DNA from: Calothrix sp. NIES-4105
Lineage (GTDB): Bacteria > Cyanobacteriota > Cyanobacteriia > Cyanobacteriales > Nostocaceae
DNA: 64,000 nt
Assembly: GCF_002368415.1 (NCBI RefSeq)
Contig: NZ_AP018290.1
Coordinates: 3,733,614 to 3,797,613, forward strand
Reading direction: 5' to 3'
Part shown: one piece after another, positions 1 through 64,000 of the stretch
Layout of the letters: each line of letters starts with the position of its first letter
How positions within the stretch are numbered: the first letter of the stretch is position 1
Made by a program: the position numbers and the translations under genes
The notes under the pieces: generated by a model
Database searches by the model: none
The model's input: the letters and a program-made list of their open reading frames with translations, nothing else
What the model was told of the DNA's origin: nothing

Positions 1-882
1 TATTAATCAGATTTATAGAGTGGCTTGAAACTATCAACCTCAGCGTCAACACTGATTTTTTAGTTTTTTAAGCTCCAACCTTGCTCACATTTTTATCCTA
101 TCACTAAATAAAATTTGAATCATAAATAATTTATGAATATTAGGCTGCTAGCATAATTATTTTTTGTGAACTAAACGTTAATAATTTATTACTCAACTAA
201 GTAAACATATTTTAAATGTTCGTGCATGAAAAGGTTTGTATATCTATCTAACTTTTTAATGGTTAGTTAATAATAACTGTTTATTTATGATTAAATAACG
301 AATTGCTCTCGTCGCAAAGGACGCAAAGCAAGGAAGAGAGAAGAGAATAAGTTTTACAACTTAGACAGGATTCTAATAAATACTATTGTGTTTAGTTTGT
401 TTAAGATTTACAAATAATAGTTATCTTCAATCAATATTTGCGCGCGTTGATGCTTTGTTAATTGGCTGTAAATTAATTTAGAAATTCTCTATTTATGGGT
501 TACTCCTGGTTTTATACGTTGCAAATGTTTCCTCCCTAGTTAGCCTATACTTACAAGATGGTTGATTATACCATTTTTTTTCAATTAGTAACACTGTTCT
601 ACTGCCGATATTTATTTTTTTGAAAACTCTTCCTTTGGATACATTTATCAAAAACGGTAGCTAATTACTCTACAAATAGTTAACTGTTTACATGCTCAAT
701 GGTGAAAGTCAACGGAATTAAAGCACCGCTTCAAACTTGTTGTGTTGCGAAAGCTAGACGGTTTAAGGTTTTTATTGATTATAAGTTCCAAGCAACTACC
801 TGGACTTCCATGAGGGTTTAATGCCGTAAGGTATGTTCCAGTATCGCTTGAAGTCCACATTTTTTAATGAGCAAACCTGAGA
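1..882. other. AT-rich intergenic region upstream of the mysA-like gene
   Basis: No convincing coding sequence is visible. Around 305-350 there is a degenerate copy of the 'gcaaaggacgcaaag' type repeat that recurs in intergenic DNA elsewhere in the window. Just before the next gene, a tiny reading frame (867-890, MSKPENE) overlaps the mysA start; it could be chance or a leader peptide. No clear promoter was assigned. Confidence 0.5.
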
Positions 883-2142
883 ATGAGTAACGTCCAAGCA
901 ACAGTTGCAGCTTCTGAAAACACCTTTCACGTAGAAGGGTACGAAAAAATTGAATTCACCTTTAACATCCTAGATGGTGTATTCAATATTGCAAATCACG
1001 AACTGGCGGACAAGTATAAAAGTTTCGGTCGTTGTTTGGCAGTAGTTGACCATAATGTTAATCAACTTCATGGCAGCCGTATCAAAGAATACTTTCAGCA
1101 CCATAACATCGATTTAAGCATCTTTCCAATTAGCATAGAGGAAACCACAAAAAACATCGAGTCGTTTGAGAAAATAACTGATGCATTTTGTGATTTTGGT
1201 TTAGTTCGCAAAGAACCCGTGCTAGTAATTGGTGGTGGTTTAGTGCAAGACGTAGCAGGATTTGCGTGCGCTTCTTATCGTCGCAGTTCCAATTACATCC
1301 GTATTCCTACTACGCTAATTGCTTTAATTGATGCAGGTATTGCAATTAAAGTCGCAGTTAATCATGGGAAGCTAAAAAATCGTTTAGGCGCCTATCACGC
1401 ACCAAAACAAATTTTCTTAGATTTCTCGTTTTTAAGCACGCTTCCCACCGCACAAGTTCGTAACGGAATGGCGGAGTTGGTAAAAATTGCAGTTGTTTCA
1501 AACTTAGAAGTGTTTGAGTTGTTAGAGAAGTATGGCGAAGATTTACTACTCACGCACTTCGGGTATGTAAACGGTTCAGAAGAACTACAAAAAGTCGCTC
1601 GTAAAGTTAATTACGAGTCGATTAAAACAATGTTGGAATTAGAGGCGCCTAATCTCCACGAAATTATGCTCGACCGTATAATTGCATACGGGCATACATG
1701 GAGTCCAACTTTAGAATTGGCGCCACCTGTTCCCTTACTGCACGGTCATGCAGTCAATATTGACATGGCACTTTCTGCGACCATTGCCGAACGTCGTGGA
1801 TACATTACAACAAATGAACGCGACCGTATTCTCGGATTAATGAGTCGAATTGGTCTTGCACTCGACCACCCTCTGCTTGATGTTGAATTGCTTTGGCGTG
1901 CAACCCAGTCAATTACTTTGACTCGTGACGGTTTATTGCGTGCTGCCATGCCTAAACCAATTGGTAGCTGCCACTTCATGAATGACCTTGGTCGTGATGA
2001 AATAGAAGAAGCACTCGCAGAACATAAACGTTTATGTGCTGATTATCCCCGTGCAGGTGCAGGTGTAGACCAATATATTGACTGTGCCGATAGTGAGCTA
2101 ACAACTAAATCCACATTAGTTGGAAGTGGTTCACTTAGTTAA
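883..2142 (+). CDS. mysA: sugar-phosphate cyclase, 3-dehydroquinate-synthase-like (MysA/DDGS-EEVS type)
   Basis: 419 residues of the dehydroquinate-synthase superfamily, which cyclises a sugar phosphate using NAD and a divalent metal. Visible motifs are the glycine-rich NAD loop (VIGGGLVQD, about residue 110), the lysine-rich active-site segment (KVAVNH and KNRLGAYH), the metal-binding E/H residues ([20 protein letters not shown]). From memory it most resembles the cyanobacterial desmethyl-4-deoxygadusol synthase of mycosporine (UV sunscreen) synthesis rather than shikimate-pathway AroB. The usual partners mysB (O-methyltransferase) and mysC (ATP-grasp) are not next to it: the neighbour is ctaB on the opposite strand. 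Assignment to DDGS rather than 2-epi-5-epi-valiolone synthase is inference. The start ATG follows a weak 'gag' and overlaps a 7-codon leader frame. Confidence 0.8.
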
Positions 2143-2152
2143 TATTACTTTG

Positions 2153-2170
2153 GGTGGGCACTGCCCACCA
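2153..2170. terminator. hairpin between convergent mysA-like gene and ctaB
   Basis: GGTGGGC and GCCCACC face each other with a 3-nt loop, 10 bp past the mysA stop and 23 bp past the ctaB stop. The position between two convergent genes suits a bidirectional terminator, although there is no T-run. The same motif family is common between cyanobacterial genes. Confidence 0.5.
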
Positions 2171-2192
2171 TACTCATCCGTTACATCCGCTC

Positions 2193-3131
2193 TTATCCGT
2201 TGCTAATTAAGTTGATGATTTGATGTGTGATTGCCAGACTGTCGATTATCATAGAAAGGCACAGTAGTATCATGTAATAAATTGAGTATGTAAAAAGATT
2301 ATGCGCCCTTTTTTGATTATTTGGGTTTTCTAATACTGCCCAAGCTTTTTGGAGAAAAATTGCTCCTAGGATAAAAGCGGCACATATATAAAAGGCGCCT
2401 GTCATTTCCAAGGGGTCATACATTAGAAATGTACTTAAAATTAATAAAACTGTGTAGGTGAATATTTGGCGCCCGGTTTCAATGTTTCCAGAAACAGCAG
2501 GAAGCATCGGTATGCCAACTTTGGCGTAGTCGTCGCGCAATGTTAATGCTAGTGCCCAAAAATGTGGTGGTGTCCACAAAAACAAAATCAAAAATATCCA
2601 CCATGCTGTCGAACTTACTGTTCCGGTAACTGCTGCCCAACCAACTAAAGCTGGAATTCCACCTGCGGCGCCACCAATGACAATGTTCAACGGAGTATGA
2701 CGTTTGAGGAAATGCGTGTAAATCACCACATAGAACACAATACCAAGCATTGCGAGCAGCGCGCTTAACATATTTACAAACGCCGCAAGTAAATAAAACG
2801 AAGCAGCAGCAAGTATAATCCCAAAAATCAATGCATTTCGTTCTTGTACTTTCCCCGAAGGTATTGGTCGATGTCGCGTGCGTTCCATCAAGTAATCAAT
2901 ATCACGGTCATATATACAATTTAGCGTTTGCGCGCTAGCAGATGCTAATGTACTACCAGTTAGCGTCCACAATAACAACATCGGATTGACTTTACCATTG
3001 CTTGCAATCCATATACTCGCAGCCGTTACCACTAATAACAATGGAATAATACGTGGTTGTGTTAGCTCGTAGTAATCAGCGATTACTGGCAAAATATTTC
3101 CATGCCCGCGCGCAATGCTTATACGTACCAT
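2193..3131 (-). CDS. ctaB: protoheme IX farnesyltransferase (heme O synthase)
   Basis: 312-residue integral membrane prenyltransferase of the UbiA family. It adds a farnesyl group to protoheme IX to make heme O for cytochrome oxidases. The first aspartate-rich prenyl-diphosphate site is NCIYDRDIDYLMERT at about residue 90, followed by RHRPIPSG; the second loop contains LRDDYAKVGIPMLP at about 205. About eight to nine hydrophobic segments are visible and the length is normal for the family. It is transcribed away from the nif cluster and convergent with the mysA-like gene, and I see no functional link to either. ctaA and cox genes are not in the window. Confidence 0.93.
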   Translation of the reverse strand: MVRISIARGHGNILPVIADYYELTQPRIIPLLLVVTAASIWIASNGKVNPMLLLWTLTGSTLASASAQTLNCIYDRDIDYLMERTRHRPIPSGKVQERNALIFGIILAAASFYLLAAFVNMLSALLAMLGIVFYVVIYTHFLKRHTPLNIVIGGAAGGIPALVGWAAVTGTVSSTAWWIFLILFLWTPPHFWALALTLRDDYAKVGIPMLPAVSGNIETGRQIFTYTVLLILSTFLMYDPLEMTGAFYICAAFILGAIFLQKAWAVLENPNNQKRAHNLFTYSIYYMILLCLSMIIDSLAITHQIINLISNG

Positions 3132-3579
3132 TTACTGATTCCTCATATACAAACAGCAATTTCTTATAATTCTTATATTTATTAATACTTCTTTTTTTTC
3201 TACTTCTATTAAATTTACCTGACAATTTAATAAACTAGAATCTATACACGTGTATAAATACTTAGATATCTAAATTAGCTTTGTTTATCAAAATTCAAAA
3301 TTTCTCATACACAGCATGAACTTGGGCTTATACTACACATTAAAAAACACGTATCATACAGTTTAGTTATAGAATAGATAACTTAACTAAATAGTTATTT
3401 ATTACTTTACTCCTCAATATTAAGTCTGCTTAGTAATTAAGTACAAATGTTAATATATTTAAGATTTTAAATAGTCAAAACCGTTACAAAATTAAAAGAT
3501 TAGAAAAAGGTTTACGGTTAATTAAATAAAACTTATGTTATTATAGATATTAGTTATAGATAAATATTTTTATAAAAGC
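3132..3579. other. AT-rich intergenic region between fdxH and ctaB
   Basis: About 450 bp of very AT-rich DNA with no supported gene. It should contain the ctaB promoter (ctaB is read leftward from 3131). No repeat family or RNA gene was recognised. Confidence 0.5.
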
Positions 3580-3609
3580 AAAAAAAATCATAGCTTGGTT
3601 AAGCTATGA
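3580..3609 (-). terminator. rho-independent terminator of the nif operon
   Basis: A perfect 9-bp stem (TCATAGCTT/AAGCTATGA, 3588-3609) with a 4-nt loop is followed, on the minus strand, by eight T residues (3587-3580). It lies about 75 bp downstream of the fdxH stop and is the only strong intrinsic terminator seen along the nif genes, so it probably ends the long transcript. Confidence 0.88.
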
Positions 3610-3682
3610 CTAGTAAAAATAAGCCAACGTAAGAACAAAATCAAAAATACGAGATAAAAAAGTTAGTGATTACACCAATAAC

Positions 3683-3982
3683 TTAAACAAGGTAAGGTTC
3701 TTGATGAGTTTTTATTGTGCAGTTAGAGCGAGGATAGGTAACACAGAGTAATGCGAAACCTTTAGACATTTGCTCGTCGTCCAAGAAAATTTGGTCAGAC
3801 TGGTCAACTTCACCTTCAACTATTTTTCCTACACAGCTAGAGCAAGAACCAGAGTGACAAGAGAAAGGTAATTCGATACCAGCTTCTTCGGCGCCATCAA
3901 GGATGGTAGTATCTTCATCAACTTCGATAACTGTATCGAGTTCTTCTTTCTTGTTGATTAATCTAACTTGATAGGTAGCCAT
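3683..3982 (-). CDS. fdxH: heterocyst-type [2Fe-2S] ferredoxin
   Basis: 99-residue plant-type ferredoxin. The cluster ligands are visible as CHSGSCSSC (residues about 42-50) and the distal cysteine in LLCVTYP (about 80). It is nearly the textbook cyanobacterial FdxH, the electron donor to nitrogenase in heterocysts, including the conserved ends YQVRLINKK and KTHQEPYLV. It is the last gene of the nif series, 118 bp after hesB and just ahead of a strong terminator. This gene is a main reason for calling the host heterocyst-forming. Confidence 0.96.
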
Positions 3983-4100
3983 TTCACGTTTTCCTCAAAG
4001 TAATAAAAAATTGACAAGTTATATCCCTCGCTGATAGCTAATAGCTGTATTTTAATTAGCTACTAGCAATCGATGTGGGATGAGTGACTGGATGTCGGGT

Positions 4101-4475
4101 TTATGTACAAGGTGTTCCCTTGGGAGTGCAATCACCTGCGCTGAATGATTTGCCGCAGCTACAAGTGTTTGTGGCATTGGGGTTGGTAAATTTGAAACCG
4201 CTTTCGATCACGCCCTCAACAAAATCGATTACCATTCCTTCTAATAACGGTGCGCTTTTGGGATCAAGGTAAATTGGCACATTACCTTGCAATAGAACGA
4301 CATCATCGGGTTTGGGTGACGAAGTGACTTCCATTCCGTATTCGTAACCATTACAACCACCATTTTTAGCTAGGACACGGATACCTTTAGTTGTTGGCGC
4401 CCCAGTATCAGGTGTAGAACCAAGCAAAAACGCGCGTAACCGTGATTCTGCTTTTTCTGTTAAGGTAACTGCCAT
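4101..4475 (-). CDS. hesB: iron-sulfur assembly protein HesB (A-type carrier)
   Basis: 124 residues of the HesB/IscA/ErpA family, an A-type Fe-S carrier. The three expected cysteines are visible: NGGCNGYEY (about residue 41) and the C-terminal NTCSCGKSF (about 106-108). The C-terminal tail beyond the CxC (SAGDCTPKGTPCT) is typical of nif-linked HesB. It lies between hesA (81 bp upstream) and fdxH in the standard cyanobacterial nif order, consistent with cluster maturation for nitrogenase or its ferredoxin. Confidence 0.95.
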   Translation of the reverse strand: MAVTLTEKAESRLRAFLLGSTPDTGAPTTKGIRVLAKNGGCNGYEYGMEVTSSPKPDDVVLLQGNVPIYLDPKSAPLLEGMVIDFVEGVIESGFKFTNPNATNTCSCGKSFSAGDCTPKGTPCT

Positions 4476-4556
4476 TAATCCTCCTTTCGTTTTAGATAGA
4501 TAGTTCTTTTTTGAATCGGGCGCCTGAAAAGATAGATTTTGTAATAGTGAGCTTAT

Positions 4557-5360
4557 CTAGGCTGACTTACAATTGCTGGTAGTTTCTACTTGTTTAGAAC
4601 TGGAATAGCGCCACGGTGCATTATTTCCGCATACTGGACACTCACGGTCGCGGTACGAACGTCGCTTGGCAAACTCCATTCGATGTAGGTCTATTGTCAA
4701 TAGTTGTGATAGCAACGGTTGACTGAACCCTGTAATTAATTTCACCGCTTCCAGTGCAGTCAAACATGCTAGTGTTCCCGAAACGGCGCCGAGAACTGCA
4801 AACGCGCGCTTATCCCAAACAGGCTTTTCAGGGAACAAACAAGATAAACAAGGAGTCACACCAGGAATAATCGTAGTTAGATAAGCCTCCATTCCATCCA
4901 TTGCCGCTTCTACCATTGGTTTACGCCAGCGCACACACGCTTCGTTGAGCAAATCGCGTTCTGCAAAATTGTGCGCGCAGTCGAGTGCCATATCAGCAGA
5001 TTGCACCAAAGCATCCACGTTTTCTTTTGTGATGTAATCGAAGACCGCTTCTACTTGCACATCAGGATTGAGCGCTTCGAGCGTTTCCTTCGCTTTGAAT
5101 ACTCTTGGCTTATTGACCCAATCATCCGTCATTAAAACTTGACGGTTCATATCATCAAGCCGCAAGTCACCACCCCGAACTAAAATCAGCTTTCCAACGC
5201 CTGCAACAGCCAGGTATAATGCTGCCGTACCGCCTAATCCTCCCACACCGGTAACTAGCACTGTGGCTGACTTGAGGCGCTTTTGTGCCATTTCACCAAA
5301 GTTAGGGAGCATCATTTGGCGCCGATAACGTTCCAACTCGGTAGGCGTTAGGTCAATCAC
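4557..5360 (-). CDS. hesA: HesA, ThiF/MoeB-family adenylyltransferase
   Basis: 267 residues. N-terminal nucleotide-binding loop GVGGLGGTAALYL (about residue 38) and the family's R/D pattern (LRLDDMNRQVL) identify an E1-like adenylating enzyme. A zinc site is formed by two cysteine pairs, CLSCLFPEKP (about 172) and ECPVCGNN (about 243). HesA is a standard member of cyanobacterial nif clusters and is thought to help supply molybdenum or sulfur for cofactor synthesis; the exact substrate is not shown by sequence. It starts 10 bp after the nifW stop, so the two are probably cotranslated. Confidence 0.93.
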   Translation of the reverse strand: MIDLTPTELERYRRQMMLPNFGEMAQKRLKSATVLVTGVGGLGGTAALYLAVAGVGKLILVRGGDLRLDDMNRQVLMTDDWVNKPRVFKAKETLEALNPDVQVEAVFDYITKENVDALVQSADMALDCAHNFAERDLLNEACVRWRKPMVEAAMDGMEAYLTTIIPGVTPCLSCLFPEKPVWDKRAFAVLGAVSGTLACLTALEAVKLITGFSQPLLSQLLTIDLHRMEFAKRRSYRDRECPVCGNNAPWRYSSSKQVETTSNCKSA

Positions 5361-5370
5361 TTTGTACCTC

Positions 5371-5688
5371 CTAATCAGAAGTGATTTCTGTCAGCGTGAC
5401 TACATTTTTAGGCTTCTGATTAAACACTTTGAACAGCTTTTGTTCTTGAGGTGTTGAGTCAAGGAAAACCTCGTAAGCTTTATTTAATGCAGCGCTATAT
5501 AAATCGAGTTTTTCACCAAAGCTCAAACCCGGATTTTGTTCGTCTATTTCTTTAATATATAAAGAAAACTTTTTCAAAATATGTAAACGGTTAACATTTA
5601 CAATTTTGGCATCATAAGGAAGCTCAAAAAATTTAAAATATTCTTCCGCGTCAACGATTTGATTAAAAGTGTCAAAATCTTTACTCAT
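5371..5688 (-). CDS. nifW: nitrogenase-stabilising/protective protein NifW
   Basis: 105 residues matching the NifW family (DAEEYFKFFELPYD near the N-terminus; small helical protein of about 100 residues). NifW associates with the MoFe protein and is linked to its maturation or protection from oxygen. Its ATG overlaps the stop of the preceding DUF683 gene by 4 nt (ATGA), and hesA follows after 10 bp, so translation is tightly coupled. Confidence 0.93.
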   Translation of the reverse strand: MSKDFDTFNQIVDAEEYFKFFELPYDAKIVNVNRLHILKKFSLYIKEIDEQNPGLSFGEKLDLYSAALNKAYEVFLDSTPQEQKLFKVFNQKPKNVVTLTEITSD

Positions 5689-5900
5689 TTTCCTTGCTCC
5701 AAAGTTTTAACTTGCTGCTTCATTTCGTCTAATTTACGAAAAATCTCATAAGTTTCTGCTGCAACATCCATGAGTTGTTGATAATTCGTCGGCAACCCTT
5801 CAGCTAAGTCATGTAAGTCCATCTTCATTTGACCAGCTTTACTATTCAGGCGCCTGATTTGTGTCTTTAATTCCTCAATATCAACACTAGCTTGAGTCAT
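5685..5900 (-). CDS. small nif-cluster coiled-coil protein (DUF683/CCE_0567 family)
   Basis: 71 residues, almost wholly helical with heptad spacing (IEELKTQIRRLNSKAGQMKM). It matches the short helical protein regularly found between the nifX-associated gene and nifW in nif clusters. No catalytic residues are visible and its role is unknown. It is coupled to nifW by a 4-nt overlap. Confidence 0.85.
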   Translation of the reverse strand: MTQASVDIEELKTQIRRLNSKAGQMKMDLHDLAEGLPTNYQQLMDVAAETYEIFRKLDEMKQQVKTLEQGK

Positions 5901-5946
5901 TCACACCTCCATTCTCAGCACGAGCGCACGAGCGCACTTTCTACTC

Positions 5947-6423
5947 TCAAAGCTTTCCAACTTCTGCAAATCGTTTCGCTATATCAACGGCTTTTGCAAC
6001 TAGCTTATCGCCTTCTTCGGCAGTTTTGTCCAAAGAATCAAAACCAAAGCGATGAGCATCGCGCATTGTTTTGCGAATTAGTATCAAATGACCAGCAAAA
6101 ACTAATATCCAGCCAAAACCTTCATGATTTAAATCAACGACTACCTGTGATAGAAATCCTGTTTCTTTTTCAATACAAGCAGCTGCCGCGCGGTAAAATG
6201 CGTTAATCCGACTAATAGTCATCGGGTCAACTTCACCATCGATAGGTATTTCGCGCTTTTTCTGTTTACTGACTATATAAGGTTTTAACAGTAATTCATC
6301 CGACCAACTACGGTAAACACCATAGGTATCTTGACCGCGAATTTGTTGTGCAATAGCTTGTAGAAATGCCGAATTTTTAACTTCAAAGGAACTATCTGGT
6401 TTAACGCTATTTGTATCACTCAT
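5947..6423 (-). CDS. NifX-associated nitrogen fixation protein (DUF269)
   Basis: 158 residues of the NifX-associated family (QIRGQDTYGVYRSWSD near residue 28, long helical C-terminus). It always accompanies nifX in diazotroph clusters and its biochemical role is not settled. Start and nifX stop overlap by 4 nt. A 46-bp gap containing a short direct repeat (gagcgcacgagcgcac) separates it from the DUF683 gene. Confidence 0.92.
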   Translation of the reverse strand: MSDTNSVKPDSSFEVKNSAFLQAIAQQIRGQDTYGVYRSWSDELLLKPYIVSKQKKREIPIDGEVDPMTISRINAFYRAAAACIEKETGFLSQVVVDLNHEGFGWILVFAGHLILIRKTMRDAHRFGFDSLDKTAEEGDKLVAKAVDIAKRFAEVGKL

Positions 6424-6833
6424 ACTACTGTTTCCTCCTCTAAGTCGTCCTCAAAGCTACTTGGTTTTTGCTGTAATGCTTTGCGTAACCAAGGTGGTGG
6501 ACTGCCTTTTAAAGTTATTACTAATTTATCTAATACGTCAACGATTTTATCGTCATCAGATTTGGCTTTAACTGGTGTTACACCTTTTTTAATTAATTTT
6601 GCTGCGGCTGTACCACCGATAGCTGAAACGTATACTATTGTGCAGTCGTATAATGCCTCAAGTTTGGGTGTAACTTTATCTTCGTTACCGTCTTGCTTGA
6701 GGTCACCTTCAAATTTCAGGGTTTCGATAAATTCGTAACCATTGTCTGAAATTTCGTATACGTCTATTTCTTTTGCCCATCCGAAGTGAGCATTGATATG
6801 AACACGGTCACTTGTTGTGAAAGCTATTTTCAT
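6420..6833 (-). CDS. nifX: nitrogenase cofactor carrier NifX
   Basis: 137 residues of the NifX/NafY/VnfX dinitrogenase cofactor-binding family. The N-terminal MKIAFTTSDRVHINAHFGWA is diagnostic, and the fold ends with the GGTAAAKLIKKGVTPVK segment. NifX binds NifB-cofactor/FeMo-co precursors during transfer from NifB to NifEN. It is separated from nifN upstream by a 700-bp region filled with tandem repeats (see 6868-7515), an unusual distance for these two genes, which are normally close. Confidence 0.95.
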   Translation of the reverse strand: MKIAFTTSDRVHINAHFGWAKEIDVYEISDNGYEFIETLKFEGDLKQDGNEDKVTPKLEALYDCTIVYVSAIGGTAAAKLIKKGVTPVKAKSDDDKIVDVLDKLVITLKGSPPPWLRKALQQKPSSFEDDLEEETVV

Positions 6834-6867
6834 TGATTTTGGATTTTGGATTGTATGGGCGGGTTGC

Positions 6868-7515
6868 GTTGGGGCGGGTTTACGAGGTTGTTAGTACTGT
6901 TTTGGGGTATCTGTTGGGGCGGGTTTACGTGATTGTTAGTACTGTTTTGGGGTATCTGTTGGGGCGGGTTTACGAGATTGTTAGTACTGTTTTAGGGTAT
7001 CTGTTAACCCGCCCTTACGAGGTTGTTAGTACTGTTTTGGGGTATCTGTTGGGGCGGGTTTACGAGATTGTTAGTACTGTTTTAGGGTATCTGTTAACCC
7101 GCCCTTACGAGATTGTTGGTACTGTTTAGGGTATCTGTTGGGGCGGGTTTACAAGATTGTTAGTACTGTTTTAGGGTATCTGTTAACCCGCCCTTACGAG
7201 ATTGTTGGTACTGTTTTGGGGTATCTGTTGGGGCGGGTTTACGTGATTGTTAGTACTGTTTTAGGGTATCTGTTAACCCGCCCTTACGAGATTGTTAGTA
7301 CTGTTTTAGGGTATCTGTTGGGGCGGGTTTACGAGATTGTTAGTACTGTTTTGGGGTATCTGTTAACCCGCCCTTACGAGATTGTTAGTACTGTTTTGGG
7401 GTATCTGTTGGGGCGGGTTTACGAGATTGTTAGTACTGTTTTAGGGTATCTGTTAACCCGCCCTTACGAGATTGTTGGTACTGTTTTGGGGTATCTGTTA
7501 ACCCGCCCTTACGAG
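6868..7515. repeat. 45-bp tandem repeat array between nifN and nifX, about 14 copies
   Basis: About 14.3 copies of a 45-bp unit. Each contains a constant segment (TTAGTACTGTTTTGGGGTAT with minor changes) and a variable joint that is either TTGGGGCGGGTTTACG or TTAACCCGCCCTTACG. The two joint types mostly alternate; since AACCCGCCC is nearly the reverse complement of GGGGCGGGTT, neighbours can pair as hairpins. One copy (near 7126) has lost one base. The unit is a multiple of three, so the plus strand stays open and gives a false repeat protein; no start signal supports translation. It lies within the nif transcript on the minus strand. Confidence 0.9.
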
Positions 7516-7532
7516 GTCTTGTTGACGTGCCT

Positions 7533-8852
7533 TTACATTTCGTAGCTTAGTTCTCTGGCTTTTCTTTCTTCGGTTTCTAGCAAGATGTTGCCAATGTCAA
7601 ATAAAATATCCATTGTGCCTTTGTAACCAATTTTTGTAACTTGACCGTTGCCTAGACGGTCATAAATTGGAATACCTTGGCGATATAATGGAATTCCTAA
7701 ACGTCTAGCAATATTTCCTGCATGAGAGTTACCAATTAATAAATCGGAACCTACAGCTAATTTTTCAAAGTCTTCATAGTCTCCAATAACTACTTTGTCA
7801 ATTGGCAAATTCTCCAAAAGTGGAGAACGTGTTGTAGTTACTGCCGCTTGAATTTCTGCCCCCATTGACTGCAAGAACAGAACTGTTGACCACAATAAAT
7901 CTGGCTCTAATGCTAAAGATATACGTTTGCGCCCAAAATAAAAGTGCGTGTCTAACATCGCATCTTGTAATTGGCGCCGTTGCCATCGAAATTTATCTGG
8001 TACACTAAGTCCACTTAAGTCTGACAGTGCCTGCATAAATTCATCGACCCTGTGCAAACCAGTCAACTCGGTAAATACTTCATATGGAATTTGAAAACGT
8101 TCTTCTAATATAGATGCTGCTGTGCGTACACTTTCACCTAATGCCAAAGTGAAAGCAGAACTTCCGATTTTTCGCAGTTCTTCTACAGTTGTACCACCAA
8201 CAGTAATTGGACTCCAAGAATCAGCCAAATGTCCATCCATCGAAGCTGATAAGTCTGGTACAACAATAGGTACTAATCCAAACTCAGTAACAATATCTTT
8301 AACTTGTTGAATATCACCTGGTGTAAATGCCGAACTTGCTAAAATGTTAACTTGCTGTGGTATTGTTTTACCCGGTTGCGGTAACTCACGAACAATAGCT
8401 TCTACTGCTGCGGCAAAACCATCTTGTAAGGCGCCTTTAAAATCTGGCGAAGACACTAATACAATAGGTAAATCATTCAATTCAGGATGACGCTTACGAA
8501 AATCCTTGAGGATACCTTGCATATCATCCCCGCGCGTTTCGGTAAGTGCAGTAGTACACAACCCAATAATTTCGGGTTGAGACTTTTGCATCAACGTTAA
8601 AATAGCCTGCGTAATATTTTCTTCACCACCAAGAATAGTAGTTACTTCAGTCATCGCAGTAGTAGCAAGCGGTATTGCCTCGCGAAAGTGTCGCACCATA
8701 ATCACTTTCGCAAAAGCAGTACAACCTTGGGAACCATGTAAAAGCGGTACCATTCCCTTAAGTCCCAAAAAAGCCATCGCTGCACCTAACGTCTGACTTT
8801 GCTTAAGAGGATTAACAACAACAGGTTTATTAGAATTAGATACAATCGCCAT
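7533..8852 (-). CDS. nifN: nitrogenase iron-molybdenum cofactor scaffold NifN
   Basis: 439 residues homologous to NifK. With NifE it forms the scaffold on which NifB-co is converted to FeMo-co. Visible family features are VNPLKQSQTLGAAMAFLG, HGSQGCTAF (cluster cysteine, about residue 43) and TTALTETRGDDMQG. As usual for NifN, it lacks the extra N-terminal segment of NifK. Transcribed after nifE with a 175-bp repeat-filled gap. Confidence 0.95.
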   Translation of the reverse strand: MAIVSNSNKPVVVNPLKQSQTLGAAMAFLGLKGMVPLLHGSQGCTAFAKVIMVRHFREAIPLATTAMTEVTTILGGEENITQAILTLMQKSQPEIIGLCTTALTETRGDDMQGILKDFRKRHPELNDLPIVLVSSPDFKGALQDGFAAAVEAIVRELPQPGKTIPQQVNILASSAFTPGDIQQVKDIVTEFGLVPIVVPDLSASMDGHLADSWSPITVGGTTVEELRKIGSSAFTLALGESVRTAASILEERFQIPYEVFTELTGLHRVDEFMQALSDLSGLSVPDKFRWQRRQLQDAMLDTHFYFGRKRISLALEPDLLWSTVLFLQSMGAEIQAAVTTTRSPLLENLPIDKVVIGDYEDFEKLAVGSDLLIGNSHAGNIARRLGIPLYRQGIPIYDRLGNGQVTKIGYKGTMDILFDIGNILLETEERKARELSYEM

Positions 8853-9027
8853 AATCTAAATTAGGAGTGATGAGTGCTGAGTGCTGAGTGAGGAGTTGTA
8901 GAGACGTGACATGTCACGTCTATTAGTGAGTTAGGAGTGATGAGTGCTGAGTACAATTTTGTAAGAAGGAAAGCGTTAAATATACTTTTATTAATACTCA
9001 GCACTCAGCACTTTCTACTCAGCACTA
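8853..9027. repeat. heptamer-type short tandem repeats between nifE and nifN
   Basis: Contains runs of GTGCTGA-type heptamers on both flanks (tgagtgctgagtgctgagtg at 8873; ctcagcactcagcacttt at 8998), which are inverted relative to each other, plus a palindromic GACGTGACATGTCACGTC (8902-8919). These are the short tandemly repeated sequences known between heterocystous cyanobacterial genes. They could fold into an intercistronic hairpin in the nif mRNA. Confidence 0.75.
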
Positions 9028-10461
9028 TTAAACTAAAACTTCTTCTGCCAAATCAAATAGATCAAACTCTAAACTTGAGTCAGAAAAAATTTCATTTTCC
9101 ATATCCCAAGGCGCCGGTCTGCGTATTTGTTCCCACACAGGACTATGCAACGCTTCATCTAACTCGCGCGCCATTTCTACCATTCCACTGTAACCAGCAT
9201 AAGTATGATGGCGTTCTTGGTTGATATCTAAGAAAGGAATTCGAGCTTTGAGCGCAGTATATTGGTTGCGACCTCCCGCAATCAACATTTCAGCATTTGT
9301 ATCTTTGATGACTCGCAGAATTTCTTGAGGATTACCTTTTTCTAAAGTAATACCATCTGTTCCTAATAACTGTTTAATGCGAGCTTTGTCTTCTTCTGTA
9401 CTCTTTTTAGTACTAGTTGCAACAACGTCCATTCCTAAGTCTTGAGCAGCAGAGATAATAGACCAACTTTTAACGCCCCCAGTATATATAACCACACGTC
9501 TACCTTTGAGACGAGCGCGATAAGGCGCCAGTTCAACATTTAGTCTTGCGGTTTCTTCGGCAATTAACTGTTCTGCACGTTCTTGTAATTCGGGGTCGCC
9601 GAGTTTTGCTGCGATATTCCGTAAACAACGGTTCATATCATCAACACCGTAGAATGACTCTTCGATGTAAGGAATACCGTAGCGTTCTTCCATCTTGCGT
9701 GCCATGTTGATTAATGCTTTCGAGCAAATCATCACATTTAATTTGGCACGGTGAGCGTAACAAATTTCTTGATAGCGCGCGTCACCTGTAATTTTTGATA
9801 AAACGCGAACACCTAATTTTTTGAGCAATGGTAAAATGTTCCACATCTCACCAGCAATATTGTATTCACCAATGATGTTAATATCATATGGTGTGGTATA
9901 TTCAGGTTCGGCAGTACCAACAACGTATTCGAGTAAAGCTTCACCACCGATACGATTACCAAGGTTTTTACTACCTACGAAGCCAGCAGCATTAACTGGA
10001 ATAATGGGAATGTTAATTTTTTTTGCTGCCGCTTGACACACCGCATCCATATCTTCGCCGATGAGCGCTGTGACACAGGTCGAATATACGAATATTGCTG
10101 CGGGGTTGTAGCGACTATGAATGTCCAAGATAGCTTTATAGAGCTTTTTTTCGGCGCCGAAGATAACATCATTTTCACTTAAATCAGTTGTAAAGCCCAT
10201 TTTATAAAGGGTTGGACCAGATGATAAACTACCGCGACTACCCCAAGAATTACCAGCACAAGCAATCGGTCCATGAACTAAATGAGCAGCATCAGTAATT
10301 GGTACAAGAGCTATCATGGCGCCGTCAAAAGCACAACCACCTTGCGCGGCGCCGGGTTGAGCTTGTTGGCTACAAGCCTTTTTCTTCTCACCGATTTTTT
10401 TATTATGCTCGCAACCTGGTTCGCTCAACAGTTCGTTAATTTTTGCTTGATTAATTTTCAT
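9028..10461 (-). CDS. nifE: nitrogenase iron-molybdenum cofactor scaffold NifE
   Basis: 477 residues homologous to NifD. Cluster-ligand cysteines are visible in GGCAFDGAM (about residue 42), [12 protein letters not shown] (about 67) and [12 protein letters not shown] (about 128). The C-terminal segment [20 protein letters not shown] is typical. It pairs with NifN. The ATG lies 205 bp from the nifK 3' part, in normal nifK-nifE order, showing the operon is intact here apart from the inserted element. Confidence 0.96.
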
Positions 10462-10665
10462 AATGTTGATGAGATAGATTTATTTGTATACGTAAATAAC
10501 TACTTAAAAGAAAAAAGGTAAAGGAAACTTTGTGGTTAACAGTAATTGGTAAGTGGTAATAGGTAAGAGAGTGAATATTATAATTACCTATTACCGATTA
10601 CCCATTACTTATTGCCTCAAACCTTTTCCTTTGCCTTTAATGGCACGCTGCATGTGAATTAATTC
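10462..10665. repeat. short tandem repeats between nifK 3' part and nifE
   Basis: Heptamer-like repeats (TAATAGG/TTACCTATTACC and related, 10535-10615) arranged partly as inverted copies (ggtaataggt versus acctattacc) fill most of this 204-bp gap. No gene is visible. Confidence 0.65.
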
Positions 10666-10925
10666 TTAGCGAATTAAGTCGAAGGAGATGTCTGTTACAC
10701 CAGTAATATTGCTATTACGATCCATCTCATCGAGGAGTGTGTTAACAACCCAGTTAAGGAGGTTCAAGCCACCTTGGTAGCCAAGGGTAGCATAACGGTG
10801 TAAGTGGTGACGGTCAAACAAAGGATAACCAATGCGAACCATAGGAATTTTGGTGTCACGCCACAAGTACTTACCGTAGGAGTTACCAACGAAGAAGTCT
10901 ACAGGTTCGGTGAACAACAGTGAAC
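10666..10925 (-). CDS. nifK: nifK 3' portion (C-terminal ~85 codons of nitrogenase MoFe protein beta chain)
   Basis: Encodes the C-terminus of NifK: LFTEPVDFFVGNSYGKYLWR through DISFDLIR. It has no proper start and is not a separate gene. It continues the reading frame of nifK at 40938-42220 if the DNA between the two GTTC sites is removed: 1283 nt from the right part plus 256 nt here (10921-10666) make 1539 nt, or 513 codons including the stop. The junction then reads H-F-R-S-L-L-F-T-E-P, the normal NifK sequence. Upstream of GTTC in this copy the frame runs into element DNA. Confidence 0.95.
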
Positions 10926-10942
10926 TAATGCGCTTGTTATCA
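10922..10942. other. left recombination site (att) of the nifK element
   Basis: The plus strand reads GAAC (10922-10925; GTTC on the nif strand) followed inward by the arm TAATGCGCTTGTTATCA (10926-10942). The arm matches the one at the other end (40919-40935, inverted) at 14 of 17 positions. In the predicted circle the two arms flank GTTCTC, whose central dinucleotide TC lies inside the shared GTTC, as expected for a serine recombinase with a 2-bp crossover. Confidence 0.85.
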
Positions 10943-11130
10943 GGTAATATTAGAATATTGACTCTTCACGTTATGTGAACGCACAGTAAAACCTAACCCC
11001 CCGACCCCCTTCCCTTGAAGGGAAGGGGGAGTAAATTTGCTCCCCTCTCCCTTATAGGAGAGGGGTTGGGGGAGAGGTTCTCAACATACTGTGAAAACTC
11101 AGATTGGAATATTATTGTAAGGTCTGATAT

Positions 11131-12681
11131 ATGGATGTTTGGGCTTATGCGCGCGTATCAACTGACGAACAAGCTCTTGACGAAGGAGCGTTAATTAAGC
11201 AGATGCGTCGTTTACGAACTGCTGGCGCCACCAAGATATATTACGATGTAGAAAGTCGTACCAGTGATAAACGTAAAGGGCTATTACAATTAATCGAAGA
11301 TATAAACGCATCAGTACCAGGTAAAGTCTCGAAATTATTATTTATTAGAATTGACCGTTTAACATCCTCATCAATGACCTTTTATCGTTTAATGGATGCC
11401 TTAAAAAAGAAAGGTATCCAGCCAACAGCGATAGATGAACCATTTGATATATCAAGTATTGGCGGAGAATTAACAATTGATGTACGACTGGCAGCAAGTA
11501 AATATGAGGTAAAAATGTTAGGAATGCGAGTTAAAAAAGAACGTGATACCCGCAAAGCAAATAAAAAACCCCACTGGAATACACCATTAGGATATGCAAT
11601 TGAAAACGACAAATATATAATAGATAATAGTCCCTGTGTTTGTATAATAGAATCAAAGCAAGAATTAACCAGAGCGCAATTAATGCGATTAGTTTTTGAT
11701 ACATTTTTAACAGTAGGAACAGTATCGCAAACCGTTAGACAATTACATGATATTTTTGGCATTCAAGCCAACGCCACACCAAAAGATAGCAACAGTAAAA
11801 TTAATATATTAAGCGAAGAAGACGAAATAGTATTTGAAAATATCAATAAATCTCGTAGCTCAGGGTTAAGTCTACGTTATCCTCACACAGGACTAAAATG
11901 GTCAGTTTCCGGGTTGCGTTCTATTTTAGTAAACCCTATTTATGCAGGAGGAACACCATATGACACCATAGTTCGTCCCAAAGGACATCGTAAACCCTTC
12001 GACGAATGGGAAATTGCATGGGAAACTCACCCCGATGAAACAATTATTACCCGTGAAGAACATGAACAAATCAAAGCAATGATTCGCGGCAACCGTAATA
12101 ACCGCTGGGCAAACGAGCAAAAATATACAAACCCATTTGCCAACTTAGTTAAATGCGCTCATTGTGGCGCCGCTTATAGTCGCCAATGTAAAAAACTAGT
12201 CAAGAAAAAGAACTTTGTCAGACATCACTACCAATGCAGCTTTTACCGAACAGGCGCCTGTCAAAACGGACGCATGATATCCTCAGATGAACTAGAAAAA
12301 CAAGTAATCAACCACATAGTTTCCGAAGCAGAAAAACTAGCCCATCTAATAGAACAAGAACAAACAGTCACAGAAGAACCCCCAGAAATAAAAACACTTC
12401 GAGCATCCTTAAACACCCTCGAAGCATTACCATCCAACCCCGCAATAGAAAAAGCCAAAGAAGACATCAGAATGCAAATAGCAAACGCAATTGCAACCAC
12501 AAGCAACAATTCTAAACAATACCTAATAGCCAAAGAACGAGTAACGCGCGCGTTCGCCAACCCAAGATACTGGGAAGGACTAGAAACAGAAGACAAAAGA
12601 ACCCTACTACAAGCATGTGTAAAAAAAATAATCGTAGATGGTGCCTTAGTTACAGCAGTAGAACTACTCCACCTACATTAA
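11131..12681 (+). CDS. XisF-type large serine recombinase (nifK element excisase)
   Basis: 516 residues. The N-terminal resolvase domain (about 1-145) has the catalytic serine in YARVSTDEQ (Ser10) and the arginine motif FIRIDRLTSSS (about 75). A recombinase domain follows (PLGYAIEND about 155; LRSILVNPIYAGG about 263-275), then a zinc ribbon with CAHCGAAYSRQC and the later YQCSFYRTGAC (about 340-380), and a helical C-terminal region. Size and layout match XisF, which excises the fdxN element. It lies 190 bp inside the left att site and reads inward. It should catalyse excision between the two GTTC sites. The start ATG (MDVWAYARVS) is set by the catalytic domain; no strong ribosome-binding site is seen. 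GC-rich CTCCCC/GGGGAG repeat DNA occupies the gap to att. Confidence 0.93.
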   Translation: MDVWAYARVSTDEQALDEGALIKQMRRLRTAGATKIYYDVESRTSDKRKGLLQLIEDINASVPGKVSKLLFIRIDRLTSSSMTFYRLMDALKKKGIQPTAIDEPFDISSIGGELTIDVRLAASKYEVKMLGMRVKKERDTRKANKKPHWNTPLGYAIENDKYIIDNSPCVCIIESKQELTRAQLMRLVFDTFLTVGTVSQTVRQLHDIFGIQANATPKDSNSKINILSEEDEIVFENINKSRSSGLSLRYPHTGLKWSVSGLRSILVNPIYAGGTPYDTIVRPKGHRKPFDEWEIAWETHPDETIITREEHEQIKAMIRGNRNNRWANEQKYTNPFANLVKCAHCGAAYSRQCKKLVKKKNFVRHHYQCSFYRTGACQNGRMISSDELEKQVINHIVSEAEKLAHLIEQEQTVTEEPPEIKTLRASLNTLEALPSNPAIEKAKEDIRMQIANAIATTSNNSKQYLIAKERVTRAFANPRYWEGLETEDKRTLLQACVKKIIVDGALVTAVELLHLH

Positions 12682-12940
12682 ATAACTTGCAAAAACTAAA
12701 TAAACCATCTTGTGGAACAGGCATCCCTGCCTGTTTCATATAGAGGGCAGGCAAAGATACCCACCACACAAGAAAATTTTGGGTCAACAACAAAAATCAT
12801 CCAGCAGTAGCATATATATAGTAAAAACAGTTTAAAACTGTCCCAAGCGAACGTAGTGAAGAATCTCTGCTGGTCTTGCTGCGTCGTAAAAGTGGCGCCA
12901 GATGCTAATAGACACAACTGTATTTGCAAGAGGTAAAACC

Positions 12941-13177
12941 ATGTCTCATAATCAAAATGACTTGTTATCGAGAATATCCATTGACCCAAACATTTGCTTC
13001 GGTACACCCTGCATTCGCGGTCATCGCATCTGGGTATCAATGATTTTAGATTATTTAGCAGGGGGTGAAACCATAGAAGCAATTTTAGAAGAATATCCTG
13101 GTATAGAACGAGAGGATATTTTAGCTTGCATTGCTTATGGTGCCGAACGTAGTGATTCGTTTACCTTCTCGTCATGA
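12941..13177 (+). CDS. DUF433 protein, VapB-like antitoxin
   Basis: 78 residues of the DUF433 family, small helix-turn-helix-like proteins often found as antitoxins. Family motif ICFGTPCIRGHRIWVSMILD and EDILACIAYGAE are complete. I prefer the ATG at 12941, which follows AGAGG by 7 nt, over the upstream ATG at 12902. The reading frame of its likely partner survives only as a 3' remnant (13142-13315), so this is probably an orphan antitoxin gene. Confidence 0.78.
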   Translation: MSHNQNDLLSRISIDPNICFGTPCIRGHRIWVSMILDYLAGGETIEAILEEYPGIEREDILACIAYGAERSDSFTFSS

Positions 13178-13315
13178 CTTTGATGATTTGCAAGAAGCTA
13201 TTGATACTTTAATTGCTGGACTAGAAACTACCGAAGTAGCAGGAAAGCTATGAGTTATCAGAAATGGTGGCATTCAAGAATATGAGCTTATTGAGTCAGA
13301 TGTATAATTACTGCT
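13142..13315 (+). pseudogene. remnant of a toxin-like or partner gene, C-terminal part only
   Basis: In another frame overlapping the end of the DUF433 gene, the plus strand can be read as VVIRLPSRHDFDDLQEAIDT, LIAGLETTEVAGKL, stop (TGA in the place of a Trp codon), VIRNGGIQEYELIESDV, stop. This looks like the C-terminal end of a small cyanobacterial protein with its N-terminal part missing and one nonsense codon. The family was not identified with certainty. Confidence 0.45.
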
Positions 13316-13439
13316 GATAATTACAACATTGCTCTTGGAACTGTATACTTAGACATCCCTGCCCGTTATATATTTAGAGCATCACACTTGGAGTTTATTT
13401 GGCAACTAGTACTCACTCTAACTTTATTGGCGCCGTATC

Positions 13440-13517
13440 GAGTACTCATTATGCTAAACTACGAGCGCGTATCGGTGGTGAAATGCCACGGGATAATACA
13501 ATCTTCTTTGCTTGATA
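13440..13517 (+). pseudogene. cas2 remnant with internal deletion, upstream of CRISPR array 1
   Basis: The segment TATGCTAAACTACGAGCGCG is identical to intact cas2 near 26840. It then jumps straight to GTATCGGTGGTGAAATGCC, which matches the cas2 3' end near 26940. About 85 bp of cas2 is missing between short GAGCG repeats and the 5' half is absent. The remnant ends with the same Phe-Ala stop as cas2 and is followed by a homologous leader. Confidence 0.85.
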
Positions 13518-13780
13518 TTTGCTAGCTAGTTGCGCCAACCTGTGGGTGTTGAAAAAAGTATGCTAAATTCAACGGCTGAATTATTTACCCTGTCTTAGTT
13601 TCAGCTATTTTTTCTCAACTTAAGGTTGGCGCAACTCTTGAAAACTGCTCTAAATATAGCTTTGAGCTATTTTTGGCTCAGATCACTATTGACAGACAAT
13701 CGGCTGAAATTGTATTTTAAGATTAGTTGGCGCAACTGAACCTTGAAAACCGAATATGGTAATGCTTCTACTGTGAGCCA
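13518..13780 (+). promoter_or_regulatory. leader of CRISPR array 1
   Basis: 263 bp between the cas2 remnant and the first repeat, closely similar along its whole length to 26988-27250 (shared blocks: GCTAGCTAGTTGCGCCAACC, TGAAAAAAGTATGCTAAATT, GGTTGGCGCAACTCTTGAAA, GCGCAACTGAACCTTGAAAA). AT-rich, next to the non-degenerate end of the array. It should hold the array promoter and the spacer-integration signals. The element TTGGCGCAACT recurs within each leader. Confidence 0.85.
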
Positions 13781-15472
13781 ATTGCAATTTAAAATAATCC
13801 CTAACAGGGATTGAAACAAACAATGATTGTACTTAAAGGCAAAGTCGTTATATTGCAATTTAAAATAATCCCTAACAGGGATTGAAACTGAAGCTTATCT
13901 CTCTAATGGTAAGCAACTTATATTGCAATTTAAAATAATCCCTAACAGGGATTGAAACAACAAAATCATAGCGAATGGTGAGGAGTGGACAAAAGATTGC
14001 AATTTAAAATAATCCCTAACAGGGATTGAAACTTGATTGGGTAAGCGCTGGGCGTGACTATTAAACATTGCAATTTAAAATAATCCCTAACAGGGATTGA
14101 AACTTTGTAAAATATGCTTTTGATTTTTCATTAACAATCAATTGCAATTTAAAATAATCCCTAACAGGGATTGAAACTTTAATATCGTACACCTGACTCG
14201 CACAAGTTGCATTGCAATTTAAAATAATCCCTAACAGGGATTGAAACAGTAGTAAATGAATTACAAACTACTTTTTTCAAATTGCAATTTAAAATAATCC
14301 CTAACAGGGATTGAAACCAAAATCTTTGCAGCTACTTCGTTTTTAAGTCTATTGCAATTTAAAATAATCCCTAACAGGGATTGAAACTTGCTTTCTGACC
14401 CTGGTAGCTGCCCACCTTGAAATTGCAATTTAAAATAATCCCTAACAGGGATTGAAACAGCCAGAGCTAAATCGTTACTAGCTTTATCAATTGCAAATTG
14501 CAATTTAAAATAATCCCTAACAGGGATTGAAACAAGGATTGCAACCTTAACAAATAATCCCTTTGCGTGATTGCAATTTAAAATAATCCCTAACAGGGAT
14601 TGAAACAATTCCTAAGTTTAATTCAATATCACAGCAATAGATTGCAATTTAAAATAATCCCTAACAGGGATTGAAACTTTTGATAATGACTCTATTAATA
14701 TACGTTCTTTTGATTGCAATTTAAAATAATCCCTAACAGGGATTGAAACAAGATTATTGGCTGCTGCCGAAAAAGCGGAAGCATTGCAATTTAAAATAAT
14801 CCCTAACAGGGATTGAAACAAGCTTTGCGACTTCATAACGCGCGCTTCTGTCACATTGCAATTTAAAATAATCCCTAACAGGGATTGAAACCAGAAAATT
14901 CAAAATCACGGCGTTTTAATTTTTGACATTGCAATTTAAAATAATCCCTAACAGGGATTGAAACTTCTAAATGCTACTGCAATGGCAAAAGCTTGTGAAT
15001 TGCAATTTAAAATAATCCCTAACAGGGATTGAAACTATGCTATTAACCATGAGAATGGTGGAGTACTGGATTGCAATTTAAAATAATCCCTAACAGGGAT
15101 TGAAACTTGTATCGTATTTGCAGGCGCCAAAGCTCAGGGTATTGCAATTTAAAATAATCCCTAACAGGGATTGAAACATAAGTGTTTCCAGCAACTAACT
15201 GAGATTTGTTAATTGCAATTTAAAATAATCCCTAACAGGGATTGAAACTTAACTGATTTCTTCCAAGCCACATACTCTTTAGTGTTGATTGCAATTTAAA
15301 ATAATCCCTAACAGGGATTGAAACGTGCCTTTGTAATTATCTTATCTGGTTGATTTTTATTGCAATTTAAAATAATCCCTAACAGGGATTGAAACAGTAA
15401 CCTTCGTTGGGCACAAAAAATATATGATTTATTGAATCGTAATTTCAAATAATCCCTAGTAGGGATTGAAAA
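13781..15472 (+). CRISPR. CRISPR array 1: 23 intact 37-bp repeats plus one degenerate terminal repeat
   Basis: Repeat of 37 bp starting ATTGCAATTTAAAATAATCC, with the palindrome ATCCCT-AAC-AGGGAT and ending TTGAAAC. Repeat starts run from 13781 to 15359, with spacers of about 33-38 bp (22 between intact repeats). The last unit (about 15431-15472) is degenerate and carries the C (AATTTCAAAT) typical of array 2, indicating shared ancestry. The leader is on the left, so transcription is rightward. One spacer (14534-14569) resembles the repeat itself. The repeat differs from that of array 2 at positions 11 and 24, so the same Cas6 probably handles both. Confidence 0.98.
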
Positions 15473-15589
15473 TAAAGTAGTTGGAACGGCTACTGGTTTT
15501 GAAGATGTTGCTCAACAATAACTCGCCATGCTTCGGTTGGTTCGCTAATTGTTTGTAGTACTTGCTGACGCATCGGCGCCTCAAGCCCA

Positions 15590-15747
15590 CACGTTTAGCT
15601 AACCACCTTACTTATGGATATGACTATATAGACGATAATAGAGTGTTTAAAGCAATTAAATTAACTTTCCAACAATACTCACTTTATGTGCAGCAAATAA
15701 ACGCTTACCTCGTTTGCTGGAAGCATACTAAAAACTGCCACCATTAG
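15590..15747 (+). pseudogene. HepT-like (HEPN, DUF86) gene remnant after CRISPR array 1
   Basis: A 3' fragment reads RLANHLTYGYDYIDDNRVFK, AIKLTFQQYSLYVQQINAYL. It aligns in pattern with the end of the intact HEPN gene at 31379-31822 (RNRLVHQYEVIDNRIVFSAI, DQYQLYVQEITSFL). The N-terminal part and the RxxxxH active-site segment are missing or changed. It occupies the same position relative to array 1 as the intact pair does to array 2. Confidence 0.6.
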
Positions 15748-16031
15748 TGGCAGAAATTTGTAGCGGTTATAATTATTACAAGTACAAAATCTTAATTACG
15801 ATGATTCGGTTTGAATATTAGTCTCTGTATTTTCTAAATGGTATTTAAATAAACCATCTTGTGGAAATCTAATTCCAGCCCATTATATATTTAGGGCACC
15901 TTGCCCGTTCAGTACACAGAATATCACACTAATAGTTTATTTATAAATTAGTACTTACTTTAACTATATTAGCACCGTATTAAGACCCCTGTCACTTCTC
16001 CTTAAATCGCGCGTGTGAAATAATCTTTCGT
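15748..16031. repeat. intergenic repeats, homologous to DNA left of array 1
   Basis: AAATAAACCATCTTGTGGAA (about 15847-15866) repeats a sequence at 12697-12716. The following TTATATATTTAGGGCA...ACTTACTTTAACTATATTAGCACCGTAT stretch is a diverged copy of 13360-13437. No gene is visible. These copies flank the array 1 module on both sides. Confidence 0.6.
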
Positions 16032-16898
16032 TTAAAACCTTTCAAGATCATATAAATCACAAACGCTGAGGAGCTTTTGTTTGAAGCGATTGCGTAGACT
16101 TTCTGGTGCTACAATCACACAATTCTCTTCATAGCGCAAAACTTCCCTAATCAACCACAACTCATTTGTCACGTTCCGCACAATTTGACGGACTTCACCC
16201 ACGTCTTGGTCTTCAATGTCATCTTCTTTAGGGCGATAGCTTTTTTTCATCCAGCCTCGAAAGTGTAAGTACACTTTTATGTAATCCAAAGAGCCTCTCC
16301 ATTCTCCATTTATAGGCACAGCCGATCTAATGCGATCATAGGTCAAGCAACGGTTGTGCCAAAGTTCCGGCAATTCCGGAATATGGTTTTCTACATCTTG
16401 AGTTTCTTCACACCATACAAGCAGATAAAAGCGGCTATCAAAGGAACGAGGTTCAGCATGGCGAACTGTGTATTCAAGTTCTTGACCTTGGGAGTTGTGA
16501 TAAAGGATATAAAAAGGCTGTTGTTTTTTCATCCAGTCCTCAATCTGGATTCGCCAACCTTGGGTAGAGTAGCTAATTTGTTTCATTAATGATTGGCGGA
16601 GAGGTGCTTCGAGGTTTCCCCTCTCTAGCAAAAGTGCAAGTACAGTTTGCGCTTCGCCAATACGACCTGCATCGTTGAGGGCTTTGATAGCTTGTTGTAA
16701 GGCATTAACCTGGTTGGATTCAAGTGTGAAAGGCTTTCCAACCTCCAAAGTTTTCTCAGCGATGGCTACTATTAACCCGGATATACTGGGTTCTTTGCCC
16801 CATTTTATGTCGAGGATGCGGGCAATTTCTTCGAGCTTTTCTTTAGTCCCAGGAGGAATTGACAGTGTAATAGTGTCTTTTTTTCTTGGCATTCCCAA
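16032..16898 (-). CDS. WYL-domain transcriptional regulator with N-terminal DNA-binding region
   Basis: 288 residues. The N-terminus (RKKDTITLSIPPGTKEKLEE, about 5-25) looks like a ribbon-helix-helix region. A helical middle follows, then a WYL-type domain (FYILYHNSQGQELEYTVRHA about 125-145; RFYLLVWCEET; C-terminal PESLRNRFKQKLLSVCDLY). WYL regulators sit next to several cyanobacterial CRISPR-Cas loci and one is known as a repressor of cas expression. It is transcribed away from the cas operon, with 205 bp between the two starts, a typical position for a divergent repressor. Ligand unknown. Confidence 0.85.
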   Translation of the reverse strand: MGMPRKKDTITLSIPPGTKEKLEEIARILDIKWGKEPSISGLIVAIAEKTLEVGKPFTLESNQVNALQQAIKALNDAGRIGEAQTVLALLLERGNLEAPLRQSLMKQISYSTQGWRIQIEDWMKKQQPFYILYHNSQGQELEYTVRHAEPRSFDSRFYLLVWCEETQDVENHIPELPELWHNRCLTYDRIRSAVPINGEWRGSLDYIKVYLHFRGWMKKSYRPKEDDIEDQDVGEVRQIVRNVTNELWLIREVLRYEENCVIVAPESLRNRFKQKLLSVCDLYDLERF

Positions 16899-17048
16899 AA
16901 TGTACTTGCAAATTATAAATATCTATGGCATTATTCTAATTGTAAATGCATTTAGAGCTTTTGCTTAAAATGTAGTGACTTCTCCATTAGACTGGCGTGA
17001 AAGGTTAAAGCGCTTATCAATTTAGAAACGCTGTAATCTTCATTAGGA

Positions 17049-17072
17049 GAGCAGGTACTTCAAAACCTGCTC
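17049..17072. promoter_or_regulatory. inverted repeat in the wyl-cas divergent region
   Basis: GAGCAGGT and ACCTGCTC form a perfect 8-bp inverted repeat with an 8-nt spacer, 31 bp upstream of the preferred start of the large-subunit gene. It could be an operator for the WYL regulator or a hairpin in the 5' leader of the cas mRNA. No binding evidence exists in the sequence itself. Confidence 0.5.
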
Positions 17073-17103
17073 GCGCAAATCAAATTTGCTGAAATTAAAA
17101 ATT

Positions 17104-19584
17104 ATGAACACGGCTGTTAAGCTGAAGATACTAACAGCTACGCTTGCGGCGAAAGTGCCTCTACCAAATTTCCAGGCTTTAATTTCGTCATTGGCAAGTA
17201 AAGCTGAGACGTTTGCTCTTGCTTCACAATTTGACTCACCTAAACTCAAACGGGAGTTAAGTTTAGCAAAGCCAGATCACAGTACGGAAGAATTGCTACA
17301 AATTGAGCTTAATGGTGATAAAGTAATTTACCAAGGTCAAGAAATAGGTAAAACTCAGATTCTCTATAAATCTCCTTTACCTGGTGAGTTACAAGCAAGG
17401 TTAGCAACTGAGAGCGCAATTGACCGATTTTTGGAATATCTACAAAAGCTACATCAAATAGTAGTTCTTGATGAAAGCGATCGCCATGTGAGAGTTTTCA
17501 TTCCCAACAAGCAAGTGCAAATACCTGATTTTGCAAAACTTTGGGAAAAGTTTCTTGAAGAGGTTGCCTTTTGTGCGTATGGTGACAGTAAACATCAGTT
17601 ACCTGGGTTGGTTCAAACTTTTATTCAGATGCTAAATTCCGTCACTCTCTCAGGACGCGGGTTTAGCACTTTGGATATACCAGTTTTGACTAAAGATCAA
17701 TCACGAGTACAAGCTGGTTGGTATTTTGCTGTTGTACGTGATGTCAGAGAACGTCAAAATAAGCGTCAAATACAGATAGAGGGATTAGAGAAAGAACTTG
17801 CTGAATCTGATTTGGATGATAAAGCACGCAAATTAAAAACAAAACAGCTGCAAGAGAAGCAGGTAATGCAAATCAAAGAAGCTGAGAAATATACTGATTA
17901 TTTCCGAAAGTCTTTTGGTAAAAGTCTGGAAGAACAAAATGCAGCACGGCAAGAGCTAGGACAAATAGAAACTCAACTAGCTCAACCAAAGCTCGCCAAA
18001 TCAGAACAGAAGAAACTGCAAAAACAACAAGATAAGTTAATGGGGAAAGTCATTTTTACCCCAGAGTCAATCCAAGAAAAGTTACGATTACTTAATGAAT
18101 CTAATGGTTCTCCTTTAGATTTTGTTAAATTAGATGAGAAAAAAAATCCGGAAAAATTTCGTGAAATTCGCAAAATTTCTACAAATTTCACCGAAACTGC
18201 AACAAACCAAATTAACTCAACTCGTGGTGATATTTTCACTCAATGCGTCTTTGAGATGTATCGGTTGTTAGAAAATAAGCCAAATGACCCATTGCCGAAA
18301 CCTTTGCTAACAGAAGACCCTATTTTGGGAGAAATGCGGGCGCCTGGAGATGATAGTAAAGAATTTTGTTATTCCTGTGGAGTTAAGCTTGACCCTAAAA
18401 CCGCGCGTTGGCAAGTTCTTAGATTCATGTTTGAGCGTCCTTCTCAGCGTCGTCAGTCATCATCAAGTGAAGGTAGACCTTATATATGTTCTTCCTGTTC
18501 GGCTTTAGCTTTTGCTTCCCCACTTAAAGTCACAGATGAAAGTGTTGTCTTGATGCTTGAACCCGCAGATAGTAGTATAGATTTTGAGGAGAAAAAACTA
18601 AAAATAAAAGATTACCTCAGAATGTTGACTAATAAAGAGATGCATCTTAGTGCAGGTCGCTATTTGATTTTTAATTCTAATGAGGATCGGACAAGCAGCG
18701 GAGATTTAGCCTCTCACAAATTAGGGCAATTGCAATATGCTATGGTGAAAACAGCTAAAAACTTTTCTGTTGAAGTATTAGCAGATTTGAACTTTTCACT
18801 AATTACACAAGGTAGCGAAAAAATATCCTTAAGTAGTAAATATCTCCTTTTTATTAAAGGATTGATGGATAGCTATGGTCAGCAAATTGTTAGAGCTGGC
18901 AAAGAAGTCAATATGCATTTAGGAGATGCAGTCCGTTATATCCAGCAAGATTTACCCTATTTGGCTGATTATACTCTGACTAAGGTTGCAAACCTTTCCA
19001 ATCAGTATCAATTAGAACAAATCCGCGAAATGTATTGGCAGGCAGTACAGAATGATTTGAGAACGAAAGGAGTCGATATGAGTTCAGATAAACAACCAGC
19101 AATAAAAGCAAGGTTATATATAGATATTGCTGCATTAACAGGCATAACTTACGCTTTTGCTCAATCTTTAGAGATTACAGCTAGGCAAGCAAATAAAGGT
19201 GAAGATTATGTGGAGCGAGAGGTAAGCAAATTAATTGAAAAAGTAGATGATGCAGTTGCTTTCTGTTATTATGCGACTTTGGGAGACGTGAATAAAAGAA
19301 GCGTTCAGGCTCGTCTATACAGCAATCCAGAAAATTATTTTATTTACCAGCAAGCTAAGAACCTTTTAGATAGATTAGAGCTTTCGGATAGAGAGTTGGA
19401 AGATGAAAAGAAGAAATATCTAACTTTATATGCTGACGATATATTAAATATTTATCAGTATTTTAAAGACAATGGATACTCGCAAGAGAAAGAATGGAAA
19501 GATTTGACATATCAACTTAAACTTTCTCTTTATACTCGTTTTCCTGAATTGGTTCGTAAACAAAAATCAACAAGTGAGAAATAA
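17104..19584 (+). CDS. type I CRISPR effector large subunit (Cas8/Cas10d-like)
   Basis: 826 residues from the ATG at 17104 (a TTG at 17086 would add six). First gene of the cas operon, in the position of the large subunit. A long coiled coil spans roughly residues 215-320 (KRQIQIEGLEKELAESDLDD and the following K/Q/E-rich repeats). A four-cysteine zinc ribbon is visible: EFCYSCGVKL (about 422-425) and YICSSCSAL (about 462-465). There is no HD motif and no GGDD palm motif, so it is neither a canonical Cas10 nor a standard Cas10d. The helical C-terminal region from residue 659 can be translated separately as a small subunit (see 19078-19584). It ends 2 bp before cas7. Family assignment is by position and zinc ribbon; sequence identity with a named Cas8 family was not recognised. 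Confidence 0.8.
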   Translation: MNTAVKLKILTATLAAKVPLPNFQALISSLASKAETFALASQFDSPKLKRELSLAKPDHSTEELLQIELNGDKVIYQGQEIGKTQILYKSPLPGELQARLATESAIDRFLEYLQKLHQIVVLDESDRHVRVFIPNKQVQIPDFAKLWEKFLEEVAFCAYGDSKHQLPGLVQTFIQMLNSVTLSGRGFSTLDIPVLTKDQSRVQAGWYFAVVRDVRERQNKRQIQIEGLEKELAESDLDDKARKLKTKQLQEKQVMQIKEAEKYTDYFRKSFGKSLEEQNAARQELGQIETQLAQPKLAKSEQKKLQKQQDKLMGKVIFTPESIQEKLRLLNESNGSPLDFVKLDEKKNPEKFREIRKISTNFTETATNQINSTRGDIFTQCVFEMYRLLENKPNDPLPKPLLTEDPILGEMRAPGDDSKEFCYSCGVKLDPKTARWQVLRFMFERPSQRRQSSSSEGRPYICSSCSALAFASPLKVTDESVVLMLEPADSSIDFEEKKLKIKDYLRMLTNKEMHLSAGRYLIFNSNEDRTSSGDLASHKLGQLQYAMVKTAKNFSVEVLADLNFSLITQGSEKISLSSKYLLFIKGLMDSYGQQIVRAGKEVNMHLGDAVRYIQQDLPYLADYTLTKVANLSNQYQLEQIREMYWQAVQNDLRTKGVDMSSDKQPAIKARLYIDIAALTGITYAFAQSLEITARQANKGEDYVEREVSKLIEKVDDAVAFCYYATLGDVNKRSVQARLYSNPENYFIYQQAKNLLDRLELSDRELEDEKKKYLTLYADDILNIYQYFKDNGYSQEKEWKDLTYQLKLSLYTRFPELVRKQKSTSEK
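19078..19584 (+). CDS. predicted Cas11 small subunit from an internal start in the large-subunit gene
   Basis: Inside the large-subunit gene an AGGAG sits 5 nt before an in-frame ATG at 19078 (surrounding AGGAGTCGATATGAGTTC). This is the best ribosome-binding site in the operon. Translation from it gives a 168-residue, almost entirely helical protein (starting MSSDKQPAIKARLYIDIAAL) that shares the stop with the large subunit. Internal translation of a small Cas11 subunit from the 3' end of large-subunit genes has been shown for types I-D, I-B and I-C. Here it rests on the visible signal and the helical content. Confidence 0.7.
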   Translation: MSSDKQPAIKARLYIDIAALTGITYAFAQSLEITARQANKGEDYVEREVSKLIEKVDDAVAFCYYATLGDVNKRSVQARLYSNPENYFIYQQAKNLLDRLELSDRELEDEKKKYLTLYADDILNIYQYFKDNGYSQEKEWKDLTYQLKLSLYTRFPELVRKQKSTSEK

Positions 19585-19586
19585 TC

Positions 19587-20480
19587 ATGGCAACTGGACT
19601 TTCTAAAACTGATGCAAATAATCCTCGTCTACATTTTGATATTTATGCAATTCTCGAAGGTTCGCAAGAACTATACTTTGGCCATGAAGTACAAGTTAAT
19701 GTCAATTTAGTTGAAACGGTAAAGCTCAAAATCAAAGATGAACTATCGAGCGAACCTCGTTCAATGGAAAAATGCTATCTTTCGCCAACTAAAAGGAGAG
19801 GAGTGGAAAGACGCTGTTTAATTTGGGCGCCAGTAGCAACAGGTGAATTATTAGGGGATAAACAAGATTGTGGTATTCCCAAAACTTGCGCTAAACAAGA
19901 ATGTCCGATTTGCTCTGTTTACGGTGGTTTAGAACCAGGACAGAAAACACTAATTGGTCGTGTGACGCATGGTGGAGGTGTTGCAGTGCAAGAAATGTTT
20001 GCTGTAGAAAAGCAACGAGCAATGCATCCTTCTCGTCTGGCAAGTCCTAAAGATAAAAAGGATGAAACACCAATACCCTTTAAGCGGGAATATAACCAAC
20101 CAGGTATTCTTTACCCAGTGTCAAATCATGCTTTGAGTATAACTGATAAAGAATTTGCTGCTGTTGCGTATGCTTTCCTTGATGCTTTACCTCGGATTGG
20201 TGCAGGAAACCCCAAAGGTATCGCCATTGCTGAATCGAAAAACCAACCATTACTAGTAATGGATAGATATCTCGTACCAAAACGCAAGCGTCCAGTCATA
20301 TCACCAGCAATTACAAATCCAGAAGAAGCGATCGCAACATTTGAACGATTGGCTCAAAAACCAGAAAACACGTCAAGCTATATTCAAGAAAACCACTTTG
20401 AACGCTGGATTGGTGATGCTGCTTTGGAAAAATTGCAGGAATATTCCAGTAACTTCGTAGACGCAATTTTACAATCGTAA
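19587..20480 (+). CDS. cas7: Cas7 backbone protein (Csc2/Csm3-like)
   Basis: 297 residues of the RAMP-like Cas7 type. The early 'YAILEGSQELYFG', the cysteine motif KTCAKQECPICSVYGG (about residues 107-122) followed by TLIGRVTHGGG, and the C-terminal glycine-containing 'RIGAGNPKG' are typical of crRNA-backbone subunits. The CPxCxxYG arrangement is the one seen in type III and type I-D (Csc2) Cas7 proteins. Several copies would coat the crRNA in Cascade. It starts 2 bp after the large-subunit stop. Confidence 0.85.
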   Translation: MATGLSKTDANNPRLHFDIYAILEGSQELYFGHEVQVNVNLVETVKLKIKDELSSEPRSMEKCYLSPTKRRGVERRCLIWAPVATGELLGDKQDCGIPKTCAKQECPICSVYGGLEPGQKTLIGRVTHGGGVAVQEMFAVEKQRAMHPSRLASPKDKKDETPIPFKREYNQPGILYPVSNHALSITDKEFAAVAYAFLDALPRIGAGNPKGIAIAESKNQPLLVMDRYLVPKRKRPVISPAITNPEEAIATFERLAQKPENTSSYIQENHFERWIGDAALEKLQEYSSNFVDAILQS

Positions 20481-20514
20481 CTTGCAACTGTAATAAATGC
20501 AGCAAAAGTAAATT

Positions 20515-21342
20515 ATGTACTGCCTTCAAATTAATCTTCAACCCACGGCAGCAATGACGTTTCGCATTCTGCCTGGTTCCATACTCAACATTGCTACGTA
20601 TCCTTTTGTTCCTCCTACTACTTTCTCAGGATTCTTACGAAGATTGGGCATGATGTATGCTGGGCTGGATATTCCAAACACTCGCGTTAATAATGACAAC
20701 CCACCATTTTATGCTTTACCTCAACGCTATTGTGCTTTAGGTGCGTATTCAACAAAAGGTAAATTAAGTACAGTTCACCGTACATACCGTAAAGGAATGC
20801 GAGAATTCAATCATGATGTATTTTCTCGCATCTATCAAGATGGAGACAAAGCAAATTTTCAATTACACACTTGGGAATATTTTATTGCCGAAGAATTAGT
20901 GAGTTATGTAGTAACTGATTCTGCGAAAGGGTTAGAACATTTTCAAGAATTGGTAGGTTATGGTTGTAAACTAGGGAAAGAAGGCTTCGCTATCGTATCC
21001 CAAGTTTCAGAAATTATCGAGTTGCATCAAGAGACTCTAACCAAGTATCCATCAACAATTGTACCAATGGAAACTCTACTACAGAGTAATCAGTTTATTA
21101 GCGGTTGCGATATTTATAACCTTTACCGCTATCAATGGGCACAAAATAATACTACCGAGTCAGAGCAAGAGGGATTTTTAGATAATCAAGAAACAAAAGT
21201 GGAAGGATTCATCCCTTTTATTTCTGCTTATTTTACCGACAATTCAGGTAATCCTCCAACTCTTGACTATCTTACAGACGGGAATGATATTAATATTCCT
21301 ATTTCTTTAATTAACTTACTGAAAGGTGAGGCTTATGTCTAA
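20515..21342 (+). CDS. cas5: Cas5 subunit
   Basis: 275 residues. The N-terminal hydrophobic strand followed by YPFVPPTTFSGFLRRLGMMY is the usual Cas5 pattern (P-P-T-x-x-G-F-L), and the gene sits between cas7 and cas3. Cas5 binds the 5' handle of the crRNA. Longer than minimal Cas5d/e proteins but compatible with Csc1 or I-B Cas5. Overlaps cas3 by 8 nt. No strong ribosome-binding site is seen at its own start. Confidence 0.8.
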   Translation: MYCLQINLQPTAAMTFRILPGSILNIATYPFVPPTTFSGFLRRLGMMYAGLDIPNTRVNNDNPPFYALPQRYCALGAYSTKGKLSTVHRTYRKGMREFNHDVFSRIYQDGDKANFQLHTWEYFIAEELVSYVVTDSAKGLEHFQELVGYGCKLGKEGFAIVSQVSEIIELHQETLTKYPSTIVPMETLLQSNQFISGCDIYNLYRYQWAQNNTTESEQEGFLDNQETKVEGFIPFISAYFTDNSGNPPTLDYLTDGNDINIPISLINLLKGEAYV

Positions 21343-24034
21343 AGTAAAACGCAAACACTCTTTTAACTTTGGTCGAGTATTCTTTCCAGGTGATAAAAAT
21401 AAAATCCCTGATAAAATTATTTTTCAGCCTCTTGGTAATCATGTCGGTAACGTGATTAGAATACTTAAAAAATGGAATAGAGATAATTTTCCATCAGAAA
21501 CCTCTTTTGAAAGAGTTTTAGAAGCAGCCAAGATTCATGATGTGGGAAAACCGCCAAGGTTTGAAATTCAAAGTCAAAGTTCCAAAGATGGGACTTTTGA
21601 TAAATATATCTATTCTTTTAGGGGACATAGATATTTAGCCAAAAGTGACAAAGATGCTTGGGCTGAAGCATTAGCGATTGGACATCACGACTTTTCAGTT
21701 GAAGATATATGTACCCAGACATATCAGCTAAAAAAAGAATATAAATATGCTGATATTTTAACTAAACAGCCTCTTGCATATGCATTTGAGCTATATATTT
21801 TAGAAATGTGCGATCAAATAGAAGCAGAATTAGCCTGTCGTGTTTTTGAAGACGGCAACCAGGCTGATTCCCGAACCTTTATGGATTTTACAATATCGCC
21901 GGATGAATCCAGTAAAGAAGTTTATTTCATAGACCCCTGGCCATTTGGAGAGCAAAAGTCTATCGAATTAAGTTTTGAATCCTGGGAAATGCGACCAGTA
22001 GATGTTGATACAGATGGAGAATTACAAAAATGTATCAAAAATAATCAAGAACAAGCTCTAGGAAAAACATTAGACCGTATAGTAAAAAACTGGTGGCAAT
22101 CAGAACAAGGTCAACCAAAAAAGTCAGATACTAAAACCGTAAGTCTTAAACCTTACCCTTCTGTTATCGAATCTAAAATTTGGACGGCAGAAGAATTTTA
22201 CAAGCAATTGGGAGGTTTTACACCTAACCCAATGCAAAAAGAGATGTTTGAGTCTATTTATAATTCAAACCCAAATATTGATAAACATCCGGCGAACTTA
22301 TTGAAATCTCCCACTGGTTCAGGTAAACTTGAGTCAGTTTTGTTTCCAACATTAGCATCAAATTGGCGCCTAATTTTACCTTTACCTGCTCGCAGTTTAT
22401 TAGAAGACCAAAAAGAACGCATACAAAAATATCTCAAGAAATTTTCTACAGTATATAAAGATAGAGAAGTTTCTCTGGTTATAGATACAGGTTCGCAAAT
22501 GTATCGGTACGTCTATAAAAATGGGGTAGAAGCTAAACAACGAACCTCAAACCCTAGGCGCCATTTATATAAAGGAGATGTAATTCTCACGACCATAGAT
22601 AAATTTTTATATCGCTACTTCGCTTTTGGTGGTAAACAAAAATCATTTACTTTTCCATTGAGAATTAATCGAGAAAACACCATTATTTGCTTTGATGAAG
22701 CTCATAGCTATGACGAAATTTCATTTACAAACTTTCATAGTTTAGTTAGGTCACTTTATGAAGCAGGACGGTCAATTGTATTGATGACGGCAACAATGCC
22801 AGAAGAGTATCTAAAGCGTTTAGATTATCTTGAAGCAATAGACTATATTCATAATTCTGAAAAATTAAACCAACTCAAACAATTTCAAGCGCAAACATTA
22901 AAGCAAAAGTATCCCAATCAAAAAGCTTTTAAATGGATTAGTGATGTTGAGCGAGATGATGAAAATCCAAACATATTTCAAAATCAATTTGCTCAATTTA
23001 TTATCCGTGAGTGGAAAAATAAACCAAACCGGAGAATTATTATAGTTGTGGAGCGGGTTACAGATGCAGCAGCAATTTATGAACAGTTAAATAATTCTTT
23101 AGATTGCACTACAGATGAATCAGGGCGCCTATTATTTCTCTATCATGGTAGAATTGCTGACCAACTTAGACCGGATATATATAAACAAATTCAAGAACGT
23201 GATTCAAAAGATCAACCGTATATTCTTATTACAACTAGGGCAATTGAAGTTGGGTGTGATTTAAATGCAGAAGTGCTTATTTCTGAAATTTGTCCTCCAG
23301 AAAATCTAATACAACGTGCGGGACGCTGTAACCGTAAGGGTAATATCCCGGATGCCAAAGTTGTTGTTATTGGAAAATCTATTGCGAAATTTGCCAACAG
23401 TCTAGATGAGTCAGCTTGGCAAAAGTATCAAACACTTTTACAGTCATTGCAAGAGTTTGATACCCAAAAAATTACCAAGTGTATTTCTGTGTCCGAACAA
23501 GTTGATGATTACCGAGTAGTTGAACTTTTTTCAATGCTACATGATTACGTTTATGGCGCCGACTTAACTTGTAAACATGCTCATGAGAAAGGCTTAATAA
23601 TTACTCGTAGTTGGACACCATCTGCAACAATTATTCACAAAGATGGTAGTGAAAAACCTCATACAATTACAGTGCCAATTGACCGTCTCATCACAAATAA
23701 AGACCGTGGTAATGACTTTGGTAATATTTGTGTATTGGAACACTATTATAACGTAGAGACTACAAATTGGGATAAGAGAGATTTAAGTTGGGGCTGTGCT
23801 TACTCAAAAGATATCGTAATTGAAATTCACAAAAATCATGAAGGTGCTGCTTGTTTCGATGGTAAGCCAGAGTATCAATATAACCCAAATTTAGGCTTTG
23901 TCAATTTGCCTGGTGTATTTATTAAGCTCAAAGGAAAGAACAATAATTTTGAGGAGAAGTTATTATATAAAGATAAAAATAATAAATCGGTAATTATTAC
24001 CTATACAAAAGCATTAAAAGATGATTCTGATTAA
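21335..24034 (+). CDS. cas3: Cas3 HD nuclease-helicase
   Basis: 899 residues from the ATG at 21335, which follows AAAGGTGAGG and overlaps the cas5 stop. N-terminal HD domain: KIHDVGK (about residue 67), AIGHHDFS (about 115) and a later EMCDQIEAEL. C-terminal superfamily 2 helicase: SPTGSGK (Walker A, about 322), FDEAHSYDE (DEAH, about 452), LMTATMP, TRAIEVGCDLNAEVL and QRAGRCNRKG (motif VI, about 660). Cas3 is recruited by Cascade to unwind and degrade target DNA. The fused HD argues against a typical type I-D operon, where the HD is on Cas10d. Oddity: the residue after the Walker A lysine is Leu (GKL) instead of Thr/Ser. Confidence 0.93.
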   Translation: MSKVKRKHSFNFGRVFFPGDKNKIPDKIIFQPLGNHVGNVIRILKKWNRDNFPSETSFERVLEAAKIHDVGKPPRFEIQSQSSKDGTFDKYIYSFRGHRYLAKSDKDAWAEALAIGHHDFSVEDICTQTYQLKKEYKYADILTKQPLAYAFELYILEMCDQIEAELACRVFEDGNQADSRTFMDFTISPDESSKEVYFIDPWPFGEQKSIELSFESWEMRPVDVDTDGELQKCIKNNQEQALGKTLDRIVKNWWQSEQGQPKKSDTKTVSLKPYPSVIESKIWTAEEFYKQLGGFTPNPMQKEMFESIYNSNPNIDKHPANLLKSPTGSGKLESVLFPTLASNWRLILPLPARSLLEDQKERIQKYLKKFSTVYKDREVSLVIDTGSQMYRYVYKNGVEAKQRTSNPRRHLYKGDVILTTIDKFLYRYFAFGGKQKSFTFPLRINRENTIICFDEAHSYDEISFTNFHSLVRSLYEAGRSIVLMTATMPEEYLKRLDYLEAIDYIHNSEKLNQLKQFQAQTLKQKYPNQKAFKWISDVERDDENPNIFQNQFAQFIIREWKNKPNRRIIIVVERVTDAAAIYEQLNNSLDCTTDESGRLLFLYHGRIADQLRPDIYKQIQERDSKDQPYILITTRAIEVGCDLNAEVLISEICPPENLIQRAGRCNRKGNIPDAKVVVIGKSIAKFANSLDESAWQKYQTLLQSLQEFDTQKITKCISVSEQVDDYRVVELFSMLHDYVYGADLTCKHAHEKGLIITRSWTPSATIIHKDGSEKPHTITVPIDRLITNKDRGNDFGNICVLEHYYNVETTNWDKRDLSWGCAYSKDIVIEIHKNHEGAACFDGKPEYQYNPNLGFVNLPGVFIKLKGKNNNFEEKLLYKDKNNKSVIITYTKALKDDSD

Positions 24035-24090
24035 AAACTATAGTTGCCAATAATCAGTACGATAAACATTACTCAATATTCTTAAAATCT

Positions 24091-24933
24091 ATGCCTCATA
24101 GCTTAGTTCTTAACCTCATCCCCCAGTCAACCATTTATCCACAATTCTTAACGGGTAGACATTACCATGCGCTATTCTTGAATTTAATTAGTTCGGTAGA
24201 TCGCAGCTTGGGTGATAGTCTCCACGAATCAAATGCAGATAAGGCTTTTACCCTTTCTCCTTTACAGGTAAAATTATTTGATGGAGAAAGACGAAGGGAT
24301 AAGGGAAAAAGTTATGTGTTGCAGTATCAATACGAGCAACCTATTCCCCCCGGTACTCCCTGTTGGTGGAGAATATCATTACTTGATGACACCCTTTTTA
24401 GTAAACTAACTCAACTCTGGCTAAATATTAACCCCGAACAACCTTGGCATCTTGGTTCTGCGGATTTGTTTATTACTAACATTCAAGGTACACCTCAGTC
24501 TATCCAACCTTGGGCTAATGCTTGTAGTTATTCTCAGTTATACGAGCGCGCAAGTAATATTGACAAAACAATAGATTTTGTCTTTGCTACACCAACTGCT
24601 TTTCGGCAGGGAAGTTTTGATACTGCATTACCTAGTAGGGATTCAGTATTTAAAAGTTTGTTACAACGTTGGAATAAATATAGTGAGATAGAATTTAATT
24701 CTGAGTTTATCGAGTCTATTTTTCCAAGCTTTTTTAATATCAAAACAGAAATTGCTCGCGATTCTCGTAGTAAATTTATTGGCTGTATCGGTGAGATTAG
24801 CTATCGCATTATGGGTGAAATAGAAGCTGAGGCAATTAAACAAATTAATACTCTTGCTGATTTTGCTTTGTACGCAGGGGTAGGACGCAAGACTCCGATG
24901 GGTATGGGAATGGTAAGGAGGATAAAGAGATAA
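24091..24933 (+). CDS. cas6: Cas6 pre-crRNA endoribonuclease
   Basis: 280 residues. The C-terminal glycine-rich loop YAGVGRKTPMGMGMVRR is the Cas6 signature, and the N-terminus (SLVLNLIPQSTIYPQFLTGR, then HALFLNLI) fits the first ferredoxin-like fold with a histidine (RHYHALF, about 26-32) as a candidate catalytic residue. Cas6 cleaves the repeats within their hairpin to leave a repeat-derived 5' handle. It lies 57 bp after cas3. It should process both arrays, whose repeats differ at two positions, one in the hairpin loop. Confidence 0.9.
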   Translation: MPHSLVLNLIPQSTIYPQFLTGRHYHALFLNLISSVDRSLGDSLHESNADKAFTLSPLQVKLFDGERRRDKGKSYVLQYQYEQPIPPGTPCWWRISLLDDTLFSKLTQLWLNINPEQPWHLGSADLFITNIQGTPQSIQPWANACSYSQLYERASNIDKTIDFVFATPTAFRQGSFDTALPSRDSVFKSLLQRWNKYSEIEFNSEFIESIFPSFFNIKTEIARDSRSKFIGCIGEISYRIMGEIEAEAIKQINTLADFALYAGVGRKTPMGMGMVRRIKR

Positions 24934-24981
24934 CGCACTTCGGGATATACAAAATGACTTTTAAATAAAAATAACAAAACC

Positions 24982-25566
24982 ATGACTGAATATATTGCAA
25001 TTGCGGCATTGAATCAATATGCCTATTGTTCTCATCGTTGTTGGCGTATGTTCTGTGTTGGAGAGTTTACCGATAATCAATACACAATTGAAGGAACAAG
25101 CTTACATGATAGAGTACATACATTTGGCGAAGATAATAGAGAGGAAACTTGGAAGGTTCGAGCAATTTGGTTAAAATCAGAGCAATATAATTTAATTGGT
25201 AAATCGGATTTAATTGAGTTAGAGAATAATCGCTGGATACCAGTTGAATATAAGCGAGGGAAAAAAGGAGAATGGGATAATGATGAGTTACAGGTTTGCG
25301 CTCAAGCTTTGTGTCTAGAAGAAATGACGGGAACAGTTGTGAAGACTGGGTACGTTTATTACGCTCAAACTCATCAACGTCAATTAGTAGAAATTTCTGA
25401 TGCCTTACGACAAGATACTATTAATACAATAGCTGAAGTCACAAAGTTAATTGAAACTGGAATAATGCCACCAGCAGTCTACGGTAAAAAATGTAAAGGT
25501 TGTAGTTTACACGACCAATGCTTACCGAAGTTAGCGCAGAAGGTTAACAAGTACCACGAGGATTAA
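24982..25566 (+). CDS. cas4: Cas4 RecB-like nuclease
   Basis: 194 residues. First cluster cysteine region YCSHRCWRMFC (about 13-23), RecB motifs with acidic DLIELEN and PVEYKRGKKG (about 73-93), and the C-terminal cysteines KKCKGCSLHDQCLP (about 170-183) for the [4Fe-4S] cluster. Cas4 trims prespacers and helps set PAM and orientation with Cas1-Cas2. It stands next to cas1, as in types I-A to I-D. Confidence 0.92.
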   Translation: MTEYIAIAALNQYAYCSHRCWRMFCVGEFTDNQYTIEGTSLHDRVHTFGEDNREETWKVRAIWLKSEQYNLIGKSDLIELENNRWIPVEYKRGKKGEWDNDELQVCAQALCLEEMTGTVVKTGYVYYAQTHQRQLVEISDALRQDTINTIAEVTKLIETGIMPPAVYGKKCKGCSLHDQCLPKLAQKVNKYHED

Positions 25567-25657
25567 TTTAAGGCATTGAAATACACTTGATTAACTAGCA
25601 ACCTAATTTATACAAGATTTTTCTCATCCTCAAACATTACAAAGGAGAAATAAAAAC

Positions 25658-26662
25658 ATGGGTACTGTTTATGTGACTCAAGAAGATACTTTTATTGCCA
25701 AGGTTGATGAACGATTAAACGTAAAATTTGAAAAGAAAACAATTTTGGATATACCTTTGTTGAAAATCGAAGGTGTAGTAGTGATGGGACGTTCAAGTAT
25801 TTCCCCTGCCGCAATTATAGAATTAATTAACAATAAAATACCCCTCACATTTCTCACTAATAATGGTAAATATATAGCGCGATTAGAACCAGAAATGAGT
25901 AAGAATATTTTCCTGCGTTCAGCCCAGTGGAAAGCCGCTGGTGAGTCAGTTCAAGCGATTCATGCAGCTAAAGGTTTTGTCAGAGGTAAGCTGAAAAATT
26001 ATCGAAACTCACTCTTGAAAACGAAGCGTAACTATCCAGATATTGATACAAGTAGAGGTATTGCTCAAATAGAAACTTCCTTACTCTCTTTGGAAAAAGC
26101 GACCTCTATTGATTCAATTCGTGGTTGCGAAGGTGCTGGAAGTGCTGCATACTTTAGCTGCTTTGATGAGTTTATCCGCGTCGATAATTTTAGCTTTAAT
26201 AATCGTAATCGTCGCCCACCAACAGACCCTGTAAATTCTCTATTGAGTTTGGGATATTCATTGCTACGTCACGATATTCAAGGCGCCTTAAATATAGTTG
26301 GTTTCGACCCGTATTTGGGGTATTTACACACAGAACGTTACGGTAGACCATCTTTAGCGCTGGACTTAATGGAGGAATTTCGTCCTTTGGTCGTCGATTC
26401 ACTGGTGCTTGGTGTGATTAATCTGAAAATGTTCAAACCATCTGACTTTATCACAGAACCAGTTAGTAACGCCGTTTCTTTAACCAAGGAGAAGTTACAT
26501 GAATTTCTAAAGTTATATCAGGAGAAAAAACAGGCAAAATTTACTCACCCTGTTCTGGGAATTAAAAAAACCTATCAAGAAGCTTTTGAAACCCAGGCAC
26601 GCTTGTTAGGTAAATACCTTATGGGCGAAACCGATAAATATCCACCTCTAGTTTTGAAATAA
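25658..26662 (+). CDS. cas1: Cas1 spacer integrase
   Basis: 334 residues. Catalytic residues are visible in their usual contexts: Glu in RGCEGAGSAAYF (about residue 154), His in GYLHTERYGRPSLALDLME (about 220) and the Asp/Glu in that same helix. A good ribosome-binding site (AAAGGAGA) precedes the ATG. Cas1 with Cas2 inserts new spacers at the leader end. No active-site loss is evident, so the locus should be competent for adaptation. Confidence 0.96.
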   Translation: MGTVYVTQEDTFIAKVDERLNVKFEKKTILDIPLLKIEGVVVMGRSSISPAAIIELINNKIPLTFLTNNGKYIARLEPEMSKNIFLRSAQWKAAGESVQAIHAAKGFVRGKLKNYRNSLLKTKRNYPDIDTSRGIAQIETSLLSLEKATSIDSIRGCEGAGSAAYFSCFDEFIRVDNFSFNNRNRRPPTDPVNSLLSLGYSLLRHDIQGALNIVGFDPYLGYLHTERYGRPSLALDLMEEFRPLVVDSLVLGVINLKMFKPSDFITEPVSNAVSLTKEKLHEFLKLYQEKKQAKFTHPVLGIKKTYQEAFETQARLLGKYLMGETDKYPPLVLK

Positions 26663-26711
26663 CATCTAATCGCTTTCATTAAGTTTTGTTACATCTACCC
26701 CCCTCCAACTC

Positions 26712-26987
26712 ATGATTTTTGTTGTAGTTTCCTATGACGTTCCTGAAGACAGGCGCCGTACTAAAATCCATAAAATTCTAAAGTCTTATGGACAGTGGAT
26801 GCAGTATTCTGTTTTTGAGTGCGATTTGACCGACACTCAGTATGCTAAACTACGAGCGCGTCTCTCCAAAGTGATCAAACCAAAGGAAGATAGCATTCGT
26901 TTTTATACCCTCTGTGCTTGCTGCCAACCAAAAGTTGAGCGTATTGGTGGTGAAATGCCACGGGATAATACAATCTTTTTTGCTTGA
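26712..26987 (+). CDS. cas2: Cas2
   Basis: 91 residues with the Cas2 N-terminal strand ending in the conserved Asp (VVVSYDVPEDRRR, Asp8) and the C-terminal CACCQPKVERIGGEMPRDNT. Forms the Cas1-Cas2 integration complex. Its 3' end runs straight into the leader of array 2. A deleted copy of the same cas2-leader block precedes array 1. Confidence 0.95.
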   Translation: MIFVVVSYDVPEDRRRTKIHKILKSYGQWMQYSVFECDLTDTQYAKLRARLSKVIKPKEDSIRFYTLCACCQPKVERIGGEMPRDNTIFFA

Positions 26988-27250
26988 TACTTGCTAGCTA
27001 GTTGCGCCAACCCGTGGGTGTTGAAAAAAGTATGCTAAATTCAGCGGCTGAATTATTTACCTTGTCTAGGTTTCAGCGATTTTTCCCCAACTTGAGGTTG
27101 GCGCAACTCTTGAAAACTCCTCTATATATAGGTTTGAGCTATTTTCACTCAGATCACTATTGACAGCCAATCGGCTGAAATTGTATTTTTAGATCAGTTA
27201 GCGCAACTGAACCTTGAAAACCAAATACGGTAATGCTTCTACTGCGAGCC
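26988..27250 (+). promoter_or_regulatory. leader of CRISPR array 2
   Basis: 263 bp between the cas2 stop and the first repeat, same length as and closely similar to the array 1 leader. Contains repeated TTGGCGCAACT/AGTTGCGCCAA motifs, some inverted relative to others. Expected to hold the array promoter and integration signals; the intact repeats next to it mark it as the active end. Confidence 0.88.
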
Positions 27251-30200
27251 ATTGCAATTTCAAATAATCCCTACCAGGGATTGAAACCAGAGTTGTCTCA
27301 AATTTTAGGAAATTTCAAATATTGCAATTTCAAATAATCCCTACCAGGGATTGAAACCAATTTTTCCATTCGTTGACACACGGCTATTATCAGATTGCAA
27401 TTTCAAATAATCCCTACCAGGGATTGAAACCGGGTATCCCAGGTTTACCCAAAGCTTCTATAGCTATTGCAATTTCAAATAATCCCTACCAGGGATTGAA
27501 ACAAACCAACACTAGCTAAGTCAGCTTTTGAAATTATATTGCAATTTCAAATAATCCCTACCAGGGATTGAAACTTACATCAACAACGCCAGGAACAACG
27601 CCAGGAACATTGCAATTTCAAATAATCCCTACCAGGGATTGAAACATTTATAATATTGCACCTCGCACGCGCGGGGTTTTATTGCAATTTCAAATAATCC
27701 CTACCAGGGATTGAAACAATTGGATAGCCCCTAAATCGGATAAGTCTATCGTTATTGCAATTTCAAATAATCCCTACCAGGGATTGAAACGCTTAAGCAG
27801 AGTAATAGGGATTTAATTCAAAAGATTGCAATTTCAAATAATCCCTACCAGGGATTGAAACTCACCAGAAATAGAATGTAGCTAGTCATGGATTTAATTG
27901 CAATTTCAAATAATCCCTACCAGGGATTGAAACAGATAATGTTTCTTCTTCTGAATCTGATGTGTTAGAATTGCAATTTCAAATAATCCCTACCAGGGAT
28001 TGAAACAACATCATTGGATAGAAGCACGCGTCTGGATAAGATATTGCAATTTCAAATAATCCCTACCAGGGATTGAAACCTAAATTTGTTGTGCGCGGCG
28101 CGTACAATGCTTCATTGCAATTTCAAATAATCCCTACCAGGGATTGAAACATGAGGTGGTATGATGTTGAGCGACCAGCATGGATATTGCAATTTCAAAT
28201 AATCCCTACCAGGGATTGAAACATATATGAGATAGTTGACGCTGTAATTGAGTGGATTGCAATTTCAAATAATCCCTACCAGGGATTGAAACCCTCCACC
28301 TTTGCTTTAAGTTCGGCAATACGCTTATCATTGCAATTTCAAATAATCCCTACCAGGGATTGAAACATTAGTGCTGATGTAGATGCTAATCTTGAAAAAG
28401 ATTGCAATTTCAAATAATCCCTACCAGGGATTGAAACGCGGTTTGATACAGATGCTTTTGCCAAGTCATCAATATTGCAATTTCAAATAATCCCTACCAG
28501 GGATTGAAACATCAACGTGCGGTAACTCGTCAGCTTTGTTTAAAATTGCAATTTCAAATAATCCCTACCAGGGATTGAAACTGGGAAAAGCTAACAATAG
28601 CGACTCGGGTGGTTAATTGCAATTTCAAATAATCCCTACCAGGGATTGAAACAACATTACTATATATATAAAAGACTACTTGATATATTGCAATTTCAAA
28701 TAATCCCTACCAGGGATTGAAACGCTTCGTACTGCGATTATTCAGCAAGGTTATGTAAATATTGCAATTTCAAATAATCCCTACCAGGGATTGAAACAGT
28801 AGAAAGTGACAAAGTACGCGCGGAGGCTCTTAATTGCAATTTCAAATAATCCCTACCAGGGATTGAAACTTGACTCGTCAATTACAGGCATAGGCGCACT
28901 TCGATTGCAATTTCAAATAATCCCTACCAGGGATTGAAACCGACTTGATAAAATTGATAGAATAGAAAATCGAATTGCAATTTCAAATAATCCCTACCAG
29001 GGATTGAAACTCTTCACCATTTGGGCCACGTTCAAGCCCTGGAGGATTGCAATTTCAAATAATCCCTACCAGGGATTGAAACTCCCTACTTTTGCATTTA
29101 GAGGTACTAATAATACGATTGCAATTTCAAATAATCCCTACCAGGGATTGAAACGAGCATCACTGAAAACATCAACGAGATTAAAAAAATTGCAATTTCA
29201 AATAATCCCTACCAGGGATTGAAACATCCATAATTTACCCATTGAAAGATAGGGGTGATTAAAGATTGCAATTTCAAATAATCCCTACCAGGGATTGAAA
29301 CCAGGGGTGATATAGAAAATATCTGCACGAGTGCATTGCAATTTCAAATAATCCCTACCAGGGATTGAAACTGGACAATACAACGAATTAAATTTTGGGG
29401 GATTATTGCAATTTCAAATAATCCCTACCAGGGATTGAAACGGAGATTGATTGTTCGTATTACTAAACCCTTCTAATTGCAATTTCAAATAATCCCTACC
29501 AGGGATTGAAACAACTTTGTAGCGGCGCCCGTCCGATACATAGCGAATAATTGCAATTTCAAATAATCCCTACCAGGGATTGAAACAAGATGCTTCGAGA
29601 GAAACTGAACGACATTTTGATTGCAATTTCAAATAATCCCTACCAGGGATTGAAACAGAACATCCTTACTCATACAACAGGCGCCACAGATTGCAATTTC
29701 AAATAATCCCTACCAGGGATTGAAACCAACTGTGATGCTTAATTGGGACATGCCTGTACTGATTGCAATTTCAAATAATCCCTACCAGGGATTGAAACGT
29801 TTATGATTCACGCAAAGTTGGTGGTGGTGAAATTGCAATTTCAAATAATCCCTACCAGGGATTGAAACAGTATTTCCATAGTGCAAAGGCTGCCAGCATA
29901 CAAAATTGCAATTTCAAATAATCCCTACCAGGGATTGAAACAAAAAAGGAGAGTTGTCGGCTTTTTGGATATCTCATTGCAATTTCAAATAATCCCTACC
30001 AGGGATTGAAACTTTTGAGCGCATTGTTTCTATTGCTCAGGAATAATTGCAATTTCAAATAATCCCTACCAGGGATTGAAACCCAGATAACCAGCACTTT
30101 AGATTCGTTTGTAATGGATTGCAATTTCAAATAATCCCTACCAGGGATTGAAACCCAGGTTACAAGAAATCAAAAAGTTATCAAATTAATTGCAATTTCA

Positions 30201-30869
30201 AATAATCCCTACCAGGGATTGAAACAGAGATGGTGGAGTAAAAGAAATATACTATGGTAAATTGCAATTTCAAATAATCCCTACCAGGGATTGAAACAGC
30301 AAGTAACCCCGCGCATAGGGCACGGTTGCGATTGCAATTTCAAATAATCCCTACCAGGGATTGAAACAAGATTTAGAGCGGATATCACAGGAGAGCAATC
30401 AGGTATTGCAATTTCAAATAATCCCTACCAGGGATTGAAACTACGAACGCTCCGAGAGCGCGTATTTTTCCGGTGGATTGCAATTTCAAATAATCCCTAC
30501 CAGGGATTGAAACACGCAGGTAAAACACAATGCGTAGTAATAAATGATATTGCAATTTCAAATAATCCCTACCAGGGATTGAAACCTAAGAATTGTTGAG
30601 TATCGCTATGCAAATATTTATTGCAATTTCAAATAATCCCTACCAGGGATTGAAACCTAGCTACTATTGGAGTAGCAAGTATTAATAATGATAAATTGCA
30701 ATTTCAAATAATCCCTACCAGGGATTGAAACATCTTCAAAGGCTATTTCAGCATAACGAACTGTGTAGATTGCAATTTCAAATAATCCCTATCAGGGATT
30801 GAAAGGGAAATTGGCTGGAGTCACTATATAGCCATTGCAATTTTAATAATCCCTTAAAGGGATTTAAAG
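27251..30869 (+). CRISPR. CRISPR array 2: about 49 intact 37-bp repeats plus two degenerate ones
   Basis: Repeat of 37 bp beginning ATTGCAATTTCAAATAATCC, with the palindrome ATCCCT-ACC-AGGGAT and ending TTGAAAC. Intact repeat starts run from 27251 to 30695, with spacers of about 33-38 bp. The last two units (about 30769 and 30834) carry substitutions (CCCTATCAGGG; CCCTTAAAGGG), marking the leader-distal end. The repeat differs from array 1 at positions 11 and 24. With array 1, the element carries roughly 70 spacers, all apparently of different sequence. It follows the cas operon in the same orientation. Confidence 0.98.
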
Positions 30870-30916
30870 CAGGGAATAAGGCTAATTTTTAGTCCTGCTT
30901 TCAGCAACATATTTTT

Positions 30917-31369
30917 ATGGTAAATAAAACACCAACAGTTGCAGAATTGAGAGAACTTTCTTTGCGACTTCCAGAGAACATTCCGTATGTTAAAATGCTA
31001 GTTTTATTCGGTTCGAGAGCTAGAGGTGATATTCATGCTAATAGTGATTGGGATTTTGCTGTAATTTGTGATGAGAACCAACGTTTAGATTATGTAAAGG
31101 ATAATCCTTTTTTGTGGTTTGAGCTACCTGCAAAAGTTGGCGAGATTCTCCAAATCAATAGCGATATTATAGATGTGGTAGAACTTGATCATTGTTCGCC
31201 ATTGATGGGTTATCATGTAGCCCGTGATGCTAAGGTTTTATATGAAAGTAAACCAGAGAGTTTTCTTAGATTTCAATGCAAAGCCTGGAAGATTTATGCT
31301 GATACAGCAAAATTCCGCAAAGCTGAAAGAGAATCTATAAAACTCTGGTTGAATAAAAGAGGGTTATAA
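30917..31369 (+). CDS. MNT-domain nucleotidyltransferase (MntA-type antitoxin)
   Basis: 150 residues. The minimal nucleotidyltransferase motif GSRARGDIHANSDWDFAV (about residues 31-48) with its two catalytic aspartates is intact. Such proteins pair with HEPN RNases: the MNT adds AMP groups to the HEPN toxin and silences it. The HEPN partner follows 9 bp downstream. The pair begins 47 bp after the last degenerate repeat of array 2. Likely a toxin-antitoxin or abortive-defence module stabilising the element. Confidence 0.88.
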   Translation: MVNKTPTVAELRELSLRLPENIPYVKMLVLFGSRARGDIHANSDWDFAVICDENQRLDYVKDNPFLWFELPAKVGEILQINSDIIDVVELDHCSPLMGYHVARDAKVLYESKPESFLRFQCKAWKIYADTAKFRKAERESIKLWLNKRGL

Positions 31370-31378
31370 ATAAATCTT

Positions 31379-31822
31379 ATGAAACGAGAACCTGTTACAA
31401 GTAGACTTGTGTTAATAATCAAGTATCTAAATAGGTTGCGTGAGTTTGAATCGGTGAGTGTTGATGAGTATTTAAATAGTTTTGACTATCAACTGATTGC
31501 TGAAAGGTTAATCCAGTTATTAGTTGATGTTGCTTCAGATATTAATACTTATATATTGGTGCAATTACATAATATTGTTCCATCAGCTTACTATGATTCT
31601 TTTGTTGAGGCTGGAAAAAAGGGTATTGTTACAAGAGAACTAGCTTTAGGGCTTGCGGCTTCAGCAGGAATGCGAAATCGCTTGGTTCATCAGTATGAGG
31701 TGATTGACAATCGTATCGTTTTTTCGGCTATCCCTATAGCTTTAGATCAATATCAGTTATATGTACAGGAAATTACAAGTTTCTTAGATTCTTTGGAAAT
31801 AACAGAGCATGACTCAATCTAA
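31379..31822 (+). CDS. hepT: HEPN-domain RNase toxin (HepT, DUF86)
   Basis: 147 residues. The HEPN active-site motif RNRLVHQY (R-x4-H, about residues 100-107) is intact, followed by the usual C-terminal helix with DQYQLYVQEITSFL. Partner of the MNT gene just upstream. A diverged fragment of the same family lies after CRISPR array 1 (15590-15747). Confidence 0.88.
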   Translation: MKREPVTSRLVLIIKYLNRLREFESVSVDEYLNSFDYQLIAERLIQLLVDVASDINTYILVQLHNIVPSAYYDSFVEAGKKGIVTRELALGLAASAGMRNRLVHQYEVIDNRIVFSAIPIALDQYQLYVQEITSFLDSLEITEHDSI

Positions 31823-31909
31823 TCGCCAAATTAGTCTATTTTTATGGACTTGGGCTATTTGCTTATGGGTTTTAACAATAGGCGGGCGTGAGGGAAAACG
31901 TTTTGCTTA
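31808..31909 (+). CDS. possible small membrane protein
   Basis: A 33-codon frame (MTQSNRQISLFLWTWAICLW...) overlaps the end of hepT by 15 nt. It has one hydrophobic segment of about 18 residues and ends GGREGKRFA. No ribosome-binding site or family was recognised, so it may be chance. Confidence 0.25.
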
Positions 31910-32028
31910 AACATTAATTTTAAGAGGTCGGCGCCAATTTTAATCTCTCTCTGTGTACTCTGCGCCTCTGTGGTGAAAATGATAAACTGGACTACACAGG
32001 CAAGATGCCTGTGCCACAAGCCATTAAA

Positions 32029-35000
32029 TTATATAGATTCACCAATTAGGGTAAAGGCAGACCAATGTTCGGGACTGGGATATTGTTTCATGGTTACTAA
32101 CATTGCTTGGCGAAGCGCGGCGCCTTTGTCAGGATTTTTCTGCATTTGGCGATAAAACTCGGTCATTAATAGTTTGGTTGATGCGTCGTCTACACTCCAT
32201 AGGGAAACAACTACACTTTTTGTACCTGCTGCTATTAAAGAACGTGATAGTCCAATGACTCCATCTCCTGTGAGTGTTCCTTGTCCGGTTTGGCAAGCGC
32301 TTAATACTACTAGGTCTGCGTTTAGCTTCATGTTAAGTATTTCACTTGCTGTTAGTAAACCGTCATTACTTTGCTGTGTTTTGAGAAGGTTAGTAGAAGA
32401 TGGCGCCAATGCTATCGCACCTGGTATACTATCGCCAAAGTCATCTAATAGTCCATGTGTTGCTAGGTGAATTATTCTAGCTTGAGTCATTAATCGTTTT
32501 ACTTGGCTTTTGGTTGCGTCTTTCCCTATTAATGGTTTTGTATTGAGCATAGTAGCTATCTCGCGCGCTTCTTTTTCTGCAAATGGTAAACTAACTAGCT
32601 GTTGCGGTGGTTGTCCTGCTCTAACTGGTATGCCTGGCATTATTGGGTTGCCTACTACTAATACTGCTTGAGATGATGATGGGCGCCGTTCGTGCGTTAA
32701 TTGTAATAGTTGAATTGAAGGTGCTGTAAGTATGGTATGTTTTTCGATTAAATATTTACCTTGGTTATCTTGAAGTGCGGGAAAGGGAATTAAAAATAGT
32801 TCGTTTTGAGGTACGAATATTACCCTTTCGTTAGGGTTCTTCGGTAAATGTTGAGCAATAGGGGTAATTAATAATTCATGAAGTGCTTTGAGTTTCTGTC
32901 TTGCGTTTGGTTCAGGCTTTTTATTGTGTGGCGCCACAACTGTCAGTCCTCTAGTGGCGCCTATCGAGTCAAGAGCGGTTGCGACTACATCCTTTAAAGG
33001 AGTGTTGGAATTTAAATTAACTTTTTGAAATGCAATTTCTCCTGTGGGTTTAACGACCCAAATATATATGTCTGTATCTTTAATTGAATACTCAACAAAC
33101 GTCGCGTTTTGCTGTTTGGCGATTTTTTGAATATCTTTGATAGTAGGTGGTAATATTTCAGGTATATTATTTTTATTTTGAGGTTGCCGCGCGGCGAGTA
33201 AGTTAATGAAAGCTCTGGCTCGACCACGCTCTGATACTTCTAACGCTTCTTGATATTTGTTTTGAGCAACTAAGACTTTTTGGAGTAAACTGTATACTTG
33301 AGCTTGTGTTTCAAAGATTGAGATTTGATTTTTGTCTGTAAGGTCAACTCGTATGGACTCATAAACTTTAATGGCGTTATATAAAGCAGTTGTTGCTTCG
33401 GGTAAATTCTTTCTTGTATAATAAAGCGTACCAAGCTGTCTAAAGATATTTGCCTCTTCCTGCTTTTGATTGTTTTTATTCGCAGATGCGGCAGCTTGCT
33501 TATAATAATTGATGGCTAAATTATACTGCTGCTGATTTTGTTCAAATAATCCAGCTTGAAATAATGCATAATACTCAAATAAAGGATATGTACGAGCTAA
33601 TTCAATTGCTTTTTGGAAATATTCCCTTGCCTGTTTTTTTTCTCCAAGGTTAACATAAGCAGTTGCTATTTTGGCTAATGCAAATGCTTCTAAATTACGA
33701 TTTCCTACTGACTGCGCTGATGCTAAACTTCGTTGAGCTTCTTCCAATTCTTTCGATGTTTTCTGAGGTAGAGCTTCTGGAGTAGATGCGGATATACTCG
33801 ATGCATCTTTACAAGCTTTGTTGCTCGCTTCGTCCTGACCTAGTGTCCTATAGGCAACACACAGTCTTAAATAACTAGCTTTAATTCCTTGATTTGCAAG
33901 TAGCTTATTTTTATTGACTAAGAACTGCTCAGTTGGGTTAGAAGTTGAAATACTTCCTGTTTGATTTAAAGATGTTTTTAATGTTTTGATTGCCTGTTCA
34001 TAAAATTTAATCGCTTGCTCATATTTACTCGTATCCGCATAAGCATTAGCGATATTTACCTGAATTAATCCTTGACTCGTGTTGTTATCTAATATAGTAA
34101 CAGGATTGTTAGTTGCTTGATTAATTGCAAGAGCTTGTTGATAGTACGAAATTGCTTTATCTTTATTGTTCCAGTTACTATATACCTCAGCCAAACTTGA
34201 AAGTGTATCCCGAACTTGAATTTGTGAACCTTGTTTCTTGAATATTTCTACAGCTTGCTCATACGACTTTACCGCTTGAGCAAATTCACTCCTGATATTA
34301 TAAACGCTTCCTACCCCTGAAAGTGCTTTACCTCGCTGAAAGTTATCACCTGTCTCTTTCGCAATTACAGCAGCTTGTTGATAATATTGTAATGATTTAT
34401 CTAATAATTTACCCGGCGCCTGACTCGGAGTTACATCTGTTTGAGTTAATCCTCCCCCTACACCAATTGCATAGTATAAACCACCCAGACTCATTAATAT
34501 ACTAGCTTCTAAATTCCGCTGACGTAATCTATCATCACCTGTCCCATTTGCTTTACGTATAGCGGCTAAAGCTTGTTCCACATAATCTATACCTTTACCT
34601 ATATCTGACGTAATAGCAATGGCGCCTAACCCTTTGAGTGCAAGTGCTTCTGTCTCATAATTACCGCTTTTACGCGCAACCGAAACAGCTTTGTTACAAT
34701 ATTCAATAGCGCGCGTCAAATCACCACTATCTCGATAAGTAAGTCCAATATTAGATAATATTCGTGCTTCTAAACCAGTATCACCTGTAGCTTTAGCAAC
34801 TTCTATACCCTGTTGATAATAACTAAGAGCTTCCTGTACCTGATTCAAATCACCATATGTATTACCAAGATGATTAAGCGCCTTACCCTCACCTGCTTTA
34901 TTATTATTTTGACGATAAATATTTAACGCTTCTGAGAACTTTTTCAAAGCAGCTTGCAACTGCAAACTATCGCGTAATTGTTCACCCTCTTTTATCAGCT

Positions 35001-35160
35001 TATCAGCTTGATTCTTGCTAGCACTACTAGTTTGCGCCACAGCTTGTGACATATTAAAAGGCTTAACCGCAAATCCACTCAAAGGCGCCGCCTGAAAGGT
35101 TATGTTAAAAGCTAGTAATACTAAGAACGATTGCAAACGATTAGAAAGAAACATATGCAA
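32029..35160 (-). CDS. TPR-repeat protein with C-terminal CHAT (caspase-like) domain
   Basis: 1043 residues. An N-terminal hydrophobic stretch (LQSFLVLLAFNITFQAA, about 9-25) followed by AVAQTSS looks like a signal peptide. Tetratricopeptide repeats fill about residues 50-620 (repeated A-LNHLGNTYGDL-type helices, YYQQ motifs). The CHAT protease domain is at the end with the His motif IIHLATHGLLDD (about 895) and the Cys motif VVLSACQTGQG (about 947), so the catalytic dyad is intact. TPR-CHAT proteins are abundant in filamentous cyanobacteria; the substrate is unknown. A signal peptide makes a direct role with the cytoplasmic CRISPR complex unlikely. It reads opposite to the cas operon. Confidence 0.9.
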   Translation of the reverse strand: MHMFLSNRLQSFLVLLAFNITFQAAPLSGFAVKPFNMSQAVAQTSSASKNQADKLIKEGEQLRDSLQLQAALKKFSEALNIYRQNNNKAGEGKALNHLGNTYGDLNQVQEALSYYQQGIEVAKATGDTGLEARILSNIGLTYRDSGDLTRAIEYCNKAVSVARKSGNYETEALALKGLGAIAITSDIGKGIDYVEQALAAIRKANGTGDDRLRQRNLEASILMSLGGLYYAIGVGGGLTQTDVTPSQAPGKLLDKSLQYYQQAAVIAKETGDNFQRGKALSGVGSVYNIRSEFAQAVKSYEQAVEIFKKQGSQIQVRDTLSSLAEVYSNWNNKDKAISYYQQALAINQATNNPVTILDNNTSQGLIQVNIANAYADTSKYEQAIKFYEQAIKTLKTSLNQTGSISTSNPTEQFLVNKNKLLANQGIKASYLRLCVAYRTLGQDEASNKACKDASSISASTPEALPQKTSKELEEAQRSLASAQSVGNRNLEAFALAKIATAYVNLGEKKQAREYFQKAIELARTYPLFEYYALFQAGLFEQNQQQYNLAINYYKQAAASANKNNQKQEEANIFRQLGTLYYTRKNLPEATTALYNAIKVYESIRVDLTDKNQISIFETQAQVYSLLQKVLVAQNKYQEALEVSERGRARAFINLLAARQPQNKNNIPEILPPTIKDIQKIAKQQNATFVEYSIKDTDIYIWVVKPTGEIAFQKVNLNSNTPLKDVVATALDSIGATRGLTVVAPHNKKPEPNARQKLKALHELLITPIAQHLPKNPNERVIFVPQNELFLIPFPALQDNQGKYLIEKHTILTAPSIQLLQLTHERRPSSSQAVLVVGNPIMPGIPVRAGQPPQQLVSLPFAEKEAREIATMLNTKPLIGKDATKSQVKRLMTQARIIHLATHGLLDDFGDSIPGAIALAPSSTNLLKTQQSNDGLLTASEILNMKLNADLVVLSACQTGQGTLTGDGVIGLSRSLIAAGTKSVVVSLWSVDDASTKLLMTEFYRQMQKNPDKGAALRQAMLVTMKQYPSPEHWSAFTLIGESI

Positions 35161-35275
35161 CGGATGACTCTAGGATGTCACGGATAGTTTATCTTACAGA
35201 AGAAGCAGGTTTCTTAAAATACAACTTCTTTTAAACTAATAACTCATCCGTTACATCCGTTGTATCCGTTGCTAA

Positions 35276-35404
35276 TTAAGCAGCTTTAGATTTGCGACGT
35301 TTGGGTTTATGTTGTACCTGCGAGGCTTGTTGTAGCTGTGCCTCACGCCCTTCAAACTCAATTACAGTCCGAGCTACTAATTCAGCTAGGGTTTCACGTT
35401 TCAT
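35276..35404 (-). CDS. small basic hypothetical protein
   Basis: 42 codons: MKRETLAELVARTVIEFEGR then a glutamine-rich part and a basic C-terminus (KPKRRKSKAA). Codon use looks genuine and the ordered acidic-to-basic layout resembles small conserved cyanobacterial proteins. No family or role recognised. Lies just upstream of the TPR-CHAT gene on the same strand. Confidence 0.45.
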   Translation of the reverse strand: MKRETLAELVARTVIEFEGREAQLQQASQVQHKPKRRKSKAA

Positions 35405-35569
35405 AGTTGATTGTTATCGCTTTTAATACAATAGCTGCGATGTCGAAATATTCTGTTAGCGATAAGCTATTCCGTGATATTCATGTTCTTACGTTACATG
35501 TAACGTCTCTACAGCATTCTGTATAACAATAAAACGATAAACTAAGGAAAATTGCTTGAGGAAGCGTCA

Positions 35570-35947
35570 ATGGCAAAGACAAATGGGGCAAAAAGTGAAA
35601 CATCTACTACTGAGTCACCCTCGGTTTCAGACGCAGAAGACCTGGCGCCAGTTAAAGATTCTTCTGAACTAGTTGAGGGTACCCAGGATATTGATGATAT
35701 CTTAAACTCACTTAAAACTTTATTGAGTACGTTAGAAAAACTCCAAAAAGCTCGGCAAGAAGTGGGTGATATCAAACCTTTAATTGGGCGAATGCTTGAT
35801 GGAGAAATTATTGGAGGGGAAGACCTTGAGCAACTTAAAACAGGTGTAAGTGGTCTTTCTCGTCTTGTTCGCGCTTATAGTGACCATCAAGCAGCACTAG
35901 CTAAAGCACAACCTGCAAGACAATTGCTTGATCAAGTTATTAAATAA
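35570..35947 (+). CDS. hypothetical helical protein
   Basis: 125 residues from the ATG at 35570, which is preceded by GAGGAA at a good distance (a TTG at 35552 would add six). The first 45 residues are low-complexity and acidic (KSETSTTESPSVSDAEDLAP). The rest is helical with LNSLKTLLSTLEKLQKARQE and ARQLLDQVIK. No family recognised and no catalytic motif. Confidence 0.6.
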   Translation: MAKTNGAKSETSTTESPSVSDAEDLAPVKDSSELVEGTQDIDDILNSLKTLLSTLEKLQKARQEVGDIKPLIGRMLDGEIIGGEDLEQLKTGVSGLSRLVRAYSDHQAALAKAQPARQLLDQVIK

Positions 35948-35978
35948 TCTTGATCCCCCCCAACCCCCCCTTACTAAG

Positions 35979-36205
35979 CTACGGTGTACACACATTTTTA
36001 TAATTCTTCTCATATTCCCCCTTTGTGTCCTACCCTACCATAAGCGGATATCCTTCGGATAACGGGAAAACATAAAGGTTTACGTGTCTTTGTGGTTTGT
36101 TCCTTTTATCAACCACAAAGGTCACAAAGGACACAAAGGAAGAGGGAAAAGTTAAGAGTTATCTCGTACTTAAGAAACTTTAAAGAACTTGTGTATACAC
36201 AGTAG
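35979..36205. repeat. MITE-like inverted-repeat element, copy 1
   Basis: About 227 bp bounded by CTACGGTGTACACACA on the left and, inverted, CTACTGTGTATACACA on the right. The interior has TTTGTGTCCT/AGGACACAAA type inverted repeats (near 36020 and 36125) that would fold as a large hairpin. No coding sequence. A related copy is at 40635-40790. G/C-tract repeats (GGGGGGACTCCGGGGGGG, 36235-36250) follow. Confidence 0.6.
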
Positions 36206-36639
36206 CCTTACTAAGAGGGTTGTTCGCTTAACATGGGGGGGACTCCGGGGGGGTTATTCCCCCCTTATAAAGCAGGGTTAGGGGGGATTATAGAGATGTG
36301 TGTGCATGGTACAACCAACATCTAGCACGAAATGCCCACATTAGAGAAAATTTGTGCTAACTTAATCCGGTAAATAGATTGCTTACGTGCGTTCACCAAA
36401 CAAATGACTATGCTGCTTAAATTAAAGTCTTAGCTTTTTTGTGTCTAAACCAACCTGTCAAACACAGGTTAGCTTATAATTGTGTAGTAATTATTAAGTT
36501 TTCTCAAAACATCAGGACAACTTCCGGTGTTCTATGTTAAGGAAATCCAGCCCTCGCTGGCGCTTGAAGGCAACTCCGGTTAATTCTATAGTGCCATTTT
36601 AGAGCAATTCGCCAACGGTTTCTAGTAGTTAGTTAAAAC

Positions 36640-38730
36640 ATGAAAGACCTCACTCGTTATCGAAATATCGGTATCTTCGCCCACGTAGATGCTGGTAAAA
36701 CCACCACAACAGAACGAATCCTGAAGCTGACAGGAAAAATCCACAAAATTGGTGAGGTGCATGAAGGTGCGGCAACAACCGACTTCATGGAACAGGAACA
36801 AGAGCGAGGCATTACGATTCAATCTGCTGCTACTACCTGTTTTTGGAACGAACACCAGTTCAATATTATTGATACCCCTGGACACGTTGACTTTACGATT
36901 GAAGTTTATCGTTCGCTCAAAGTGCTTGATGGTGGTATTGGTGTATTTTGTGCTAGTGGTGGTGTAGAACCTCAATCTGAAACCAACTGGCGCTATGCCA
37001 ATGACTCTAAGGTCGCGCGCGTCGTCTACATTAACAAACTAGACCGTATTGGCGCCGATTTTTACCGAGTTGTCAAGCAAATTAATGATGTCCTAGCGGC
37101 TAAACCGTTGGTAATGGTGCTACCCATTGGTCGGGAGAATGATTTTGTTGGTGTGGTAGATTTGCTAACCCGTAAAGCTTGGATATGGGATGATTCCGGC
37201 GACCCAATGAACTATACCATCCAAGAAGTACCTGCCGACATGAAAGATGATGTCGAAATGTACCGCGAGCAGCTAATTGAGACAGCTGTTGAGCAAGACG
37301 ACGAATTGATGGAAAAATATTTAGAAGGCGAAGAACTTTCCATCGAACAAATTAAGAGTTGTATCCGTAAGGGCACTATTAATCTTTCCTTCTTCCCCAC
37401 TTACTGCGGTTCCTCGTTTAAAAACAAGGGTGTGCAGTTAGTACTTGATGCTGTTGTTGATTACTTACCCAACCCAACAGAAGTAAAACCACAGCCAGAA
37501 GTTGATTTGGAAGGTAACGAAACTGGTCAATTTGCCATCGTTGATCCAAATAAACCATTGCGGGCACTGGCATTTAAAATTATGGATGACCGCTTCGGCG
37601 CCCTCACCTTTACCCGTCTTTACTCCGGTATATTAAGTAAAGGTGATACGATTCTTAACACCGCAACAGGTAAAACTGAGCGTATTAGCCGTCTCGTTGA
37701 GATGCACGCTAACGACCGTCAAGAAATCGAATCTGCTCAAGCTGGGGACATTGTAGCAATTGTAGGGATGAAAAACGTCCAAACCGGACATACCCTTTGT
37801 GACCCTAAAGTTCCAGCAACCTTAGAGCCAATGGTCTTCCCAGAACCGGTTATTTCTATCTCAGTGACACCTACAAAGAAAGGTACCTCCGAGAAAATGG
37901 GTGTTGCACTCGGTAAAATGGTACAAGAAGACCCATCGTTCCGCGTAGAAACTGACTCAGAAAGTGGCGAAACCATCATTAAAGGGATGGGTGAGTTACA
38001 CTTAGATATTAAAGTTGACATTCTCAGACGTACTCACGGGGTTGAGGTAGAAGTTGGTAAACCTCAAGTTGCTTACCGTGAGTCTGTTACCAAGCGCGTT
38101 GAAGATGGTTATGTCCACAAGAAACAATCTGGTGGTTCGGGTCAATACGCTAAAATCGATTACATTATTGAACCTGGTGAACCTGGTAGCGGTTTCCAAT
38201 TCGAGACAAAAGTAACTGGTGGTAGCGTACCTAGAGAATATTGGCCTGCAGTTCAAAAAGGTTTTGCAAGCAGTATTGATAAAGGTGTGCTGGCAGGATT
38301 CCCTTGCGTAGATTTGAAATTTACCCTGACCGATGGTGGTTTCCACCCTGTTGACTCATCAGCTATTGCTTTTGAAATTGCTGCTAAAGCTGCTTATCGT
38401 CAAACCTTACCCAAAGCTTCTCCTCAGTTGCTTGAACCCATTATGAAAGTCGATGTGTTTACACCCGAAGATTATATGGGTGATGCAATTGGTGACTTAA
38501 ACCGTCGTCGCGGTATCATTAAATCGCAAGAAACAGGCCCGACTGGCGCCCGCATTAAAGCGGATGTACCATTGAGCGAAATGTTTGGTTACATTGGCGA
38601 CTTACGTACCATGACTTCCGGTCGCGGTCAGTTCTCTATGGAATTTTCTCATTACGCACCATGTCCTGCAAACGTAGCAGAGACAGTAATTAAGGAAACC
38701 AAAGAACGCGAAGCTGCTGCCGCTAAATAG
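36640..38730 (+). CDS. elongation factor G paralogue
   Basis: 696 residues, full-length translational GTPase. G1 is [13 protein letters not shown] (about 14-26), switch region [11 protein letters not shown] (about 58), G3 DTPGHVDF (about 79), G4 NKLD (about 133), and domains II-V are complete through [20 protein letters not shown]. The start [20 protein letters not shown] and insert pattern resemble the second EF-G type known from gamma-proteobacteria and cyanobacteria rather than the str-operon fusA; no ribosomal protein or tuf genes lie nearby. An upstream region of several hundred bp with hairpins (CAGCCCTCGCTGG at 36549-36561) may be a structured leader. As cargo on an element lost from the heterocyst chromosome it is unexpected. 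Confidence 0.88.
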
Positions 38731-38800
38731 TATTAATTTTGATTGGGCGGGAATTTTTCGTCCCAATTGAATCGATTTTGGATTTACACATAAAATATTA

Positions 38801-38851
38801 GAAACCGGGTTTCTTAAAACGAAGATTTATCGTAGAAGCCCGGTTTTTATT
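38801..38851 (+). terminator. intrinsic terminator after the EF-G paralogue
   Basis: AAACCGGGTTTC pairs with GAAGCCCGGTTT (one G-T/G-C compensated position) around an AT-rich loop and is followed by a TTTATTT stretch. It lies 70 bp past the EF-G stop and ahead of the KAP gene. Confidence 0.7.
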
Positions 38852-38877
38852 TGTAAGTCTAGGCGCCATTATACCTT

Positions 38878-40629
38878 ATGACAGATACTCAAGATATATC
38901 TACAGATAGTTACTTAGTCGATCCAGAAAATGATTTGTTAGGTCATGCCAGCTTTGCTAAATATTTGGCAGACAGCATCTGCGAAATGTCCTTTCCAGAA
39001 GGCTTTATAATTGGAATTTATGGTTCTTGGAACTCAGGTAAATCTACACTCTTAAACTTTATAGCTCATTATCTTAATCAAAAGCCAGATGAGGAAAAAC
39101 CAATAATTGTTCCCTTTAATCCTTGGTTATTTTCTGGGCACCAGAATATTACAAGGCGCTTTTTTGAGCAATTACAAAACGTTTTAAGCCAAGAAAAAGC
39201 CGTGCCAAGAGGTATAAGAAAGGCAATAGCTGACTTTGCCGGAGTTCTTTCAGAAATTCCTCTACCTTATGCTCAAACTGGTAAGGCAATAGTAACATTA
39301 TTGGATGACAAAGAAAAGGAAGCTTCACAATTTAAAGAAGAAGTAGAAAAGACACTCGCCAAACAGAATAGACGCATAGTTATAACAGTTGATGATATTG
39401 ATAGATTGCCTGGTGAGGATGTCAAGCAGCTATTTCGGATTTTTAAAGCAATTCCGAATTTCTCCAACGTTGTCTATGTTCTAGTCTTTGATAAAGAAGC
39501 TGTAATGAAAACAATTGGAGAAACCGAAGAAACATCTCAAGAAGCATATTTAAAAAAAATTATTCAAGCTGAGTTTGAGTTACCGATTCCTACTAAAAAT
39601 CTACTCCGCAAGCTGCTTTCCAAAAAGCTCAATAATATATTTGCTGATATACCAAAAGAACAATTTAACCAATCGCGCTGGAGTAATATTTACTTCCAAG
39701 GAATAGACGACTTTATTAATAATATACCCGACATTAGTCGTTTGACTAACGCTTTAACAGTTACATATCCAGCAGTCAAAGGTGAAGTCAATCCAGTTGA
39801 TTTTATTGCTCTTGAGTGTTTGCGAATCTTTTGCCCAGCTATATATGAAATAATCTACCAAAATCCTCGTGCTTTTGCAGGTGAAGTCAACACTTCTACA
39901 GACGAATTGAGAAATTTAGTTAATACCTGGATTGCTCAACTGCCATCTGAGGACAAGCAACCTGTACAAAATCTCCTTATGCAGCTTTTTCCAAAAGTAA
40001 AATATGTTTGGAGTAATAGCTCTCCTACAGAGGAAGAGTCTGAATGGCAAAAGCAACTACGTATATGTAGTTTAGAAATATTTCCAATATACTTCCGTCT
40101 AACGTTGTCTGCATATGAATTATCTAATACTCAGATAAAAGCTATGCTTGCTTTGGCTAACGATGCAGAAAGGTTTAAAGAGCATCTAATAGAACTTGTT
40201 AAGCGAAAACATACTGAAGGCGCCGCACAAGCAAGCATATTTCTAGAACAGCTTGAAAGTTCTACCGTTCAATGCATTCCTGTAAATGCCATTCCCTCGG
40301 TTGTGGAGGCTTTGTATGATGCCAGCGAGGAGCTAGTGTTGAGTCAAGAAAATGAATCTAATGACATTTTCGATTTGGGAAATGAAGCTATAATTAGTCG
40401 TTATATCTCGCAATTGTTGCATCGAATTGAAGAATCTGAACGATTTGAAGTATTGAAAAAAGCAATTAGCTCAGGTAAAGGATTAGCAATAATTAATCAA
40501 CAAATAGCAACAGTAAAAGAACAGCTTTCTCAGGATAGTTCTGATGAGAACTTAAATGAGGAAAGCCTTATAGGCGCACAACACCTCGAAGAACTCGAAC
40601 AAATCAATCCTCCTAACCCCTCCCCGTAG
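38878..40629 (+). CDS. KAP-family P-loop NTPase
   Basis: 583 residues. Walker A is GIYGSWNSGKSTLLN (about residues 46-60), Walker B VITVDDIDRLP (about 164-174), with a following FRIFKAIPNFSNVVYVLVFD typical of KAP NTPases. The long C-terminal half is helical and unassigned. No membrane segment stands out, unlike KAP proteins that insert two helices in the P-loop domain. Family members occur on plasmids and in defence islands, some linked to phage exclusion; here it is the last gene before the right end of the element. It starts 148 bp after the EF-G paralogue, with a terminator between. Confidence 0.85.
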   Translation: MTDTQDISTDSYLVDPENDLLGHASFAKYLADSICEMSFPEGFIIGIYGSWNSGKSTLLNFIAHYLNQKPDEEKPIIVPFNPWLFSGHQNITRRFFEQLQNVLSQEKAVPRGIRKAIADFAGVLSEIPLPYAQTGKAIVTLLDDKEKEASQFKEEVEKTLAKQNRRIVITVDDIDRLPGEDVKQLFRIFKAIPNFSNVVYVLVFDKEAVMKTIGETEETSQEAYLKKIIQAEFELPIPTKNLLRKLLSKKLNNIFADIPKEQFNQSRWSNIYFQGIDDFINNIPDISRLTNALTVTYPAVKGEVNPVDFIALECLRIFCPAIYEIIYQNPRAFAGEVNTSTDELRNLVNTWIAQLPSEDKQPVQNLLMQLFPKVKYVWSNSSPTEEESEWQKQLRICSLEIFPIYFRLTLSAYELSNTQIKAMLALANDAERFKEHLIELVKRKHTEGAAQASIFLEQLESSTVQCIPVNAIPSVVEALYDASEELVLSQENESNDIFDLGNEAIISRYISQLLHRIEESERFEVLKKAISSGKGLAIINQQIATVKEQLSQDSSDENLNEESLIGAQHLEELEQINPPNPSP

Positions 40630-40634
40630 CGGGG

Positions 40635-40790
40635 ACTGTCGTATACACACATCTTTAATAACCCCTTCTTTTCCCCCCTTTGTGACCTTTGTGTTCAAAG
40701 TGGTTTATCTCTTTAAAGAACCACAAAGACACAAAGAACACAAAGAAAGAGAAGAAAGAGAAGAAAAAGAGACTTATGTGTACACGGTAG
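40635..40790. repeat. MITE-like inverted-repeat element, copy 2
   Basis: About 156 bp with ends ACTGTCGTATACACACAT on the left and, inverted, CTACCGTGTACACATAAG on the right. The interior CTTTGTGACCTTTGTGTTC and its inverted partner GAACACAAAG form a hairpin. Related to 35979-36205. The remaining bases up to the att site carry a G/C-rich CCCCTC/GAGGGG repeat (40861-40907). Confidence 0.6.
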
Positions 40791-40918
40791 GTTGCGGGGA
40801 GGGGAGTAAGATTTTTATGAACATATATAAACATACCCTGGCAATTAGCTTTTTCTAACTCCTTCTTCCCCCTCTCCGCTCGCGGGGAGGGGGCAAGGGG
40901 GAGGGGTTCGATTAAATT

Positions 40919-40941
40919 TGATAACCAACACATTAGAGAAC
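40919..40941. other. right recombination site (att) of the nifK element
   Basis: On plus: arm TGATAACCAACACATTA (40919-40935), GA, then GAAC (40938-40941) leading into nifK. The arm is the inverted counterpart of 10926-10942 (14 of 17 matches). On the nif strand nifK reads TTCCGTTC and then enters the element. Confidence 0.85.
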
Positions 40942-42220
40942 GGAAGTGCCACAAGTCTTTTTGAATCCAAACAGTGGCGCCTTGACCGAATGGGCTAGCT
41001 TTGAGCATTTCTTCCATTTCAGCCTTGAATTCTTGGTCACCGTTGTTGCACAAAATGTGAACAGGTTCGGCGCCCATTTCAAGCAAGAACGAAGTTACAC
41101 TGTAGATGAGGTCGGGGTCGCCGTAGATAGCGAACTTCTTACCGTGAATCCACGCATAAGAGTCAGTCATCGCGTCAACTAAACGACCACGTTCAACTTC
41201 TAACTCTTTAGGAATAGCTTTACCAGTTATTTCCGATATAGCCATCAAGAATTCGTCAGTACCCTTAACACCGAAAGGACGAAGAACTTTTGTATCTTGC
41301 TTCCAGTTTTTCTCGATGTACTCGCGAGTTTTCTGTGTGGTGTAGCGTTGTAGACAAACAGTAGCTTTCGCGTTGATAGTATCAGCTACATCTTCAATTT
41401 TTGTACCACCTGGGTACATTTGATATTCACCGTCGTTAGGTGCATCAAAGTAATCGCTGGTGTCGGAAACGATGGTATGCTCAACTCCCATTAAGCCAAG
41501 CATATGCTTAACTTCACGGTTGTTACCTACATAGGTATCAAAACCAGAGATAATGTTAACCTTACCGTTGCTTTCTGCCTTCTTCTTACCTTCTGTCAGG
41601 TTAACAAGAATACCCTTCATCATGTTATCGTAGCCAGTGGTGTGTGAACCAACGAAGCTAGGAGTATGAGCGAAAGGAATTGGTAAATCTTGGGGAACAG
41701 CACCTGCACCTTTAGCGTTGGTAATGAAGGCGCCTAAGTCGTCTCCAATAACTTCAGCCATACAGGTTGTGCAAACAGCAATCATTTTGGGCTTGTAAAG
41801 TTTGTAAGAAACTTCCAAACCTTCAATCATGTTGTTCAAACCACCGAATACTGCCGCGTCTTCAGTCATTGAAGAGGAAACAGCCGAGCAAGGTTCTTTG
41901 TAGTGACGGCTAAGGTGTGTACGGAAGTATGCCACACAACCTTGTGAACCTTGAACGAAAGGAAGAGTTCCTTCAATACCTAGTGCAGCGAACATGGCGC
42001 CTACTGGTTGGCAACCTTTAGCTGGGTTTACAGTCAATGCTTCACGAGCAAAGTTCTTTTCACGATATTCCCAACCTTTTGTCCACTCAGAAACACGTTG
42101 TACTTCTTCTGCTGGGTGGGCGCCTTCAAACTGTTCGTGCTTGTTCTTAAACAGCTTAGTGTATTCTTCTTGCTTGAATAGCTCTAAGTGGTCAACAATT
42201 CTTTCTGGATTCTGTGGCAT
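40938..42220 (-). CDS. nifK: nifK 5' portion (N-terminal ~427 codons of nitrogenase MoFe protein beta chain)
   Basis: Encodes NifK from its start MPQNPERIVDHLELFKQEEY to WHFRS. P-cluster cysteines are visible in NPAKGCQPVGAMF (about 70), QGSQGCVAYFR (about 95) and CTTCMAEVIGDD (about 153), with the conserved Ser/His contexts intact. The frame continues past the boundary into element DNA for about 94 meaningless codons (to 40655). The true 3' part is at 10666-10925 and the join at GTTC restores 513 codons. With NifD it forms the MoFe protein. Without excision the C-terminal 85 residues, which contribute to the tetramer interface, are missing. Confidence 0.96.
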
Positions 42221-42430
42221 TTCTTTATCTCTTTTGTAGCGTAATGGGTAGGGTGCGTGACTCTATTAACAAACCTAAAACGAAGCGAGTAATTTAGTCA
42301 CGCACCGGCGATTCGGAGCAAAGTTAGGAATTATGAGTTGTGCGGAGTAAGGGGAGTTAGGAGCTACAGATAAAGAAATTAACTTTAACTCTTAACTCCT
42401 CACTCCTAACTCTTAACTCTTAACTTTTGG
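42221..42430. repeat. nifD-nifK spacer with tandem heptamers
   Basis: Contains repeated TAACTCT/TAACTCC heptamers (42383-42426) preceded by inverted-sense copies (AGGAGTTA, 42356-42363), similar to spacers elsewhere in this operon. No gene. Confidence 0.6.
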
Positions 42431-43918
42431 TTAGGCAGCTTTAGCTGTAACTTCAGCTTTTTTCCAAGGAGTGTTAATTAATCCCCAGGTTGGGCTGTTG
42501 AGTGCTAAGTCCATGTCGCGCGCGAAGATTGCGAAACCGTCGTAACCGTGATAAGGACCGGAGTAATCCCAGGAGTGCATCTGGCGGAAAGGTAGCCCCA
42601 TTTTTTGGAAAACGTATTTCTCTTTAATACCAGAAGCAATTAAATCAGGTTTCTTGGCTTTTACAAACTCCTCAAATTCATAAGCCGTAACGTCATCATA
42701 AATGATGGTCGCGTTGTCAATGTAGTTAGTAGTACGTTTGTAATCATCGCTGTGTGCAAACTCGTAACCTGTACCAATTACCTTGATACCGATATCTTCA
42801 AATGCGGGAACAACGTGACGAGGACGTAGACCACCGACATAAAGCATTACGGTGTTGCCTTCGAGACGAGGGCGGTACTTCTGAAGAACAGCATCCATAA
42901 CTGGCTGATACTTAGCGATAACTTTCTCAGCATTAGCTTGAATTTTGTCATCGAACTTAGCAGCAATTTCACGAAGCGATGCAGCAATTTTGGTAGGACC
43001 AAAGAAATTAAATTCCATCCAAGGCAATCCGTATGATTCCTCTAAACTACGGCAGATGTAGTTCATTGAGCGGTAGCAGTGGATTAAAACTAACTTAGCA
43101 GCAGGTCCTTGGATAAGTTCGTTAATCGTACCGTCACCAGACCATTGTGCAACGACGCGCAATCCCATTTCTTCGAGTAACATGCGGCTAGCCCATGCGT
43201 CGCCACCTATGTTATAGTCACCTATTAATGCAACGTCGTAAGGACCTGGTTCAAAGTCAAGTGTGTTTTCTTTCTTAGCTTTGTCGAAGTGAGGGAATAC
43301 CCAGTCACGGATAGCGTCGTTAGCAATGTGGTGTCCTAAAGATTGCGAAACACCACGGAAACCTTCACAGCGTAAGGGGATAACAGGCTTACCGATTTCT
43401 TTCGAGGTCTTCTTAGCTACAGCTTCGATGTCATCCCCAATTAGACCGATAGGACATTCAGATTGAATCGAAATACCTTTGTTGAGGGGGAAGAGTTCTT
43501 CGATTTCGTGGATGATTTTGGTGAGTTTTTTGTCTCCACCAAATACGATGTCACGTTCTTGGAAGTCGGAGGTAAAGTGCATGGTACCGAAAGCATCGAC
43601 ACCTGTTTTACCAACATAGTAGTTACGACGACCAGACCATGACCAGTAACCACAACCTACGGGACCATGACTGATGTGAATCATGTCTTTGATTGGTCCC
43701 CATACAACCCCTTTGGAACCAGCGTAAGCACATCCACGCGCGGTCATTACACCAGGAACCGACTTAATGTTAGACTTAACGCCGCAATCAGATTTGCCTT
43801 CTTCGTGTACGTTGAGGTGTTTAGCGCGTTTTTTCTTAGATTTCTCAGGGTAAGCTTCGAGAACTTCCTCAATCAGCTTCTGATGTTCTTCTACAATATT
43901 CTTGTCAGGAGGAGTCAT
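42431..43918 (-). CDS. nifD: nitrogenase MoFe protein alpha chain
   Basis: 495 residues, intact. P-cluster cysteines in TARGCAYAG (about 67), [11 protein letters not shown] (about 93) and [12 protein letters not shown] (about 159). FeMo-co contacts in [12 protein letters not shown], and the cofactor histidine in [15 protein letters not shown] near residue 450. No interruption is seen, although this gene is the classic site of the XisA-dependent nifD element in related strains. Confidence 0.97.
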
Positions 43919-44054
43919 ATCTTGCCTCAGTTAATTATAACGTTTGGATGTGGAGATAAGTGCGTCTTTCAGAGAGGGGGAAAAGGGGAAGGGGAAGGGA
44001 AGGGGTAATCTTCCTTAAATCTTCCTTACCTCCTTTTCTTTCCTACACTGTCAG

Positions 44055-44170
44055 TTATTTGGTAGCTTCAGCAGGTTTACCGATGATTTCTGCGTGCTTG
44101 GTATCGTCATCGAGAATACCGTATTCAATTAACAACGCTTCGAGGTCGTCCATTTCCATTGGAGTGGAAA
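44055..44170 (-). CDS. nifH: nifH 3' fragment (last ~38 codons of nitrogenase iron protein), rest absent
   Basis: Reads [37 protein letters not shown], stop: the C-terminal end of cyanobacterial NifH (normally about 295 residues). The gene is in the expected place, 137 bp upstream of nifD on the same strand. To its right the frame is LVF preceded closely by a stop, and the next 19.8 kb contain no other nifH sequence. So about 255 codons are missing from the window. Either the gene is interrupted by a second excisable element whose far end lies beyond 64000, or it was cut by rearrangement. The exact junction (about 44165-44180) cannot be fixed without the 5' part. Confidence 0.9.
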
Positions 44171-44338
44171 ATACAAGGTAATCCGATTAAATTATTTTAT
44201 AGAATAGACCAATTACTTCCTATAACCCTTATAGAACAACATGTTTGGGCAATGACTTAATTCTTCGCCAAGTCCTGCTCGCAACTTGTTCAGCTTCGCG
44301 GCTATCTTTCATAGTTTTTTAGTACTATAATTTGTGTG

Positions 44339-45253
44339 TTAATCATGAACGGGTGAAAAACGTAATTCTATGTCTCTTTTAGTTTCTTTATCATACAACA
44401 GGCTGAATGCTGCTTCGACTTCTGACTCATCGGCTTCCCTAGCTCCTTTCTCTGTTTGCTCTGTGTCTCTGTGGTAAAAATATTTACTCTCAAGACTTAT
44501 GACATAAACTATTAAACTGCCAAAATTTAAGCTGTAATTACTTGCTTCTACTGCTAAAGCTGCTGTATAGTCAGGAGCAAGAGTAATTTCTTTTAGTGAC
44601 CAACGGTTAGCTTCTTGCTCATCCCATGTAGTATTTAGTAAAGCTGCTGGCTCTCCGGGTTTAAAGGAAACATCAAATTCGTTTAAAGGCATACAAAGAC
44701 CCATACCTTTTGCTTTTATGTAAGCCTCTTTGCGCGTCCAACAATTAAAGAATGCCTCTTATTTTACAGAAGTAGGTAGTAAACGCCAAACAGCCTTTTC
44801 TGTTGGTGAAAAAAATCTTTCAGCAATTTCTTCATAGTCAAAATCGCTGTGAACGTATTCAATATCTACACCAATATCCCGATTTTGAGTCACTGCTATT
44901 AAGGCAAGTCCGTGTGAATGAGATAAATTAAAACTAATTGATTGATTTGTGTGACTATAGTGCAACGTTGGCTTACCATATTGATTATATGAAAATTTTA
45001 ATTCTTCAGGTTTTTTATCCAGGTAACGACTGAGAATTATCCTAAGTGTACCGCGCGCAACAATATATTTTGCACTATCCTTTTCAAAGCGAAAACGTGC
45101 AGCTAAAGAGCGTTCATCAGCACTCAGAAGTGCCTGTAACTTTTTGATAATGGAATCATCTGTATCAATATAAACACGCCAAATATGAACTTCCTGACTT
45201 GATAATTTTAACTTAAGTGGTGGTGACAACCAAGAATCAACTGCTTTGCTCAT
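44339..45253 (-). pseudogene. Sfp/HetI-type 4'-phosphopantetheinyl transferase with in-frame stop
   Basis: The N-terminal part (45253-44759, 164 codons) has RFRFEKDSAKYIVARG and the Mg-binding GVDIEYV motif. A TAA at 44759-44761 stops it. The same frame then continues with EAFFNCWTRKEAYIKAKGMG, the second half of the active site (WxRKEAxxKxxG). A single C-to-T change from CAA would explain the stop. PPTases attach the phosphopantetheine arm to carrier domains of NRPSs. As written, the enzyme lacks its WxxKE motif. Sequence beyond about 44500 (YHRDTEQTEK) is intergenic repeat read through, so the true end is earlier than 44339. Confidence 0.88.
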
Positions 45254-45265
45254 CAGTTAACTAAA

Positions 45266-45410
45266 ATTAATAACTATTTACAAGTTGGCGTCAGAATGGA
45301 TTCAGCTAAGGTTTTAAATAAAAGTTCTTGGGCTGAGTGTATCAAAAAGTGGTCGCCTGGAAACATCTGTAACGAGAAAGAAGCGTTTGTATGCTCAAGC
45401 CATGCTAAAA
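45266..45410 (-). repeat. duplicated thioesterase 3' end (copy next to the PPTase)
   Basis: 145 bp aligned without gaps to 46211-46355, 945 bp away in the same orientation, with 13 mismatches by my count. Read on the minus strand it gives LAWLEHTNASFSLQMFPGDH and FLIHSAQELLFKTLAESI to a TAG at 45274, then the PPTase start 21 bp later. This looks like the original thioesterase-PPTase joint. The ParDE-like module lies between the two copies. Confidence 0.9.
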
Positions 45411-45465
45411 ATTTTTTTTACCCAAATCATATTCCGGACGAGTCTATTTCTTCATAAATTTCTTG

Positions 45466-45777
45466 TTATTCGTCAAATTGGTGTGAAAAATTCATACTGC
45501 CGTGCAGGATTGCCACCACGTAAACCATCTGTTCTTCTATACGGTAGACAATTATATGTTTGCCTACATTATATGCTTTATACGTTTGCGGTATATCGGG
45601 TCTTTGATGCCCAAGCATAGGATTTTCAGTTATTTTCGCAAAACAACCCTTGATTAGGGCGGAATATTTCAACACTTGCTCTTTACCGTAAAAATCCCGT
45701 GTGTAACGCTGAATTTTCTTATAATCGCTCTTTGCCCGCTCAGATATATAGAGGGTGTAGGAATTTTCCTTATTCAT
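45466..45777 (-). CDS. ParE/RelE-superfamily toxin
   Basis: 103 residues with the ParE-type layout: YISERAKSDYKKIQRYTRD at the N-terminus, FAKITENPMLGHQRPDI in the middle and HIIVYRIEEQMVYVVAILHG at the C-terminus. Such toxins target gyrase (ParE) or mRNA (RelE); which one is not decided by sequence. Its start overlaps the antitoxin gene by 8 nt. It is inserted in the NRPS cluster between two copies of a thioesterase end. Confidence 0.85.
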   Translation of the reverse strand: MNKENSYTLYISERAKSDYKKIQRYTRDFYGKEQVLKYSALIKGCFAKITENPMLGHQRPDIPQTYKAYNVGKHIIVYRIEEQMVYVVAILHGSMNFSHQFDE

Positions 45778-46027
45778 CTGCCAGCACTTCTGAAGTCAAG
45801 CGGTCAATTAATTCTGGATTGTAAAGCTCAACACGTCCTGCCTGTATATCCGCTTCGCCCTCGGCAATGGTGGCGTGGAATAAGGCGATACGCTTGCTTT
45901 CGGCGTGAGTATTCATATGTTGACGCAACGCATCCTTTACAACTTCCGTGTAGGTGCTGTAAAGACCTGTATCAATCAATGTTTGAACATAGTAATCATA
46001 TGGATTACCCAAATCTAGACGGGGCAT
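45770..46027 (-). CDS. ParD-like antitoxin
   Basis: 85 residues from the ATG at 46027, preceded by GGAG at 7 nt. Ribbon-helix-helix start (DYYVQTLIDTGLYSTYTEVVKDALR) and acidic C-terminal tail typical of ParD-like proteins that bind DNA and neutralise the toxin gene downstream. An upstream ATG at 46081 is open but has no ribosome-binding site. Confidence 0.82.
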   Translation of the reverse strand: MPRLDLGNPYDYYVQTLIDTGLYSTYTEVVKDALRQHMNTHAESKRIALFHATIAEGEADIQAGRVELYNPELIDRLTSEVLADE

Positions 46028-46218
46028 AGTTTCCACTCCTTTGGCAGTAAACAGCACAATAATTATACCATTTACTGCCATAATATGCCTTCGCCAGCAA
46101 AAATAAAAATTATTTTATTAGCTTTCAAGAAACACATCCCATCGACAGCACAATGTAATTTAGAGCTTTACACTCTCTTCTTGCTATCAGAGCCTGTTGC
46201 ACAATCCATGATTAATAA

Positions 46219-46958
46219 CTATTTACAAGTCGGCGCCTTTAGGGATTCAGCTAAGGTTCTAAGTAAAAGTTCTTGGGCTGAATGTATGAAAAAGTGGTTG
46301 CCAGGAAACATCTGTAACGAGAAAGAAGCTTTTGTATGCTCAAGCCATGCTAAAAGGTTTCATGACTAACTTCTGTGTCTTGTAAGCCACCGAAAACGGT
46401 GATTAGGCAATCGAGTGGCTGTTCATGTTTGTAAACATATGTTTCTAAAACAGCAAAATCTGCTCGCAGCATGGGAATAAGTAACTGCATAAGTTCGGGA
46501 TTATCCAGCACAGAAGAAGGTGTTCCGCCCAGATGTCGTAGTTCCTCTTTAAAAGCTAGTTCTGGTAAATCATGAATAGGTGGTTTTGTATCAGGAATTT
46601 GAGGCGCACGGCGACCAGATATAAAAAGATGCGCTGGATGAATGCGATACTCGTTGCGGAGTAGGCGGGCAAGCTCAAAACTAACCAGTCCACCCATACT
46701 ATGACCAAAAAAAGCAAATGGTTTGTCTAAGTAAGAGAGAAAAGCGGGAGCAATAGCCTCAAGTTGATTAAATGGCGCCAGCTTCATCTGGATTCCGCGT
46801 CCGGGAAGCTCAATAGCGCAAACTTCAATATTCGGTGCTAACCTGTCTGACCAATTGCGAAAAATTAGCGAACTACCGCCCGCATAGGGAAAGCAGAACA
46901 GACGTATTGAAGCTTGAGGATTTTTTTTTAACGCCGACTTACTTTAAAAAATCAGCAT
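46219..46958 (-). pseudogene. type II thioesterase of the NRPS cluster, multiply damaged
   Basis: Alpha/beta-hydrolase thioesterase read in pieces: ASIRLFCFPYAGGSSLIFRN, FFGHSMGGLVSFELARLL (catalytic Ser), then VFGGLQDTEVSHE (Asp region) and FPGNHFFIHS (catalytic His). Two lesions are visible. The likely start ATG at 46958, overlapping the methyltransferase stop (ATGCTGA), meets an in-frame TAA after four codons. Near 46369 the frame shifts by one base in an A-run, so the His part is in another frame and ends at the TAG at 46219. Type II thioesterases remove wrong acyl groups from carrier domains. All catalytic residues remain, so damage is either recent or a sequencing fault in two homopolymers. 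Confidence 0.85.
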
Positions 46959-47704
46959 ATCGTTTTACCACAGACGAAATAAACTCTATCTAAATCATCG
47001 GCTGCAACATTAGGCTCTATGCTGTAACAGTTTACTGTTGTAAAACCAACATTTTTGAGCATAGAAATTACCTCTTCCTGCTCATAACCTCTGACTAACC
47101 AAGTATTGTCTGCACGCTGCCAGTTATCCTCGATTAATTGAAAGATAGTAATGTGAATGTTTCCGATTTTTTCTTCAGGTTTATAGAGGCGTTTTAACGC
47201 CCAGGCATAATCATCTTTGACATCGCCAATCATAGAATTGTTCCAACTTCCTTCATATGTTTTATCCAAGCGTAAGTCGAACATAAACCAGCCATTTTCT
47301 ATTAGAGCAGCATATACGTTTTCAAAAACGCTGGATAATTCTTCATGATTAATGACATGGTTAAGACCATAATCTACGCAAACAACTCCATCAAACTTAA
47401 ATGGGAATTTGAAAAAGCGCGCGTCTTCATGAATAAATTTACTATTAGGTGAGTTTTCACGAGCATAGTGTAAAACCTCTGCGGAACCATCAATTCCAGT
47501 AACTTGATATCCTTTGTTTTGTAGCTTTTGTGCTAGTTGTCCCGTACCACAACATAGTTCAAGAATATTTGCCCCTTTAGAAAGATGTTTTAGCAGTAAT
47601 TCTTCTATGTGTGGTAGTGCAGTCTCGCTGCTTTCTGGTCCCCAAGCTTCATTGAGTATCCGGGCAAAACTGCTATATTCAGAATAGAGAGTTTTAGAAG
47701 ACAT
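46952..47704 (-). CDS. class I SAM-dependent methyltransferase
   Basis: 250 residues. SAM-binding motif I NILELCCGTGQLAQ (about residues 45-58), acidic motif II TGIDGSAEVL, and GVVCVDYGLNHV at the position of motif IV. A stand-alone methyltransferase between the aminotransferase and the thioesterase, in the same orientation as the NRPS genes, so probably a tailoring enzyme for the peptide; N-, O- or C-specificity cannot be told from sequence. Confidence 0.88.
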   Translation of the reverse strand: MSSKTLYSEYSSFARILNEAWGPESSETALPHIEELLLKHLSKGANILELCCGTGQLAQKLQNKGYQVTGIDGSAEVLHYARENSPNSKFIHEDARFFKFPFKFDGVVCVDYGLNHVINHEELSSVFENVYAALIENGWFMFDLRLDKTYEGSWNNSMIGDVKDDYAWALKRLYKPEEKIGNIHITIFQLIEDNWQRADNTWLVRGYEQEEVISMLKNVGFTTVNCYSIEPNVAADDLDRVYFVCGKTIC

Positions 47705-47773
47705 AAAATGTTTCTCCTGTGTTGATATTGAACTGGAAAATAAAATAATTAGGGTATGTTTGGCTAAAAAAGC

Positions 47774-49219
47774 TTAACTTAGTGCTACTGTTGTGGTTTC
47801 AAAGTTCTCTTGAGTTGTTTGATGACTCTTTGTAGGTAAAAATTCTCCCTTTCGTAATTCTTCTACACTATCCTTAACAGCAGAAAGGACGTAATCAATA
47901 TCTTCATCGGTATGGGCTGTGGATAAGAAACCTCCATCTCCACGCAATAAAATTCCTCTATTGAGTAGGTGGTAGTATAACAGTTCAAAACTCAATGAAG
48001 ATGCATTAGCTTGGGCTGATGTAGAATTGCCTGCATATGCACGACCGAAAAGCGAGCCAAAATTTACCATACGGACGGGTAATTCTTCTTTTTCAAAGTA
48101 ATCATTAAGTCTGTTAACAAATTTTGATGTACGTTCGTTCAACTGCATATGCAGTGTAGTTTCTTTTTTCAAGTGCTTAATTACGGCGCCTGCCGCAGCT
48201 ATAGCTAAGGGATGTTTGCAAAATGTCCCGGCAAAAAATGTTGTCTTTGCTTGGGGATAGGATAAATCTCCATAATTCCATGTGCCGCCATCAATTGTAT
48301 CTAAATAATCGGATTTGCCAGCAATAATACCAATTGGCATACCGCCACCAATAATCTTGCCATAGGTTGCTAAATCTGCTTTTACACCAAAATGTGCTTG
48401 CGCTCCGCCAGAATGAATTCGGAACCCAGTAACCATTTCATCAAATATTAAAATTATTCCTAACTTTAATGTTAATTGTCTCAGTTGCTGAAGAAATTCT
48501 TTGGGTTGTAAGCCTGGTCTGCGACTTTGCACTGGTTCAACTAAAACAGCGGCTATTTGTTGAGCATCAGTCTTGATAATTTCGAGTGATTGTGCATTGC
48601 CGTAATCTAAAATTAAAACATTAGTAGCAAAGTTGGCTGGTATTCCAGGAGCAATTGGTGCTATTTTTGTACTACCATTTTTACCGTTTACTTCTACTAA
48701 AGTTTCATTAAAATGACCGTGATAAGAACCTGAAAATATGACAATTTTATCACGTCCTGTGACTGTTCTGGCTATACGGATAGCCGTCATTACAGCTTCT
48801 GTTCCTGTATTGCTGAACGCTACTCGCTCCAAACCTGTCAGTTCACAAATTCCTTCAGCTACTTCACCAATTAACTCTGGTTGAGTACCAAGTTGGATGC
48901 CTTTTTCAAGTTGTTCTAATAAAGCTTGTTTGATGAATGGTGGGTTGTGCCCGAATAAATTTGTGCCATAGCCCATAATAAAGTCAATGTACTGATTGTT
49001 ATTGACATCCCATATTTTTGAACCTAAAGAGCGTTGCCCTACGATGGGATAATACATTTCTTTGGTCAGCAAATCAAAGCGAGATAAGGCTTTGTTGTCA
49101 GCTAAATAAGGACGGCAGGCTTGGGTAAAGGTTTTTGATTTATTGGTACGGTGATTGAAGCGAGAGATTAATGCTTCTAAATGTTGTTTTTGACGAGAGT
49201 TTAAGCTTGTTGATGACAT
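47774..49219 (-). CDS. class III aminotransferase, glutamate-1-semialdehyde mutase-like
   Basis: 481 residues. PLP-dependent fold type I class III: YIDFIMGYGTNLFGHNPP, AFSNTGTEAVMTAIRIAR (phosphate site), LIFDEMVTGFR (Asp), and the lysine in DLATYGKIIGGGMPIG. Similar free-standing or embedded enzymes in NRPS/PKS pathways transfer an amino group to or from a carrier-bound or free intermediate. It lies 51 bp after the reductase-terminated NRPS, whose A domain seems to choose a substrate without an alpha-amino group, so it may make that substrate or aminate the aldehyde product (inference). Confidence 0.9.
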   Translation of the reverse strand: MSSTSLNSRQKQHLEALISRFNHRTNKSKTFTQACRPYLADNKALSRFDLLTKEMYYPIVGQRSLGSKIWDVNNNQYIDFIMGYGTNLFGHNPPFIKQALLEQLEKGIQLGTQPELIGEVAEGICELTGLERVAFSNTGTEAVMTAIRIARTVTGRDKIVIFSGSYHGHFNETLVEVNGKNGSTKIAPIAPGIPANFATNVLILDYGNAQSLEIIKTDAQQIAAVLVEPVQSRRPGLQPKEFLQQLRQLTLKLGIILIFDEMVTGFRIHSGGAQAHFGVKADLATYGKIIGGGMPIGIIAGKSDYLDTIDGGTWNYGDLSYPQAKTTFFAGTFCKHPLAIAAAGAVIKHLKKETTLHMQLNERTSKFVNRLNDYFEKEELPVRMVNFGSLFGRAYAGNSTSAQANASSLSFELLYYHLLNRGILLRGDGGFLSTAHTDEDIDYVLSAVKDSVEELRKGEFLPTKSHQTTQENFETTTVALS

Positions 49220-49269
49220 AGTTTTTCCAATTGATGAAATAAAATGACAAACACTGAACTACCGCATTC

Positions 49270-52200
49270 CTATGTGATGTTATTTGTAGATTGTAAAAAA
49301 CCACTGTGAATCAGATATGAGAAGTAGGTATTAAATAATTCTTGATTGACTGGTGGACAGTTAATGGAAGTTGTTGCAAGCCCAGCAAGTGTATTTTGAC
49401 AGTCTAATTTCAACTCGCTTGTGAGGGTAGTAGTATTATTTGCGTCTTCGGTGAACATAGATATTAGTGGATACAAAGCATTTTCCTCGAAATTCTTACT
49501 ATTAAGTAGTTCTGCTCGCCATTTGGACTCTGGAATTTCTACGAGTGGATAACCATAGAAGCGAATGTAATTCACTACTTGGCGCCAATGTGCAGGTTGA
49601 GGATTTACTAAGTGAAAGATTTTCCCTAATGATTCTTTTTGCCGGGATAAATGAACAATTGCTTGGCTTACATAATCTACAGGGCTAATATTAACCGTAG
49701 TGTTACGGTCTGGAACTTTGCCAAGTTGAATACAACCTTTAATCATTCTAAAGGTATGGTCGTTTGTATTGCAAACTCCTGTTTTGCTGCTTCCTGATAT
49801 GCGTCCTGGTCTGTAAATGCTGATAGGAAGACCCCGACTACGAGCGATTGTAACTAATTTTTCCGCAACCCATTTACTTTGTGTGTAGCCAGTAGATGGG
49901 GCTTTACTGGCATTTATATTGTCTATATTATCTTGTTCTCCATCTACAATAACACCAAGAGTAGAAATGAAATGTACGGGTTTAAGTTTAATTTGACTGG
50001 CTAATCTCAAAATTTCTTGGGTTCCTAAAACATTAGCCGCTTTGAGTGCAGAGTAAGGGTAAGTAAAGTTGACTAACGCTCCATTATGATAAATACTATC
50101 AACTATGCTTGCTAGTATTTGAAACTCTTCTTGAGACAAACCTAACATCTGTTGAGATAAATCTCCTACCACAGGAATAATCCGCTGACTAAACTTTTCA
50201 TCCCAAAGCAAGTAGGATTCTAAAGCATTTTGAATTTTCTGCTTTCCAGATTCAATATTGTTCGAGCGTACTAAGCAGTAAATATCCGCTCTCGTTCGTT
50301 GTAAAAGTTCATTAAGTAAAAAAGCTCCCAGAAAACCTGTGGCGCCAGTCAAGAAAATGGCATTCTCTACAATATAAGGGTCAAAGGTGAAGCCATTTGA
50401 GCAAATGGCAGGGTCTAAGACAGCATCAGCCATGAGTGTTGTAATATCAGTTGCAATATCGCTCTTAGGTGTTTGCTGCTCAATTCTTACAGCTAATCCT
50501 GCGACAGTAGGAACTTCAAATAAAGAACTAATAGACAAATTTATCTGGAATGCTTTTCTTACCTGAGCAAGCAGTTGGGTAATTAGTAAAGAATGTCCTC
50601 CTAATTCAAAGAAGTTATCGTGAATACCTACTTTTTCTAAACCCAGAAGATTTGCCCAAATGGAAGCTAGTTGTTTTTCTACTGGAGTTCGTGGCGCCAC
50701 ATATTGCGCTTCTAAATCAGGATGAGTTTGCTCTAGTTCTGGTAGCGCTTGGCGATCTACTTTTCCATTCGGTGTTCTTGGTAACGTTTTTAGCAGCACA
50801 AAAGCAGAAGGCACCATGTATTCTAGTAGGTGCTGCTTTCCAAAGTTACGTAGTTCTTTAAGTAGTGTGGAGTGAAGGTTCTGGCGGCGAAACTCAGAGT
50901 TAGTCACTATATATGCTACCAGGCGCTTATCCCCATGTACTTCCTGTGTTGCTAAGACTACAACGTCTTGCACAGCTTGGTGTTGCTTGAATGTTGCTTC
51001 AATCTCTCCCAGTTCGATACGGAAACCGCGTATTTTCACTTGGTTGTCAATGCGCCCAACGAATTCTATATTACCATCTGTTAAATACCGGGCTAAGTCC
51101 CCAGTTTTATAAAGCTTTTCCCCCAAGACCGATGTAAAGGGATTAAGAATAAACCGCTCAAAAGTTAACTCTGGTCGGTTTAAATATCCCCTAGTTAAAG
51201 GGGCGCCACCAATGTACAGTTCACCCGTTACACCAAAGGGTACAGGTTGTAACTGGTTATCCAGCACGTAAACTTGGGTATTTGCAAGGGGTTTTCCCAG
51301 AGGAACTGTTTTAGAGTTGGGATTTAAAATATTAGATGGAGAAGGGAGTGGATTAACTGGATAAGTTAGTACACCAACGGTTGTTTCTGTGGGACCGTAA
51401 TGGTTAAGAATTTGGCAGTTAGGTGCTTGTTGGTGGATAATGTCAATTAAATCCCAACTGCTAGCTTCGCCACCTAAAACTAAACACTGTCGAGGTAATA
51501 TCGATGACGTTGGAGAGGATGCAATTAGGGTTGCAAGGTGAGAGGGGACAATTTTAAGGCAATCAATTGGATGGAAGAGAAAGTAATCTGCTAATGCTTG
51601 TGCATCTGCGGCTCGTTCTTGAGATATTATATGCAGGCGCCCTCCTGTACACAAAGCAGGAAAAATTACTGTGTTACCCAGGTCTGCTGCAAAGCTGGAA
51701 ATCGTTGCAAAACTTGCACCTGGGTGTAAGTTTAATCTTTCCACAATTGCATATAGGTAATTTACAAGTTGTCGATGTTCAACAGCAACAGCTTTGGGTT
51801 TACCTGTGGAACCAGAAGTAAAGAGCGCATAAACAAGGTTTTCAGGTTGTACGGTTGTTTGAAGATTATCAAGAGGTTCCTGTGCAATAATTTCTCTATT
51901 CGTATCTAAGCAAATTATCTTAGCTACATTAACAGGAAGTTTTTCTATTAAGGACTGCTGTGTTAACAAGATTGATGCTTGAACATCCTGCAACCGAAAA
52001 GCTAAACTGGCTTTTGGTAATGTTGGTTCTAGTGGTAGGTAAGCAGCACCCGCTTTGAGGATGCCTAATAGTCCAATAATAATATCAAGCGAGCGCTCTA
52101 CACATAACCCGACTAGTACCTCTTTCCCTACACCCAATCGTTTTAAGTAAGAAGCTAGTTGATTTGCTTTGGCATTCAGTTCTGCATAAGTCAAATCTTG

Positions 52201-53595
52201 ATTTTCAAACACCACAGCTATGTTGTTTGGTGTCTGTTGTACTTGTTGTTCAAACAGTTGATGAATGCACTTATCTTGGGGATAGTTAGTTTGGGTGTTG
52301 TTAAATTCAACTAATAACTGATGACGTTCTCGAACAGTAAGAATTTCTAACTTTCTAACAGCAGTTTCTGGTTTTGTGACAACACTGTCTATTAAAGTCT
52401 GAAATTGTTCTGCCAAACGTTGAATGTTTTCGTCTGTATATATATTATCATTGTAGTGAAACTGAGCGACAAGAGAGTCTTGCTTGTGCAAACAGGTGAG
52501 TTTTAGTTTGCAGCAGTCAAAGCAGGCGTAAAGTTCATAAAGTGATAACGAAACTTCACTTGTGTGATATTCTTCGGGCAATTCTGTAAAATCAAAACTT
52601 ATTGATGAGTCGGCGCCATCTGACACAGTAAAGTATTCCTGATATTTATCAGCTTGGCGAATCTGTTCGCTAATCTGGGATAAAACTTCAGAAAATTTAA
52701 AATCTTTATCGATTAGAGAAGCAATAGGCAACGATTGAGCTAATAACCCCATTGTATCATAAATTTCTTCGTATTTTCTTCCCGAAAACAGAGTATTGAT
52801 AATAATATTTTGCTGTGTGGTAAGTTGCGAGATAAGTATATGGAAGCAAGTGAACAAAAAGTCCGAGAGCTTCGTGTTTGATTTAGTTATAGTAGTATGA
52901 ATTTTTTCTAAGTAGTCTGATAAATTGATGGAACAAACCTTTTGGGTAAATGAAATTGTTTGATTAATTGTGCTTTCAAAGGGAAGGATGAGTGGTTGTT
53001 GAGTTTTCAGGTTTTGGTTTTGCCAGTAGTTTTTTCCAGCTTCTGCATCTTCTCCTTCTAATAGTTCATTTTGCCATTCTGAGAATTGGATATATTGTAT
53101 CGGTTCCAACAATTCTGTTTCTTCTGATACATAATGGTAAATTTCGTGCAGGAGATTCTTGAGTGTCCAACTATCTGCACATAAAGAGGGTAGAGTAATT
53201 AGCAGTATACGCTGATTATCTAAGAGGGTTATCAAACATAAACGCAACGGATTGTTGCCTAAGCTAGAAATAGAACTTTTTTCCTCCTGAAATAATTTAT
53301 CAAGTTTTAGCTCTTGTTTCTGTTCACTTAAATTAATACTACGCCATGTCGGTATACTTGTATCAGCTATAACTTGGATGGGGATTTTGATACCTGGTCG
53401 GTGGTGAAAAGTAGTGCGGAATATTTCATGGCGATTAATGACTTTTTGTAATGCTGATTTTAATAGTTTTTCGTTGAGGCTTCCAGTGATGAGAATTGCT
53501 AGTTGTGAGCAGTAAATGTAGCCATTTTGTTGTAATGACCATAGACGTTGTTGTTGGGGGGAAAGGCGAAACCCTTCTAAAGTTTGATTTTGCAT
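49270..53595 (-). CDS. NRPS module C*-A-PCP with terminal thioester reductase
   Basis: 1441 residues. Condensation-like domain 1-430 in which the HHxxxDG motif is replaced by PSLCADS, so the catalytic His is Ser. Adenylation domain about 448-960 (ALFTSGSTGKPKAVAVEH, NHYGPTETTV, YKTGDLARYL). Its A4 region reads SSFAADLGNT, so the position that normally holds the amino-group-binding Asp (235) is Ala. Carrier domain DNFFELGGHSL at about 995. Terminal NAD(P)H reductase from about 1082 (FLTGATGFLGAFLL, and Tyr/Lys in YTQSKWVAEK). The reductase would release the chain as aldehyde or alcohol, making this the last assembly-line protein. Confidence 0.93.
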   Translation of the reverse strand: MQNQTLEGFRLSPQQQRLWSLQQNGYIYCSQLAILITGSLNEKLLKSALQKVINRHEIFRTTFHHRPGIKIPIQVIADTSIPTWRSINLSEQKQELKLDKLFQEEKSSISSLGNNPLRLCLITLLDNQRILLITLPSLCADSWTLKNLLHEIYHYVSEETELLEPIQYIQFSEWQNELLEGEDAEAGKNYWQNQNLKTQQPLILPFESTINQTISFTQKVCSINLSDYLEKIHTTITKSNTKLSDFLFTCFHILISQLTTQQNIIINTLFSGRKYEEIYDTMGLLAQSLPIASLIDKDFKFSEVLSQISEQIRQADKYQEYFTVSDGADSSISFDFTELPEEYHTSEVSLSLYELYACFDCCKLKLTCLHKQDSLVAQFHYNDNIYTDENIQRLAEQFQTLIDSVVTKPETAVRKLEILTVRERHQLLVEFNNTQTNYPQDKCIHQLFEQQVQQTPNNIAVVFENQDLTYAELNAKANQLASYLKRLGVGKEVLVGLCVERSLDIIIGLLGILKAGAAYLPLEPTLPKASLAFRLQDVQASILLTQQSLIEKLPVNVAKIICLDTNREIIAQEPLDNLQTTVQPENLVYALFTSGSTGKPKAVAVEHRQLVNYLYAIVERLNLHPGASFATISSFAADLGNTVIFPALCTGGRLHIISQERAADAQALADYFLFHPIDCLKIVPSHLATLIASSPTSSILPRQCLVLGGEASSWDLIDIIHQQAPNCQILNHYGPTETTVGVLTYPVNPLPSPSNILNPNSKTVPLGKPLANTQVYVLDNQLQPVPFGVTGELYIGGAPLTRGYLNRPELTFERFILNPFTSVLGEKLYKTGDLARYLTDGNIEFVGRIDNQVKIRGFRIELGEIEATFKQHQAVQDVVVLATQEVHGDKRLVAYIVTNSEFRRQNLHSTLLKELRNFGKQHLLEYMVPSAFVLLKTLPRTPNGKVDRQALPELEQTHPDLEAQYVAPRTPVEKQLASIWANLLGLEKVGIHDNFFELGGHSLLITQLLAQVRKAFQINLSISSLFEVPTVAGLAVRIEQQTPKSDIATDITTLMADAVLDPAICSNGFTFDPYIVENAIFLTGATGFLGAFLLNELLQRTRADIYCLVRSNNIESGKQKIQNALESYLLWDEKFSQRIIPVVGDLSQQMLGLSQEEFQILASIVDSIYHNGALVNFTYPYSALKAANVLGTQEILRLASQIKLKPVHFISTLGVIVDGEQDNIDNINASKAPSTGYTQSKWVAEKLVTIARSRGLPISIYRPGRISGSSKTGVCNTNDHTFRMIKGCIQLGKVPDRNTTVNISPVDYVSQAIVHLSRQKESLGKIFHLVNPQPAHWRQVVNYIRFYGYPLVEIPESKWRAELLNSKNFEENALYPLISMFTEDANNTTTLTSELKLDCQNTLAGLATTSINCPPVNQELFNTYFSYLIHSGFLQSTNNIT

Positions 53596-53626
53596 TTTTA
53601 ATTAATAATTAATTGGTAATTATCTC

Positions 53627-53692
53627 GATCGTAGGGTGGCTTAAGCCACCTTACTCTCATATTCCGGTCAGACGTTACATGTAACGTCTCTA
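53627..53692. repeat. palindromic intergenic repeats between two NRPS genes
   Basis: GGTGGCTTAAGCCACC (53636-53651) and GACGTTACATGTAACGTC (53672-53689) are perfect palindromes. The second also occurs, shorter or varied, at 35493-35508 and 8902-8919, so it is a dispersed family in this genome. Either hairpin could modulate expression between the two synthetase genes. Confidence 0.7.
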
Positions 53693-56600
53693 CAACTGGT
53701 GTATTTCCCCCATTGCTACAACAATTTTTCTTTGTCCCTGATAAGGAAAGCGGCCGTGTGCCGTTAACATGTTGTCAAGCATTAGTACGTCTCCTTGCTG
53801 CCACGGAAAACTAATTGTAGCTTGTCGGTAAACTTGATTAATTTCTGACATCACTGCATCTTCAATAGGAGAACCATCACCGTAATAGACATTACGTGGT
53901 AAGCTATTTTCGCCAAATATTGACAGCAAAGATTCTCGAACTGTTGGGTTTAAACATGATATATGGTGTAGCTGAATCTGATTAAAAAAGACTGCTTCTT
54001 TTGTATAGGGGTGTTGTGCAATTGCTTGTCGGATTTGGCGAGTTTTTAAACCATTATTCGCTAGCCATTCAAATTCAATCTTTGCTTTTTTACAATAATT
54101 TTCAACTACTGCTTTGTCAGTGGTGCGGAAAAAATCTTGCCAGCTTACATCTAAACCTTCAATGTAGTTACGAACATACATTAATTGCTGTTTCTCAAGT
54201 TTTTCTCGCAATTTGGGGTTGAGTAATTGATAAACTTTGCGACAGTCTACAATTGGTGTTTCTCCTCCGCGCGCTGCTGGTTGTACGCAGTAAAACCATA
54301 TTTTGAGGGGAAACTGATGTAAATGAGAACTTTCGTTGTGGAAAAGTATCGCTTGGTCTGCGGGGTAAGGTGTGGAACCGTAAACTTTGTCACTTATTCC
54401 CTCGCGCGGTAAATCACCATATTCAGCAAATAAATTTGGGCAAATAGCTTGAGCCAAGTTTTCAAAATTTAATACTGCATCAATATTGCAGTTACGAAAG
54501 AGAATGGCGCCGTGATGTTGTAACTTAGTTTCTATAAATTGCCTGTTGTTTTTAGCCCAATCGGTAATGTCAATATCATTAATAGCAGGTTCTACTACTA
54601 AAGGTAAGCTTTCACCTGGCTGGAGAAAATATGTTTTTATTAATTCTCCTTGTGGTAATTTTACAGCTTTGGGCTTAACCTGCATAAACTTTTTAAGCTT
54701 ATTCTCTTCTTGTTTAGTTTCTGCCATAATCTGTTGTTTCTTTTCTGTTTCAGTAAGCATTTCTAAAGTGTTGATGCGGGCATCTGGTTGGGCGACAATA
54801 CTATTTAGTAACGTTTCAAAGTGTCCTGTCATACGTGCGATTGCTTTCGCATCAAACAAGTCAGCGTTGTAATGCCAGCTACCAACAATTTCTTGTTCTG
54901 TTTTTGCAACGAATAATGCTAAATCAAACTTTGCCGTTCCATAGTTAACTTCTAAGGGTGCTATTGTCAGATCGGGCAGTTCTAAATTCTGTTTTGGAAC
55001 GTTGTCCATAACGAATAACACTTCAAATAAAGGTGTGTGGTTTAAATGTCGTTCTGGTTGTAATTCCTCTACTAACTTCTCGAATGGTAAATCTTGATGA
55101 GCATAAGCTCCTATTGCGACTTCGCGCACCCTTTGTAACAGTTCTCGGAAACTGGGATAACCACCAAGGTAGGTGCGTAAAACTAAAATATTGACAAAAA
55201 AACCAATTAACCCTTCAGTTTCTGCCTGGTTACGATTGGCGACATCAGTACCCACAACAATATCATCTTGCTTACTATAGCGGTATAGTAGGGTTTTGAA
55301 AGCAGCGAGCATAGTTATGAATAAAGTTGCATTTGCTTCGCGGCTAAGGGTTTGAAGTGCTTGCGATAATTGGACAGATAACTTGAAGCTATGGATGATG
55401 CAACGACTGGTTTCTTTTTCTGGTCGTGGTTGAGAATAGGGAAGTTGTAGTGCTGGTAATGTCCCACCCAGTTGTTGCTTCCAGTACGCTAACTGCTTTG
55501 CCAACACGTCTTCTTGTAGCCACTGTCTTTGCCATACCGCAAAATCTGCATATTGTACAGGTAGTTCGGGTAGCGATAAAGGTTTTCTGTTTACTGAGGC
55601 TCTGTAAAAAGTTGCCAGTTCCCCGACAAGTACTTCCATTGACCAGCCATCAGAGATAATGTGATGCATGGTACACAGCAGTATGTATTCTGCGGGATTT
55701 AACTTTAGGAGAGTAACGCGCGCGAGTGGACTGCAAGCTAAGTCAAAAGGTTGCTCAGACTCCTTAGCAATCAGTCTCAGCACTTGAGCTTTTTGTTCTG
55801 CTTCCGGGAGTGTCTGCAAATCTATTACTGGTATAGTTAATTGCAACTTGGGGGCAATCACCTGTACAGGATACCCATCTATGGCGATAAACGACGTGCG
55901 TAAGGCTTCGTGACGTTTAATAATTTCGTTGAGACTTGTCTCCAAGGCTGCTATGTTGAGGGAACCCTTCATGTGTAGAGCGTTGAAGATGTTATAGCTA
56001 GAGTTCTCAGGGTGTAACTGCTGTAGGAACCATAGTCGCTGTTGGGCAAAGGACAAAGGAAATTCGGTTTTCTCTAGCCGTGCAATAGGTTGTATTGGCG
56101 CCGCAAGCAATATGAGTTGTTGGGATGCCTGAATTTTGGCGCCTAGTCCTGCTACGGTAGGTTCCTCAAACAAGTAGCGCAGGGGGACTTCCACCTGAAA
56201 AACTTTGCGAATACGAGAAATAAGTTGCGTGGCAATGAGCGAGTGTCCACCTAAATCAAAGAAGTTGTCATCGATACTAACTTGTTTAACACCTAGAATA
56301 TCACTCCAAATCCCCGCCAATATCTCTTCTACATTTGTACGTGGCGCTTTAAAATTATCCTGTTCGATTGTTGCTATCTCAGGTGCTGGTAACGCTTTTC
56401 GGTCTACCTTGCCATTAGGTGTAAGTGGTAGGGCTTCTAAAAATACAAAGGCGCCAGGTACCATGTACTCTGGTAACTTTTGTTTGAGAAAGTGGCGTAA
56501 TTCAGGAACTGTTGTAGGCGTATCATTAACTACATAAGCCACTAAGCGTTTGTCGCCCGGTAAATCCTCTCTAGCTAAAACGACAACCTCTCGGACTACT

Positions 56601-59284
56601 TGATGTTGAATCAGTACCGCTTCAATTTCAGCAATCTCAATCCGGAAACCCCGAATTTTAACTTGGTTGTCAATGCGTCTAATAAATTCAATATTACCGT
56701 CTGGTAAATAGCAAGCTAAGTCCCCAGTTTTGTATAGGCGCCCTTCCGAGCGACTATATGGGTTGGGGATGAATTTTTGCGCTGTCAACTCAGGACGGTT
56801 GAGATAACCGCGCGCTAAGGAAGTACCACCAATATAAATTTCTCCAGCAACTCCCACAGGTACGGGTTGCAAATTTACATCTAAAATATATACTTGGGTG
56901 TTAGGAAATGCTCGCCCAATCGGTACTAATTGCTCGCTCGATAAGGCTGAGTGTGTTGTAGCTTCAAACCAAGAACTGTCAATGGTTGCTTCGGTGGCGC
57001 CGAAAGAGTTAATCAAACGGGTTTGAGAACCACAAAAGCTACGGAATTTTTGATATTCTTGCCCATACCAAACGTCGGAACCGCACACTAGTAGCTTCAT
57101 AAAGTCAAGGCTAAGTTGACTTTGTTCTAGGTACTCTACTAGATTTCGTAATACTGCGGGTACAAACTCAGCACAGTCAACCTGCTGAAATACCATCAAA
57201 TTGTATAGTTCTTTTGGAGATAGCAAAAATTCTCGCTTTGACAGCACTAATTTACCACCAGAACACAAAGCCCGTACCAAATCACCAGAAAATACATCGA
57301 ACGAGAAGCTTGCCATCTGGAGGTGGCAAGTTTTGCTTGCTCGCAGTTGGTAAGTTTGTTCCCAAGCGAAATAAGCATTGACCAGACTGCGATGCTCAAT
57401 CATCACCCCCTTAGATTGCCCTGTGGAACCGGAAGTGTAAATGACATAGGCGAGATTTTCCGGTTTATTGGTATTAACAGGATTTAACGGTAGTTGTTGG
57501 GCAATTGCATCCCAGTCTGCATCTAAACAAATGATTCGTGCTTGGTGATTTGGTAGTGAGTGCAAAAGTTGTTCTTGAGTCAGTAGTACCGACACATTTG
57601 CATCTGCGATCATAAAAGCCAAGCGTTCCTGCGGGTAATCTGGGTCTATAGGTACATAAGCACCACCCGCCTTTAAGATACCTAAAATACCTATCACCAT
57701 TTCCAAGGAACGTTCTACACAGATGCCTACCAGCATTTCTGGTTTCACACCAAGGGATATTAGGTGATGCGCTAATTGATTTGCCTTTTGGTTAAGTTGC
57801 TCGTAAGTTAGTGACTTAGTGCCGAATACTACAGCCACAGCATCAGGCGCCAGTACTACTTGTTTCTCAAACAGATGATGAATGCACTGCTGAGTGTTAA
57901 ACGTTGAACTTTGATTAAGTTCTACTAACAAATAATGACGTTCTGCTGGTGTCAAAATTGACAATTCTTCCAAGTGTTGATGAGGATTGGCAATTATACT
58001 TTCGAGCAATGTAACAAGATGCCCTAGCATTCGCTCGATAGTAGCAGTGTCAAAGCCATCGCCATTAGTATAGGCAATCTTGAGCAACAACTCTTCACCA
58101 GGCACTACACTTATGGTTAGAGGATAATTTGTTCTGTCAAAGCTACAAACATTACTAATTTCTAAGCCAATACCAGGTGAGTGCAAGGAAGCATCGATTG
58201 GGTAATTCTCAAACACCACGATAGTCTCGAATAGAGGCAAACCCCTAGGAACTTCACTCCATCCTTGAATTTGCACAAGCGGGGTATACTCATACTCGCG
58301 CGCTTCCACTTGTTGCGTTTGGAGTGAGTGCAGCCAAGGTAGCACAGATGCTCCTGGGTTAACTTTGACTCTAACTGGTAGTGTGTTAATAAACAGCCCT
58401 ACCATCGACTCAGCTTTTGCCAAAGTGGGGGGACGACCGGAAACCGTAGCTCCAAATACGACATCTTCCTCACCACTGTAGCGACTTAACAGCAGAGCTA
58501 CTGATCCCTGAATAAAGGTATTCAATGTTACTTGATGCTGATGAGCCAAAGTTTGGAGAGCAGCGGTGCAGGTGGCAGACAACTTACGCTCTTGCTCACA
58601 GTAACTTACTTTCTGGTTAGGCAAACGTTGAGAAACCAGGTTTTTCCTCAGTGGTGTAGGAGTTGTAAAACCCTTAAGCATTGAGCGCCAAAACACCTCT
58701 GCCTGGGCAATATTTTGCTGCTGTAGCCACCCAATATAATCTCGGTAAGGGCGGGGCCTTTCTAAGTAGAGATTTTCACCTTGGCAAAAAGCTTTATAGT
58801 AAGCAATTACTTCTTTTAACACTAAGGGCACAGACCATCCATCAAGCAGCAGATGGTGATGGCTCCAGATAAAATGATAAGTTGTTTGCTGTAAGCGGAT
58901 CAGCGTGAAGCGCATTAGTGGCGCCTTAGAGATATCAAAACCGCGCAAACGTTCTTTTAGTTGTAAAACTTCCAATTGTTTTTGCTGCTGATCAGGAGAG
59001 ACACCCCTAAAATCATGCTCTTCCCAAGGTAACGTCACCTGCCGACCTACAACTTGAATGGGTTTTTCTAATTTTTCCCACACAAACGCCGTTCGCAAGA
59101 TGGGATGACGCTCCACAACTTGCTGCCAAGCTCGAACAAACGCAGCCACATTCAAAGTTCCATTCAAATTGAAACTCATTTGTTCAATATATACATCCTC
59201 ATCAGGAGCATAAAGACTATGGAACAACATCCCCTGTTGCATAGGAGATAAAGGATAAGCATCCTCAACATTTTTGTGCTTCAT
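53690..59284 (-). CDS. NRPS C-A-PCP-C with C-terminal TauD/TfdA dioxygenase domain
   Basis: 1864 residues from the ATG at 59284, 8 nt after AAAGGAG. Condensation 1-440 (HHLLLDGWS); adenylation about 473-960 (VIYTSGSTGQSKGVMIEH, YKTGDLACYL), pocket residues read as D-V-G-E-L-C-S-I-D, close to ornithine-type codes; carrier DNFFDLGGHSL at about 1008; second condensation 1075-1516 (MHHIISDGWS). Then, instead of an A domain, an Fe(II)/2-oxoglutarate dioxygenase of the TauD family about 1528-1864 (LFHNESSH supplying H-x-E, distal His in TAHGRFPYQGQR, Arg in the same stretch). This would hydroxylate a carrier-bound residue, and the second C domain would act with the next protein's or the same carrier. 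Confidence 0.92.
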   Translation of the reverse strand: MKHKNVEDAYPLSPMQQGMLFHSLYAPDEDVYIEQMSFNLNGTLNVAAFVRAWQQVVERHPILRTAFVWEKLEKPIQVVGRQVTLPWEEHDFRGVSPDQQQKQLEVLQLKERLRGFDISKAPLMRFTLIRLQQTTYHFIWSHHHLLLDGWSVPLVLKEVIAYYKAFCQGENLYLERPRPYRDYIGWLQQQNIAQAEVFWRSMLKGFTTPTPLRKNLVSQRLPNQKVSYCEQERKLSATCTAALQTLAHQHQVTLNTFIQGSVALLLSRYSGEEDVVFGATVSGRPPTLAKAESMVGLFINTLPVRVKVNPGASVLPWLHSLQTQQVEAREYEYTPLVQIQGWSEVPRGLPLFETIVVFENYPIDASLHSPGIGLEISNVCSFDRTNYPLTISVVPGEELLLKIAYTNGDGFDTATIERMLGHLVTLLESIIANPHQHLEELSILTPAERHYLLVELNQSSTFNTQQCIHHLFEKQVVLAPDAVAVVFGTKSLTYEQLNQKANQLAHHLISLGVKPEMLVGICVERSLEMVIGILGILKAGGAYVPIDPDYPQERLAFMIADANVSVLLTQEQLLHSLPNHQARIICLDADWDAIAQQLPLNPVNTNKPENLAYVIYTSGSTGQSKGVMIEHRSLVNAYFAWEQTYQLRASKTCHLQMASFSFDVFSGDLVRALCSGGKLVLSKREFLLSPKELYNLMVFQQVDCAEFVPAVLRNLVEYLEQSQLSLDFMKLLVCGSDVWYGQEYQKFRSFCGSQTRLINSFGATEATIDSSWFEATTHSALSSEQLVPIGRAFPNTQVYILDVNLQPVPVGVAGEIYIGGTSLARGYLNRPELTAQKFIPNPYSRSEGRLYKTGDLACYLPDGNIEFIRRIDNQVKIRGFRIEIAEIEAVLIQHQVVREVVVLAREDLPGDKRLVAYVVNDTPTTVPELRHFLKQKLPEYMVPGAFVFLEALPLTPNGKVDRKALPAPEIATIEQDNFKAPRTNVEEILAGIWSDILGVKQVSIDDNFFDLGGHSLIATQLISRIRKVFQVEVPLRYLFEEPTVAGLGAKIQASQQLILLAAPIQPIARLEKTEFPLSFAQQRLWFLQQLHPENSSYNIFNALHMKGSLNIAALETSLNEIIKRHEALRTSFIAIDGYPVQVIAPKLQLTIPVIDLQTLPEAEQKAQVLRLIAKESEQPFDLACSPLARVTLLKLNPAEYILLCTMHHIISDGWSMEVLVGELATFYRASVNRKPLSLPELPVQYADFAVWQRQWLQEDVLAKQLAYWKQQLGGTLPALQLPYSQPRPEKETSRCIIHSFKLSVQLSQALQTLSREANATLFITMLAAFKTLLYRYSKQDDIVVGTDVANRNQAETEGLIGFFVNILVLRTYLGGYPSFRELLQRVREVAIGAYAHQDLPFEKLVEELQPERHLNHTPLFEVLFVMDNVPKQNLELPDLTIAPLEVNYGTAKFDLALFVAKTEQEIVGSWHYNADLFDAKAIARMTGHFETLLNSIVAQPDARINTLEMLTETEKKQQIMAETKQEENKLKKFMQVKPKAVKLPQGELIKTYFLQPGESLPLVVEPAINDIDITDWAKNNRQFIETKLQHHGAILFRNCNIDAVLNFENLAQAICPNLFAEYGDLPREGISDKVYGSTPYPADQAILFHNESSHLHQFPLKIWFYCVQPAARGGETPIVDCRKVYQLLNPKLREKLEKQQLMYVRNYIEGLDVSWQDFFRTTDKAVVENYCKKAKIEFEWLANNGLKTRQIRQAIAQHPYTKEAVFFNQIQLHHISCLNPTVRESLLSIFGENSLPRNVYYGDGSPIEDAVMSEINQVYRQATISFPWQQGDVLMLDNMLTAHGRFPYQGQRKIVVAMGEIHQL

Positions 59285-59300
59285 CTTCATTACTCCTTTC

Positions 59301-62300
59301 TTAGTCAAATGAGATTTGCTCGAACGCACTATCAAGTTCTTCTTGATTTAACTTTGCTAGGGGGAAGTCTGATGGAGTAAAGCCACCGGTTTCAGGAGAT
59401 AGACAGTGAGCAATTAGCTCGCGCAAAGCTTCGATAAACCCCTGTGCTAATCCTTCAATAGTGGATTGGCAATATAAATTTTGGCTGTAAGTCCAAGATA
59501 ATTGCAGTCTACCCGACTCAATACCACCATAAATCTCTAGTAAATAAGACCGATTGTTTCGCAAGCTTTGGGAGGCGCCGCTAGATCGTGCTAACTTAAA
59601 CAACGAAGATTCAGTTAACACTTGGTCGAACTGACCCAAGTAGTTAAAGCTCACCTCAGCTTGGGGCAATGACCGCAATAACTTAGCAATTTCCACATCG
59701 CTTAAGTATCGCAAAATACCATAACCTATACCCCGATTTGGAATGGCGCGCAACTGTTCTTTTACGATCTTTAAAGCATCTCCAGGATAACTTGCTTTCT
59801 CAAAATCAAGCCGCACCGGAAATACAGAGGTAAACCAACCTACTGTTCGCGATAAGTCGATGTTTGCAAACAGTTGTTCCCGTCCGTGTCCCTCTAAATC
59901 AAAAAGTAGCGATTGCTCTCCCGTCCACTGGCTAAATGCCTGTACCAACGCTGTTAACAACACATCATTGATTTGAGTTTGGTAAGCAGCAGAAACCTGT
60001 TGCAGTAAAGCTTGCGTTTCTTCAACACTTAAGGCAACCTCCACGGTACGCGCGTTTGCTGTTGTATTTTCTCCTCCTAAATAGTCTACTCTTAGAGGCG
60101 CCACGGGTTGACGTAGTGATGTCAGCCAGTAATCTAACTCTTGTTTTAGCGCAGTCGATTGGGCATACTCTTGCATCCGATACGACCATTGTTTAAACGA
60201 GGTTGTTTTTGGCGGCAATTTTATAGCTTTGTCTTGAATCAGTTGCTCATAGGCAACCTGGAGATCTCCCAACAAAATTCGCCAAGAAACTCCATCTATT
60301 AGTAGATGGTGAATAGTGAATAACAAGCGCTTTACATTTCCCAGGTTAATTAGGGCAACTCGCAGGAGCGGTACTTCTGATAGGTCAAGACTAGCTTGCA
60401 GGTGCGTTATCGCAGACGCTTGTTCATCTGGCGACAGTGAAGAGACATCTAAATTGGTTAATACTACTTTAGTACTATGCTCAATTACCGGGCGCCAACC
60501 AGATGCTTCTTTGATGAAACGAGTTCGGAGAATGTCATGATGCTCAATTAAAGACTGCACCGCTGTCTCTAATATTACTGGGTTGATATTTGCGGGTATT
60601 TCCAACAGCACCGCTTGATTCCAGTGATGGGGGTCGGCGAAATCCTGTTCAAAGAACCAGTGTTGAATAGGAGTTAGGGGGAAAGAGCCATTGACTAAAC
60701 CTTGTTCAGCTTGGACGAGCTTGGTTGTACTTACTACAGTTGCTAGTTGAGTGATGGTTTGGTATTGAAATAACTGTTTGGGTGTAAAATGCAGTCCTGC
60801 TTGGTTTGATTTTGAGATAACTTGCAGACTGAGAATAGAGTCTCCACCCAACTCAAAAAAGTTGTCGTTAACACTGACTTGTTGCAGTCCGAGTACAAGA
60901 GCCCAAATTTTAGTTAGTTGTTTTTCAATGGTCGTTTGCGGGGGAACGAAAGCTGATTTCTGTTGGTAAGTGGGTAGTGCTTGGATATCTATTTTACCGT
61001 TGGCTGTGAGTGGTATAGCTTTAAGCAATATAAATACTCCAGGCACCATGTACTCTGGTAACTTTTCTTTCACCCAGCGACGTAGTTCATCTTTAATTTC
61101 TTTTGCAGCTTCCTCATAAAAGCAATTAGGCACAATATAAGCCACTAAGCGTTCTTTGCCACGTTCATCTTTCGGTGCTAGGACAACAGCCGCTTTTACT
61201 TCTGGATGTTGAGCTAATACCGTTTCAATTTCTAAGAGTTCGATACGAAAACCACGTATTTTAACTTGACGGTCAATTCGACCGAGAAATTCTAGGTTGC
61301 CATCCGGTCGATAACGCACCAAGTCTCCTGTTTTATACAAGCGAGACGCATTTTTACTAACATCTTTACTAAAACGATTGGGAATAAATTTTACGGCTGT
61401 TAAATCTGGTTGGTTAAGATAGCCGCGCGCTACACCAACTCCGCCAATATACAGTTCACCCCTGACACCAACAGGAACTGGTTGCAAATATTTATCCAAT
61501 ACAAAAGTTTGCACATTTGGTATTGGGTATCCAATGGGTATTTGTTGCCCAAAGTCCACTGCTCCCCCTATATCGCACATCGTGGCGACAACGGTTGTTT
61601 CTGTAGGTCCGTAACTGTTTACTAGCCTTATAGATGAATTTACTTGCTGTCGCCAAGTTGCTAGTCGCTCGCTACTGGCTCTTTCCCCACCAATAATTAC
61701 TAATCGCAAAGATTCTGGTAATGCTAATCGTAGTGTAGATAATTCCGCGACCATCTCATGCCAAAAGGCAGTTGGTAAATCTAATACCGACACCGACTGT
61801 TGGTGACACTGTTGTAGGAAAGCAGATACGGAACTTAACATTTCTTCAGTTCGCAGTACCAAAGTTGCACCCTGCAATAGAGCTGGAAAAATTTCTTCTG
61901 CTGCTGCATCAAAGCTGATAGAGGCAAATTGCAACACTCGATCGCTTGCTTTGATCTCATATTCCACAGCCGCCACTGTGGCAAAATTTACCAAAGACCT
62001 GTGGGAAATTAATACACCTTTGGGGGTTCCGGTAGAACCGGAAGTGTAAATTACATAAGCTAAGTTGTCGGGTGTTGGGTAATCTTTTAAACTAATTAAA
62101 TTTTCTTGGCTTTCCTTGTCAATTTCTTGCCAGTCTGTATCCAGATAAATAACTTGGGTATCGACTGGTAATGGCGCCATAGTTGATTGTGTCAGCAATA
62201 TTGGTATTTGTGCATCTGCTACCATATATGCTAACCGCTCTTGGGGATAATTCGGGTCTAGCGGTACATAAGCTGCACCTGCTTTGAGAATTCCGAGCAG

Positions 62301-64000
62301 TCCTACTAACAAATCTAGAGAACGTTCCACGCAAAGACCAACTAAAACCTCTGGTTGCACGCCTAGTTTTTGTAGGTAAGATGCGATTTTGTTAGCGCGC
62401 TGATTTAATTCTCGGTAAGTCAACTGAGAATTCCCATACACTACCGCAATTGCATCGGGGGTACGCTCTACCTGTGCTTCAAACAACTGGTGAACACACT
62501 GCTCTTGATATGCTACAACGTTTTTATTTCCTCTCAACAATTGCTGCTGTTCCTTTTCGGTCAACAAAGGCAAGTTTGAGATTCGTTGGTCGGGAGCGAC
62601 GACAATTCCCTCTAGTAAAACATTGAAATGTCCTATCATCCGTTCAATAGTGGCGCCATCGAACAACTCAGTGCTGTATTCAAGCGACCCTATTAACCCA
62701 GTGTCAGTTTCCAAAATGCAAAGAGTTAAATCAAAAGTTGCCGTCTGACGTTCTGACTCCAAAGGGGTGATAATAAGCCCTGGTAACTGTAGTGCTTCCA
62801 TTGGGGCATTTTGGAGAATGAACATTACATCGAATAGCGGGTTTCGACTCAAATGTCGCTCTGGTTGGAGTGATACCAATTGCTCAAAGGGTAAGTCTTG
62901 GTGAGTATAAGCTCCTAAAGCAACTTCTCGTACCCGTTGTAGCAGTTCCTTGAAACTAGGGTTGCCTGCTAAATTAGTACGCAACACTAGGGTATTGACA
63001 AAAAAACCAATTAACCCTTCTATTTCCGTGTGGTTACGGTTAGCAATCGGCGAGCCAACAATAATATCATCTTGCCCACTATAGCGGTAAAGTAAGATTT
63101 TGAACGCTGCTAAGAGCGTCATAAAAAGTGTTGCAGATTCTTGAACAGAAAGCGCTTTCAGGGCATCGGTAAGTGTTTTCGGCACTACAAATGATTGAGT
63201 TGCACCAGTGTAAGTTGATACCGCTGGTCGCGGTCGGTCGGTGGGTAGCTCTAGGGCGGAGCGGGAACCACCAAGTTGTTGCTGCCAGTATGCAAGGTGG
63301 GTTTCTAATACTTCCCCTTGCAGCCACTGTTGTTGCCAAAGGGCAAAATCTGCGTATTGAATAGGCAATTCTGGTAACGGAGAATCTATTCCATTACTAA
63401 AAGCTTCATAAAGTGCTGCCACTTCGCGAATTAGCACCCCATTAGACCAACCATCGGAGACAATGTGATGTAGGGTGAACAATAGCACGTAATCTTGTTG
63501 ATCGAGTTGCAGTAGCGTAGCGCGTAGTAATGGACTTTGGGTAAGGTCAAATCCTCGTTGTGTTTCTTCTTGTATAAGGCGCCGAATTTCATCTTCACGT
63601 TTGCCGTAAGGGAGATGGGATAAATCCACCACTGGTAATTCTAGATTTATTGATGGAGAAATTATCTGTATTGGTCGTCCATCTTGGATGGTAAATTTCG
63701 TTCGCAATACTTCATGGCGCCTGATTATTTCGTTGATGCAACTAGACAAAACTTCTACGTTCAGCTTTCCTTGTAGACGAACAGCCTTGGGAAGATTGTA
63801 CAATGTACTAAGAGGCTCTAACTGGTCAAGAAACCATAGTCGCTGTTGGGCAAATGACAAGGGTAATTCTCCGATTCGCGAAGTGGGGGCAATTAGCGGA
63901 GCTTTTAATTCGATTCCCCCACTCATCGCTGTTTGAATGCGTTGGGCTAAATCTATAAGTACTGGTGTTTCAAACAACCAAGGTAACGGTATTTCTATTT
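59301..64000 (-). CDS. NRPS C-A-PCP-E, 5' end beyond the window
   Basis: Open to the window edge (64000), so the N-terminus is missing. It begins in the end of a carrier domain (PLPWLFETPVLIDLAQRI), then condensation (LPLSFAQQRLWFLDQ; HHIVSDGWS), adenylation (VIYTSGSTGTPKGVLISH, NSYGPTETTV, YKTGDLVRYR), carrier with GGDSILSLQ (the form usual before epimerases) and an epimerisation domain (FPLTPIQHWFFEQDF; HHLLIDGVSWR). Pocket residues read as D-A-E-D-I-G-S-V-V; the acidic pair suggests a basic side chain, possibly Lys-like. It should load an amino acid and turn it to the D form. Its stop lies 10 bp before the next gene's AAAGGAG site. Confidence 0.93.
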   Translation of the reverse strand, partial: IEIPLPWLFETPVLIDLAQRIQTAMSGGIELKAPLIAPTSRIGELPLSFAQQRLWFLDQLEPLSTLYNLPKAVRLQGKLNVEVLSSCINEIIRRHEVLRTKFTIQDGRPIQIISPSINLELPVVDLSHLPYGKREDEIRRLIQEETQRGFDLTQSPLLRATLLQLDQQDYVLLFTLHHIVSDGWSNGVLIREVAALYEAFSNGIDSPLPELPIQYADFALWQQQWLQGEVLETHLAYWQQQLGGSRSALELPTDRPRPAVSTYTGATQSFVVPKTLTDALKALSVQESATLFMTLLAAFKILLYRYSGQDDIIVGSPIANRNHTEIEGLIGFFVNTLVLRTNLAGNPSFKELLQRVREVALGAYTHQDLPFEQLVSLQPERHLSRNPLFDVMFILQNAPMEALQLPGLIITPLESERQTATFDLTLCILETDTGLIGSLEYSTELFDGATIERMIGHFNVLLEGIVVAPDQRISNLPLLTEKEQQQLLRGNKNVVAYQEQCVHQLFEAQVERTPDAIAVVYGNSQLTYRELNQRANKIASYLQKLGVQPEVLVGLCVERSLDLLVGLLGILKAGAAYVPLDPNYPQERLAYMVADAQIPILLTQSTMAPLPVDTQVIYLDTDWQEIDKESQENLISLKDYPTPDNLAYVIYTSGSTGTPKGVLISHRSLVNFATVAAVEYEIKASDRVLQFASISFDAAAEEIFPALLQGATLVLRTEEMLSSVSAFLQQCHQQSVSVLDLPTAFWHEMVAELSTLRLALPESLRLVIIGGERASSERLATWRQQVNSSIRLVNSYGPTETTVVATMCDIGGAVDFGQQIPIGYPIPNVQTFVLDKYLQPVPVGVRGELYIGGVGVARGYLNQPDLTAVKFIPNRFSKDVSKNASRLYKTGDLVRYRPDGNLEFLGRIDRQVKIRGFRIELLEIETVLAQHPEVKAAVVLAPKDERGKERLVAYIVPNCFYEEAAKEIKDELRRWVKEKLPEYMVPGVFILLKAIPLTANGKIDIQALPTYQQKSAFVPPQTTIEKQLTKIWALVLGLQQVSVNDNFFELGGDSILSLQVISKSNQAGLHFTPKQLFQYQTITQLATVVSTTKLVQAEQGLVNGSFPLTPIQHWFFEQDFADPHHWNQAVLLEIPANINPVILETAVQSLIEHHDILRTRFIKEASGWRPVIEHSTKVVLTNLDVSSLSPDEQASAITHLQASLDLSEVPLLRVALINLGNVKRLLFTIHHLLIDGVSWRILLGDLQVAYEQLIQDKAIKLPPKTTSFKQWSYRMQEYAQSTALKQELDYWLTSLRQPVAPLRVDYLGGENTTANARTVEVALSVEETQALLQQVSAAYQTQINDVLLTALVQAFSQWTGEQSLLFDLEGHGREQLFANIDLSRTVGWFTSVFPVRLDFEKASYPGDALKIVKEQLRAIPNRGIGYGILRYLSDVEIAKLLRSLPQAEVSFNYLGQFDQVLTESSLFKLARSSGASQSLRNNRSYLLEIYGGIESGRLQLSWTYSQNLYCQSTIEGLAQGFIEALRELIAHCLSPETGGFTPSDFPLAKLNQEELDSAFEQISFD

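Follow-up and report, generated by a model that had tools for sequence, protein, structure and literature searches.

The nifK gene in the 64,000-nt window (the whole stretch of DNA analysed, from genome G000, Calothrix sp. NIES-4105; G001, G002 and so on denote relatives' genomes) is interrupted by a 30,016-bp element carrying a type I CRISPR-Cas system that looks complete in sequence. The best reading of this arrangement, to which we give a probability of about 0.7, is that the nifK interruption element, from a cyanobacterium of the Calothrix/Dulcicalothrix group, bears exchangeable defence cargo.

Results

The split nifK consists of a 3′ part encoding the C-terminus (10666–10925) and a 5′ part encoding the N-terminus (40938–42220), both on the minus strand and both given up to the joint. 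A recombination core GTTC (GAAC on the plus strand) lies at 10922–10925 on the attR side and at 40938–40941 on the attL side, as a direct repeat of just 4 bp, and joining the element ends at this core computationally yields an in-frame NifK of 512 aa; an intact NifK of 512 aa is also encoded by the congener G001, which is without the element. GTTC is present at both joints in all six nifK elements of the genus, and an assembly artefact as the source of the split was considered unlikely because these six genomes agree. The position of the interruption, a mark of heterocyst nifK interruption elements, is common to relatives, the match to the N-part stopping at residue 429–448 in 20 of the 108 genomes with a match (G000 and 19 others). 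About 200 bp from the joint lies a gene for an XisF-type large serine recombinase of 516 aa (11131–12681, plus strand; NCBIfam NF041201, E 5e-159; Pfam Resolvase, Recombinase and Zn_ribbon_recom), 90–91% identical in five congeners, and the nifK C-part was found in the same locus in 32 of 33 recombinase loci examined. Homology and the joints together indicate that the element is probably excised in heterocysts.

Besides xisF, the backbone common to the six elements comprises the WYL gene, orf35552, an elongation factor G (EF-G) paralog (36640–38730, plus strand; Pfam GTP_EFTU and EFG domains; 96–97% identity in the elements of five congeners) and a KAP-family NTPase (38878–40629, plus strand; Pfam KAP_NTPase, 1.4e-56; 82–83% identity in five congeners). 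Further cargo includes a DUF433 protein of 91 aa (12902–13177, plus strand; Pfam PF04255, E 2.5e-26), which we take to be antitoxin-like, a toxin-antitoxin-like pair on the plus strand (30917–31822) of a nucleotidyltransferase (30917–31369; Pfam Polbeta, 2.2e-14) and a HepT-like protein (31379–31822; Pfam HepT-like, 8.7e-21), and a CHAT-TPR protein (32029–35160, minus strand; Pfam CHAT, 2.8e-74), whose gene is not whole in every element.

The earlier note had placed all CRISPR-Cas parts, in a span of 13440–30869, between the nifK att sites. All cas genes and both arrays do lie within the two joints, and the span fits, starting with a copied cas2-end/leader piece. The genes that it listed were recognised by family matches, with the WYL regulator (16032–16898, minus strand, 288 aa) matching only weakly (PADLOC WYL, 1.3e-7; Pfam WCX score slightly below the cut-off). 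On the plus strand follow cas8b, the large subunit (17086–19584, 832 aa; PADLOC PDLC01527, E 0), cas7b (19587–20480; PDLC01388, 1.6e-127), cas5b (20515–21342; PDLC01389, 5.9e-125) and cas3 (21326–24034, 902 aa; TIGR01587, 7.2e-41), which together make up a type I-B effector set. Cas3 retains in the alignment what we take to be the HD-nuclease motif, by which alone its nuclease was judged. The adaptation and processing genes are not of I-B type: cas6 (24091–24933; PADLOC Cas6d, 5.8e-151), cas4 (24982–25566; Cas4d, 9.9e-87) and cas2 (26712–26987; Cas2d, 3.8e-42) match PADLOC I-D models best, and cas1 (25658–26662) has as its top model I-D in NCBIfam (TIGR04093, 7e-122, over its cut-off) and Cas1c in PADLOC. 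PADLOC found no Cas10d large subunit in the G000 element, where the large subunit is Cas8b. By these model assignments, the locus is a hybrid of I-B effectors with I-D-like cas6, cas4, cas1 and cas2.

Both arrays are on the plus strand. Array 1 (13781–15472) has 24 repeats and 23 spacers, its last repeat, at 15436, being degenerate with 6 mismatches; upstream of it, the repeat families of the self-comparison revealed a copied fragment of the cas2 end and leader (13444–13780, plus strand), and this copied piece (within 13444–13793) is 88–93% like 26835–27264. Array 2 (27251–30805) has 50 repeats and 49 spacers. One more, very degenerate repeat was observed near 30833–30869. Rfam CRISPR-DR5 matches 73 repeats, and the estimate of about 70 spacers agrees with the 72 distinct ones counted (23 + 49), which are 33–40 nt long. 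Across the six elements, the spacer set comprised 449 rows (two seeds hit some of the arrays) and 296 distinct spacers, 72 from G000 and 224 from the other five elements; no spacer was common to any two of the six, so acquisition probably continued after the elements parted.

A survey of nifK elements, which had been proposed as a check, found cas genes in all six sampled within the genus, in the same slot of the common backbone, with xisF on one side and the EF-G/KAP genes on the other, but none in eight of the nine elements of other genera that could be examined whole; the ninth carries type III-D genes. Within the genus, cas1 lies inside the nifK element in 6/6 element-bearing genomes, against 0.08 expected from random placement, a value computed from cas1 counts and element lengths for six genomes that share ancestry and are not independent. 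The effectors differ: I-B in G000, the only member of the genus in which Cas8b was found, and I-D in five congeners. For G004 and G005 the I-D assignment comes from PADLOC, the matching Cas10d model not being the same in the two; for G002, G003 and G006 it comes from similarity to the effectors of G004. The congeners' elements hold at least two Cas10d lineages. In the Cas1 tree, the element cas1 genes are split over separate groups, which forces three label changes, and the nearest to that of G000 is G025:C224, from another genus. The cas1 of G005 is spread over two frames.

These distributions bear on whether the CRISPR-Cas genes benefit the element at all. The element could instead be a tolerant landing site on which CRISPR-Cas hitch-hikes passively, present by history and with no link to excision. 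The eight elements of other genera that showed no cas genes and the two-frame cas1 of G005 would suit such a history, as would the highly variable gene content of these elements described in the main text of Hilton et al. 2016 (PMC4874684). The retention of cas genes in one slot in 6/6 elements despite differing effectors speaks against it, as does the lack of common spacers, with the continued acquisition that it probably reflects, and we regard passive carriage as unlikely.

Convincing targets were found for 3 of the 72 spacers, each in other CRISPR machinery. Genome searches scored two or three candidate stretches per genome, so the target counts are lower bounds, and in G000 its own arrays occupy the scored stretches, placing own-genome targets outside the reach of the search. 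Among the matches listed, the best outside G000 scored 63.5 bits, against 44.6 bits for the best reversed-spacer control; for the other 69 spacers, matches outside G000 did not rise above the control level (150 relatives; 13 genomes matched; best 44.6 bits). Spacer a9 (14388–14421, plus strand) matches the tracrRNA gene of a type V-K CAST at up to 34/34 bases. Spacer a23 (15396–15435, plus strand), the most leader-distal of array 1, matches I-D cas7d. Its counterpart in array 2, b49 (30732–30768, plus strand), matches WYL genes adjoining I-D loci, those of congeners' nifK elements among them (35/37). A 5′ GTC or GTT was found at 18/18 distinct a9 protospacers and at 5/6 a23 protospacers among the loci compared, G000's own array row being excluded from both counts, and a GTN motif at just 1/5 distinct b49 protospacers; GTN is the PAM reported for type I-D in PMC10212523.

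The earlier suggestion that the CRISPR excludes rival elements gains some support from these three matches, but specificity of a23 for nifK elements was rejected: its top copies (36/40) are in G074 and G026, and that of G026 sits in an I-D locus away from nifK. Nothing credible was found for the 72 spacers among 50,697 phage records (best E 0.2 in the best 25 of 125 matches) or 72,556 plasmid records (best E 0.7 in 21/21 matches), each ranked by letters matched. A similar target pattern was not borne out for the other five elements, whose 224 distinct spacers gave two matches in 80 genomes (54.5 and 50.9 bits). One links a spacer of G003 to an open frame of 294 aa in G082; in the other, a spacer of G005 hits a large open frame in G000 that looks like a synthase. 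Neither frame was recognised as CRISPR machinery. Separately, a G006 spacer was seen to match L175 outside arrays at 20/21 bases.

CreR-type RNAs are regulatory guides that control cas genes, and a23 and b49 might be such guides, controlling cas or WYL genes, rather than immune memory. Each sits next to an altered repeat at the trailer end of its array and has its match in a gene of a CRISPR locus. Their matches, however, are nearly full length and within coding sequence. The element of G000 showed no cas7d, and its WYL gene agrees with b49 at only 23/37 bases, the mismatches starting at base 4. Together these points leave regulation a highly improbable role.

Discussion

In the reading that we favour, exchangeable defence cargo, the element would stay integrated in nifK in vegetative, dividing cells, and in heterocysts XisF would recombine the two GTTC joints, repair nifK and yield a circle. 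Its cas slot held type I CRISPR-Cas in each of the six sampled genomes, with exchanged modules, I-B in G000 and I-D in congeners. The most likely role of the system is to protect the vegetative lineage, which would pay for the upkeep of an otherwise dispensable element. Part of its memory appears to be directed at other mobile or CRISPR-bearing DNA, namely type V-K CAST and I-D loci, some of them on the nifK elements of congeners. A more tentative and doubtful extension is a CRISPR-against-CRISPR succession, in which an I-B newcomer founded both arrays against resident I-D, displaced it from the nifK slot and later gained memory of type V-K CAST transposons, competing mobile DNA of another RNA-guided class; cas7d and WYL would be the founding targets because they are matched by leader-distal, presumably oldest, spacers.

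Since the system lies wholly between the nifK joints, excision would remove it from the chromosome, as the earlier note had proposed. That heterocysts lose immunity is a weaker proposition because two other type I CRISPR-Cas loci lie elsewhere on the G000 chromosome (C1, 5.41–5.42 Mb and 9.20–9.21 Mb); these would stay in heterocysts, with the element's own system confined to the circle. Excised circles, moreover, persist in heterocysts. Both points, and the eight of nine whole elements of other genera in which no cas genes were seen, count against a selected partition of immunity, in which heterocysts would purposely shed CRISPR-Cas (one possible gain being that rearranged DNA escapes self-targeting) and the germ line would keep it. 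Although every part is located between the joints, we judge such a function very unlikely.

Among known systems, the defence-cargo element resembles the nifK interruption elements in the main text of Hilton et al. 2016 (PMC4874684), with a split nifK and an xisF-like recombinase gene at the end, oriented against nifK; an EF-G paralog is noted there in the elements of both Calothrix PCC 7103 and PCC 7102. Strains with such elements include Calothrix PCC 7103, PCC 7716 and Dulcicalothrix desertica PCC 7102. The word CRISPR has no occurrence in that main text (supplements apart), unlike our finding of I-D cas genes and arrays in the elements of PCC 7103 (G004) and PCC 7102 (G003). What is new here, as read from the genomes, is that all six nifK elements sampled in the genus carry cas cargo and that their effectors are not of one type. 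The recombinase falls in the same NCBIfam equivalog as XisF of the fdxN element of Anabaena/Nostoc PCC 7120, which interrupts another gene than nifK; as a further difference, neither xisH nor xisI was among the element ORFs scanned. Mobile DNA with CRISPR, possibly directed against competitors, is described for cyanophage N-1, whose array has DR5-like repeats of the family found here (PMC4916379), and for the I-B systems of a Haloferax lucentense megaplasmid and provirus (PMC12596717). Unlike in those cases, effector genes, adaptation genes and arrays here share one chromosomal element, which is probably cut out during development.

Hilton et al. ask, in their main text, whether interruption elements are helpful to the host or selfish (PMC4874684). 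Adaptive-immunity cargo with exchanged modules would be a testable answer to why heterocyst elements are kept. Such cargo on nifK elements joins cell differentiation to immunity, and raises the question of whether the immune memory of a multicellular bacterium may be kept mainly in its germ line.

A CRISPR-Cas-bearing element interrupts nifK at a GTTC core

In the 12.04 Mb host genome (G000), nifK is interrupted on the minus strand, and the end of its N-part and the start of its C-part meet at the same four bases, GTTC. Joining NifK across GTTC gives an in-frame protein of 512 aa with a predicted removal of 30,016 bp, and the predicted circle joint lies within the near-palindrome CATTA GTTC TCTAATG. 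GTTC was found at both joints in all six elements of the genus. In the element-free congener G001, NifK is uninterrupted (512 aa, 96% identity) and the site (locus L125) reads GTAGC, where a synonymous AGC serine codon stands in place of TCN, so that the GTTC core is missing; judged from this sequence, the site is possibly resistant to the element. When 150 relatives were searched, NifK matched in 108, and the N-part match stopped at residue 429-448 in 20 genomes (G000, G002-G006, G009, G013, G017, G018, G025, G027, G028, G029, G042, G066, G075, G076, G080 and G087). Elsewhere in the nif cluster, nifD lies at 42431-43918, and the stretch directly beyond it (44339-63977), at the expected nifH place, holds genes for a phosphopantetheinyl transferase, a thioesterase, a methyltransferase, an aminotransferase and large synthetases and is possibly another insertion.

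A serine recombinase of the XisF type (E 5e-159 to NCBIfam NF041201) adjoins the C-side joint. From there the cargo runs through a DUF433 gene, array 1, a regulator that weakly matches the WYL type, the cas operon (cas8b-cas7b-cas5b-cas3-cas6-cas4-cas1-cas2) and array 2. Beyond array 2 come a nucleotidyltransferase/HepT pair, the gene of a CHAT-TPR protein, and those of an EF-G paralog (36640-38730) and a KAP NTPase (38878-40629). The effector genes are type I-B, with the HD motif retained in Cas3, and the best models for Cas6, Cas4 and Cas2 are I-D, while that for Cas1 is I-D in NCBIfam and a Cas1c model in PADLOC; the locus is therefore a hybrid. Both arrays together hold 72 distinct spacers, and a copy of array 2's cas2 end and leader stands ahead of array 1. 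The DUF433 gene (12902-13177) also has counterparts in the congeners' elements; in G005 (L112:6437-6814) a DUF5615/PIN-like gene comes directly after it, and these two likely form a toxin-antitoxin pair.

Cas modules differ among otherwise similar elements

Within the genus, cas1 lies inside the element in all six element-bearing genomes, namely G000, G002 (Calothrix PCC 7716), G003 (Dulcicalothrix desertica PCC 7102), G004 (Calothrix PCC 7103), G005 (MAG Calothrix FI2-JRJ7) and G006 (Calothrix HK-06 NIES-2101). Identity of the five congeners to G000 was 90-91% for xisF, 82-86% for orf35552 (an open frame on the element) and 38-57% for WYL; the EF-G paralog (96-97%) and the KAP NTPase (82-83%) were present in all six sampled elements, and the CHAT gene was whole in G002 and G003 and fragmentary in G004, G005 and G006. 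Cas8b was found in 8 of the 150 genomes and, within the genus, in G000 only. PADLOC identified the I-D effectors Cas3d, Cas10d, Cas7d and Cas5d in the G004 element and I-D effectors with a different Cas10d model in that of G005, and the effector type of G002, G003 and G006 was assigned by comparison with G004, whose Cas3d and Cas10d were matched by stretches at 89-98% in G003 and G006 and at 45-47% in G002.

Arrays flank the cas genes on both sides in five of the six elements, G002 being the exception, and the leader of each array 1 is 86-92% like the array 2 leader of the same element. Past the operon and array there is a cas6, 74-75% like that of G000 in G002, G004, G005 and G006; in G003 it is split into two pieces that overlap (57% and 76%). 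It is a second copy in G003, G004 and G006 and the sole full copy in G002 and G005; next to an array with G000-like repeats in G002 and G006, these outlying genes look like remnants of turnover. In the Cas1 tree, the element cas1 genes did not form one group: those of G003, G004 and G006 stood apart from a second group, in which G000 paired with G025:C224 (a contig of another genus) and G002 with G005, and starred branches forced three label changes. This scatter, together with the differing effectors, points to modules having been exchanged in one slot rather than simple descent.

The same split occurs in 14 other genomes, nine of which have elements that could be surveyed in full from xisF to the nifK N-part (G017, G018, G027, G042, G066, G075, G076, G080 and G087); G009, G013, G025, G028 and G029, split over contigs or rearranged, were left out of the count. 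Eight of the nine had no cas1, no match to the I-B, I-D and III-D proteins used as queries, which other Cas types could escape, and no array by a simple script. The element of G018 (Cyanomargarita calcarea; locus L121) carries a Cas6-like gene alongside type III-D genes, namely one of the Csx10 family (E 9.8e-132) and CARF-RelE, and no CRISPR array was found in it. In Scytonematopsis contorta (loci L151 and L171), a 96% identical EF-G and a nucleotidyltransferase/HepT pair lie beside xisF.

Three spacers match CRISPR machinery

At E 0.01, the 72 spacers had matches in 64 of the 150 relatives, own arrays of G000 included, and the reversed-spacer control had matches in 9 (best 44.6 bits); counts are based on the best two candidate stretches per genome, both being own arrays in G000, and on the best three for spacers of the other five elements. 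Clearly above the control were spacers 9 and 23 of array 1 (a9, a23) and spacer 49 of array 2 (b49). A separate search with the remaining 69 gave matches in 13 genomes other than G000, at control level (best 44.6 bits; best two stretches per genome). All three clear targets lie in CRISPR machinery, which is only suggestive because detection favours conserved targets.

Spacer a23 matched I-D cas7d at 36/40 in G026 and G074, cas7d in the nifK elements of G003, G004 and G006 at 34-35/40, and cas7d of G002 at 31/40, with GTT upstream of five of six protospacers. Spacer b49 matched the WYL gene of the nifK elements of G002 (35/37) and G005 (33/37), with GTT upstream in one of five distinct copies. 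Both are leader-distal and presumably the oldest spacers of their arrays. The interference PAM of Synechocystis I-D is given as GTN (PMC10212523), consistent with the I-D-like adaptation genes of the G000 element.

Spacer a9 matched, at up to 34/34, a conserved stretch starting about 120 bases past the Cas12k stop (in locus L185, Cas12k E 1.5e-200, stop at 1382 and match at 1502), with DR15 repeats and a tRNA downstream, and GTC or GTT preceded all 18 distinct protospacers among the loci examined. By its position, the target is the tracrRNA gene of type V-K CRISPR-associated transposons (CASTs), since this fits the tracrRNA start, 35 nt past the cas12k stop, given in the CvkR paper (PMC9938897). 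Contig C2 of G000 itself (L214, G000:C2:224000-236000) bears a decayed type V-K CAST, in which a 220-aa open frame covers a portion of Cas12k and the tracrRNA-like stretch is changed within the a9 target.

CRISPR-Cas as probable defence cargo

No report of CRISPR-Cas on a heterocyst interruption element was found in searches of an open-access library, and, as far as its main text goes, CRISPR is absent from the main survey of such elements (Hilton et al., 2016; PMC4874684). The earlier note had placed a CRISPR-Cas system on the nifK element, which holds, but its proposal that heterocysts may be left without chromosomal immunity is weakened: G000 has further CRISPR-Cas loci at 5.41-5.42 Mb (Cas8a/Cas7/Cas5a-like effectors) and 9.20-9.21 Mb (Cas3b, Cas8a1/b, Cas7b and Cas5b), so heterocysts would still have CRISPR. 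The boldest reading, a less likely one, is that displacement of I-D may have been driven by spacers against I-D loci. The best-supported reading is that CRISPR-Cas is defence cargo of a putatively excisable element, which would be retained in the dividing cell line, with cargo modules that may be swapped within a fixed slot of the element.
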